DNA of 64,000 nucleotides from Periplaneta americana (lineage: Eukaryota; Arthropoda; Insecta; Blattodea; Blattidae): NCBI RefSeq assembly GCF_040183065.1, contig NC_091132.1, positions 161,346,602 to 161,410,601 on the forward strand. The letters run 5' to 3'. Both the position numbers and the translations under genes were made by a program. Numbering within the stretch: the stretch's first letter is position 1; each line of letters starts with the position of its first letter. This document shows positions 1 through 64,000 of this stretch, in pieces. A model generated the notes under the pieces. That model was not told the origin of the DNA, did no database searches, and saw only the letters and a list, made by a program, of their open reading frames with translations.

Positions 1-648
1 CCTCGTTACAAATAATGCTTTACTTCGAGGTAGCTTTTCTACAGCCTTTAGTTTGCATGTATTATTAGCCCCACGTATAATTTCCTTAGGCCTAATCTTT
101 CTTTTATTCCGACTAACTACACTGGCCCAAGTATCTATGGATCTGTCTCTTTATCCGTAGAATTACTTGCAGGTTCTATGTTTACTGCTGGATTTATAGA
201 ACTTACTTTTGGTTTAGATACATTTTCGTAGCTTACCAATTTCCGTGGGATGTTTGCTGTACAGGTTATGTTATCTTCTTTTGTAGTTTCTGTTTGTTCG
301 TATAATTCCTGTTTGTCCTTCAAGAGATCAATAATTACCTCTTGATCTTTCACTCTCTTTTCTAGTTATTCAATTAATTTATAAATCGTTTCAACCTCAG
401 GAGGTAATAATGTTTTATCCACACTATCCACATAGTCCGACATTGTGCCACGCCCACTACACTCGTGTATCACAATTTCTCCCTCTTGATGAAAGAAATG
501 TTGAAAGTATTTACTAACCACTTCACTAACATCGGAGGGAACACTTTTACTCACAAGGATCTCAATAAGCGTTTTTTTACTGAGTTTATTTAGCTCAGAA
601 GGCGGCAGCTCACTGTTCGCACGATTAACATCCGCCATGTCGATACTA
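1..648 (-). mobile_element. LINE 5' end with ORF1 remnant, continues off left edge
   Basis: Read on the minus strand, an ORF begins at the ATG at 638 (MADVNRANSELPPSELNKL) only about ten bases inside the apparent 5' end of the element. It runs through a lysine/glutamate-rich, probably coiled-coil stretch and on to the window edge. It looks like the ORF1 protein of a non-LTR retrotransposon, a class assignment made from composition and layout and not from a catalytic motif. The frame is broken at least twice: an in-frame TAA follows IYKLIE near 366, and a frame change lies near 135, after which a basic segment (SRNKRKIRPKEI) continues. The right boundary is set where the sequence conserved at the start of the other units (TTCCTCCACTGAAAG) begins. 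The leader upstream of that point is missing from unit 1 in this window. Confidence 0.55.
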
Positions 649-899
649 GTTCGTTCCTCCACTGAAAGTAAAAGCCGGAAATGGACGTAAATTATAATAG
701 ATACCACATAAAAGGAGCAGAGGGAGGCGTTACAGGAGTTCACTTAACGATCACAATAACAAACGCCGAAAGGTGTTAGTTGTACATTGAGAGGTACTTC
801 ATCCTTTCACAGTGCCAGTGGAGTCCAGTAAACTCGCTCATGTGACAAGTGTGATTTTCGAAGGCTGACCTAAGACCGCTAGAAGAAACACCTGGATTT
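649..899 (+). promoter_or_regulatory. Leader region and non-coding exon 1, copy 1
   Basis: This block is strongly conserved in all four units and ends at a splice donor (CTGGATTT|GTAAGT, GT at 900-901). It has no long forward ORF, so it is best read as promoter plus non-coding first exon, spliced to the acceptor five bases ahead of the initiator ATG at 3259. The transcription start cannot be fixed from sequence. The upstream part present in units 2-4 is lost here to the LINE. Confidence 0.5.
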
Positions 900-1519
900 G
901 TAAGTCTGAACTGTAAAAGTCCCCTGTGCGAATAAAGTGGGGTAACGTCGCTCAAGTAACAGGGTAATGTACGCACCTAAGCCAGTGCATCTTTGTCGAA
1001 AATTGTTTGCAATATTAACGGAATCTCTATGGACAAAGGAATGTAGGTCCGTGACCCATTTCTTTTAGGGCTCATCCCGATAATCCTCTTAAGAGGCTAA
1101 GGAAATCCTCTGGCAGGATTGTTTATCCAGTTTATAATTTTCACATTACTGCGCATAGGTAATCCAGAAACCTACGTGTCACGGTCTTCTATGTGAATTA
1201 CTATCCAGCTAGCGTAGTTATCCTTTCTAGACGATTCTTTTAGGTCTCTATATATTGGCTGTATAGAGCTAATTATTCTGTGCTAATTTTGGTCTTACCT
1301 CGTAATTACGTTTTACGGCCCAAAGCAGGTATGTAAATTTAAGTATTTCAGTGCACAGTGGGCAATATACTGTTGGATTGTATTCCGCAAAAGACAGGAG
1401 TAAACGACATCCTCAAACTTTCTTCATGACTTTCAATCCGTTGTGCTTTATAACAGATTGTACTAGAGACATGTATTTCATTCTTTGCGTGGTATTATGT
1501 ATAATGTATTTCTGCAAAT

Positions 1520-1787
1520 ACCATTAAGTACGAGAAAAATTCGTACCGGCACCGGGAATCGTAGTATCGATACTACGAGAGGAGTTCGGCCGGCGTCGTG
1601 AATCGGGTCCCGGCATAGCTCAGTTGGTTACAGAGCACTCTAGCGCGCACAGCTGAGAGGTCCTGGGTTCGATTCCCGGTGCCGGTACGAATTTTTCTCG
1701 TACTTAATGGTATAAAAACAAACTGACTAGTCATACTAGTCGAGCAAAATATAATGAGGTGGGCGAGACCTCATTCATATTTGATAC
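1520..1787 (+). mobile_element. Foldback SINE-like insertion with 42-bp perfect inverted repeat
   Basis: The insertion is bounded by a perfect 12-bp target duplication ATTTCTGCAAAT (1508-1519 and 1788-1799). Units 2 and 3 carry one copy of the corresponding sequence, the empty site. A perfect 42-bp inverted repeat lies at 1520-1561 and 1670-1711. Between the arms is a tRNA-like segment with an A box (TAGCTCAGTTGG) and a B box (GGTTCGATTCC); its T arm and 3' acceptor strand are part of the right arm. A 16-bp palindrome, GTAGTATCGATACTAC, adjoins the left arm. The anticodon arm does not fold to a 5-bp stem with a 7-base loop, so it is not a working tRNA gene. Confidence 0.7.
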
Positions 1788-2302
1788 ATTTCTGCAAATG
1801 TTTTCACTTATGTCGTATGACATACAGTTGATTCTTGCTTACCAATTGTATGTTGTATTGTCTCATTCTTTTTGCAGTATTTGTCTTATATGGAACTTGG
1901 GGTCTTGTGAATACTACTCTGCACATTAATAATTATTATAAGCTTTATCTGAATGTTGCAGAGAATGTTTTACTCTGATTACGCAGGAAGGAACAAGTGC
2001 ACAATACTGAAGGAGCGAATATTTCGTATATCGGTTCTCATGACGTCATCTTATTTACTCGGAAATAGAAACGAAATTACACTCCTGATCTCCTCATCCC
2101 CCCCCCCCATCTCTCCTTCACTTCCTCTTATATCTGTCACATCTTGATATATTTTATATCACTCAAAATATCACATATTTCACACATTGCTTATATTTTA
2201 TCTACATTAATTCGACTGCAATGCATATTATATTTTGAAATTACTTACATAGGTAGGCCTAATTTGTTTGGTGAATTATTGTCCCAGTCACATGTTGCTA
2301 AG

Positions 2303-2573
2303 GTGTGTGACTTGAGTGGAAGCTGTGGTGCGTGTCGTAGGAGAGTTGGTCAGGGAGTATTTTGTGACAGTTGTACAATATGATTTCATTGTGAATATAG
2401 TAACACTGATAGTGATGAGGTTAGCCTATGTGATAGTTGGTCATGTCAACTCAGTCACTATAAAACATTAGTTGTGAAACAGGAGGAAACCAACGCCAAC
2501 CTACAATATGAGCGGGAACTTTTCAAAATTTAATTGGGAAATTACACACTGTATATCGTTCTGAAACATATCC
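2303..2573 (+). pseudogene. Cys-rich PHD-like coding remnant, unit 1
   Basis: The frame starting VCDLSGSCGACRRRVGQG keeps paired cysteines and then a charged KQEETNANLQYERE segment, but in-frame stops interrupt it. The unit 3 version (44957-45235) is open throughout. It has no ATG of its own and sits in intron 1, so it is either a decayed exon or an old transposon ORF1 zinc-finger piece. Confidence 0.4.
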
Positions 2574-2945
2574 GAAATTAATTTGTCTACTCCTACCGTT
2601 TTTTTTGCTATTTATTCTCTCTTTATTTTCATGACCAATTCTATCTCTTACTTTTTGTACTCATAATATATATATATCCCACCTGATGCTGTATTCCTAA
2701 CTTTCCTAATTCTTAGTCCTTACTGACATGTAACATGACTAATTTATAATTGTCGATCATTTTGCTATTTACATCACTTCACTAAATAATTCACTATCTT
2801 TACACTATATTCTTATACTTTACATAATTTAAGCGACTCGTACACTTATCTTCCATTGTTCTACACTGTGTCTCTCATGTCCTTAGTTTTCTTTTTTCAC
2901 TTCGTCTATTTCCTACTTTACTCATCCGACACTATTTAGTAAACA

Positions 2946-3062
2946 TCAGCATTTTGTTGAAAACGCCCGATCGAATCCAGTGGAACAAATCATATATAGA
3001 ACTTAGAGACAAACACTATCGTGAAATCCTCGACTTTATTGTTAGACAACTACTGTATTTTA
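2946..3062 (+). other. Unusually conserved intronic block, unit 1
   Basis: Across about 105 bases this block differs from unit 2 at only about two positions, while neighbouring intron sequence differs at roughly one base in ten (counted by eye). It lies about 200 bp upstream of the first coding exon. One frame is open (KTPDRIQWNKSYIELRDKH) but has no ATG. It could be an unrecognised exon or a regulatory element. Confidence 0.4.
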
Positions 3063-3253
3063 TTGCTAGTATCACATGCTCATCTGAGCTGATGTACACA
3101 TTCGTTTGTATTTTTGTGGCAACTTTTGTGTGTTGTGGCCCTCGCACAGAAATAATACACTGCGCAGATGTGGACTTATTGCCAAGCTAGTAAGTCTATC
3201 TCAGTATTTCACATTCTGCATATTAACTTATATTACTTTATTTCCTTTTTCAG

Positions 3254-3351
3254 TTGTAATGGACGTGATCAAGATGGAACCTGGTTCCGACCCAATGGGT
3301 ATACAGACAAGTGGTATCACAGATATAGAAGAGAAGAAGTCTTTATCTGAG
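3254..3351 (+). CDS. Coding exon A, copy 1
   Basis: The acceptor TTTTTCAG ends at 3253, the ATG is at 3259-3261 and the donor GT is at 3352. It encodes 31 residues and ends in phase 0. Confidence 0.75.
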
Positions 3352-6300
3352 GTATATTGAGAGCAATTACTATTTTATGCTCGACCATGCCGAAATGTAG
3401 TAATTATACACCTGGTAGCAGCCCTTTAATGGACCTCATTAAAGTACACTCATTTATTAAAGTCCATGCGTTCCATCAGTCATAAAATAGCATTGTAGCA
3501 ATATGAAAGCGCAAGGATGGATTATTCTCGGATATGCAATCAAAAGACAAATAGCGAAACGTCACTGAGGCTGGAAATCCAATACTGTCGCAGAAGATTA
3601 TGTTGAAGTATCGATCCGAAATAAAATTGAAATGTCAAATACAATATTAAACTCAGTCGAAGAAAACAACACACAAATTAACATCAATTCACCGTTATCT
3701 TCCAGCCTTTCCAGCATATTCCCGCAAATTCATTTCACCAATTATACAATAAATCACCTACATTTGAAATATAGTAAGTTCTGTTACTATACTAATTAGC
3801 GTTAATTGTAAATAAAATTCAAATAAATTCGTTTTGTCACCTCGTTTTTCAGTGTCTAATTTAATTTCAATTATACACCAAGATTAATGTTTATTTTACC
3901 CTCTAGATTATATCAAGGTCAATGTGGACATTTGTTTGTCGGAAAAAATCAATACTTTCGCGTCTGCGCACATCTCACAATTTACGAGGTATTGCACATG
4001 GTCAGTTCCGCTCCTCAGTCAGATAAGAATAAAAGGAATACTTCTGAATAATTTCAAGTTAGAAATATGGTCGAGCATAAAAAGTCGTATGAAACTTGAC
4101 TATAATGGTAATTAAGACACTCGTATGAAAATTATGAAACTCGCTTGCGCTCGTTTTATAAACATACTCGTGTTTTAATTACTACAATTATAGGCTCGTT
4201 GCATAATGTACTATTCTAAATGCTTCATTTATAACTAGGCAGCGCATTCCTTTGTAATTACTTGCTCTTTCTCCACGAAATGAAACATAACTAAAAAAGT
4301 TCAAATTTGTGAATGTGAGGTTACAAACGGAAGTTTGTTTCACATAAAACACACATACTCACAAAATGGTGTGAATACTTACCTTCAGGAAATATATTAC
4401 AAAGACAAAAACCTTGAAGTTTCTTTTACTTGCATGGACTTTTAGTAGAACATTTAAATAATATAAAACTGAATCAATAATAGGTTATTTAGAATAACAT
4501 TAACCTTTCTATTTTGTTTTGGATTCTTCTGATCATACTGGCAACAAAATGTCATACAATAAATATATTCTTTTACTCGTATATCCTGCCTTACAACGTT
4601 TTTCAGATAAATTATTTTAATATTGGTTTGGGAATAGGTACTTTTGCGTTTGTTGACATCGGTATGAATAAAAATGTGGGCGGACTTTATAGTCACGGGT
4701 TTTCGTGAACAACTTTTATTCTCTTTTGTCTAAATATTTTGTAATTTTTGTTTCAGGAAGGAAATTTATTAGATTTGGACGTCACTAAAGTAAAAACTGA
4801 ATGTATAGACCACAGATATGACATGAAATCGGAGATAGTATTTCAAGAATCTGCTGTGCCATTTGACTTTCCTATGCTGAAGAGTGAAGCTGAGGTGAGT
4901 GCAGTTTATGAAGTGTGTTGGTCGGTAGTTCTCTCTCTGTTACTTTCCGGCTGATGTAGCTGCTACAGTCATCCCTGTGATAACTTTTACTGTCCAATTT
5001 TCAAGTTAATTGTTTTACTAGCACTGTTTAGTTTATTTGAATCATATACCGTACTTGCTGGTAATCCATTAGTGTCAAAATGGATGCCCACATCCTTCAC
5101 AAAATGTTTCCATTACTGACTTTGCTTTAAAGATTGGACGAGTTGTACATTTTTAGTGCTTGATTTTCATGTATTATTGTGCTCTGTGTCTGTCTTACAT
5201 AATCTTCTGCTACAGGAAGAGTTTTGTGAGTTGGATCAAGTGAAGGAGGTCAAACTGGAAGGAACAGCAGAAGAGAATGAAGTCTCAACCGAGAGGTGAG
5301 TGTAATATACGAGTCCCTAAATTGTTTTTGGTTTTACTGCTCTATTATGCAATGACGACATAAACAAAATTTATCATTTCCACGTGATTATTTATATATC
5401 AAAACTGCAAGATACCTTGCGGACATAAATGGGATGAATGATATAATATTCTATCACTATCACGAACACCTGCCCTGCTGCTACTTTACCACACCTGCAA
5501 CTGCCAACTAGTGGAGCTGACGGTGCTGCTCTCAAAGATAATACCAAGGCATAGACCTGCCTTCAACTTTTCACATTTAATAGAGAACAGTTCACTGACC
5601 ATTTTCATTGACTAATGGAATGTACTCAGGAAATATAGTTCCTGTTGTTTTCTCAGGTTTGATCCAGCAGTTCTAGTAGGCTTTTGTGTATAGCTTTGAA
5701 GGAAGTGAGTCCTACTTCTCTGCAGCATGTCCATCACAGATCCTGAGTTCTAACAGATAAATTAGAAAACTTCTGTTGATTGCAATTTTAAATTTTAATT
5801 CTGTTCAATTTTTAATTCCGTAATACTCTTGTGTGTATTGTTCTTGGCTATTATTGGTCCGTGTCTCTTTATTAGCACATTAATGTAATAAAAATAAGAA
5901 TAGCCTATTATGTGCCGTTAAAAGTAAAGGTCTTCCATACGGGGTACGTCTTTAGTAACTCATGTGGTCAGTTAATCCGTGTAGGGTATATGTCTTACAA
6001 TATGCCAGATTCTTTGCCACAATCCCTAAAGTTTTTGTTCATTGACAAACTTGGTTCCCAATGCCTGCACAGCCTATATGTTTTGTTTTATTTTTGATAC
6101 TTTGTGAATCTCGTCACCAGTACACTGGACGCTTCTGTGCATATTTACGATCCTTGGTCACTGATTGTACAATTAATATATTAATAAGTACGAAAATGAA
6201 GATAAAGACGATAGTTTTATTATTAATTTTATTGTTATTACAATTATTATTATTTTATTATTAGTATTAATCTAATGGCAAGAACATTGCTTACGAATCA

Positions 6301-8279
6301 TATTCCTATTACACCCATTATTTTACTCATCACTTTCTAGTATCTCAGCTCCCTTGTTGATCTGTTGTCTAGACATGTATGTAGATGTAGATGTTGTCTG
6401 GCCATGTCTTCTTTGGAATTGCATAAGATGCAGGTTGGTGTTGGCATTATTCCAAAGTGGTGAAGGTATTTCCCGAGGCAATGATGATCAGTGCTGAGGC
6501 AGAAAGTTGCAATTCTTGTTCTCTCTGATCACTCTGCTGTGTTCAGGACTATAGTCGTCCGACGATTATGCTGCATTCCTTGTTCCACTACGTTATTATT
6601 TGTGTTCACATTGCTCTGATAAAGTAATAGTAGTGTGCTTTTTTTATTGTTAACCCAGGAGAAGGCACATAAGAATTTTACTTGAAGCAAGTAAAGAGAT
6701 AGGTTTGGAAGTAAATCCCGAAAAGACAAACTATATGATTATGTCTCGTGACGAGAATAATGTACGAAATGAAAATATAAAAATTGGAAATTTATCCTTT
6801 GAAGAGGTGGAAAAATTACAATACCTGGGAGCAACAGTAACAAATATACATTATACTTGTGAGAAAATTAAACACAGAATAAATATGGGAAATGCCTGTT
6901 ATTTCTCGGTTGAGAAGCTTTTATCATCCAGTCTGCTGTCAAAAAATCTTAAAGTTAAAATTTATAAAACAGTTATATTAATGGTTGTTCTGTATGGTTG
7001 TGAAACTTGGACTCTCTCTCTGAGAGAGGAACATAGGTTAAGCTTGTTCGAGAATAAGATGCTTCGGAAAATATTTGGGACTAAGAGGGATGAAGTTACA
7101 GGAGAATGGAGAAAGTTACACAACACAGAATTACACGCATTGTATTCTTTACCTGACATAATTAGGAACATTAAATCCAGACGTTTGAGATGGGCAGGGC
7201 ATGTAGCACTTATAGGCGAATCGAGAAATGCATATATAGTGTTAGTTGGAAGGCCGGAGGGAAAAGGACCTTTGGGGAGGGCGAGACGTAGATAGGAAGA
7301 TAATATTAATATGAATTTGGGGAGGTGTGATATCATGATAGAGACTGGATTAATTTTGCTCAGGATAGGGACCAATGGCGGGCTTATGTGAGGGCGGCAA
7401 TGAACCTCCGGATTCCTTAAAAGCCAGGAAGTAAGTAAGTAAGTAAGTAATTATTATTACTGTTATTATCATAATTATTTAATTTGTACCATAGTTATTT
7501 ATTAATTGTATTAATTGTATCACTGTCTTGGACTTCTATTGTCCAATGTCTGTAGTCCAGCACATAAATATTAATATTTAAATGAATAATTTTTATTATT
7601 ACTATTAATACTGCTGTTATGATTATAATTACTATTATTAATTGTTTTAAGATAATCTATACAGAAATAACTGAAGCAGAATGTCCATTGCTAATGGCAT
7701 ATAGGGTCCCAAAACCAGTAGTGGACACAATTATCCATTTTTTTTTATGTAAATAAATTCTGAGTGGTTGATGTTTTAAGTGATTTATTTTTCAAAATAT
7801 TCATCATATAGTCGACCTGGTTGGCAAGTTGATATAGCGCTGGCCTTCTATGCCCAAGGTTGCGGGTTCGATCCCGGGCCAGGTCGATGGCATTTAAGTG
7901 TGCTTAAATGTGACAGGCTCATGTCAGTAGATTTACTGGCATGTAAAAGAACTCCTGCGGGACAAAATTCCGGCACATCCGGCGACGCTGATATAACCTC
8001 TGCAGTTGCGAGCGTCGTTAAATAAAACATAACATTTTTTTTTTTTTTCATCATATATTTAAACACATATACATTCACTTAGGTATGTTTGATTTTGGGT
8101 GAATTTTTCTGGAAAAATTGTATATCACATTTTGTATAGTGAAGACAAAAACTTAGTAGTGGACACTCAAATTTTAATAGTGGACATAAAAAAATTCAGT
8201 AGTGGACACCCAGTCAAAATAAACAAATGATCTGAAAAAAAATGTAGTCTACCGTAAATAGTAAATAGTCTGCCTTGCG

Positions 8280-8314
<35 letters not shown>

Positions 8315-11300
8315 GTCGTATGTAATTGAGATTGTTTAACCATAAATCTAGAAAAACACAACTTGAAATTTTACAATAATGACATTCAGAGAAGAAAAAA
8401 TCACACTAGGCCTAGGCCATAGTTTCATGTATATTAATTAAAAAAAAAACTTCTACACAGTATGAAAACGACTCCACCATCAGGCATATGTAATCAGAAA
8501 AACTGTCTTCATCTTCACTGAGTGTAGCACAGTTGTGACAATGAAAGGTAACGCAGTCTTCCTCCATATCCTCTTCATCCAAGCGAAATGCATTCACATG
8601 TGACTTTGGTTTTTTTTTAAGTAGGTTATTTTACGACGCTTTATCAACATCTAGGTTATTTAGTGTCTGAATGAGATGAAGGTGATAATGCTGGTGAAGT
8701 GAGTCCGGGGTCCAGCACCGAAAGTTACCCAGCATTTGCTCATATTGTGTTGAGGGAAAACCCCGGAAAAAACCTCAACCAGGTAACTTGCCCCGACAGG
8801 GAATCGAACCCGGGCCATCTGTTTTCGCGGCTAGACGTGCTAACCGTTACTCCACAGGTGTGGACCATGTGACTTTGGGATGCATTTAAAGTTGTATGTA
8901 TCTTTGCATTTGTCACATTCAACCCATGTCTGCTTCAGTTTCAAACTCTTACCATATTTCTTGCAAAGCCATTCGTTGGGATCTTCGTTTAATTTTCTTT
9001 TGTTCTTTTTCAAATTCTTCTTTTTTTTTCTGCTGACAAAATAAAGTGCTGGATCCACTTTTTTGGGAGGAGACAACTGCAGGGAATGGCTGTCTGTGTT
9101 GGGCCACTTTTTTTTCTGGGATCTTTGGATAAAAGAGACATCTTTTAAAGGGGCTGCTAACAGATCCCATTTCTTTAAGGGATATTATGGTGATGAACAA
9201 GATGGACCAGGCTGGGGGCAGTTGGCTGTGACTTGAGATGGATCTAGTAACTCAGCAGTGCTGCTTGCAGGTGTAGCCTAGTAGGTGATTTTTCGGATGC
9301 AGCTGTTTGTTCTAGAGATTCGTTACCCATTCCTGCAGTCACGCCAAATCCTTAGCAGATTCCTGAGGTGACCACTGCTCCCCATCTCGAACCTCCTTGA
9401 AATCTGCCAAAGTGACAGGATTAATTTTCTCCTCCAGCATTTCAATGAAGGTCTTGGTCTGGGATATGGAAGCTTCTCTGCCAGAGGATTAATCAGCTCT
9501 CTACTGTGGATACATTTGTCAAAATTAACAGTTTGACTTTTGAATGGATAAAGCTCAGTGTGTAGAAACCCATTCTTTATTACCTCTTCAGTAGCTTTCG
9601 TTGCAAAGACAGATTGCAAAAGAGCACAAAATGTTTCTTCGGTACATCCTTTGGGTAGTTCTCAAATTTCCACTGGCGTATAACATCCTTCCAGCCACCC
9701 TTGAAAACACTGGCTGCATGAGATGTAGTGCAACCAGCACGATGTCATTTGAGCTGCAGAAGTCACTCACACGGGAGCGGTGGACATCAACAAACATTAT
9801 CACAGGTCGTGGAATATTTTCATTTTTCAATAACTCCATGAAATGATTCGAAATGTATTCGAAGAACACTTCGCTGTTCACCCAGCCACTCTCTGATAGA
9901 CCAATTGCCCATAAATCTGGCACATATTCTGCAACATCTCGTGGCAATCTCTTGTACGTAAAAATGACGATAGGTGGCACAGTTTCTCTTCTTGCCGAGA
10001 AGTAACCCATTACTGTTAACTGTTCCTTCTCGTTGTTGGGTACCTGGTGATAAAAGTCCCCTCTACCCCATGCTCCAAGGACTTTACCACTTTTTGGGCA
10101 CAACAGGAAGCCAGACTCGTCTGCGTTAAATACCCGCCTTGGATGGTTTAGAACGTTCCTGAAGCCATCTGCAGTTAAAGTTAATTCAACTTCTTGAAAC
10201 CATTTCTCGATAATCTTCAATGAACTGATGCACGTGATCGATTTAAACTCTCTGCATGTTTCTCGGAATTTACAGGATTGCATTTCATAAATGCATGATA
10301 CCTCGTCATTCCCAGGAAGTTATTCCTGAAGGGATTGGGTCGTTTATCTGCATCAAGCACCGTCTTCACCGCATTGCATAACAAGTGCCTTGCAATTGGA
10401 AAACCCTTCCTGGCCAATGAGAAAACCCATTGTGCAAGGAGGTTTTCTTCAGCTGCTCTCAACGTATGTGCTGGGCCCATTCTTCTTCCTTCAGGAATAG
10501 TGCCACTGCGCTTCCTGATTAGTGTTGATCTAGGTACCAGCTTCCTTCTTTGTCATACCATTTCGTACTGCTGCTACAGCTTCATTCATCTTCTCCTCAG
10601 GATACTGGAAGACAGGACGTTTAAGCACCATGCAACTTATGTAGGTCACAGTCTTGTATTTGAAAAACCAAATCTATAAGATTATACAGAAACTTATTTA
10701 GGCCTACACAGTAAGAAGAATCTCTAACAGAAAATGAAAACACCCAGAAGTGGGTTAAATCAACTAATTATGTTGGAAAATATTAAGCTGTCCATCATTA
10801 AATACTGTGTGTCCACCATTAAGAACGCTATTTAAATAGTGGACCCCCACGTGTCCAGTACTAAAATATTTAACAAAAGCATGCTTCACTACTGGACAGC
10901 CCCACTGTACAGATTAAATATATTTAGATAACTTTTCTTCTTGTTTTAAATGAAAGGTTACTACAAAACATTATAAATTATATGTATTAAACTTAATAAA
11001 ATCACATAAATTACCAGATGCTTACCGATTCAAAAGCATGCATTCACTATTACCAAGCAGCAGGAACTGAAACTATTTCCGGCATACAGTTGTATTTGAT
11101 ATATCTGACTCAATGATTGGCCCAAACTAAGAGCCAATAGCAATCCACCTTACAAAAAATGACCTGTTTAAAAGCACGAATGCAACTGTAAAGAGAAATA
11201 CCATTGGTTGCGGGTCTTCTTAATAAAAAATGTACCGAATGTGTCCACTACTAAATTATGTTCATTACTAGTATTGGGAGCCTATATTACCTTATTGAAA

Positions 11301-12434
11301 ACTTAGATATTCTTTCCACTTATGATACTTATAATTGTTAGTGTTGCAGTTAGCCATAGTAGCGGAGCTGTAAAATTCTGCGAAAAAATTCCTGAGGAGG
11401 ACGACGGCAAGAAATACGAATGTGACATTTGCGGAATGTTTTTTCTCGACTTTGCAAGACTCAAAGGTCATCACCTCTTACTTAAATGTAACAAGCAATT
11501 CAATTGCGATGTGTGTGGAAAGTGTTTTTCCCGATCGCGGGATTTCGAAAAGCATTCACGCATTCACTCAAGCGAGAAATCGTTCAGTTGTGACGTTTGT
11601 GGAAAGTGCTTTTCAAAGTCCTACGATCTCAAGAGGCATTTACTCGTGCACACTAACGAGAGGCCATTCAGTTGTGACGTGTGTGGAAAGAGTTTTTTGT
11701 CCTTGGCTCATCTCGAGAGACATTCACACGTGCACACAGGCGCGAAACCATTCAGTTGTAACCTGTGTGGGAAGTGCTTTTCAAACTCAGACAATCTGAA
11801 GAAGCATTCACGCGTGCACACAAGCGAGAAACCATACAGTTGTGACGTGTGTGGGAAGTGCTTTTCTACCTCAGACTATCTCACGAGGCATTCACGTGTG
11901 CACACAAACGAGAGGCCATACAGTTGTGATGTGTGTGGAAAGAGTTTTTCGCGCTTGGCTCATCTCGAGAGGCATTCACTCGTGCACACAGGCGCGAAAC
12001 CATTCAGTTGTGACGTGTGTGGGAAGTGTTTTTCATACTCGTACAATCTCAAGAAGCATTCAGGCGTACACACAGTCGCGAAACCATTCAGTTGTAACGT
12101 GTGTGGGAAGTGTTTTTCAAACTCCTACAATCTCAAGAGGCATTCACGCGACCACACAGGCCCAAAACCATTCAGTTGTAACGTGTGTGGGAAGTGCTTT
12201 TCGTACTCCTACAATCTCAAAAGGCATTCACGCGTGCACACAGGCCCAAAACCATTCAGTTGTAACGTGTGTGGGAAGTGCTTTTCAAACTCCGACAACC
12301 TCAAGAAGCATTCACGCGTGCACACAAACGAGAGGCCATTCAGTTGTGACGTGTGTGGAAAAAGTTTTTCGCAGTTGGCACATCTCGAGAGGCATTCACT
12401 CGTGCACTCTGGCCCGAAACCAATTCAGTTGTGA
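3254..12434 (+). CDS. C2H2 zinc-finger protein, copy 1 (spliced, frameshifted near its end)
   Basis: Predicted coding exons are 3259-3351, 4757-4894, 5216-5295 and 11342-12434, joining in frame to 467 residues. The first three encode an acidic leader (MDVIKMEPGSDP, then EGNLLDLDVTK, then EEFCELDQVKE), a pattern recalled from many cockroach zinc-finger genes. The last exon encodes a degenerate first finger plus eleven C2H2 fingers. Each exon is flanked by AG and GT and the phases match those of copies 2 and 3. The likely role is sequence-specific DNA binding in the nucleus, with the leader a possible protein-interaction region; no KRAB, ZAD or BTB domain is seen. One extra A near 12423 shifts the frame, giving ...KPIQL and a stop where the other copies run on through more fingers. 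Intron 3 is enlarged by a LINE and a Tigger element. It may still be expressed as a shorter protein. Confidence 0.7.
4484..4491 (+). other. Empty hAT target site in unit 1
   Basis: A single GTTATTTA lies here, at the position where unit 3 has two copies flanking its hAT element. Unit 2 has the same single copy at 24958-24965. Confidence 0.8.
4757..4894 (+). CDS. Coding exon B, copy 1
   Basis: 138 nt, 46 residues (EGNLLDLDVTKVKTECIDHR and onward), between TTTCAG and GTGAGT, in phase 0 on both sides. The residues are mainly acidic and include a KTEC motif. Confidence 0.75.
5216..5295 (+). CDS. Coding exon C, copy 1
   Basis: 80 nt between CTACAG and GTGAGT, encoding EEFCELDQVKEVKLEG and onward to an AG that is completed by the first base of the finger exon to give Ser. 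Confidence 0.75.
5296..6672 (+). other. Intron 3, first part, unit 1
   Basis: Intronic sequence that aligns with units 2 and 3 and has a short AT/TTA-rich run near 6220-6265. No gene is seen. The alignment to the other units stops at about 6672, where the LINE begins. Confidence 0.6.
6673..7450 (+). mobile_element. 5'-truncated LINE (RTE-like), forward
   Basis: The reading frame covers the C-terminal part of a reverse transcriptase polyprotein, starting at [11 protein letters not shown] and including VLYGCETWTL and the basic RPEGKGPLGRARRR tail. A stop at about 7293 and later frame changes make it non-functional. The 3' end is a run of GTAA repeats, a tail type typical of RTE-clade LINEs. 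The catalytic YADD part is missing through 5' truncation. The left junction coincides with the loss of about 1.2-1.3 kb of host intron relative to units 2 and 3. Confidence 0.75.
7811..8047 (+). mobile_element. tRNA-derived SINE nested in the Tigger element
   Basis: It starts GTCGACCTGG and carries B-box-like GGTTCGATCCC, a conserved body (ACTCCTGCGGGACAAAAT) and a T-rich end. It is flanked by TCATCATATA at 7801-7810 and 8048-8057. The same family occurs nested in the LINEs of units 2 and 3. Confidence 0.85.
8283..8312. repeat. (TA)n microsatellite
   Basis: An uninterrupted TA dinucleotide run inside the Tigger element. Confidence 0.9.
8412..10640 (-). pseudogene. Tigger/pogo transposase, degenerate
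   Basis: The minus-strand order is: an N-terminal helix-turn-helix start (MVLKRPVFQYPEEK, about 10630), a CENP-B-like second HTH (10480-10217), the DDE domain (10283-9588), a C-terminal extension (9619-9323), and a Cys/Lys-rich tail (9076-8412). The first catalytic Asp is in FNADESGFLL and the second in VIMFVDVHRS. The third is lost: after LMQP a small deletion removes the expected Cys-Asp and shifts frame. Another deletion removes part of the first HTH near 10535. The tail (WVECDKCKDTYNFKCIPKSH, then CVTFHCHNC) resembles a PHD finger and is split by a SINE. Its start and end differ from pogo of flies in carrying this tail, as some insect relatives do. It cannot make an active enzyme. Confidence 0.8.
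8610..8865 (-). mobile_element. tRNA-derived SINE inserted in the transposase tail
   Basis: A second SINE family in reverse orientation, with B-box-like sequence GGGAATCGAACCC (as its complement) near 8800 and a T-run at its left end. CATGTGACTTTGG flanks it at 8597-8609 and 8866-8878. It interrupts the PHD-like tail between the codons for PKSH and NAFRL. Confidence 0.8.
11342..12434 (+). CDS. Finger exon, copy 1 (degenerate first finger plus 11 C2H2 fingers)
   Basis: The exon opens with VAVSHSSGAVKFCEK, then an acidic PEEDDGKKYE and a first finger whose last ligand is Cys (CDICG...GHHLLLKC). Eleven regular 28-residue fingers follow, with linkers such as HTGAKPF and HTNERPF. The helix cores run RDF, YDL, AHL, DNL, DYL, AHL, YNL, YNL, YNL, DNL, AHL. 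The three adjacent YNL fingers are nearly identical at the DNA level, so they look like recent internal duplication. Finger structure ends at 12434 after a frameshift. The acceptor is TTGTTAG at 11335-11341. Confidence 0.8.
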
Positions 12435-13110
12435 CGTGTGTGGGAAGTGTTTATCCAGCTCTTCAAGTCTTAAAAGGCATTCAATTGGGACGTTTGTGCA
12501 AAGTGTTTTTTGCTCTGGAACTATCTCCATAAGCATATATTCCTACACTCAGGCGTGAAACCATTCAGTTGTGACGTCTGCGGAATGAGTTTTTCGTGCT
12601 CCGGACATTTGAATATGCACTCTGCGTACACACAGGGAAGAAGCCATTCGTTTGTGACGTGTGTGGCAACTGTTATACGAGGTCTTCAGATCTAAAGAAG
12701 CATTCCCACGTTCACAAGACATGAAGCCATTCAATTGTGACGTATGTGGAATGTGTTCTTCTCGCTCGGAATATCTCTTTATGCATTCACGTGTTCAGAC
12801 AGACGAGAAGCCGTTTAGTTGTAAAGTTTGTGGAAAGGATGTTTGCTCTTGAAATATATTAATGTGCATTTACGTATACACAGTTGAGAAGTTGTGATGT
12901 GTCTGGGAAGTGTTTGCACGATCTGTTAATCTCCAGATGCTCTTCTGAGAAAAACCGTTCTGTTGTGTTTTGTTTGGAATGGATTTTTCACGCTCGGAAT
13001 ATTTTAATGTGTATTCACGTTTGCACACATAAGAGGACCTGTTCAGTTGTGATGTGTGTGGAATGGGTTTTTTATGACCCAAACATGTTCATATACATTC
13101 ACGCGTGTAC
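12423..13110 (+). pseudogene. Decayed C-terminal fingers downstream of copy 1
   Basis: Finger codons continue after the stop in shifting frames: [36 protein letters not shown], a [15 protein letters not shown] piece, then CDVCGMCSSRSEYLFMHS (12734 onward) and a last CKVCGKD. The first pieces correspond to the last four fingers of copies 2 and 3, with one fusion deletion. The more distal pieces extend past the stop used by those copies, so the ancestral array was longer. Confidence 0.75.
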
Positions 13111-14178
13111 TTAACTATATTTCATTATCTATACTTAAATATCCTATTCTTTAATCATTATATAATTTTATTATGCTAGCTTTAAATTTTCCTCCAGCAG
13201 GAACCTCTTTGTTCTTAATTTTTATAATATATTGTCTTTTTTTTTTTCTTTGTCACGCAAGGATTTTCTGTAAATCTTGGAAATAAGGACGAAAAATTTC
13301 AAAATTTAAACAAGAATATCAAAAAAGTCAAATGACGTACTGTATGTTATTTTTAAAACAAATTTTAACGCCGTAATATAACATTGGACACTATAAAATT
13401 AATTACTAAGCAGCATTTTATATTGTATTAATATTATATTGATTACTTTAAATTATTATTAGTAATTACTTACCCCCTTTCAGATGATGAAAATGTCGCT
13501 TGAAGCGCGCTGTTTTGATGCCCTTCACCGAATCCCTTTTTACGTATCAGCAATAATACACCAGTTTTGCTTTGTTTCATTTGCCCTGGTACCTTATTTC
13601 CATATTTTTCAAATCCTGATCACCGTAGAATGCATTACTCAGTTAATTAATAGATATATGCGGTTGATTGCCGCATTCATTATCTACTTTTGGAATTCTG
13701 CTCTTTGGTACTCCAGTTTTACCGGAAATAGTTTTATTGCACTCCTGAAGAGACTTTCTATTCACAATATAAACAAACATTTAAGACATATCTACGAATT
13801 TCAAGATGTACCATTCGAATAAATATAGAAATGAAGTGACTTTCATTTTCTCAATTTTCCCTAGTACTGGTAATATTAAAAAAAGTAAAATTTAGCTTTT
13901 CTTTTTTCATAACATTTAATGATATTGTTTTATAACGTTTTAGTGATACTATTATGTCTAAATTACCAGCTTTAACATAGTAGTAGTAATAATAATAATA
14001 ATAACCTATAGAAATACAGACAAATATGGACGTCACATGTGATCAGAATGCCTCGTTCTAGAATTCCACGCCAAATTTTAAATTACCATCCTGTGGGCAA
14101 GACATCCTTGGACAGAATCTTCAAGCATTGGCAAGAGAGCATAACGGGCCACTAGGCCCAATACATGCAAGGATGATG

Positions 14179-14222
<44 letters not shown>

Positions 14223-14817
14223 TATGATGAAGATGATAATATTTTGACATTTTCGTGAGTTTCGAAAAATGAATATGTATATTTAGTAAATTGGAATTGT
14301 TGAAGCGAAACTACATATGGGCTTTGTAACTATCCATAGTGGGGACTAAAAACTATAAATAGATTCTCTGTAGCAGAATAGTTGCACACCAGTGTTATTA
14401 TTCTTGTACTCAAACCAGTCTAGTCTGCACGATAGAAGTTGGCCAAAAAGAAACTTCACCCAAGAATATTGTTCCAGGAATATTCGCCCAAATTGATTAC
14501 ACCCAACTATTGTCATTCTTACAATCACTCACGGGAAATTCACCCACTGCGGTGAAGTTTAGTTCATTCATAGTTAATATACTTTTAGCAATTCGTTTCC
14601 GTGGTAAATTTTGTATTCAGAAATGTCTTAATCTATATGATTATTTGAAGTTCTTTCTTAACAATTCAAAATTTCTTTCCGTGGTTGTACGTTTATTGCA
14701 GAATTCTTAAGTTTAGATGACTATTTTGAAGGTATAAATTTTCAATGGATATTCGTGGAGAAATTATTCCACGTATATTACTGATTCATAAAGTTTATAT
14801 GTACAACCTTCACTCCA
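13111..14817 (+). other. 3' region, unit 1
   Basis: Aligned with units 2 and 3. An AATAAA conserved in all three units lies at 13818-13823 and may be the poly(A) signal. The uninterrupted Helitron target is at 13218/13219 and the single Mutator target GTACAAC at 14801-14807. AAT/ATA repeats occur at about 13983-14002 and 14166-14222. An open 112-codon frame at 13484-13822 is not considered a gene. Confidence 0.5.
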
Positions 14818-15664
14818 GAAATGCCAATCGAACCAAGGGAAATGTGTTTGCAGAAGGAAAACTCATGGCGCAAAAGGGGCGACCACAGGAGCACCAAATG
14901 ATTCCTATGTAGAAGTGAAGTATATAAAGTAGCTGAAGATGTCCATTCTCTACCACAAGAAGAGGTGTAAGCAGTGCGTCGATGTACAGCACTAAACCAT
15001 CGGCTCCAGCTCAGATTACTGAACGTGTACTGCAGCGGGTGCCATCAGACATGCTTCAGTTTTTCCTCTGAGGGATTCCCTAAAAGAACTATAAACCAAA
15101 GGCGCCAAAGGAACTTTTATGCCAACCCAAAATCTAACCGAGATCTTCGAGTCATACCAGCAGAATTGCTGTCTTAGAATTTGTTCCTGTCGAAGATGTA
15201 CCAGCGTGTTTTCATACTGTTCTCCAGAGATGCCCAGAATGATGACAGTTTTCGTCAAATATTTCAAGGCCACCTGCATTGGGATTACTGCAGGAGGGCG
15301 TCGGCCTGCTACAGTAGCTCGATATCCTCCTCACTTATGGAATCAGTTCGAAGCAACTAGGTCAAGTGAACCACGCACATTAACACAGAAGCATGGCACA
15401 ACGGCTTCCAGAACATTGCTTGTAAGAAACATCCCACTGTACAGTATACAATCTCATACATTATTTAAATAATGAGCAATCCGATGTAGACAGAATGATC
15501 CAGGAGTTGGATCTACGTCGAAGAGTAAAATAAGCACGAGAACTAAAATATAAAAGCTTAAATATAATGCTGCAAAATATTTCACAAAGGTATGATGAAT
15601 CCAAAGACGAAGGACATGTAGTTGAATACTTGGGTGCCTGTGGTTACAACATTCAAATCTGAAT
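14818..15664 (+). pseudogene. FLYWCH/MULE transposase remnant, unit 1
   Basis: Frames recall the C-terminal part of FLYWCH-containing Mutator-like transposases: a short PKSNRDLRVIPAELL piece, then TCIGITAGGRRPATVARYP and HLWNQFEATRS. The central part with the catalytic acids is absent here and in the other two units, and the frame is broken several times. Confidence 0.6.
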
Positions 15665-16075
15665 AAATCCATCCAAGACTCGGTTTCTGCAATAAAATGG
15701 GATTAAAGTTTTTCAGGAGATATGTAAACTATTCAGAACTTCGTTCCACCTAAATTATTGCAATATCAATTTTAAAAATATATAAAATTATAACTACTGT
15801 ATATGTGAATTTCCTCTGTTCTAATTTTCCCTTGGGTCAATTTGTACGGGTGAATTCTCCATTGTGTGTCCATTGTCCATGTGTCAAATTTCATTTGGGT
15901 GAATATTCTTTTATGTGAACCAGCACCGATATAAATGTACTTAAACAATACGAAATATACAAACATATATGGGAAAAATGAGGTAGGCATACTTAGGAAA
16001 CTGATTATATTCACTTGTTCATTACTCAATTACTAATATACTGTTTGGAAGATTTAGGTTTATACTGTACAAAAA

Positions 16076-16610
16076 AATTGATTAAATGGCGATCTTACTC
16101 GTGTTAATTGTGTAAGCATGTCCGGCTTACAGCTGTTTCGGTGCTTCTTCACACCATCTTCAGAGCCTACTAGATCTCGGCGTCATCTCGAACTTCGCTG
16201 CCTGTTGTGTGGGTCCGTTCGATTGTTGAAAATTGTTGAAATGTGGTGTCAAATAGTGTGTGTGTTCTGAAATTGATCTGTGTGTTGAGACTTTGATCAG
16301 GGTGTGTTTTAGTATGTAAGTATATTTCATATTGTTCCAGTGTGTTGACTTTTTGGTTTTTGGGTTGTATGTGTAGGATTTCCATGTCTGTATATGTGTT
16401 ATTGTATGTGTGGTTGGCATTAGTTATGTGTTCGACATATGTAGATGTACTGTGTTCTCTGGTTGTTGCTTTAATGTGCTCTTTGTATCGAGTTTGGCAT
16501 GATCTGCCTGTCTGTCCAATGTAGAAACTGTCGCAATTATTGCATGTGAGTTTGTATACGCCGCACATCCTTACATAATTAACACGAGTAAGGTCGCCAT
16601 TTAATCAATT
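16076..16610 (-). mobile_element. Penelope-like GIY-YIG fragment bounded by inverted repeats, unit 1
   Basis: The minus-strand frame (16568-16170) starts MCGVYKLTCNNC and reads FYIGQTGRSCQTRYKEH, the GIY-YIG nuclease signature with the CxxC pair seen in Penelope-like retroelements. No reverse transcriptase part precedes it. A 41-nt inverted repeat with two mismatches lies at 16076-16116 and 16570-16610. The frame is open in this unit. The element is shared by all three units, so it predates the array. Confidence 0.75.
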
Positions 16611-16724
16611 ATTTATATTCAAGTGTTAAAAATAGTGTACGAAAGATTCAAATGGATTATACTGTAAGTTACTACTTAAAACGTATATAGGCATAGAGTT
16701 TTTGCTGATCAACGTCTGAATAAA

Positions 16725-17160
16725 TTTGTTATGTATTTTCATTACAATTTAAACAACAAAATAACTATTTTCGTTATGGATAAATATTTCAGAACAGATG
16801 CTGATAGTGGTTTTGATTTGGCTAACAATGCATGGACTCATTGGCTGAAGATTTTTGATAATATTTTATCTACAGTTTTGAATAAGTTACTCTTTCAGAT
16901 TGGAACAAGTTAAATCTGATCAATTATGCATCTAATTCTGTTTATGGTTGTATATGTGAAATTAGTAGCCTACATATTTATGAATTTGCCTTAGCCACTC
17001 TCAATGCTCCACATATAGCCCTGGAGAACGTAATGAAATATATACTAGACATTTACCTGCAAATAGAAGAGAGCTATGTGGACAACCTATAGCTCACTAT
17101 GGGCCTATTCAGACACTCCTAATTCTATGTAATACAGGAAACTACTGTATTTTAAAGCCG
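16725..17160 (+). mobile_element. Ty3/gypsy-like gag remnant, unit 1
   Basis: Frames recall gag of arthropod gypsy-type elements: a MDKY..DAD.DF.LANN.W.HWLK segment and, further on, ALATLNAP, then EIYTRHLPANRREL. It is an old broken fossil, with no LTRs or pol recognisable next to it, and is present in all three units. Confidence 0.5.
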
Positions 17161-18376
17161 TAAATCGACCTCTAAACAATTATATTCGTGACCTTTTTTT
17201 TTTTTTTTTTTTTTTTTTTTCTTCTGGACTCTATTCTTCTCAAATACGTCAGAGGGTTTTGTAAGGTAATACTCTCACACAGGCTTTACATTAGAAAATA
17301 AATAATTGTCGCAAAAATCCACAAATGAAAAAATAAATTTGTGTGAATAATAAGAAAATCTTGTAAAATATTCTAAATAATTATACAAAAAAAGATTAAA
17401 TTAATAAGATTTATAGAAACAAAAAGTTATGTAATTTGTTTCTTGGAGTTTTATTACTTTAAGTCCATCTTACCACACTGTAGATGTGCATATGCTAGTA
17501 AATCATTAGACGTAGGTGTGATTAGAATCCATTACAGCTGAATTGACATCACATCAAAATACGTTATTTTATGGGACTCTAAACATTCAAATTCCTTACC
17601 AGTAGGCTCTTCAAGATATATTAATAGCAGAGTGCTAACTCCTTTTACTCAAAGACGGTTTCTAATTACAGTTTTTACAAGATCTATGCAGCTAAATCCT
17701 CGCGCACAGTTTACTATATGCAATGGAATTACTGTATATAAGTCAATTAGAAAAAAATTGTTCACTTAACTTGATAACATACGTGAACTGTACCAAATTT
17801 TCCAAATCTATTCCAGAAAACTATTGCTCAATATTTTCTTGAACATTGCCCGTGCCGTTAGCATTTAATTTACATTCTGATTCTCCAGAACTGATTAGTT
17901 GAAACACATCTCTGATTTCAATTTCTCCATTACCATCTTCGTTTCTTTAGTCCAATGTGGTTGTCACATTTTTGCACATTTACATTCAAAATTTGTTGCA
18001 TATTTAGAAGACAAGTAGCAAAATGCGAGAAAACTGTGCTGTCACAGTACGGCAAGCTGTGGAAGATGTTTGAACTGAGAACTTTCCTATAAGGACAGAC
18101 AAAAACTGTCAAATTCGTACCGTAGTGCACTATTCTCTGCTTCTACTGCTAACGGAAAACTTAAACTAAAACTAAACAGAAGAATCTCCTTATTCAGAAT
18201 GTGCATCCACTCCTGATTTACAGCCTAATGCACCACACTATTTCGACATGATAATGTTAAAATTAAACAGTCATTTTATTAAAATACGTTTCTCTTTCGC
18301 CTAAACATCCATCTCCCATGTTAATATGAAGGAGAGAGAGATGCGATTCAATAGTGCCAATAATGCGAAGTAAAAC
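17161..18376. other. Intergenic segment at end of unit 1
   Basis: AT-rich, with a T-run at about 17196-17220. It is conserved in the other units but has no recognisable gene. Confidence 0.5.
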
Positions 18377-18812
18377 TTCACGTTTTTGTCAGAATTTATA
18401 TACAGCCGTGGACGAATTTGGAAGAAAGAGAGGGAAACGGGAGGAACCGCTTTAAAAAGCACAGTTGAAGGTGTGCTTGCAAGGGAGTTTAGGGCTGAGA
18501 AAAATTGAATATGTGATCTCCAAGCCTGTTAGCCACTTTTCTCTCTCTGGTTTCGTTCCTCCACTGAAAGTAATTTTGAATGTGAAAAGCCGGAATTGGA
18601 CGTAAATTAATTGATACGACATAAAAGGGGCAGCGGCAGGCGTTACAGGAGTTGACTAAAGCGTAACAATAACAAACGCCGAAAGGTGTTAGTTGTACAT
18701 TGAGAGGTACTTTGTCCTTTCACAGTGCCAGTGGAGTCCAGTAAACTCGCTCATATGACAAGTATGATTTTCGATGGCTTACCTAAGAGCGGCAGAAGAA
18801 AGACCAGGATTT
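18377..18812 (+). promoter_or_regulatory. Leader region and non-coding exon 1, copy 2
   Basis: Conserved 5' block starting TTCACGTTTTTG, with TTATATA shortly after, ending at the donor AGGATTT|GTAAGT (GT at 18813). The start of transcription is not determinable. Confidence 0.5.
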
Positions 18813-19853
18813 GTAAGTCTGAACTGTAAAAGTCCCCTCTGCGAATAAAGTGGGGTAACGGCGCTCATGTAACAGGCAGCTAAGCCAGTGCATCTTTGTC
18901 GAAAATTGTTTGCAATATTATCGGAATCTCTATGGGCAAAGGTATGTAGGTCCGTTGCCCATTTCTTTTAGTGTTCATCCAGTAAGCGTCTAAGAGGCTT
19001 AGGAAATCCTTTGGCAGGATGAATTTGTATACAGGCATTGTGTATCCAGTTTATAATGTTCACATTACTGGGCATAGGTAATCCAGAAACCTACGCGTCA
19101 CGGTCTTCTATGTGAATTGATATCCAGCCAGCTTAGTTATTCTTGCTAGAAGATTCTTTTGGGTCAATATAAAAATTTTGTAATAGCTAATTATTCTGTG
19201 CCAATTTTGGTCTTACCTAGTGCTTAAGATTAACGCTCCAAAGCAGGTATGTAAATGGAAATATTTCAGTGCCCAGTGGGCAATATTACCGTTGCATTTT
19301 CTTCCGCAAATGTTAGGAGTTAACGACATCCACATACTTTCTTCATGTCTTTCAATCCGTTGTGCTCTATATCGGCTTGTACTAGAGACTTGTATTTCTT
19401 TCCTTGTGTAGCATTATGTATAGTGTATTTCGGCACATGTTTTCACTTATTTAGTATGGCATACAGTTGATTGTTGCTTACCAATTATATGTTGTATTGT
19501 CACATTCTTTTTGCAGTATTTGTGTTTGAAACTTGTGTCTTGTGTATATTACTCTCCGCATTAATGATTATAAGCAGCGTCTAAATGTTGATAGAGAATG
19601 TTATACTCTAATTACGCAGGAAGAAACAAGTACACAATACCGAAGGAGCGAATATTTCGTATACCGGTTCTTATGACGTCATCTTATTTACTCGGAAATA
19701 AAAACGAAATTACACTCGAGACCTCCCCACTCCCCAACTCTCTTTCACTTCCTCTTCTATGTGTCACATCTTATATATGTTAGATCACTCAAAATATCAC
19801 TTATTTGACACATTACTTATATGTTATCTAAATTGAATCGACTGCAATGTATA

Positions 19854-21287
19854 TTACTTACTGGCTTTTAAGGAACCCGAAGGTTCATTCCCGCCTTCAC
19901 ATAAGCCCGCCACTCGTCCCTATCCTGAGCAAGATTAATCCATTCTCTATCATCATTTCCCACCTCCCTCTAATCCATTTTAATATTATCGTCCCATCTA
20001 CGTCTCGGCCTCCCTAAAGGTCATTTTCCCACCGGCTTGCCAACTAACACTCTATATGCATTTCAGGATTCGCCCATACGTGCTACATGCACTGCCTATC
20101 TCAAACGTCTGGATTTAATGTTCCTAATTATGTCAGGTGAAGAATACAATGCGTGCAGTTTTGTGTTGTGTAACTTTCTCCATTCTCCTGTAACTTCATC
20201 CCTCTTAGCCCCAAACATTTTCCTAACCACCTTATTCTCAAACACCCTTAATCTGTGTTCCTCTCTCAAAGTTAGAGTCCAAGTTTCACAACCATACAGA
20301 ACAACCAGTAATATAACTGTTTTATAACTTCTAACTTTCAAGTCGACCTGGTTAGCAGGTTGGTATAGCGCTGGCCTTCTATGTTCAAGGTAGCGGGTTC
20401 GATCCCGGGCCAGGTCGATGGCATTTAAGTGTGCTTAAATGCGACAAGCTCATGTCAGTAGATTTACTGGCATGTAAAAGAACTCCAGCGGGACAAAATT
20501 CCGGCAAATCCGGCGAAGCTGATATAACCTCTGCAGTTGCGAGCGTCTTTAAATAAAACTTAACATTTTCTAACTTTCAGATGTTTCAAAAGCAGACTGG
20601 ATGATAAAAGTTTCCCAATCGAATAATAACTGGCATTTCCCATATTTATTCTGTGTTTAATTTCCTCCCGAGTATCGTTTATATTAGTTACTGTTGCTCC
20701 TAGATATTTGAACTTCTCCACCTCTTGAAAAGATAAATTTCCGATTTTTATATTTCCATTTCGTACAATATTCTCGTCACGAGACATAATCATATACTTT
20801 GTTTTTCGGGATTTATTTCCAAACCTATCTCTTTACTTGCTTCAAGTAAAATTCCCCTGTCTTCCCTAATCGTTTGTGGATTTTCTCCTAACATATTCAC
20901 GTCATCCGCATAGACAAGCAGTTGATGTAACCTGTTGAATTCCAAACCCTCTCTGTTATGCTGGACTTTCCTAATGGCATACTCTAGAGCAAAGTTAAAA
21001 CGTAAAGGTGATAGTGCATCTCCTTTCTTTAGCCCACAGTGAATTGGAAACGTATCTGACAGAAACTGACCTATACGAACTCTGCTGTACATTTCACTGA
21101 GGCAGATTTTAATTCATCGAACTAGTTTCTTGGGGATACCAAATTCAATAAGAATATCATATAAAACTTCTCTCTTAACCGAGTCATATGCCTTTTTGAA
21201 ATCTATGAATAACTGATGCACTGTACTCTTATACTCCCATTTTTTTCTCCTTTCCCTGTCGAATACAAAATATCTGGTCAATAGCAA
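19854..21287 (-). mobile_element. 5'-truncated LINE (RTE-like), reverse, shared with unit 3
   Basis: The minus strand encodes reverse transcriptase pieces: [30 protein letters not shown] (catalytic YADD), then [11 protein letters not shown], and further downstream VLYGCETWTLTLREEH. The flanks GCAATGTATATTA (left) and GCAATGCATATTA (right) are the target duplication; unit 1 has one copy at about 2219. Several frame breaks and a nested SINE make it inactive. Confidence 0.85.
20341..20567 (+). mobile_element. SINE nested in the LINE, unit 2
   Basis: Same family as the one at 7811. It is flanked by TTCTAACTTTCA on both sides (20329-20340 and 20568-20579). The same insertion exists in unit 3, so it predates the split of units 2 and 3. 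Confidence 0.85.
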
Positions 21288-21505
21288 TGCATATTATATG
21301 TTCAAATTACTTACTTAGGTAAGTCTGATTGTTTTCGTGAATTCTTGTCCAAGTGACATGTTGCTAAGGTGTGTGATTTGAGTGGAAGCTGTGGTGCGTG
21401 TGGTAGGAAAGTTGGTCAGGGAGTATTTTGTGACAGTTGTAGAATGTGATTTCATTATGGAAGTAGTAACACTGCTAGTGATGTGGTTATTCTCTGTGAT
21501 AACTG

Positions 21506-22889
21506 GGGCCTGTTTCTCAAAACTCACGGACTAGTTATACTAGTCTGTACAGTAGTATTAATAGTTTCTTTTACAAGTCTTTGTTTCTAGAAACTACAAG
21601 GGTAAAGTAATAGTTACCAGTTCACAGACTAGTAATAATTTTCGATTTCACCAATTCCTAAGAGATTCTGTTTCTCAAAATGCTAATCTAGTTGATTATA
21701 CTAGTATTCAACAGGAATATTCCTACAAGACTCTAAAGACTGGTGATTTCTATATTATCAGTTACCAGTGGCAATCTTTCTGAAACAATCAAAACAAAAT
21801 ATTGTAGTTACTGTATTTTTTTAATATACCGGTATGTGGTTTAGTGATTCCGTTTGAAGTAGTAAAGAAGTTGTTGTGAGAAGAGCTAAAACTATAACGA
21901 GAAGGAACCATTATTATTCCTTTACAGGAGCATTGTTTAAATATAATGAATGGTTTAAATAAAGTGCTGAAAAGCTTGGAGAGTTCTTAAATATAGTGGG
22001 ACCTGCCATAATAAGACAAACAATTAGAAGTCATGCTTTATCGGCAAAGATTCAAATACAAATTCTTCTACAAATCGGGATATTGATTATTTTCCAATGC
22101 CATCTGGTTTTTCTGCTCTAGACCAGCAACACATGCAGAATTTTTTTCCTAATAATCTGATACCAATTCATCAACTGCAGTAATTTTTGCTGGCTTTCCT
22201 CCTCCACAGCCAGTTCTTCTGACATTGTTAACTTTAGCCTACAAATTAAATATAAAACGACACTAATTTACGAATAGATCAAACGTAAAACTCAAAAAAT
22301 AAAAAAAAAATTAGCGAATTTTTCAAGTCATAAGTGACATTCATGTCGCCAGTAGACCCACTAGCTACTTAATGTGTTCATATTATGATACTGTGAACTT
22401 GAATTGGTACCCCTCGTCAAAGTTGCTTTCTTAATGTTGGGCCAGTAAGTGTCCCTAACGTATGCATAACTTTGTTCTGAGGTATCAGTTCCATAGCCTC
22501 ACATATTACACATTTTTTTGTCCATTCGTTTACTTTATCATTTTTTGTTATTATACTTGAAAAAGCACCGAATGATATATCCTTTGATTCATTAATCATA
22601 TCGAGTATAGTTAATTTGCTTTCAATTGATGGAATTTCAAGAGAAGAGAGAAGTAAGAACCAAAACACAAGCAGCTTAGCCTTCTAACCTCAAATAACAA
22701 TACCTACCAATGGCTATAAACAAATGAACTCAATCTGCTGACTAGTGAAAGAGATCATGTGACTAGTGAAAAATTGTCACAAGTTACTAGACTGGTAAAA
22801 TAGTTTGAGAAACAGAATCTATTAGAGCTGGTGAAATATACTATGGTAACTAGTAACTGGTGAACAAAGTATTTTTGAGAAACAGGCCC
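21506..22889 (-). mobile_element. Harbinger-like DNA transposon, defective
   Basis: The terminal inverted repeat is GGGCCTGTTTCTCAAAA, with CTG duplicated at 21503-21505 and 22890-22892. Unit 3 has the empty site (single CTG, 45091-45093). A second inverted repeat, AGATTCTGTTTCTCAAA, lies inside the ends at 21663-21679 and 22804-22820. ACTAGT motifs are frequent in both ends. The 3-bp CWG-type duplication and a Myb/SANT-like ORF fit the PIF/Harbinger superfamily. No transposase is present. Confidence 0.75.
22140..22670 (-). pseudogene. Myb/SANT-like ORF of the Harbinger element, degenerate
   Basis: On the minus strand, SKDISFGAFSSIITKND and VNEWTKKCVICEAMEL (from 22668) resemble a Myb/SANT-like DNA-binding domain. 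A second piece, VNNVRRTGCGGGKPAKIT (about 22240-22190), is typical of the segment after that domain in Harbinger accessory proteins. The two are in different frames and a stop follows DELVSDY, so the gene is dead. Confidence 0.6.
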
Positions 22890-23407
22890 CTGGTCATGTG
22901 AACTCTGTCACTATAAAACATTAGTTATGAAACACGAGGAAATCATCGCCAACCTACAATATGAGCGGGAACTTTTCAAAATTCAATTGGGAAATTACAC
23001 ATTGTATATCGTTCTGAAACTTATCCGAGACTAATTTGTGTACTCCTACCGTTTTTTTACTATTTATTCTCTCTCTGTTTTCATGACACATACTTTCCAT
23101 TACCATTTCTACCACTTACTTGATATATTCCGTAATCTCTTTCCCACCTGATGCCATATTCCTAACTGTCCTAATGCTTTGTCCTTATTGACATGTAACA
23201 TGACTAATTCATACTCCTGCCTCACTTTGATATTTACATCACTTCACTAATTAATTTACTATATTTACACTATACTCTTTCACTTTACATAATTTAAACG
23301 ACTCATACACTTATCTTGCATTGTTCTACACTGTGACTTTCATATCCTTGGTTTTCTTTTTTCACTTCGTCTATTTCCTACTTTACTCGTCCGACACTAT
23401 TTAGTAG

Positions 23408-23526
23408 ACATCTGCATTTTGTTGAAAACGCCCGATCCAATCCAGTGGAACAAATCATATATAGAACTTAGAGACAAACACTATCGTGAAATCCTCGACT
23501 TTATCGTTAGACAACTACTGTATCTT
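23408..23526 (+). other. Unusually conserved intronic block, unit 2
   Basis: Counterpart of 2946-3062, almost unchanged. The open frame reads KTPDPIQWNKSYIELRDKH without an ATG. It lies about 200 bp before coding exon A. Confidence 0.4.
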
Positions 23527-23723
23527 GTCCCTAGGCCCACATGCTCATCTGAGCTGATGTTCAAACTCGTTTGTATTTTTGTGGTAACTTTTGTGTGTTG
23601 TGGTGTTCGCACAGAAATAACACACTACGCAGATGTGGACTTATTATTACCAAGCCACTAAGTCTGTCTGAATATTTCATATTCTGCAATTATTAACTTA
23701 TGTTACTTAATTTCCTTTTTCAG

Positions 23724-23821
23724 TCGTAATGGACATGATCAAGATGGAACCTGGGTCCGACACAATGGGTATACAGACAAGTGTTATCGCAGATATAGAA
23801 GAGAAGAAGCCTTTATCTGAG
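23724..23821 (+). CDS. Coding exon A, copy 2
   Basis: Acceptor CAG at 23721-23723, ATG at 23729, donor GT at 23822. It encodes 31 residues ending KKPLSE. Confidence 0.75.
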
Positions 23822-26270
23822 GTATATTGAGAGCAATTACTATGTGTTTTATGCTCGACCATGCTGAAATGTAGTAATTATACACCTGGTAGCAGCCCTT
23901 TAATGGAACTCATTAAAGTACACCTATTCATTAAAGTTCAGGTGTTTCACCAATCAGAAAATAGCATTGTAGCAATTTGAAAACGCAAGTATCGATTATT
24001 CTCGGATATGCAATCGAAAGACAACTAGTGAAACGTCACGGAGGCTGGAAATCCAATACTGTCGCAGAAGGTTTGTTGAAGAATCAATCCAAAATAAAAT
24101 TGAAATCTCAAATACAATATTAAACTCAGTCGAAAAAAAACAACACACAAGTTAACATAAATTCACGCGTCGTCTTCCAGCCTTTCCAGCATATTTCCGC
24201 AAATTCATTTCACCAATTACGCAGTAAATCACTTACATTTAAAATAAAGTGAGTTCTGTTACTATAATAATTAGTGTTAATTGTAAATAATATTCGAATA
24301 AATTCATTTTGTTATCTCCTTTTCAATGTCTAATTTATTTTCAATGTTATATCAAGATTAATGTTTATTTTACTCTCTAGTTTATATCATGGTCAATGTG
24401 GACATTTGTTTCTCGGAAAAATTCAATACTTTCTCGTTTGCGCACATCTCACAATTTACGGGCTATTGCACTAGGTCAGTTCCGCTCCTCAGTCAGATAC
24501 GAATAAAAGGAATACTTCTGAATAATTTCAAGTTAGAAATATAGTCGAGCATTAAAAGTCGTATGAACCTTGACTATAATCGTAATTAAGAGGCTCGTAT
24601 GAAAATTATGAAACTCTCTTGCGCTCATTTCATAAGGAAACTCGCGTTTTAATTCCTACCATTATAGGCTCGTTGCATAATCTTCTATTCTATATGCGTC
24701 ATTTATAACTAGGGATCGCATTCCTTTGTAATTAATTGCTCTTTCTCCACGAGATGAAACACAACTAATGAAGTTGAAATTTGTGAATGTGAAGTTACAA
24801 ACGGAATTTTATTTCACATAAAACACACAAACTCACAAAATTGTTTGAATACTTACACTCAGGACATATATTTCAAACACAAAAACCTTGAAGTTCTTTT
24901 TACTTGCACGGACTTTTAGTATAACATTTAGATAATATAAAACTGAATCAATAATAGGTTATTTAGAATGACTTTAACCTTTATATTTTCTTGTAGATCT
25001 TTCTGATCATACTGGCAAAATATGTGATACTGTAAATGTATTCTTTTACTCGTATATGCTGCGCTACAATGTTTTTCAGATAAATTATTTAAATGTTGGT
25101 TTTGGAGTCGGTACTCTTCCGTTTGTTGACATCAGTATTGATAAAAAGGTGGACGGAATTTATAACTAGTCACGGGATTTCGTTAACAACTTTTATACTC
25201 TTTGTCTAATTATTTTGTTCTTTATGTTGCAGGATGGAACTTTATTAAATTTGGACGTCACTAAACTAAAAACTGAATGTATAGATCACAGGTATGACAT
25301 TAAATCGGAGATAGTATTTGAGGAATCTGCAGTGCCAATTGACTTTCCCATGATGAAGAGTGAAGCTGAGGTGAGTGCAGTTTATGAAGTGTGTTCGTCG
25401 GTAGTTCTCTCTCTGTTACTTTCTGACTGATGTAGCTGCTACAGTCATCCCAGTGATAAATTTAACTGTCCAATTTTTAAGTTAATTGTTTTACTAGCAC
25501 TGTTTAGTTTATTTGAATCATATACCGTTCTTGGTGGTAATCCATTAGTGACAAAATGGATGCCCACATCCTTCACAAAATATTTTCATTACTGACTTTG
25601 CTTTAAAGATTGGATGAGTTGTACATTTTTACTGCTTGATTTTCATGTATTATTGTGCTCTGTGTCTATTTTACATAATCTGCTACAGGAAGAGTTTTGT
25701 GAGTTGGATCAAGTGAAGGACGTCAAACTGGAAGGAACAGCAGAAGAGAATGAAGTCTCAACTGAGAGGTGAGTGCAATATACGAGTCCCTGGGTTGTTG
25801 TTGATTTTACTGCTTTATTTAAATAGTTACAACATAAACATATTTGTAATTTCAACGTGATTATTTTTTATATGAAAACTTAAGTTTACCTTGCGAACAT
25901 AAATGGCATGAATGATATAATATCCTATCTCTATCACGAACACCTGCCCTACTGCTACTTCACCACTCCTACAACTACTCGAGCTGATGTTGTTGCTAAC
26001 AAAGAAAATACAAAGGCATAGACCTGCCTTCAACTTTTCACATTTAATGGAGATCAGTTCACTGACCATTTTCATTGACTAATGGAATGTAGTCAGGAAA
26101 TATAGTTCCTGTTGTTTTCTCAGGTCTGATCCGGCAGTTCTAGTAGGCTTTTGTGTATAGCTTTGAATGAAGTGAGTCCTACTTCTCTGCAGCATGTCCA
26201 TCACAGATCCTAACTCCTAATTAGAAAATCTACTTGGATTTCAATTTTTGTATTTAGAAAATTCATATTA

Positions 26271-26302
<32 letters not shown>

Positions 26303-26798
26303 GTTGTTGTTGTTATTATTATCATTATTATTATTATTATCATTATCATTATTATTATTACTATTGTAAATTTTAATTCTGTTGTATTTTTAATTTCATA
26401 ATACTCTTGTGTGAATTATAGTGGGCTGGTTTTTGTCCATATCTGTTGATGAGCACATTACTATAATTGGAATAAGAATAGCCTGTTATGTCTCATTAAG
26501 AGCAAAGGTTTTCCCTAGGGGGTAGGTCTTTAGTAACTCATGTGGTGAGCTATTCCGTGTAAGGGATATGTGGCAGTTGCTTCGACAAAATCAGTAAAGT
26601 TTTGGTTCTCTCACAAACTTCCTAATGCCTGCACACGCACACTGATAGGCTTATATATTTTCTTTTAGTTTTGATACTTCGTGAACCACTAAAACAGCAC
26701 ACTGGAGGCTTCTATGCATATTTACGGTGCTTGGTCGCTGATTATACAATTGTTATTTTAATAAAGACAAAAATGAAGATAAATACGTTATTATTATG

Positions 26799-26843
<45 letters not shown>

Positions 26844-28583
26844 GGTTCTATTATTTTTATTTATATTAGAATTATTATATTTTTATTATTACTATTACTC
26901 TAATACCGAGAACATTGCTTAGGAATCATTGTCCCATTGGACCCATTATTTTACTCTTCTCTTTCTAGAATGAACTTCTTTGTTGTTCTTGGCATGTATG
27001 TTGATGTAGATGTTGTCTGTCCATGTCTTCTTTGGAATTGCATAAGATGCACGTTGGTGCTGGCAGTATTCCAAAGTGATGAAGATATTTCCCGAGGCAA
27101 AGATGATCAGTGCTGAGACAGAAAGTTGCAACTCGTGTTCTCTCCGATCACTCTGCTGTGTTCAGGACTACAGTCGTCCGACGATTATGCTGCATTCCTT
27201 GTTCCACTACGTTATTATTTGTGTTTACTGTTTCTTTTTTAGAACAATGTGGTGCGCTTTTTTAATAGTTAAACCAGGAGAAGGTACATAGCTGGGAAAA
27301 GACCGCACTTTGTTTTAAATCTGCACTACTTTAACGGCATGAATGCTCTGACCTCTTCAGTTTTTCATATCCTTAATTAGTGCCTTGTTGACAATTTATG
27401 CACCTGGAATAATCAAAGTTGTGCTTAATTTTGAACAGATGCTTGTTCGTTTTTGATCACATACACTCTGTATATCTCTACATGAAAATGCATTCCCCCT
27501 TATCCCAGTAAGGCGTGCATTGCATTAAACTGGCAACATTGTGATGGTGTGACTTCCCCACTCCATCATAACCTTAAATAGAGCATTGTTGACATTTTTT
27601 GTACTTGCAACACTCACAGCTGTACACCTATACTTTAGTGCTCATTCTTTCTGGCTTGTTGGGCAATCCTCACGTTATATAAAGAACAGCTTACTTTTAG
27701 GTTATGCGTTTTATAAGGAGAACGATTCACCATTATTCATAAAATATTGATATATTACTTGTGTCAATGTATTAGTACCGTTATATTATGTTGGGCTTAA
27801 TAATAAACTTTTTTTTCTTTTTTTTTTTTTGCATAATATTTTTATATTCTTTTCTGTTGAATTTTTCTACTGGTTTTATTTCTTTTCATAATTTTCCTAT
27901 TTGTATTAGAGATTTAATTAAATCATTCTGTCGCTTCATTTTAGATTATAGCATTGTAAGCAAAATTAATGTTGTTATTACTTTTGAGAGAAAAAAATTT
28001 GCAATGCGAAAAAATAATAAAATATTTCAAGCTTGTATTATTACATATCGTGCAAAGTATAAAATAAGAATAATATCAGGAAACAAAATGCTTTAGCAAA
28101 AATCAGTAAGTTGATCTTCGTACATATTTTCAGTAGCGTGGTTTATCTGGCCACATGCATTTCCTCATGTTATAACATGTATGAGCCTTCTCCCGAGTTA
28201 ATGCCAGGGCCACACCTTCCGTAGCTCTACTTGATATCCATTCTAGTTGCTAACAATTTGGCCGTGACTTGAGATTCTTTGCAATGAGATTATTTTACCT
28301 TATGATTTCTGTTGATAGATGTATATTTCTATAGATGCATGATGGGTTGCATTACTGATTGAGTGGATAGCAGTTTCTTGGTCTGAGATGCCTACAGAAT
28401 TTCTGAATTAATTTTGCTAAGTGTGTTCCCCGCTTTCGATATGTAAATCTTCAACTCTTGTTAACAGTATTATTATTTTGTTATTATTATCATTACTATT
28501 ATTAATATTATTTCTTTGAAAATACTACAGATATTACTACTGACAGTACCACCATTAGTACTACATTTATTATGATGATGATG

Positions 28584-28630
<47 letters not shown>

Positions 28631-29652
28631 TACTACTACTACACTCATTATTCCTGTTATGATTATTATAATTAATATTATTATTTACTTTTTTAAGTTA
28701 ATCTATACAGAAGTAACTGAATGTGAAATTCCATTATCGATTTCTCATCTATTACTTTGCTTATGGGGTATATATTTCCTAATTGGAAATTTAAACATTC
28801 TTTCCACTAATGACAGTTATAATTCTTAGTGTTGCAGTTAGCCATAGTAGTGGAGCTGCCAAATTCTGCGAAAAAATGCCTGAAGAAGACGACGGCAAGA
28901 AATACGATTGTGACATTTGCGGAATGTCTTTTCTCGACTTTGCAATACTCAATGACCATGACCTCGAACACAAATGTCACAAAGATTTCAGTTGCGATGT
29001 GTGTGGAAAGTGTTTTTCCCAGTCGGGAGATTTCGAAAAGCATTCACACCTTCACTCAAGCGAAAAACAATTCAGTTGTGACGTTTGTGGAAAGTGCTTT
29101 TCAAAGTCCGTCTACTTGAAGAAGCATTCAAGCGTGCACTCAGCCGGGAAACCAATCTGTTGCGACGTATGTGGGAAGCGTTTTGCAAGATCAGAATATC
29201 TTAAAAGACATTCAGTCGTGCACACTGGGGACAAGCCCTTCAGCTGTGACGTTTGTGGAAAGTGTTTTTCGCTCTCGAAATCTCTCGATACGCATTCATT
29301 CGTACACTCTGGCGTGAAACCATTCAGTTGTGACGTGTGTGGGAAGTGTTTAACAACCTCTTCAATTCTTAAAAGGCATTCATTGGTTCACTCTGGCGAG
29401 AAGCCATTCAGTTGTGACGTTTGTGGAAAGTGCTTTTCGCTCCCGAACTACCTCCATAAGCATAAATTCCTTCACTCAGGCGTGAAACCATTCAGTTGTG
29501 ACGTCTGTGGAAAGAGTTTTTCGCGCTCTGCATATTTGAATATGCATTCTCGCCTACACACAGGGGAGAAGCCATTCGTTTGTGACGTGTGTGACAAATG
29601 TTTTATGAGGTCTTCAGATCTAAAGAAGCATTCCCGTGTGCACAAGGCATGA
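23724..29652 (+). CDS. C2H2 zinc-finger protein, copy 2 (spliced, intact)
   Basis: Coding exons 23729-23821, 25233-25370, 25689-25768 and 28830-29652 total 1134 nt: 377 residues and a stop. The leader is MDMIKMEPGSDTMGIQTS, then DGTLLNLDVTK, then EEFCELDQVKDVK. The array has a degenerate first finger and eight regular C2H2 fingers, ending KKHSRVHKA. All splice sites are AG/GT with the same phases as copies 1 and 3, and there is no frame break, so this copy looks functional. Presumed role: nuclear DNA-binding regulator; target unknown. It lacks exactly three fingers present in copy 3 between the KSL/KYL and SIL fingers. A Helitron lies 330 bp downstream of the stop, upstream of the putative AATAAA at 31710-31715, so it may be part of the 3' UTR. 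Confidence 0.8.
25233..25370 (+). CDS. Coding exon B, copy 2
   Basis: 46 residues starting DGTLLNLDVTKLKTE, with acceptor GTTGCAG and donor GTGAGT. The second codon pair differs from copies 1 and 3, which start EGN. Confidence 0.75.
25689..25768 (+). CDS. Coding exon C, copy 2
   Basis: 80 nt between CTACAG and GTGAGT, starting EEFCELDQVKDVKLEG. It ends in AG, completed by T of the next exon. Confidence 0.75.
25769..28829 (+). other. Intron 3, copy 2
   Basis: No gene is seen. It carries TTA microsatellites at about 26272-26365, 26797-26840 and 28585-28630. It retains a 27300-28560 stretch that unit 1 has lost. The acceptor is AATTCTTAG. Confidence 0.6.
28830..29652 (+). CDS. Finger exon, copy 2 (degenerate first finger plus 8 C2H2 fingers)
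   Basis: The regular finger helices are GDF, VYL, EYL, KSL, SIL, NYL, AYL, SDL. The first finger-like repeat (CDICGMSFLDFAILNDHDLEHKC) ends in Cys in place of the last His. Finger pairs are joined by HSGVKPF, HTGDKPF and HTGEKPF linkers. The stop is TGA after VHKA. Confidence 0.85.
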
Positions 29653-29860
29653 AGACATGTGATGTGTTTGTTAAGTGTTTGGCATGTCCGGATAATCTCC
29701 TGATTTTCTTTGGTGCAAAACCGTTCTGTTGTGGTTTGTTTGGAATGGAGGTTTCGCTCTCGGAAAATCTTAATGTGTATTCACGTTTCTACACATAAGA
29801 GAAATTGTTCGGTTGTGATATGTGTGGAATGCGTTGTTTATGACCCAAACATCTTAATAT
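29653..29860 (+). pseudogene. Decayed fingers downstream of copy 2
   Basis: After the stop, finger-like remains continue: CDVFVKCLACPDNLL, FCCGLFGMEVSLSENLNVYS, then a CDMCGMRCL piece in another frame. Copy 3 has the same remains, so the loss of these fingers predates the split of units 2 and 3. Confidence 0.6.
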
Positions 29861-29983
29861 ACATTTAGGCGTGTACATAATTATATTTCATTATGTATAT
29901 TGAAATATCCTATACTTCAATCACTATATAATTTTATTATGCTAGCTTTAAATTTTACATCAGCAAGAAGCTGTTTGTTTTAA

Positions 29984-31127
29984 TCTATATTAATAATAAA
30001 TCTGTAGCCGAAATTTTTCTGGTAATTTTCGATTTTCCAAAAATAATTGGTCCTAACATATATAATTAACCACCCTGAAACCGAAAATCGCTTTTTCGAA
30101 ATTTTTGTTCGTATGTCTGTCTGTCTGTCTGTCTGTCTGTATGTTTGTTACCTTTTCACGCGATAATGGATGAACGGATTTCGATGAAAATTGGAATATA
30201 AATTATGTTCGTTGTAACTTAGATTTTAGGCTGTATGGCATTCAAAATACGTTGTTTAAAGCTTGGGGTTATAAGGGGCCTGATTTAAATAAATCGAAAT
30301 AACTCGCTTATTATTGATTTTTGTGAAAAATGTTACATAACAAAAGTTTCTTTAAAAATAATTTGCGATACGTTTTATTCCTTGAAAAATTTTGATAGGA
30401 CTGATATTTAATGAGATAAATCAGTTTAAAAATTAATATTACTGCCATCTAAGGCCGTATAATTAAATAAAAAACAAATGACTTCGTCTATAAGGGGCCT
30501 TGGACAACAACAATCGAAAGCTATGAAAAATAGCCTAGAGAGAATGTTTCTGTGTTTGTATGAAGTAATATCGGAAGCTAAATTAACCGATTTTTATAAT
30601 TAATTATTATTTCACCACTGGAAAGTGTAGTTTCTCTAGATGGACATAATGCTATAATGTTATTACAGTAACTTGTGATGTAATATAATATATATGTAAT
30701 AATATTATATAATATAATTTAAGTTATTTGAAGGGTTCAGAACCATAGTGGGCCAAACGCCATTTACTGGATTGGTAGAAAACAAGGGTTAAAATTAAGT
30801 TATTACCATAATTCAATGGAATCCTATAACAAGTAAAATAAAGTATACACATTAAATCTAAATGATGTCAATGTTCATTAAACTATGGTTGCATGTAATA
30901 AAAATTAGAAACATGTTAAAGGAATTGTCATTGCACCAATGAGTGGTCTCTGGACCAAAATGATCGCATTTTAATTATTTGGATGCAATTTAAATTAATT
31001 TAACATGTTAAACGATTTATCCTTCTATCAAACACGAATGTTCCCTGGATCAAATGTCCTATTTTAATTATGTAATTACTTTATATTTATTTCTAACGGG
31101 TGCAACAGAGTGCACGGGTACGGCTAG
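29984..31127 (+). mobile_element. Non-autonomous Helitron
   Basis: Starts TCTATATT and ends GGCTAG, inserted precisely between A (29983) and T (31128). Units 1 and 3 show the uninterrupted TTCTTAATTTTTATAA at 13218/13219 and near 55537. A hairpin (stem GTGCA/TGCAC, 31100-31104 with 31111-31115) lies 8 nt before the CTAG terminus. A (TCTG)n run sits at about 30117-30140. No Rep/helicase ORF is present. Confidence 0.85.
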
Positions 31128-32661
31128 TTTTTATAATATATTGTCTACTTTTTTTATTTCTCACGCCAGTATTTTCTGTAAATTTTGGAAATAAGGACGA
31201 AAAACTTCAAAATTTAAAGAAGAATATCAAAAAAGCCAAATGAAGTGCTGTATATTATTTTCAAAACAAATTTTAACGCCGTAATTTAACATTGGAGACT
31301 ATAAAATTAATTATTAAAGACCGTTTTATATTGTTTTAATATTATATTGATTACTTTATATTACTATTAGTAGTTACTTACACGCATTCAGATGATGAAA
31401 ATGTCGCTTGAAGCGCGCCGTTTTGATGCCCTTCTCCGAATCCCTCTTTATGCATCAGCAATAATGCACCAGTGTTGCTTTTTTTAATTTGCCCTGGTAC
31501 CTTATTTCCATATTTTTCCAATCCTGAAGAACGTAGAATGCATTACGCAGGTAATTAATGGATCTACGCGGTTGATTGCCGGATTCATTACCTACTTTTG
31601 GTGCAATTCAACCGGGAATAGTTTTATTGCATTTCTGAAGAGACTTTCTGTTCACAATATAAACAGACATTTAAGGCTCGTATCTACGAATTTCAAGAAG
31701 TACCATTCGAATAAATATAGAAATGAAGTGACTTTTATTTTCTCAGTTTTCCCTGGTACCGTTAATATTAATAAAAAAAAGTAAAATTTAGCTTTTCTTT
31801 TTTCACAACTTTCAATTATATTGTTTAATAACGTTTTAGTGATTCTATTATGTCTAAATTGCCAGCTTTAACGTAGTAATAATAATAATAATAACCTACA
31901 AAAATACAAACAAAACCGGAGGTCACATGTCATCAGAATGACTCGTTATAGAATTCCACGCCAAATTTTAAATTACCATCCTGTGGGCAAGAGATTCTTC
32001 GGCAGACTGTTCAAGCATTGGCAAGAGACCGTAACAGGCCACTACGCCCAATATATGCAAGGATGATGATGATGATGATAATAATAACAATAATAATAAT
32101 AATGATGATGATGATGAAGTTGATTACGATGACGAAGATGATAATAATATTTTGACATTTTCATGAGTTTCCAAAAATAAATGTGTAAATTTAATAAATT
32201 GGACTTGATGAAGCAAAACCACTAATTGTCTTTGTAACTACCCATAGTGGGGAACTAAAAACTATAAACAGGTTCTCTGTAGGTAAATAGTTGCACAGGG
32301 GCGTTATTATTCTTGTACTCAAACCAGGCTAGTCCGCACAATGGAAGTTGGCCGAAAAGAAAATTCACCCAAGAATATTGATACAGGAATTCACTCATAG
32401 CAATGAAGATTAGTTCTTTTCATAGTTAATATATTTTTAGCAATTCGTTTCCGTGGTAAATTTTGTATTCAGAAATGTTTAAATGTATATATTAATATTT
32501 TGAAGTTCTTTCTTAACAATTAAAAATTTCTTTCCCTGGTTGTACTTGTATTACAGAATTATTAAGTGTAAATGACTGTTTTGAAGTTATACATTTTCAA
32601 TGGATATCCACGGAGAAATTATTCCAAGTCTATTACATGTATTTATATTTATATGTACAAC
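31128..32661 (+). other. 3' region after the Helitron, unit 2
   Basis: It aligns with units 1 and 3, has AATAAA at 31710-31715 and ATG/AAT repeats near 32060-32120. No gene is seen. Confidence 0.5.
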
Positions 32662-35600
32662 CACAGTCTACTGTATACAGCCGCGAAGCTCAATATGTAG
32701 TAAAAATGCAAACATGGATAGTTGCCCACCACTAGGATCGCTACTATCGCCTTATCACAGATCTCTCTCCTAGCAGACGACAAAATATGTTACATTTTCG
32801 TTGTCGTGTTATTTTGGAAAATTAACACCTTTCTTCCATTATTGAAATATTAAATGCATAAAGTTCATTTATTATTTTATTGAAATTCCACCATAAACTC
32901 GAAGATACCACCAAGAAATAGGTTAACATTATTTTTGTTTGTGCAAAACGAAGTGAAATTTACTTTAATCGCTTCACTCATTCAAGATTATAGCGATAAT
33001 GAACCATGAAACCAATAAATATTAATTCACATTTCCCTTTACAACAATAATATAATAACAGTAATAATGGAAATATGAATTAATGGGAGTAATTTACGTG
33101 TACCGGTACTTGTAGTGTAGGCTTACGTAGTTAACAAAGTGGGATGAGGTTAAGCAATAATAAATCACAACAGAATTGGAAATAAAACGTGATCAATAAA
33201 TTTTATTGTAACAGACTTACTTTTTCTACGTCTCTAGTAAAGTAACAAATAAAAATAACAACAAAATTAGGGGATGTAGGGCGTATATGACCAAAAATCA
33301 CATATTTTAAAAAGTGGTTTAAAATAAACTTTATAGTCTTGAGAATGTGTCCACAAATTTTTACGGCCGAATTCCAATTATAAATGGGCTTTAAAAATTT
33401 AAAGAGGCATGGCCGCTCTGTGCCACGCCCACTTTTTTACCAAATACTCCAGTCATCCTTCATTTTCTCTCTTTTTGTACATGCAAACGCTTGGAAAGGC
33501 TATATGTTTGAGTGTAGATGGCTGTGATCAGGAGTACCACGTGTATTTTAGGCGGGAAGAGCATGCTTGCTTTGATTTCTTGGTTTGGAGGTAGTAAACA
33601 CGTGTTTGTTGTGAAGTTGGTTTTGTAAGTTTTGTCTTCCACGAGTGTTATTTATACAGTATGCCTCGTTTCAGTAGCATTGTGTTTTTAAAAGTGAAAA
33701 GAAGTATTATAAATAATACAAAAAAGAAGCGTGTGTGTGTTCAAGAAAAGTTTAGGGCTGTACCAACTCTCAATGTAGAAGGACAACAGAGCAGGTCTAG
33801 CATAAAGATTGCAGAAGGAATTGAATTGCAAAATAATGTTGATGAAAGTAAATTGAATACAGGGTTTAGAATAATTGATTTGTCCATTCTTTCCTCTGCC
33901 ATAAACAATGCCTGTTGTTGCTCAACTTGTGGCTCCAAATCACTCAAAATTCATGATGATGAAAACAGGTTTGGTGTTGTTTGTACTCTCCATATAGTGT
34001 GTGACAATTGTGGATTCGATTCACAATTTAAAACTTCTAATAGAAAAAATAATGCATATGAAGCCAATATTAGATTGACTTACAGCATGAGATGTGTTGG
34101 TGTTGGGAGGGAAGGAACAAATTTGGTTTGTGGTCTCATGAACATGCCTCCACCAACAATACGTTACACTGATACTAATAATGTGCTACTAAAATCCCTG
34201 AAAAAAGTGTGCGATGAGTCTATGACAAAAGCAGTACAACAAGCAGTCTCTGTAAATGATTGTGATGGAAATGATCTATCTGTGTCCTGTGATGGTACTT
34301 GGATGAGGCGTGGATTTTCCTCCCTCTATGGTGTATCGACCTTAGTCAGTATCGATACAGGTAAAGTATTAGATGCCCAAGTACTGAGTAAGTACTGCAC
34401 TACATGCTCCACCAGAAAGAAAAGTTTAAATAAAAATGAAGAGGAGCAATGGGAACAAAATCATGCTAAGTCTTGCTGCAAGAATTATCATGGTTCTAGT
34501 GGTGGGATGGAGGGAGCAGGAATGAAATTAATTTTTCATCGCTCCCAAGAGAAATATGGTGTACGCTATGTAAAGTACTTGGGAGACGGTGATTCCAGTG
34601 CCTTCAAAAGTGTGTTTGAAAGTGAGCCATATGGATCAGATTGCCCTATTGAGAAGCTGGAGTGTGTTGGACACGTCCAGAAACGTATGGGTTCTAGGCT
34701 GCTGAAACTTACCAAGCATATGAAGGGTAAGAAACTGGAAGATGGTAAGGGCATTGGAGGAGCTGGACGACTAACTAAGAAGGAAATCCAGTCAATACAA
34801 ATGTATTATGGAGCTGCCGTTAGACAGAATGTGGGTAATTTGGACAGTATGCAGCATGCTGTATGGGTAATCTACTTCCACAAGTTATGCACAGATGCCA
34901 AACCCCAGCATGGTTTGTGTGGCGAGTGGTGTCCATACAAGAAGGCACGAAACAATGCACAACAATACAGCCATAAACATAATCTACCAGAGCCAGTCAT
35001 GAATGCCATGAAACCAACTTTTAGGGCTCTGGCCAAGCCAGATCTCCTAAAGAAATGCATTCATGGCAAAACTCAAAATCCCAATGAGTCTGTGAATCAG
35101 CTGATTTGGAAGCGCTGCCCTAAAACTCTGTTTGTGTCTTCTACAGTAGTACAAATAGCCACATTGGATGCTATTTTGGTCTATAATGATGGCAATGTAG
35201 GGAGAATAAGAACTCTTCAGGAGTGTTCACAATAAACATACTCCAAGGTATCGACAGCAGGAGAATCGACAGTGCTAACACTGCTCTTCAAAAAAATACA
35301 ACAAGAAGTACAGCAGAGAAGATCCCTGAAGAGAAAGGAAGCTGAGGACCTTCAGGAAGAACAGGAGTATGGTGCAGGGCATTTTTAGAGGTACAAAAAT
35401 GGATATGGCATGTCGCATGTGTATAGAAATCTTTACAATAAGTTTTCCGTACTTTACATTTTTCTATAGTTAAGGAACATTTTCTCAGAAACTATTTAAG
35501 ATAAAGCAATGAAGTTTCGCACATATATTTATCACTGAATTATAAAAGTTTTCCTGCAGAAAATTTTATTTCACATGTGAATTGAAAGTATTTACATTAG

Positions 35601-36872
35601 ATAAAGTAGTAACATTTAATAAAACAAATTACCATACATATAAAAAAAATATATTTTGAAAAAGGTATTTGATATTTTAAACTTCTGTCTGCAGGGATTG
35701 GTTAGATATAGTATTGAGAAAATGTACACAAAATTTCAAATCAATATGTCCAATATATATTGAGAAAATGTTCCTTATCTTCCTATACATCAGGTTAGGA
35801 TACATTGGCTTATAACTCCACTTCCATATATGCTAGGATATTGTGAATCGGTACTGAAGCACATACATTCATTGTCAGTTATCCTACCAAATTTCAAATT
35901 TATAGCTTCAAAACTGTGGAAACCATGATGAATACAAAAAACGGTGCGCTTCCGGCCTACATCCCCCCTTAACAGCTATAATTAAAAACATATCCTTTGA
36001 AAAAAAAAAAGTAGGCTTAAGTTGTCCGAAAATGTACAATTATTCAAGCAATCAGCTGATACAGACGTAGAATTAATGCAGAGCTTTTGTTTCTCAGCTG
36101 CAGGTGATAACAGAACAGGTTTATTTGAAACATCAAATAAAGTTGGAATTGCATTCCAGATTAATTTTTTTTTGTTTTCATTCATGAATTGTGTGTTTTC
36201 GAAATGAAGAGAGCAAAACTTTGCATTATTATAAAGATATGCTTCATTCTTTGTCAATAGATCTTCCCTCCTGCTGTTTATTAACCACTTTTTGCATCTA
36301 GAATTAAAATAAGAAATATATGTTAGGATATTATAAATGTAGGCCTACTAATATACACTAATGAGAAAATCCATCAATAAACACTATAACCCTACTCTTT
36401 ATAATACTATGTACTTTTTAAAGTATCATAGTCAACTACAAATTCGTCATTTATACGTAATTTTTACATTTTCAATGCAGGCGAGATAGTAGGTATGTTT
36501 TATAAACTCATCTTTCTGAATCTTTCGCAAATCGCAAAAAGGATAACTCTCGCCTTTTTTTTCTTACTGTTGCTACAATTTATAGCACTACAAACGTCTC
36601 CTCCTTGCCCCATATTATTATTCAAATTATTGTATTTTAGCCATTAACATTTTCATTACAACCACAACGAACATTTAATAATTCATACCACTTTTCTTCA
36701 CAAGCATCAATGCGAAATACGAGCACTCGATAGAAATACGATACAGTCCACTCTAAGTCCAAAGTCGACCGTGTACAGTCTATTGTTTCTAGTTGCTAAC
36801 CGCTTGGAGCGCTTTATCGCGGAATTTGCAAAAAATCACCTTAAGCTTCGCGACTGTATATAGTAGACTGTG
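32662..36872 (+). mobile_element. Mutator-like DNA transposon with long transposase ORF
   Basis: The inverted terminal repeats are about 29 bp: the left end starts CACAGTCTACTGTATACAG and the right end mirrors it with a few differences. GTACAAC is duplicated at 32655-32661 and 36873-36879. Unit 1 has it once (14801-14807) and unit 3 has GTACAAT (57124). The 4.2-kb element has one long coding frame; the rest (32662-33660 and 35389-36872) is non-coding. Confidence 0.8.
33661..35388 (+). CDS. Mutator-like transposase (arthropod type), nearly complete
   Basis: An uninterrupted 524-codon ORF runs 33661-35235. Residues 93-130 form a cysteine-rich zinc-binding segment (CCCSTCGSK, CDNCGF). The core carries SCDGTWMRRGFSS and YLGDGDSSAF, whose Asp residues are the expected first two catalytic acids, then CVGHVQKRMGSRL and a late NPNESVNQLIW with the candidate Glu. 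This motif order matches the insect Mutator-like transposase domain family as I recall it. After ECSQ the frame is lost, but the family-like C-terminus continues in other frames to a lysine/arginine-rich QQRRSLKRKEAEDL and ends GAGHF at 35388. Two small frameshifts, one near 35222 and one in an A-run near 35290, therefore remove about 50 residues. The enzyme core is otherwise complete. Confidence 0.75.
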
Positions 36873-36885
36873 GTACAACCTTCAC

Positions 36886-37740
36886 TCCAGAAATGCCAAT
36901 CGAACCAAGGGATATGGGTTTGCAGAAGGAAACCTCATGGCGCAAAATGGGCGACCACAGGAGCACCAAATGGATCCCATGTAGAAGTGCAGTATATAAA
37001 GTAGATGAAGATGCTCATCCTGCACCACATGAAGAGGTGGAAGCAGTGCCTCGGTGTACAGCACTAAATCAAGCGGCTCCAGCTCAGATTATTGAACGTG
37101 AACTGCAGTGGGTACCATCAGACATGCTTCAGTTTTTCCTCTGAGGAAATCCCTAAAAAGAAGTATAAACCAAAGGCGCCAAAGGAACTTTTCTGCCTAC
37201 CTAAAATCTATGCGAGATCTTCGAGTTATACCACCAGAACTGCTGTCTTAGCATTTGTTCCTGTCGAAGATGTACCAGCGTGTTTTCATACTGTTCTCGA
37301 GACCATGCTGAGCATTATGACAGATTTCGTCAAATATGAGAAGGCCACCTACATTGGGATTACTGCAGGAGGGCCTCGGCCTGCTACAGAAGCTCGATAT
37401 CCTCCTCACTTATGGAATCAGTTGGAAGCAACTAGGTCAAATGATCCACGCACATTAACACAGAAGCATGGCACAACCGCTTCCAGAACATTGCTTGTAA
37501 GAATCATCCCACTGTATACAAACTCATGCATTATTTAAACAATGAGCGATCCGATATAGACAGAATGATCCAGGGCTTGGATCTAGGACGAAGAGTAAAA
37601 GAGGACAAAAACGAAAATATAATAGCGTATATATAAGGCTGCAAAATATTTCACAAATATATGATGAATTCAAAGACGAAGAACGTATCGCTGAATATTT
37701 GCTTGCCTGTGGTTACAACATTCAAATCTGAATAAATCCA
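36886..37740 (+). pseudogene. FLYWCH/MULE transposase remnant, unit 2
   Basis: The first frame ends in a FLYWCH-like piece with the pair HPAPHEEVEA. Further frames give LAFVPVEDVPACFHTVLET and YIGITAGGPRPATEARYP. The central catalytic part is missing, as in the sister units. It lies immediately right of the Mutator insertion but is unrelated in age: it is shared by all units. Confidence 0.6.
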
Positions 37741-38146
37741 TCCAGGACTCGGTTTCTGCAATAAAATGGGCTTAAAGTATTTCAGGAGACATGTAAACTA
37801 TTCAGAACTTCGTTCCACCAAAATTATTGCAATATCAATTTTTAAAATATATAAAATAATAACTACTGTATATGTGAATTTCCTTTGTTCTAATTTTCCC
37901 TTGGGTCAATTTCTACGGGTAAATTCTCCATTGTGTGTGTCCATTGTCCATGTGTCAAATTTCATTTGGGTGAATAATATTTTATGTGAACTAGCACCGA
38001 TATAAATGTACTTGAACGATACGAAATATACAAACATATATGGGAAAAATGAGGTAGGCATACTTAGCAAACTGATTATATTCTCTTGTTCATTACTCAA
38101 TTACTAATATACTGTTTGGAAAATTTAGATTTATACTGTACTAAAT

Positions 38147-38698
38147 AATTGATTATATGGCGATCTTAGTCGTGTTAATTGTGTAAGCATGTGCGGCTAA
38201 CAGCTCTTTCGGTGCTTCTTCACACCATCCTCAGAGCCTACTAGATCTCGGCGTCATCTCGAACTTCGCTGCCTGTTGTGTGGATGCGTTCGATTGTTGA
38301 AAAGTGTTGAAATGTGGTGTCAAACAGTGTGTGTGTTCTGATATTGATGTGTGTGTTGAGAATTTGATCAGGGTCTGTTTTAGTGTGTCTATATATTTCA
38401 TATTGTTCTAGTGTGTTGAGTTTTTGATTTGTATGTGTAGAATTTCCATGTCTGTATTTATGTTATTATATGTGTGGTTAGCATTAGCTATGTGTTCGGC
38501 TTATGTAGATGTATTGTGTCCTCTGGTTATTGCTTTAATGTGTTCTTTGTATCTAGTTTGGAATGATCTGCCTGTCTGTCCAATGTAGAAACTGTCGCAA
38601 TTATTGCATGTGAGTTTGTATCGTTGCTTACGTGACGGTTTGTATACGCCTCATATCCTTACATAATTAACACGAGTAAGATCGCCATTTAATCAATT
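38147..38698 (-). mobile_element. Penelope-like GIY-YIG fragment bounded by inverted repeats, unit 2
   Basis: Counterpart of the 16076-16610 element. The inverted repeats are at 38147-38187 and 38658-38698. The coding frame is no longer open across its length in this unit. Confidence 0.7.
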
Positions 38699-38799
38699 AT
38701 TTATATTCCAGTGTTAAAAGTAGTGTACGAAAGATACAACATGGATTATACAGTTATACTTAAAACGTATATAGGCGTAGAGTTTTTGTCGATCAACAT

Positions 38800-39245
38800 T
38801 TGAACAAATATGTAATGTATTTTCATTACAATTTAAACAGCAAAATAATTATATCCGTAATGGATAAATATCTCAGACCAGATGCTGATCCTAATTTTGA
38901 TTTGGCTAACAAAGTATGGACTTATTGGCTGAAGAATTTTGATAATATTTTATCTGCAGTGTTAACTACTCTTTCAGATTCAACAAGTTAAATCTGATTA
39001 ATTATGTATCTCATTCTGTTTATGGTTGTATAAGTGAAATTAATAGCCTACGTAATTATGAATTTGCCTTAGCCACTCTCAATGCTCCACATATAGCCCT
39101 GGAGGAACGTAATGAAATATATACTAGACATTTACCTGCAAATAGAAGAGAGCTATGTGGACAACCTATAGCTCACTATGGGACTATTCAGACACTCCTA
39201 ACTCTATGTAATACAGGAAACTACTGTATTTTAAAGCCGTAAATC
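38800..39245 (+). mobile_element. Ty3/gypsy-like gag remnant, unit 2
   Basis: Contains MDKYLRPDADPNFDLANK and a later LATLNAPHIALEERNEIY stretch, as in the gag of gypsy-type elements. Old and broken, shared with the other units. Confidence 0.55.
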
Positions 39246-40414
39246 GACCTCAAAATGATTATATTCGTGACCTTTTTTTTTTTTTTTTTTTTTCCTGGAC
39301 TCTCTTCTTCTCAAATACGTCAGAGGGTTTTGGAAGGTAATCCTCTCACACAGGCTTTACGCTAAAAAATAAATAATTGTCGCAAAAATCCACAAATGAA
39401 AAAATAAATTTGTGTGAAAAATAAGAAAATCTTGTAAAATATTCTAAATAATTGTACAAAAAAGATTAAATTAATAAGATTTATAGAAACAAAAAGTTAT
39501 GTAACTTGTTTCTTGGAGTTTTATTACTTTAAGTCCATCTTACGACACTCTAGATGTGCATATGCAAATAAATCGTTAGACGTAGGTGTGTTTAGAATCC
39601 ATTAACGCTGAATTTACATCATATCAATATACGTTATTTTATACGCACTCTAAACATTCAAATTCCTTACCAGTAGGCTCTTCAAGATTTGTTATTAGCA
39701 GAGTGCTAACTGCTTTTACTCAAAGACAGTTTCTAATTACAATTTTTACAAGATTTATGGAACTAAATCCTCGCCCACAGTTTACGATATGCTATGAAAT
39801 TACTGTATATAAGTCAATTAGAAGAAATTTTTCATTTCGCTTGTTAACTTGCATGTATTGTACCAAATTTTTGAAATCCATTCCTGAACAACTATTGTTC
39901 AATATTTTCTTGAACATTGTCCGTGTCAATGTGTATTTGTGTAGTCATTTAGTTGCTCCAGACCTGATTAGTTGAAACATACCTGATTTCATTTTCTCCA
40001 TTACCATCTTCATTTCTGAAGTCCAATGTGGTTGTCACATATTTGCGCATTTATATTCAAAATTTGTTTCATTTTTAGAAGTCGAGTAGTGAAATGCGAG
40101 AACTGCGACTGTGGCTTAAAGTGTGCTGTCACATTACAGCAAGCTGTGGAACAAGTTTGAACTGTGAACTTTCTTATAAGAACAGACAGAAACTGTCAAA
40201 TTCGTACCGCAGTTCACTATTCTCTGCTTCTACTGATAATGGCAAACTTAAACTAAAACTAAACAGAAGAATCTGCTTATTCAGAATGTGCATCCACGCC
40301 TGATTTACAGCCGAATGCAGCACACTATTTCGCCATAATAATGGTGAAATTAAACAGTCAACTCATTAATAGAAGTTTTTCTTTCGCCTAAATATCCATT
40401 TCCCATGTTAATTA
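39246..40414. other. Intergenic segment, unit 2
   Basis: It aligns with 17161-18376 and 60776-61802. It starts with a T-run near 39272-39292. No gene is seen; short open frames here are not preserved in the other units. Confidence 0.5.
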
Positions 40415-41473
40415 TGAGCCGTGCCCACTACCACGGCCGTTCACCTAGTACGTCACTTCATCCGTCAGAGCGTTCTCAGACGTCACAGTATAGATTACGC
40501 TATCAATCCTTTCATTTGTTCTTTCCAAATAATCCTATTGGTCGGTTTATTACGTTTCACGATGATAGAGGGGGAGAGAGTTTACCTGTTTTAACGGAGA
40601 TACACGGAACGTCACTCGGGTTCCGGTACGCGGCAGATACACTTAACAAGACTTAAGCTCTCGTACGCGGCAGGTACATTTAACAAGACTTGGGATTTTT
40701 GTACGCGGCAGATATAAACAACATCACTCGGGATTTTGTACATGCTGGAGATAGACAGTGGAGTAGTTAAATTGCGTCGTGTGTGTTTGGGATTGTAGTG
40801 GATCGTAGTTTGAAACATCGCTTGCTAGTGATACGTCTTGGGGGCAAGTTATAGTATTTGCATCGAGTAACATATTTGTGAGATATATGTGTTTGAGGTA
40901 AATTGTATTGCGGATTATGTGATGAAATTTGATTTGAAACGTGAGTTCATGTTCCGAGACGGTTAGAGTGATAGAGCAGCGATTATAGTCTCACATTATT
41001 GTTTTAGTATTTTCCCTGCTCCATTTTGATTTGTTGGTTTCCTTTGCCGCTATTTTAGTTATCAAGTGCGTCGAGTTTCGTTGCTATTTAAATGATCTTT
41101 GAGATTGAAATTATTGTCCGTTACTTATTACGTGTATCTGTCTCCATCCCTCTCTCTCTCCGTTGGGTATTCATTTTGTAAAGTGCAGAGATTTGTGTTA
41201 GTGCAATTTGCACAGTTTATGTGAGCAATATGTGCAATGGGTAATGTATAGTGATCAGTTATGTAGTGCCTTATGCTGGGTAGATTTTGTCTGTTATTGA
41301 GTCTACATGTATTTTTAGTTTGCTTAGTCACATTGAGTGATACCTATGGTAGAATGCATCATGTATTAAGTTAATGTGCTGACTGGGTGTTGTGTTCAGA
41401 TTCATACTCAGATAGTTAATATATATATTTAGAGAGTGGTTCATGACCAAATGGTTAATAGGTCAGTTTATTG

Positions 41474-41543
<70 letters not shown>

Positions 41544-41927
41544 GAGAGTGCTTCATGAACATATGGTTAATAGGTCAGTCACTGGTTATCGAGAGACGGC
41601 CATATTGGACTGTGTTATCACTTATAAGAGTGTTGGCTCCAGCCTTGTGATACTTTCATGATTTATATATCCTGGCGATATCATTTCAGATTAGTTTGCC
41701 CTATTTTCATTCACCTATTTCATATTTATTGTTACTTCATTTTCCATTTATGTACATTGTTACTTATTATTGTTAATTATATTTGTTTTACAAATTCACA
41801 CTATTCTTTTCTAAAAGTCTTCTACTGCGCACACCCAATCCTTCCAATGTGCCGTCCACCTGGCGAAACCAGCCAATATAAGAAAGATAAAGAGGAGGAG
41901 TGGATGATCGTACCGCCTCCGTCCTCA
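40415..41927 (+). mobile_element. Solo-LTR-like insertion
   Basis: A 1.5-kb insertion absent from units 1 and 3. It begins TGAGCC and ends CCTCA, with ATTA on both sides (40411-40414 and 41928-41931), which fits the TG...CA ends and short duplication of an LTR element. No gag or pol is present. The left third is GC-richer than its surroundings. A 38-bp sequence occurs twice, at about 41429 and 41541, either side of a TA run. Confidence 0.45.
41476..41541. repeat. (TA)n microsatellite
   Basis: About 66 bases of pure TA repeat inside the solo-LTR-like insertion. Confidence 0.95.
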
Positions 41928-41960
41928 ATTAGAAGAAGAGAGATTCGATTCAAGTAACAC

Positions 41961-42390
41961 TTCACGTTTTTGTCAGAATTTATATACAGCCATGGACCAA
42001 ATTGGTTGAAAGAGAGGGAAACGGGAGGAAAAGCTTTAAAATGCACAGTTGAAGGTGTGCTTGCAAGGGAGTTTGGGGCTGAGAAAAACTGAATATGTGA
42101 TGTCCAAGCCTGTTAGCCACTTTTCTCTCTTTGGTTTCGTTCCTCCACTGAAAGTAATTTTGAAGGGGAAAAGCCGGAAATGTACCTAACCTAATAGCTA
42201 CCGGTACCACAGAAAAGGGGGAGAGGGAGACGTTACAGAAGTAGGCTTAATTGTCACAAGAACAAACGCCGAAAGGTGTTAGTTGGACATTATTTTTTCA
42301 CAGTGCTAGTGAAGTCCAGTAAACTCGTTCATATGACAAGTGTAATAATCGAAGGCTGACCTAAGACCGCCATAAGAAACACCTGTATTT
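41961..42390 (+). promoter_or_regulatory. Leader region and non-coding exon 1, copy 3
   Basis: Conserved block from TTCACGTTTTTG, with TTATATA near 41979, to the donor CTGTATTT|GTAAGT (GT at 42391). The solo-LTR-like insertion ends only about 30 bp upstream and could affect the promoter. Confidence 0.5.
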
Positions 42391-43443
42391 GTAAGTCTGA
42401 ATTGTAAAAGTCCCCTGTGCGAATAAAGAGGGGTAACGTCGCTCATGTAACAGGGTAATGTACGAAGCTAAGCCAGTGCATCTTTGTCGAAAAAAGTTTG
42501 CAATATTAACGGAATCTCTATGGGCAAAAGAATGTAGGTCAGTGGCCCATTTCTTTTACGGTTCATCCCAATAAGCGTCTTAGAGGCTTAGGAAATCCTT
42601 TGGCAGGACGAATTTGTATACAGGTATTGTGTATCCAGTTTATAATGTTCATATTGCTGGGCATAAGTAATCCAGAAACCTATGTGTCACGGTCTTCTAT
42701 GTGAATTGCTATCCTGCTAGCTTAGTTATCCTTGCTAGAAGATTCTTTTAGGACTGTGTACATATGCTGTATAGAACTAATTATACTGTGCTAATTTTGG
42801 TCTTACGTAGTACTTAAGATTTACGGCCCAAAGCAGGTATGTAAATGGAAATATTTCAGTGCCCAGTGGGCAATATACCGTTGCATTTTATTCCGCAAAA
42901 GTTAGGAGTAAACGACATCCACAGACTTTCTTCATGTCTTTCAATCCGTTGTGCTCCATATCCGCTTGTACTAGATACATGTATTTCTATCCTTGCGTAG
43001 CTTTATGTATAATGTATTTCGGCAAATGTTTTCACTTATTTCATATGTCATTCAGTTCATTCTTGCTTACCGATTGTATGTTGTATTGTCACATTCTTTT
43101 TGCAGTATTTGTGTATGAAACTTGTGTTTTGTGTATATTACTCTCCACATTAATCATTAAAAGCAGCCTCTGAATGTTGATAGAGAATGTTTTACTCTGA
43201 TTATGCAGGAAGAAACAAGTACACAATACCGAAGGAGCGAATATTTGGTATACCGGTTCTCATGACGTCATCTTATTTACTCGGAAATAAAAACGAAATT
43301 ACACTCCTGACCTCCCACTCCCCAACTCTCTTTCACTTCCTCTTATATCTGTCCCATCTTATATATTTTATATCTCTCAAAATATCACTTATTTCACACA
43401 TTATTTATATTTTATCTACATTTAATCGACTGCAATGTATATT

Positions 43444-44871
43444 ACTTACTGGCTTTTAAGGATCCCGGAGGTTTATTGCCGCCCTCACATAAGCCCGCCA
43501 TTGGTCCCTATCCTGAGCAAGATTAATCCATTCTCTATCATCATTTCCCACCTTCCTCAAATCCATTTTAATATTATCGTCCCACCTACGTCTCGGCCTC
43601 CCTAAAGGTCATTTTCCCTCCGGCCTCCCAACTAACACACTATATGCATTTCTGGATTCGCCCATACGTGCTACATGCACTGCCCATCTCAAACGTCTGG
43701 ATTTAATGATCCTAATTATGTCAGGTGAAGAATACAATGCGTGCAGTTCTGTGTTGTGTAACTTTCTCCATTATCCTGTAACTTCATCCCTCTTAGCCCA
43801 AAATATTTTCCTAACCACCTTATTCTCAAACACCCTTAATCTCTGTTCCTCTCTCAAAGTTAGAGTCCAAGTTTCACAACCATACAGAACAAACTGTAAT
43901 ATAACTTCTAACTTTCAAGTCGACCTGGTTGGCAGGTTGGTATAGCGCTGGCTTTCTATGTCCAAAGTTGCCGGTTCGATTCCGGGCCAGGTCGATGGCA
44001 TTTAAGTGTGCTTAAATGCGACAGGCTCAGGTCAGTAGATTTACTGGCATGTAAAAGAACTCCTGCGGGATAAAATTCCGGCACATCCGGCGAAGCTGAT
44101 ATAACCTCTGTAGTTTCGAACGTCTTTATATAAAATATAACATTTTTTAACATTTTCTAACTTTCAGATGTTTCAACAGCAGACTGGATGATAATAGTTT
44201 CTCAACCGAATAATGACAGGCATTTCCCATATTTATTCTGTGTTTAATTTCCTCCCGAGTATCGATTATATTTGTTACTGTTGCTCACAGATATTTGAAC
44301 TTCTCCACCTTTTGAAAAGATAAATTTCCGATTTTTATATTTCCATTTCGTACAATATTCTCGTCACGAGACATAATCATATACTTTGTCTTTTCGAGAT
44401 TTACTTCCAAACCTATCTCTTTACTTGCTTCAAGTAAAATTCCCCTGTCTTCCCTAATCGTTTGTGGATTTTCTCCTAACATATTCACGTCATCCGCATA
44501 GACAAGCAGCTGATGTAACCTGTTGAATTCCAAACTCTCTCTGTTATCCTGGACTTTCCTAATGGCATACTCTAGAGCAAAGTTAAAAAGTAAAGGTGAT
44601 AGTGCATCTCCTTGCTTTAGCCCACAGTGAATTGGAAACGTATCTGACAGAAACTGACCTATACGAACTCTGCTGTACGTTTCACTGAGGCAGATTTTAA
44701 TTAATCGAACTAGTTTCCTGGGGATACCAAATTCAATAAGAATGTCATATAAAACTTCTCTCTTAACCGAGTCATATGCCTTTTTGAAATCTATGAATAA
44801 CTGATGAACTGTACTCTTATACTCCCATTTTTTTCTCCTTTCTCTGTCGAATACAAAATATCTGGTCAATA
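43444..44871 (-). mobile_element. 5'-truncated LINE (RTE-like), reverse, shared with unit 2
   Basis: The best preserved copy of this LINE in the window: 44875-44285 is open and covers the reverse transcriptase fingers and palm ([46 protein letters not shown]). The C-terminal part is broken up and split by a SINE. It has the same insertion site and the same 5' truncation as the unit 2 copy. Confidence 0.85.
43918..44154 (+). mobile_element. SINE nested in the LINE, unit 3
   Basis: Same position within the LINE as the unit 2 SINE. It is bounded on the right by TTCTAACTTTCA at 44155-44166. The LINE sequence to its left has lost some bases compared with unit 2. Confidence 0.8.
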
Positions 44872-44956
44872 GCAATGCATATTATATGTTCAAATTACTA
44901 ACTTAGGTAGGCCTAATTGTCTTCGTGAATTATTGTCCCAGTGACATGTTGCTAAG

Positions 44957-45235
44957 GTGTGTGATTTGAGTGGAAGCTGTGGTGCGTGTCGTAGGAAAGT
45001 TGGTCAGGGATTATTTTGTGACAGTTGTAGAATGCGATTTCGTTATGGAAGTAGTAACACTGCTAGTGATGTGGTTATTCTCTGTGATAACTGGTCATGT
45101 GCACTCTGTCACTATAAAACATTAGTTGTGAAACAGGAGGAAACCATCGCCAACTTACAATATGAGCGGGACCTTTTCAAAATTCAATTGGGAAATTACA
45201 CACTGAATATCGTTCTGAAACTTATCCGAGACTAA
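44957..45235 (+). pseudogene. Cys-rich PHD-like frame, open in unit 3
   Basis: 92 codons open: CDLSGSCGACRRKVGQG, then FCDSCRMRF and CDNWSCALCHYK, followed by a charged probable coiled coil (VKQEETIANLQYERDLFK) and a stop. The cysteine spacing resembles PHD/RING-type zinc fingers. There is no ATG at the start, and an in-frame TGA lies just upstream. It could be an alternative exon of the zinc-finger gene or a relic of a retrotransposon ORF1. The other units carry stops. Confidence 0.4.
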
Positions 45236-45326
45236 TTTGTGTACTCCTACCGTTTTTTTTACTGTTTATTCTCTCTCTATTTTCATGACACATACTTTCC
45301 ATTACCATTTCTATCTCTTACTTGTT

Positions 45327-45339
<13 letters not shown>

Positions 45340-45368
<29 letters not shown>
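45340..45368. repeat. (TA)n microsatellite
   Basis: TA run preceded by a short CA run. Confidence 0.9.
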
Positions 45369-45370
<2 letters not shown>

Positions 45371-45644
45371 TAATCTCTTTTCCGCCTGATGCTACATTTT
45401 AACTCTCCTAATTCTTTGTCCTTATTGACATGTAACATGACTAATTCATACTCCTCCTTCACTTTGATATTTACATCACTTCACTAATTAATTTACTATC
45501 TTTACACTATACTCTTTCACTTTACATAATTTAAGCGACTCATACACTTATCTTGCATTGTTCTACACTGTGTCTTTCATATCCTTTGTTTTCTTTTTTC
45601 ACTTCCTCTATTTCCTACTTTACTCGTCCGACACTATTTAGTAG

Positions 45645-45763
45645 ACATCTGCATTTTGTTGAAAACGCCCGATCCAATCCAGTGGAACAAATCATATATA
45701 GAACTTAGAGACAAACACTATCGTGAAATCCTCGACTTTATCGTTAGACAACTTCCGTATCTT
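45645..45763 (+). other. Unusually conserved intronic block, unit 3
   Basis: Third copy of the conserved block. The frame KTPDPIQWNKSYIELRDKH is again open without an ATG. It ends about 200 bp before exon A. Confidence 0.4.
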
Positions 45764-45958
45764 ATTCCTAGTATCACATGCTCATCTGAGCTGATGTACA
45801 AACTCGTTTGTATTTTTGTGGTAACTTTTGTGTGCTGTGGCATTCGCACAGAAATAACACACTGCGTAGAAGTTGACTTATTATTGCCAAGCTAGTAAGT
45901 CTGTCTGAATATTTCATATTCTGCATATTAACTTATGTTACATAATTTCCTTTTCCAG

Positions 45959-55208
<9,250 letters not shown>

Positions 55209-55430
55209 AGTCGTGTGATGTGTGTGTTGAGTATTTAGCACTTCCGGATAATCTCCTGATGTTCTTTCGTGCAAAACCGTTCTGTTGTGGTTTGTTTGGA
55301 ATGGAGTTTTCGCTCTCGGAAAATCTTAATGTGTATTCACGTTTCTACACATGAGAAATTGTTCAGTTGTGATATGTGTGGAATGCATTTTTTATGACCG
55401 AAACATCTTTATATACATTTAGGCGTGTAC
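55209..55430 (+). pseudogene. Decayed fingers downstream of copy 3
   Basis: Same post-stop remains as in copy 2: CDVCVEYLALPDNLLMF, FCCGLFGMEFSLSENLNVYS and a CDMCGMHFL piece. Confidence 0.6.
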
Positions 55431-57137
55431 ATAATTATATTTCATTATGTATATTGAAATTTCCTATGCTTTAATCACTGTATAATTTTATTATGCTAGC
55501 TTTAAATTTTACATCAGCAAGAAACTCTTTGTTCTTAATTTTTATAATATATTGTCTACTTTTTTTATTTCTAACGCCAGTATTTTGTGTAAATTTTGGA
55601 ATTAAGGACGAAAAGCTTAAAAATTTAAAGAAGTATATAAAAAAAGCCAAATGAAGTACTGTATATTATTTTGAAAAGAAATTTTAACGCCTTAATATAA
55701 CATTGGAGACTATAAAATTAATTATTAAGTACCATTCCAAATTGTTTTAATATTATATTGATTACTTAAAATTATTATTAGTAATGACTTACACCCATTC
55801 AGATGATGAAAATGTCGCTTGAAGCGCACCGTTTTGATGCCCTTCTGCGAATCCCTCTTTACGCATCAGCAATAATGCACCAGTGTTCCTTTGTTTCATT
55901 TGCCCTGGTACCTTATTTTCATATTTTTCAAATCCTGAAGAACGTAGAATGGTTTACGCAGGTAATTAATAAATCCATGCTGTTGATTGCCGGATTCATT
56001 ACCTACTTTTGGAATTCTGCTCTTTGGTACTGCAATTTAACCGGAAATAGTTTTATTGCACTCCTGAAGAGACTTTCTGTTCACAATATAAACAGACATT
56101 TAAGACCTATCTACGAATTTCAAGAAGTACCATTCGAATAAATATAGAAATGAAGTGACTTTCATTTTTTAAATTTTCCCTAGTACTGGTAGGATTAAAA
56201 AAGTAAAATTTAGCTTTTCTTTTTTCATAACTTGTAATTACATTGTTTTATAACGTTTTAGTGATTCTATTATGTCTAAATTGCCAGCTTTAACGTAGTA
56301 GTAGTAGTAGTAGTAGGAGTAATAATAATAATAATAGACTACAGGAATACAGACAAATATGGAGGTCACATGTCATCAGTATGCCTCGTGCTAGAATTCA
56401 ACGCCAAATTTTAAATTACCATCCTGTGGGGAAAACGTCTTTGGGTAGACTGTTAAAGCATTGTTAAGAGAGCATAACGGGCCATTAGGCTCAATACATG
56501 CAAGGATGATGATAATAATAATGAAAATGATGATGATAATGATGACGAAGATGATGATAATATTTTGACATTTTTATGAGTTTCGAAAAATAAATGTGTA
56601 TATTTAGTAAATTGGACTTGATGAAGCGGACCTACTTATTGTCTTTATAACTATCGATAGTGTGGAACTAAAAACTGTAAACAGATTCTTTGAAGCAAAA
56701 TAGTTGCACACCGGCGTTATTATTGTTGTACTCAAACCAGGCTAGTCCGCACAATGGAAGTTGGCCAAAAAGAAAATTCTCCCATGAATATTGATCTAGG
56801 AATATCCACCCAAAGTGATTACACCCAACTATTTTCATTATTACGCTCACTCACTGGAAATTCACCCTCTGCGATGAAGTTTAGTTCATTTCATGATAAA
56901 TACATTTTTAGCAATTCGTTTCCGTGGTAAATTTTGTATTCAGAAATGTTTTAATCTATATGATTATTTGAAGTTCTTTCTTAACAATTCAAATATTCTT
57001 TCCATGGTTGTACTTTTATTACAAAATGCTTAAGTTTAGATGACTATTTAGAAGGTATACATTTTCAATAGATATCCATGGAGAAATTATTCCAAGTATA
57101 TTACTGATTAGTGTAGTTTATATGTACAATTTTCACT
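55431..57137 (+). other. 3' region, unit 3
   Basis: Aligned with the other units, with AATAAA at 56137-56142 and TAG/AAT-type repeats near 56297-56333. An open 112-codon frame at 55803-56141 matches 13484-13822 but is not judged coding. Confidence 0.5.
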
Positions 57138-57985
57138 CCAGAATTGCCAATCGAACCAAGGGATCTGGGCTTGCAGAAGGAAATCTCATGGCGCAAACTG
57201 GGCGACCACTGGAGCACCAAATGGTTCCTATGTAGAAGTGCAAAATATAAAGTAGATGAAGATGTCCATCCTCCACCATATGAAGAGGTAGGAAGCAGGG
57301 CGTCGATGTACAGCACTAAATCAAGCGGCTCCAGCTCAGGTTATTGATCGTGAACTGCAGCGGGTGCCATCAGACATGCTTCAGTTTTTCATCTGAGAAA
57401 ATCCCTAAAAATAAGTATTAACCAAAGGTCAAAGAACTTTTCTGCCCACCCAAAATCTAACCGAGATCTTCGAGTTATACCAGCAGAATTGCTGTGTTAG
57501 CATTTCTTCCTGTCGAATATGTACCAGCGTGTTTTCATACTGTTCTCCAGACATGCCCAGAATGATGACAGTTTTCGTCATATATTTCAAGGCCACCTGC
57601 ATTGGGATTACTGCAGGAGGGCGTCGGCCTGGTACAGAAGCTCGATATCCTCCTCACTTATGGAATCAGTTCGAAGCAACTAGGTCAAATGATCCACGCA
57701 CGATTGACACAGAAGCATGGCACAACCGCTTCCAGAACATTGCTTGTAAAAAACATCCCACTGTATACAAACTCATACATTATTTAAAGAATGAGCAATC
57801 CGATGTAGACAGAATGATACAGGAGTTGGATCTACGTCGAAGAGTAAAAGAGGACAAAAACGAAAATATAAACCTTATATATAAGGCTGCAAAATATTTC
57901 ACAAAGGTATTATGAATTGAAAGACGATGGACGTATCGATGAATATTTGCGTGCCTGTGGTTACAACATTCGAATCCGAATAAAT
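57138..57985 (+). pseudogene. FLYWCH/MULE transposase remnant, unit 3 (best C-terminus)
   Basis: The frame 57529-57915 is the longest C-terminal remnant of the three: YPPHLWNQFEATRSNDPRT, then EAWHNRFQNIACKKHPTVYK and HYLKNEQSDVDRMIQELD. This matches the region after the catalytic domain of FLYWCH/MULE transposases. The HPPPYEEV piece upstream fits the end of a FLYWCH zinc finger. Confidence 0.65.
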
Positions 57986-58389
57986 TCATCCAAGACTCGG
58001 TTTCTGCAATAAAATAGGCTTAAAGTTTTTCAGGAGATATATAAGCTATTCAGAACTTCGTTCCACCTAAATTATTGCAATATCAATTTTAAAAATATAT
58101 AAAATAATAACTACTGTATATGTAATTTCCTTTGTTCTAATTTCCTCTTGGGTCAATTTGTTTGGGTGAATTCTCCGGTGTGTCCATTCTCCATGGGTCA
58201 AATTTGATTTGGGTGAATATTCTTTTATGTGAACTAGCACCGATATAAATGTACTTGAACAATACGAAATATACAAACATATATGGGTAAAATGAGGTAG
58301 GCATACTTACCAAATTGATTATATTCACTTGTTCATTACTCAATTACTAATATACTGTTAGGAAAACTTAGGTTTATTCTGTACTAAAT

Positions 58390-58919
58390 AATTGATTAAA
58401 TGGCGATCTTACTCGTGTTAATTGTGTAAGCATGTGCGGCTAACAGCTGTTTCGGTGCTTCTTCACACCATCCTCAGAGCCTACTAGATCTCGGCGTCAT
58501 CTCGAACTTCGCTGCCTGTTTCGTGGTTTGCGTTCGATTGTTGAAACGTATTGAAATGTGGTGTGAAATAGTATGTGTGTTCTGAAATTGATGTGTGTGT
58601 TGAGAATTTGATGAGGTTGTGTTTTAGTGTGTCTGTATATTTCATATTGTTCTAGTGTGTTGAGTTTTTGATTTGTATGTGTAGGATTTCCATGTCTGTA
58701 TTTATGTTATTGTATGTGTGGTTAGAATTAACTATGTGTTCGGCATATGTAGATGTATTGTGTCCTCTGGTTATTGGTTTAAAGTGTTCTTTTGTATCGA
58801 GTTTGGAATGATCTGCCTGTCTGTCCAATGTAGAAACTGTCGCAATTATTGCATGTGAGTTTGTATACGCCGCACATCCTTACATAGTTAACACGAGTAA
58901 GATCGCCATTTAATCAGTT
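58390..58919 (-). mobile_element. Penelope-like GIY-YIG fragment bounded by inverted repeats, unit 3
   Basis: Inverted repeats at 58390-58430 and 58879-58919. Same structure as in units 1 and 2; the frame is broken here. Confidence 0.7.
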
Positions 58920-58997
58920 ATTTATATTGAAGTGTTAAAAGTAGTGTACGAAAGATTCAACATGGATTATACTGTAAGTTACTCCGTAAAACGTATA

Positions 58998-60343
58998 TAG
59001 TAGCGTGCAAACTAATCCGGACAACGTAATTACTTATGCAAAAACACTCAAACAGGATAAAAAAAAAGGATCTATGACATACCTCAGTAATCTATGTGGC
59101 CTCCCTTGTTCCTAATAACTGCTCTGAGACGATTTGGCATGGATTCCACTGATTTCCCACAAATATTCTTCATTTCTTCATCGCGAAACCATACACCAAT
59201 GAGGGCAGAAATCATCTTCTCCTTTGTAGAACAATCCATTTTTTGCATTCTTCTTTTGCAAATTGACCACAAGTTCTTAATGGGGTTGATGTCGGGTGAG
59301 TTGCCTGACCTGGGAAGTACCTGAATATTCTTCTTGTTGAAGAATTCTGTAGTTTTTCGAGACGTATGGCATGATGCCAGGTCTTGTTGGAACACACCTC
59401 TGCCATCCGGAAATGATTTTTGCAGCTGGGGTACGATTCTGGTTTCCATTAAGTGAATATATTTGTCAGAATTCATCATTCCCTTGGTAGGTATTAATGC
59501 TCCAGGCCCTTCATGTGTAAAACAACCCCAAAACATTACTTTAGGGGGGTATTTGGGTGCTTGTTGGAGATGAGCTGCTGCTACTTTTTCGGATCGTTTC
59601 CATACGTAAGAAACACGGTGGTCGTGGACCTCAAAATGAGACTCATCGGAAAAAAGTACATTCTTCCAGTCATTCACTGTCCAGTGTTGATGTAATTTTG
59701 CCCACATTAACCGTTTTTTGCACATAACAGGGGTTAGCAGTTGCTTCTTAATAGGCTTACGAGGCCTTCATCAAGCTTCCAAAAACCTACGCCGCACTGT
59801 TGTGACGTGAATATTCGCCCCAGTGGTAGCCATTAACTCGCGGGTTAAGACGACAGCAGTTAGTCTAGGATTTCATTTACTTTTCCTGGCAATTAAATGA
59901 TCATCTGCAGGTGAAGTCTTCCTTTTCCGGCCACAGTTTCCTTTTTTGTGGGGTGTGATGGATCCAGTCTCCCTGTATCGTTTTATGATCGAATTAACAG
60001 TAGCCAAACCGATGTGTCATTCTGCAGCAATTTGCCTCTGTCATAGAAGAATGCTCTGCTACTGTTATAATTTTAGACCGTTTTCGTGGAGCTGTATCCA
60101 TTTGTGAAGACGACAGAATGTACACAGGATTGCAGTATTAAATCTTCAACACAACTGAAATGCTTGTAAGTACAAAACGACATGCAAAATGTCACATATT
60201 ATAAAAAAATAATAATGACAGACCATCAACAACGGAATTACACGTACTACAGATGTCAATTAAAGCGGTATGAGCAGCTGTGAGGCCAAGAATAACAGAA
60301 AATGTAAAAATATGTCATGTTCGGATTAATTTGCACGCTACTG
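58998..60343 (-). mobile_element. Tc1-type DNA transposon
   Basis: The ends are TAGTAGCGTGCAAACTAATC on the left and, reverse-complemented, CAGTAGCGTGCAAATTAATC on the right, with TA at 58996-58997 and 60344-60345. Units 1 and 2 show the uninterrupted site (ACGTATATAGGC) at about 16685 and 38768. Length 1346 bp, normal for Tc1 elements. Confidence 0.9.
59084..60101 (-). pseudogene. Tc1-family transposase, broken
   Basis: It begins MDTAPRKRSKIITVAEH at 60101. Two HTH pieces follow in shifting frames (ATVNSIIKRYRETGSITP, TTVRRRFLEA). From 59725 to the stop the DDE domain is in one frame: LFSDESHFE holds the first Asp, QQDLASCHTS the second. Exactly 34 residues later, where DD34E enzymes have the catalytic Glu, the sequence reads PIKNLW, so Lys replaces Glu. 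Frame breaks in the N-terminal third plus this substitution make the enzyme inactive. Confidence 0.85.
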
Positions 60344-60369
60344 TATCTCGTAGAGTTTTTGTTGCTCAA

Positions 60370-60775
60370 CGTCTGATTAAATATGTTATGTATTTTCATT
60401 ACAATTTAAACAACAAAATAACTATATTCGTTATGGATAAATATCTGAGACCGGATGCTGATCCTCGTTTTGATTTGGCTAACAAAGTATGGACACATTG
60501 ACAAGTTAAATCTGATTAATTAGGTATCTCATTCTGTTTATGGGTGTATATGTGAAAATAGTAGCCTACATATTTATGAATTTGCCTTAGCCATTCTCAG
60601 TTCTCCACATATAGTCCTGGAGGAACGTAATGAAATATATACTAGACATTTACCTGCAAATAGAAGAGAACTATGTGGACAGGCTATAGCTCACTATGGG
60701 CCTATGCAGACACTGCTAACTCTATGTAATACAGGAAACTACTATATTTTAAAGCCGTAAATCGACCTCCAAATA
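60370..60775 (+). mobile_element. Ty3/gypsy-like gag remnant, unit 3
   Basis: Contains MDKYLRPDADPRFDLANK and EERNEIYTRHLPANRREL. Old and broken. The Tc1 element inserted just to its left. Confidence 0.55.
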
Positions 60776-61802
60776 ATTATATTCGTGACCTTTTTTTTTC
60801 CTGGACTCTCTTCTTCTCAAATGCGTCAGAGGGTTTTGGAAGGTAATACTCTCACACAGGCTTTAAGCTAGAAAATAAATAATTGTCGCAAAAATCCACA
60901 AATGGAAAATTATATTTGTGCAAAATAAGAAAATGTTGTAAAATATTCTAAATAATTGTACAAAAAAGATTAAATTAATAAGATTTATAGTAACAAAAAT
61001 ATATGTAATTGGTTTCGTGGAGTTTTATTACTTTAAGTCAAACTTACAACACTCTAGATGTGCATATGCAAGTAAATAATCTGACGTAGGTGTGTTTACA
61101 ATCGATTACTGCTGAATTTACATCACATCAAAATACGTTATTTTATGCGCATTCCAAACATTGAAATTCCTTACCACTAGGCTCTTCAAGATTTATTAAT
61201 AGCAGAGTGCTAGCTCCTTTTACTCAAAGACGGTTTCTAATTACATTTTTTACAAGATTTATGTGCAACTAAATCCTCGCCCACATTTTACGACATGCGA
61301 TGAAATTACTCTATATAAGTTAATTAGAAAAAATTTTTCACTTCACTTGTTAACTTGCATGAATTGTACCAAATTTTTTAAATCCATTCCTGAACAACTA
61401 TTGTTCAATATTTTCTTGAACATTGCCCGTGCCATTAGCAATTCATTTACATTCAAATTCTCCAGAACTGATTAGTTGAAACACATCTCTGATTTCATTT
61501 TCTCCAATTCCATCTTCGTTTCTGAAGTGCAGTGTGGTTGTCACATTTTTGCACATTTACATTCAAGTTTGAACTGTGAACTTTCCTATATGAACAGATA
61601 GAAACTGTCAAATTCGTACCGCAGTGCACTATTCTCTACTTCTACTGCTAATGGCAAACTTAAACTATTTCGCCATAATAATGGTAAAGAATTATTAAAA
61701 GTTATTAAAAGAAGTTTTTCTTTCACCTAAACATCCATTTCCCATGTTAACTACAAAGAGAGATAGATGCGATTCAAGAGTGCCAATAATGCGAAGTAAA
61801 AC
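60776..61802. other. Intergenic segment at end of unit 3
   Basis: Aligned with the ends of units 1 and 2. No gene is recognised. Confidence 0.5.
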
Positions 61803-62212
61803 TTCACGTTTTTGGCAGGAATTATATACAGCCGTGGACGAATTTGGTTGAAAGAGAGGGAAACTGGAGGAAAAGCTTTAAAATGCACAGTTGAAGGTGT
61901 GCTTGTAAGGGTGTTTGGGGCTGAGAAAAACTAAATATGTGGTCTCCAAGCCCGTTAACCACGTTTGTATATCTGGTTTCGTTCCTCCACTGAAAGTAAT
62001 TTTGAAGGTGAAAAGCCGGAAATAGACGTAACCTAATAGCTAGCACATAAATGACTTAAGGATTACAAGAACAAACGCCCAAAATGTGTTAGGTGGACAT
62101 TGAAAGGTACTTTATTCTTTCACTGTGTTAGTTGTGTCCAATAAACTCGCTCATATGACAAGTGCGATTTTCCAAGGCTGACCTAAGACTGCAAGAAGAA
62201 ACACCTGAATTA
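61803..62212 (+). promoter_or_regulatory. Leader region and non-coding exon 1, copy 4
   Basis: Matches the other leaders. The donor context is CTGAATTA|GTAAGT (GT at 62213), showing that the splice signal is kept in a fourth copy. Confidence 0.5.
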
Positions 62213-62560
62213 GTAAGTCTAAACTGTAAATTCCCCTGTGCGAATAAAGTGCGGTAACGTCGCTCATGTAACAGGGTAATGTACGAAGCTAAGCCAGTGC
62301 ATCTTTGTCGAAAATTGTTTCTAATAGCGGAATCTCTATGGGCAAAGGAATGGAGGTCCGTGGCCCATTTCTTTTAGGGCTCATCCCGATAATCGTCTTA
62401 AGCGGGGTTTTCCTAGCAGCGCACTTTTTATGTCGCGTATAACGTAAAACGCATTACTCAGTGCGCTGCGTACTGTGTTCTAGAAACTTCGAAAAACGCA
62501 GCAGATGTCGCAGACTCTCAACAGCTGTGATTGTATGAAGAGTATGAACTGAACTTCAAA

Positions 62561-62895
62561 ATGAGTTGTGCATTAAAACGGAAAAAATTGTGTTTGTTAT
62601 TGGTGTTACTTGACTTTGAGGATGTAGAAGAAGAAATCGATTACCTGGTTCATCATTATTGCATTAGGAAGTCTGTTAGTGAAGTATTTTTCTGTAGAGA
62701 AAAGGAGGGAGTTTTCAGAATACTGATCGAAAAACATCTACTAGACGATGAAGTGAAATTTAAAGCATATTTCAGATTCACCCGAGAACAATTCTATTTC
62801 CTTGTGAACCTCATGCAAGATGATTTGTCTACAAAACCATGCAATAGAGTGAAAAGGCCTATCTCACCAGCCGAAAAACTTGCTCTAACTCTGAG
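62561..62895 (+). CDS. PIF/Harbinger transposase, N-terminal exon
   Basis: From the ATG at 62561 the protein reads MSCALKRKKLCLLLVLLDF and includes FKAYFRFTREQFYFLVNLM and RPISPAEKLALTLR, the N-terminal hallmark of HARBI1-like transposases. CTGAG|GTATGT at 62895 could be a splice donor. If unspliced, the frame ends at 62932. The catalytic DDE part is not found between here and the convergent gene at 63277, so exon 2 is either lost or lies beyond that gene. Confidence 0.65.
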
Positions 62896-62932
62896 GTATG
62901 TATTAGGAATGGTGTACATACAGAATGATTAA

Positions 62933-63276
62933 TTATTTCACCTCTACAGTACACACAGAAAGTATTCACATGTAATAATGAATCACCCTGTATATTGTAT
63001 AGCTATAGCTTATATATTTTTAAAATGAATTTTGCATTTTTCGTACAACTACATAGTCCAAGTTTATTCATTAATCTTATACATACCACATTTAAGTTCA
63101 AAATTTCCAAAAATGTCCACTCATATCTTCAGAACATTCTACATTTGAGTTTGTAAACATTGTATTGTTGTCACAAGTAGATGACTCAAAAGTTGTGCTG
63201 GGTGAATACTGTGACTGCAAGCCTACTGTACTGCTGACGGTTCACCAGTGCTCCAGTTCGAGTTGTAGGATGCGTT
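62933..63276. other. Spacer between the convergent Harbinger genes
   Basis: AT-rich, with no transposase motif in any frame that I can recognise. Confidence 0.5.
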
Positions 63277-63929
63277 TCAGCTTGGCCTGGAGTTCTCCGA
63301 ATCAAATGTGGAAGCATTTCCCACACGTATAGGCCTGTAACTGCGGACTTCCATTTCAGTCACAAGACTAAAAATTTTCATTTTTGCTTCAGTTCTGACT
63401 TCAGGATCAAATTTTTTCACAGTCGCAGCCATGGTTCTGAAGAAGAGATCAGTTTCGTCTTCTGCTTCAGGCTTCATAATTTTTTCAAAGTGTTCTCTGG
63501 TCTGTAGTCGCTCTTGTTTTCTTTCATTAAGTAAGTTCACAATGTTGTTCTTTCTGACTTTTTTGGTTTTTGTCTCAGGCGTCTGGCAAGTTGAACGTTC
63601 TGGTAAATTTTCTTTCTTTCTTTTCTCTTGATTTTCAGATTCATGTCCTGTGCTCGTAGCATACGAATCGTAAGTTAGTGGATCATCCGTTGCTTCGGAA
63701 GCAAGACTACAAATCGTGTCTTCCAGGGTTTCATTACTGTTTCCGCTTTCAGTTTGCATATTAGAAAAACTTTCTCGTTCATCTTCCACTGTATCAAGGA
63801 ATCTTAGCCTATCCCAATATGATGCCCTTTTCTTCGTAGCAGCGGACCCTGTTCCTGTATTCTTTTCTTGTTTCCGCTGTCTCTTGTAATGGTCCCTAAT
63901 ACTTTTCCATCGCATTTTGCATTGTCCAT
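63277..63929 (-). CDS. MADF/BESS accessory protein of the Harbinger element, 3' exon
   Basis: The minus-strand frame starts after a good acceptor (TTTCTTTTAG, complement at 63930 onward) with DGQCKMRWKSIRDHYKRQRK, the second half of a MADF DNA-binding domain. An acidic/Ser-Thr linker, a basic block (TKKVRKNNIVNLLNERKQER) and a C-terminal BESS-like segment follow (DLFFRTMAATVKKFDPEV). The first MADF half must be on an exon to the right of the window. Such proteins accompany PIF/Harbinger transposases and help DNA binding. The frame is open to its stop. Confidence 0.7.
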
Positions 63930-64000
63930 CTAAAAGAAAAAAACAAGTTATATGTACGAGGATTTTCACATAAAATATACGGTACATAAATTAATGCTTT

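What the first reader, a model, noticed from the sequence alone, without database searches (positions are those of the whole stretch)
649..64000. Tandem zinc-finger gene array with a readable insertion history
Three full units and a fourth start are colinear, and nearly every younger transposon has an empty site in a sister unit. The LINE+SINE pair in units 2 and 3 but not 1 gives the branching order ((2,3),1). The unit-specific insertions came later.
Basis: seen in the sequence. Interest (0 to 1): 0.7.

Follow-up and report, generated by a model that had tools for sequence, protein, structure and literature searches.

The report
Patchwork zinc-finger gene array in cockroach
This stretch of what is almost certainly the American cockroach genome holds side-by-side copies of a zinc-finger gene that appear to have swapped pieces since they duplicated, so a transposon shared by two copies dates only the piece it sits in and not the whole copies.

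Summary
The window carries three colinear units of a multi-exon C2H2 zinc-finger gene and the start of a fourth. Of 14 distinct insertions tested, 13 have an empty site in a sister unit. The LINE with a nested SINE is shared by units 2 and 3 and is empty in units 0, 1 and 4.

One branching order ((2,3),1) does not fit whole units. It fits a ~10-kb tract that contains the LINE (singletons 480:178:140); the right half is a star, 218:214:211. Trees disagree by block: E gives (2,3) at 100/99; the start of A gives (1,2) at 92/94; R3 gives unit 1 with the upstream copy at 94/96; R1 gives unit 2 with three loci 16-21 Mb away at 91/90 (weaker without its repeat).

The array continues outside the window within a family of at least 30 loci on two scaffolds. 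The assembly matches Periplaneta americana by size, scaffold count and GC. N-terminal coding exons are open in the 30 loci examined.

Best reading: an ordinary lineage-specific zinc-finger cluster reshuffled by ectopic conversion or unequal crossing-over. New member of a known kind; modest interest.

The parts
650..18367 (+). Unit 1 as seen in the window; unit DNA also continues upstream of the ~4.2-kb insertion whose end is 1-649
18368..41951 (+). Unit 2
41952..61793 (+). Unit 3
61794..64000 (+). Start of unit 4, broken near 62401 by an element; the unit resumes at 65671 outside the window
18974..29984 (.). Unit-2 copy of the tract in which units 2 and 3 are sisters (unit 3 counterpart about 42562-55540, unit 1 about 1071-13219); edges approximate
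19857..21283 (-). LINE fragment with nested SINE, unit 2; 13-bp TSD with one mismatch
43445..44871 (-). Same LINE with nested SINE (about 43918-44148), unit 3; RVT_1 2.7e-23. 'SINE' is my label, by eye and recall
46086..46916 (.). Dispersed element shared by units 0-3, empty in unit 4 and unit X (unit 3 copy)
1520..1787 (+). Unit-1 SINE-like insertion with tRNA-like part (1609-1687), TSD ATTTCTGCAAAT
7692..11294 (-). Unit-1 pogo-like element (DDE_1, E 0.00086, below gathering score) with terminal inverted repeats; ends about 50 bp before the zinc-finger exon
21507..22890 (.). Unit-2 element with terminal inverted repeats (GGCCTGTTTCTCAAA)
32663..36872 (+). Unit-2 Mutator-like element (PF20700 2e-65), 8-bp TSD GTACAACC
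47201..49395 (-). Unit-3 element with a DUF659 ORF (hAT-like by recall), 8-9-bp TSD
59001..60350 (-). Unit-3 element with a DDE_3 ORF (Tc1/mariner-like by recall)
62401..64000 (.). Unit-4 element with a MADF ORF (Harbinger-like by recall; the transposase-like ORF 62531-62929 had no Pfam match), runs to about 65670
23729..23821 (+). Unit 2 coding exon 1 (from ATG; phase 0 donor)
25233..25370 (+). Unit 2 coding exon 2
25689..25768 (+). Unit 2 coding exon 3 (phase 2 donor)
28830..29652 (+). Unit 2 zinc-finger exon, 9 fingers, open (acceptor 28830 or 28842, inferred from phase)
54134..55208 (+). Unit 3 zinc-finger exon, 12 fingers, open; three more fingers (252 bp) than unit 2
11342..12434 (+). 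Unit 1 zinc-finger exon, 11 fingers in frame, then frameshifted
31200..32060 (.). Unit 2 block R1, which groups with remote loci rather than with units 1 and 3

Best explanation
This is a piece of a large lineage-specific cluster of C2H2 zinc-finger genes in a cockroach, almost certainly Periplaneta americana. Each ~18-24 kb unit holds one gene: three short N-terminal coding exons, then one exon with 9-14 fingers in the intact copies. Units arose by duplication. Later, sequence was exchanged between units, by gene conversion or out-of-register crossing-over, so different parts of a unit have different closest relatives. Units 2 and 3 are clear sisters only over a ~10-kb tract that includes the LINE+SINE; other blocks trace to a neighbouring unit or, in R1, to loci many megabases away. 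The proteins most likely act as sequence-specific DNA-binding regulators that diversify by changes at base-contact residues and by gain or loss of whole fingers. Shown: units, insertions, empty sites, open exons, conflicting trees. Inferred: splicing, exchange mechanism, protein function, species.
For: Segmentation of 1542 informative sites from 10801 gap-free columns: tract 480:178:140, right part 218:214:211 (best of the 1-4 segments tried); a single breakpoint gains 48.5 log units, reached by 0 of 300 permutations. Block E tree of 30 loci: (u2,u3) 100/99, p-distance 0.049; u1 lies 0.088-0.094 from them, like loci far away, e.g. 0.091 to one on another scaffold. AU tests in E reject (u1,u3) at p 1.8e-5 and u2 with L012, L019, L020 at p 8e-90. 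R1: u2 with remote L046-L048 91/90 plus a shared 18-bp deletion; (u2,u3) rejected p 0.0015. R3: (r0,r1) 94/96 inside a local clade 100/99; r1, r2, r3 without r0 rejected p 0.013. Start of A: (u1,u2) 92/94. Exon 1 has no stop or frameshift in 31 of 31 rows and exon 2 in 32 of 32 (30 distinct loci each; a few in-frame deletions), exon 3 in 30 of 30 with AG/GT. Over 63 fingers the contact positions -1, 2, 3, 6 carry 2.6-3.1 bits. Units 2 and 3 differ by exactly three fingers.
Against: Without its dispersed-repeat part R1 no longer rejects (u2,u3), p-AU 0.127, and (u1,u3) falls to 60/50, although u2 with remote loci keeps 91/88. Keeping u1, u2, u3 as one clade in R1 is not rejected (p 0.075). In R3 (r2,r3) is in the best tree with support 51/23, so it is not rejected. 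The rejection in block A is marginal (p 0.0475) and R2 is unresolved. The block E tree places u0, u1, u2, u3 together at 84/81, a weak sign of simple local descent. Groups other than (u2,u3) were named after seeing trees, which the AU test does not allow for. The segmentation has no outgroup and leaves out the finger-exon body and two blocks. Between units 2 and 3 exons 1-3 show 17 replacement against 1 silent change, which does not speak for constraint in that pair. No reads, transcripts or second species were examined.
Confidence: 0.78

Rival explanations
1. One reading: whole units duplicated in the order ((2,3),1) with no later exchange; uneven divergence reflects uneven mutation rate or selection.
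For: LINE+SINE shared by 2 and 3 with empty sites in u0, u1, u4; (2,3) supported in A2+B, C+D and E; not rejected in R3 nor in R1 without its repeat (p 0.127).
Against: Uneven rates along the unit should scale all three distances together and leave 2-3 the closest pair; the right part is 218:214:211; r2-r3 are 0.090 apart against 0.049 for u2-u3 in E; (u1,u2) in A, u2 with remote loci in R1.
Confidence: 0.1
2. The mosaic comes only from unequal crossing-over with breakpoints at different phases of the unit, without gene conversion.
For: The (r0,r1) block and the (a1,a2) block are contiguous across the unit boundary (R3 to start of A), as an out-of-phase duplication would leave.
Against: An adjacent duplication that makes left2 and left3 sisters should make r1-r2 or r2-r3 equally close; they are 0.084 and 0.090 apart in R3 ((r2,r3) support 51/23). 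R1 links unit 2 with loci 16-21 Mb away. Extra losses would be needed.
Confidence: 0.3
3. Units 2 and 3 are an assembly artefact, such as joined haplotypes.
For: They are the closest pair over part of their length.
Against: No N in 144 kb; each unit carries its own insertions; r2 and r3 are 9% apart in R3; the assembly matched by size is HiFi with contig N50 42.4 Mb.
Confidence: 0.03

Closest known systems
Mammalian KRAB zinc-finger gene clusters (PMC5363842, PMC2604467: passages read)
   Same: Clustered, lineage-specific growth by duplication, rapid change in the finger array, signs of recombination and gene conversion between paralogues, pseudogenes beside genes.
   Different: The N-terminal part (124 residues, two units scanned) has no Pfam match at E up to 1, so no KRAB was found. 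PMC2604467 reports no positive selection in the fly and mosquito expansions; a site test was not run here.
Insect C2H2-ZF expansions, APEZ/ZF271-like in aphid and milkweed bug (PMC6444547: passages read)
   Same: Large, independent expansions of multi-finger proteins with pseudogenes and array variation.
   Different: Homology with APEZ/ZF271-like proteins was not tested.
Drosophila ZAD-ZNF genes (PMC9810180: search listing only)
   Same: Insect multi-finger gene family (the listing names 27 related genes).
   Different: No ZAD domain found in the N-terminal part of the two units scanned.

Membership tests
Poly-C2H2 zinc-finger genes | Tandem C2H2 fingers | tested here: met
   zf-C2H2 1.1e-50 and zf-H2C2_2 4.3e-63 in unit 3; 9, 12 and 14 fingers in open u2, u3, X
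KRAB zinc-finger proteins | N-terminal KRAB box | tested here: not met
   0 Pfam families at E up to 1 in the 2 N-terminal sequences scanned, joined from predicted exons
ZAD-ZNF | N-terminal ZAD domain | tested here: not met
   same 2 sequences
APEZ / ZF271-like insect expansion | Grouping with aphid and milkweed-bug members | not tested
   no such proteins were compared
Array with one duplication order | All unit blocks share one tree | tested here: not met
   (2,3) itself rejected in A (p 0.0475) and in R1 with repeat (p 0.0015), not in R3 or R1 without repeat
Multigene family with exchange between units | Blocks of one unit with different nearest relatives | tested here: met
   weakest in R1 without its repeat
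Gene conversion as the mechanism | Non-reciprocal copying shown | tested here: inconclusive
   conversion and repeated crossing-over are not separated

The most novel reading that the evidence does not exclude
The unit behaves as reassorting modules: the N-terminal half, the finger array and the right flank are exchanged separately between clusters 16-21 Mb apart on one chromosome, so new regulators arise by shuffling modules as well as by mutation.
Probability: 0.27. Interest if true: 0.55.

Novelty: new member of a known kind. Interest (0 to 1): 0.33.

Why it matters
It is a worked case of a shared transposon insertion giving the right history for a tract and probably the wrong one for the whole unit. 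It also marks a zinc-finger family of at least 30 loci with open N-terminal exons in a repeat-rich insect genome, where one can test whether exchange follows module borders and whether fingers track transposons. The main text of the paper on the matching assembly has no occurrence of 'zinc finger' or 'tandem'. The titles and abstract starts listed by my paper searches showed no study of this cluster; these lists were capped (0 papers; 25: 20 of 13,642; 26: 20 of 787; 58: 12 of 23; 59: 1 of 1; 60: 10 of 52).

Tried and rejected
My first reading of R1 as a (1,3) grouping in the three-way alignment came largely from a short misaligned stretch beside the extra 1.1 kb of unit 2; R1 was redone with outgroups. 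I considered the finger array as the universal exchange joint: it may fit the borders of old unit X, but the 2-3 tract ends just beyond the exon, so I do not claim it. An ORF of about 120 codons open in all three units in block D (2828-3190 and counterparts) shows no excess of silent change, so I do not call it an exon. The first tree of block E mixed strands and was discarded. Exon 3 was first mis-located in unit 1 and redone. In one search an apparent empty site of the block-D element in unit 3 is spurious (I gave rough element ends; I use), and so is the hit of the unit-1 SINE query on unit 1 itself. Two paper searches with insect terms gave nothing on this family.
Full report
What is there. 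The window lies at 161,346,602-161,410,601 of scaffold C16 of a 3,231,669,367-base assembly in 91 contigs. Total size, scaffold count (91) and GC (35.5%; window 35.7% by the base counts) match P. americana PAMFEO1_priV1 (PMC12774602: abstract, assembly section and found passages read). Self-comparison shows three colinear units and a fourth start, in register at 650, 18552, 42136 and 61978.

The gene. Each of units 1-3 holds a plus-strand gene. In unit 2, coding exon 1 is 23729-23821, exon 2 is 25233-25370 and exon 3 is 25689-25768, followed by the finger exon ending at 29652. The splice phases fit (0, 0, then 2 into the finger exon), but splicing is predicted, not observed. Exon 1 has no stop or frameshift in 31 of 31 rows and exon 2 in 32 of 32; each set holds 30 distinct loci, and a few rows have in-frame deletions. 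Exon 3 is open with AG/GT in 30 of 30. pN/pS over exons 1-3 is 0.57 for the 30 rows; for units 2 and 3 alone it is 17 replacement against 1 silent change, which I did not test formally. The finger exon is open in units 2 (9 fingers), 3 (12) and X (14), frameshifted in unit 1 after 11 fingers, interrupted by stops in unit 0, and divergent and frameshifted in unit 4. Of the fingers matched by the pattern, 63 of standard length went into the count: contact positions -1, 2, 3 and 6 score 2.97, 3.09, 2.88 and 2.57 bits; one position after the first histidine scores 2.80, so the contrast is strong but not exclusive. Units 2 and 3 differ by three whole fingers; elsewhere in that exon pS is 0.110 and pN 0.046. 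The N-terminal part of units 1 and 3 matches no Pfam family.

Beyond the window. Forty kilobases on each side hold no N. Upstream lie a further unit (u0), an older divergent unit (X, 65-79% in most left blocks) and a right half (r0) at about 90%. Unit 4 continues after a ~3.3-kb element to about 69.3 kb. Block E has 47 matching pieces, a lower bound, on C16 between 156.4 and 182.7 Mb and on C17 at 11.65-11.74 Mb. I took the 30 that were cut out as loci.

Insertions. Of 14 distinct insertions tested by joined flanks, 13 have an empty site in at least one other unit; those of the pogo-like element are weak (72-74%). Target-site duplications were read for the SINE-like (12 bp), LINE (13, one mismatch, by eye), Mutator-like (8) and hAT-like (8-9) elements. 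The LINE carries a nested SINE-like piece whose other copy in the window is at 7810-8040. A dispersed element in block D is shared by units 0-3 and by two loci at 160.88-160.90 Mb, and is empty in unit 4 and X. Names such as hAT, Tc1/mariner, Harbinger and SINE rest on the Pfam or Rfam matches and on recall.

Does one tree fit? Eleven of the 13 blocks give 10801 gap-free columns and 1542 informative sites; block H (TTA-rich repeat) and the block absent from unit 1 were dropped, and the finger-exon body was never in. Best of 1-4 segments: start of A 10:20:32; tract 480:178:140; a 39-site run beside the unit-2 extra 1.1 kb that I read as misalignment, 1:34:4; right part 218:214:211. A single breakpoint gains 48.5 log units against a maximum of 10.6 in 300 permutations. 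So units 2 and 3 are sisters in the tract, and no pair is closer in the right part.

Trees by block. E, 30 loci: (u2,u3) 100/99; unit 1 is no closer to them than several loci far away; u0-u3 together have 84/81. AU rejects (u1,u3) at 1.8e-5 and u2 with L012, L019, L020 at 8e-90. A2+B 97/96 and C+D 94/94 for (u2,u3); in C+D unit 0 joins them at 98/98. Start of A: (u1,u2) 92/94, (u2,u3) p-AU 0.0475. R3, 11 rows, with the 7 best matches outside the array out of 43 matches in all: local clade 100/99, (r0,r1) 94/96; (r2,r3) has 51/23 and is not rejected; r1, r2, r3 without r0 p 0.013. R1, 8 rows, 5 of 43 matches fetched: u2 with L046-L048 91/90, (u1,u3) 83/88, an 18-bp deletion shared by u2 and the three remote loci; (u2,u3) p-AU 0.0015, but (u1,u2,u3) p 0.075. 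Leaving out the dispersed-repeat part of R1, u2 with remote stays 91/88 while (u2,u3) is no longer rejected, p 0.127, and (u1,u3) falls to 60/50. R2: C16 and C17 matches lie at 84-91% with units 1 and 3 and r0 not set apart, and the four-row tree is unresolved, 57/26. Of the groups tested, only (u2,u3) was named before the trees were seen.

Reading. (r0,r1) in R3 and (a1,a2) in the start of A are contiguous stretches across unit borders, so they may be one out-of-phase duplication; the 2-3 tract would then be a later overwrite (inference). The R1 link to loci 16-21 Mb away suggests exchange between clusters, with the caveats above. Gene conversion and repeated unequal crossing-over are not separated here.

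Literature. KRAB zinc-finger clusters show the same habits (passages of PMC5363842 and PMC2604467), and large independent C2H2 expansions are known in insects (passages of PMC6444547). Hence a new member of a known kind.

Noticed in passing
window 25380-25690: The intron between exons 2 and 3 is conserved across 29 family loci (mean divergence from unit 2 about 0.05-0.09 per 60 bases, against 0.15-0.19 in 24960-25199 upstream); no reason found.
   Followed up: partly
window 2828-3190, 23293-23661, 45530-45895: An ORF of about 120 codons is open in all three units upstream of exon 1; its substitution pattern does not look coding.
   Followed up: yes
window 7692-11294: A pogo-like element in unit 1 ends about 50 bp before the zinc-finger exon and may disturb its acceptor; the same exon is also frameshifted.
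   Followed up: partly
window 16170-16604: GIY-YIG-like ORF (E 0.00024, below gathering score) in block R2 of unit 1, perhaps a Penelope-like remnant (recall); block R2 is present in all three units.
   Followed up: no
window 35982-36344: THAP-domain fragment (2.2e-9) inside the unit-2 Mutator-like insertion.
   Followed up: no
L032-L034, window coordinates about -24200 to -11000: An old divergent unit X sits between less divergent neighbours, its divergent part bounded roughly on both sides by zinc-finger exons, as if a unit had been exchanged at the finger arrays.
   Followed up: partly
L046-L048: Three remote R1 copies (C16 at 177.7, 182.8 and 179.5 Mb) differ by only 3-4%, although the block E copies nearby (L019, L012, L020) do not form a trio of their own in the tree; that they belong to the same units is inferred from distance.
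   Followed up: partly
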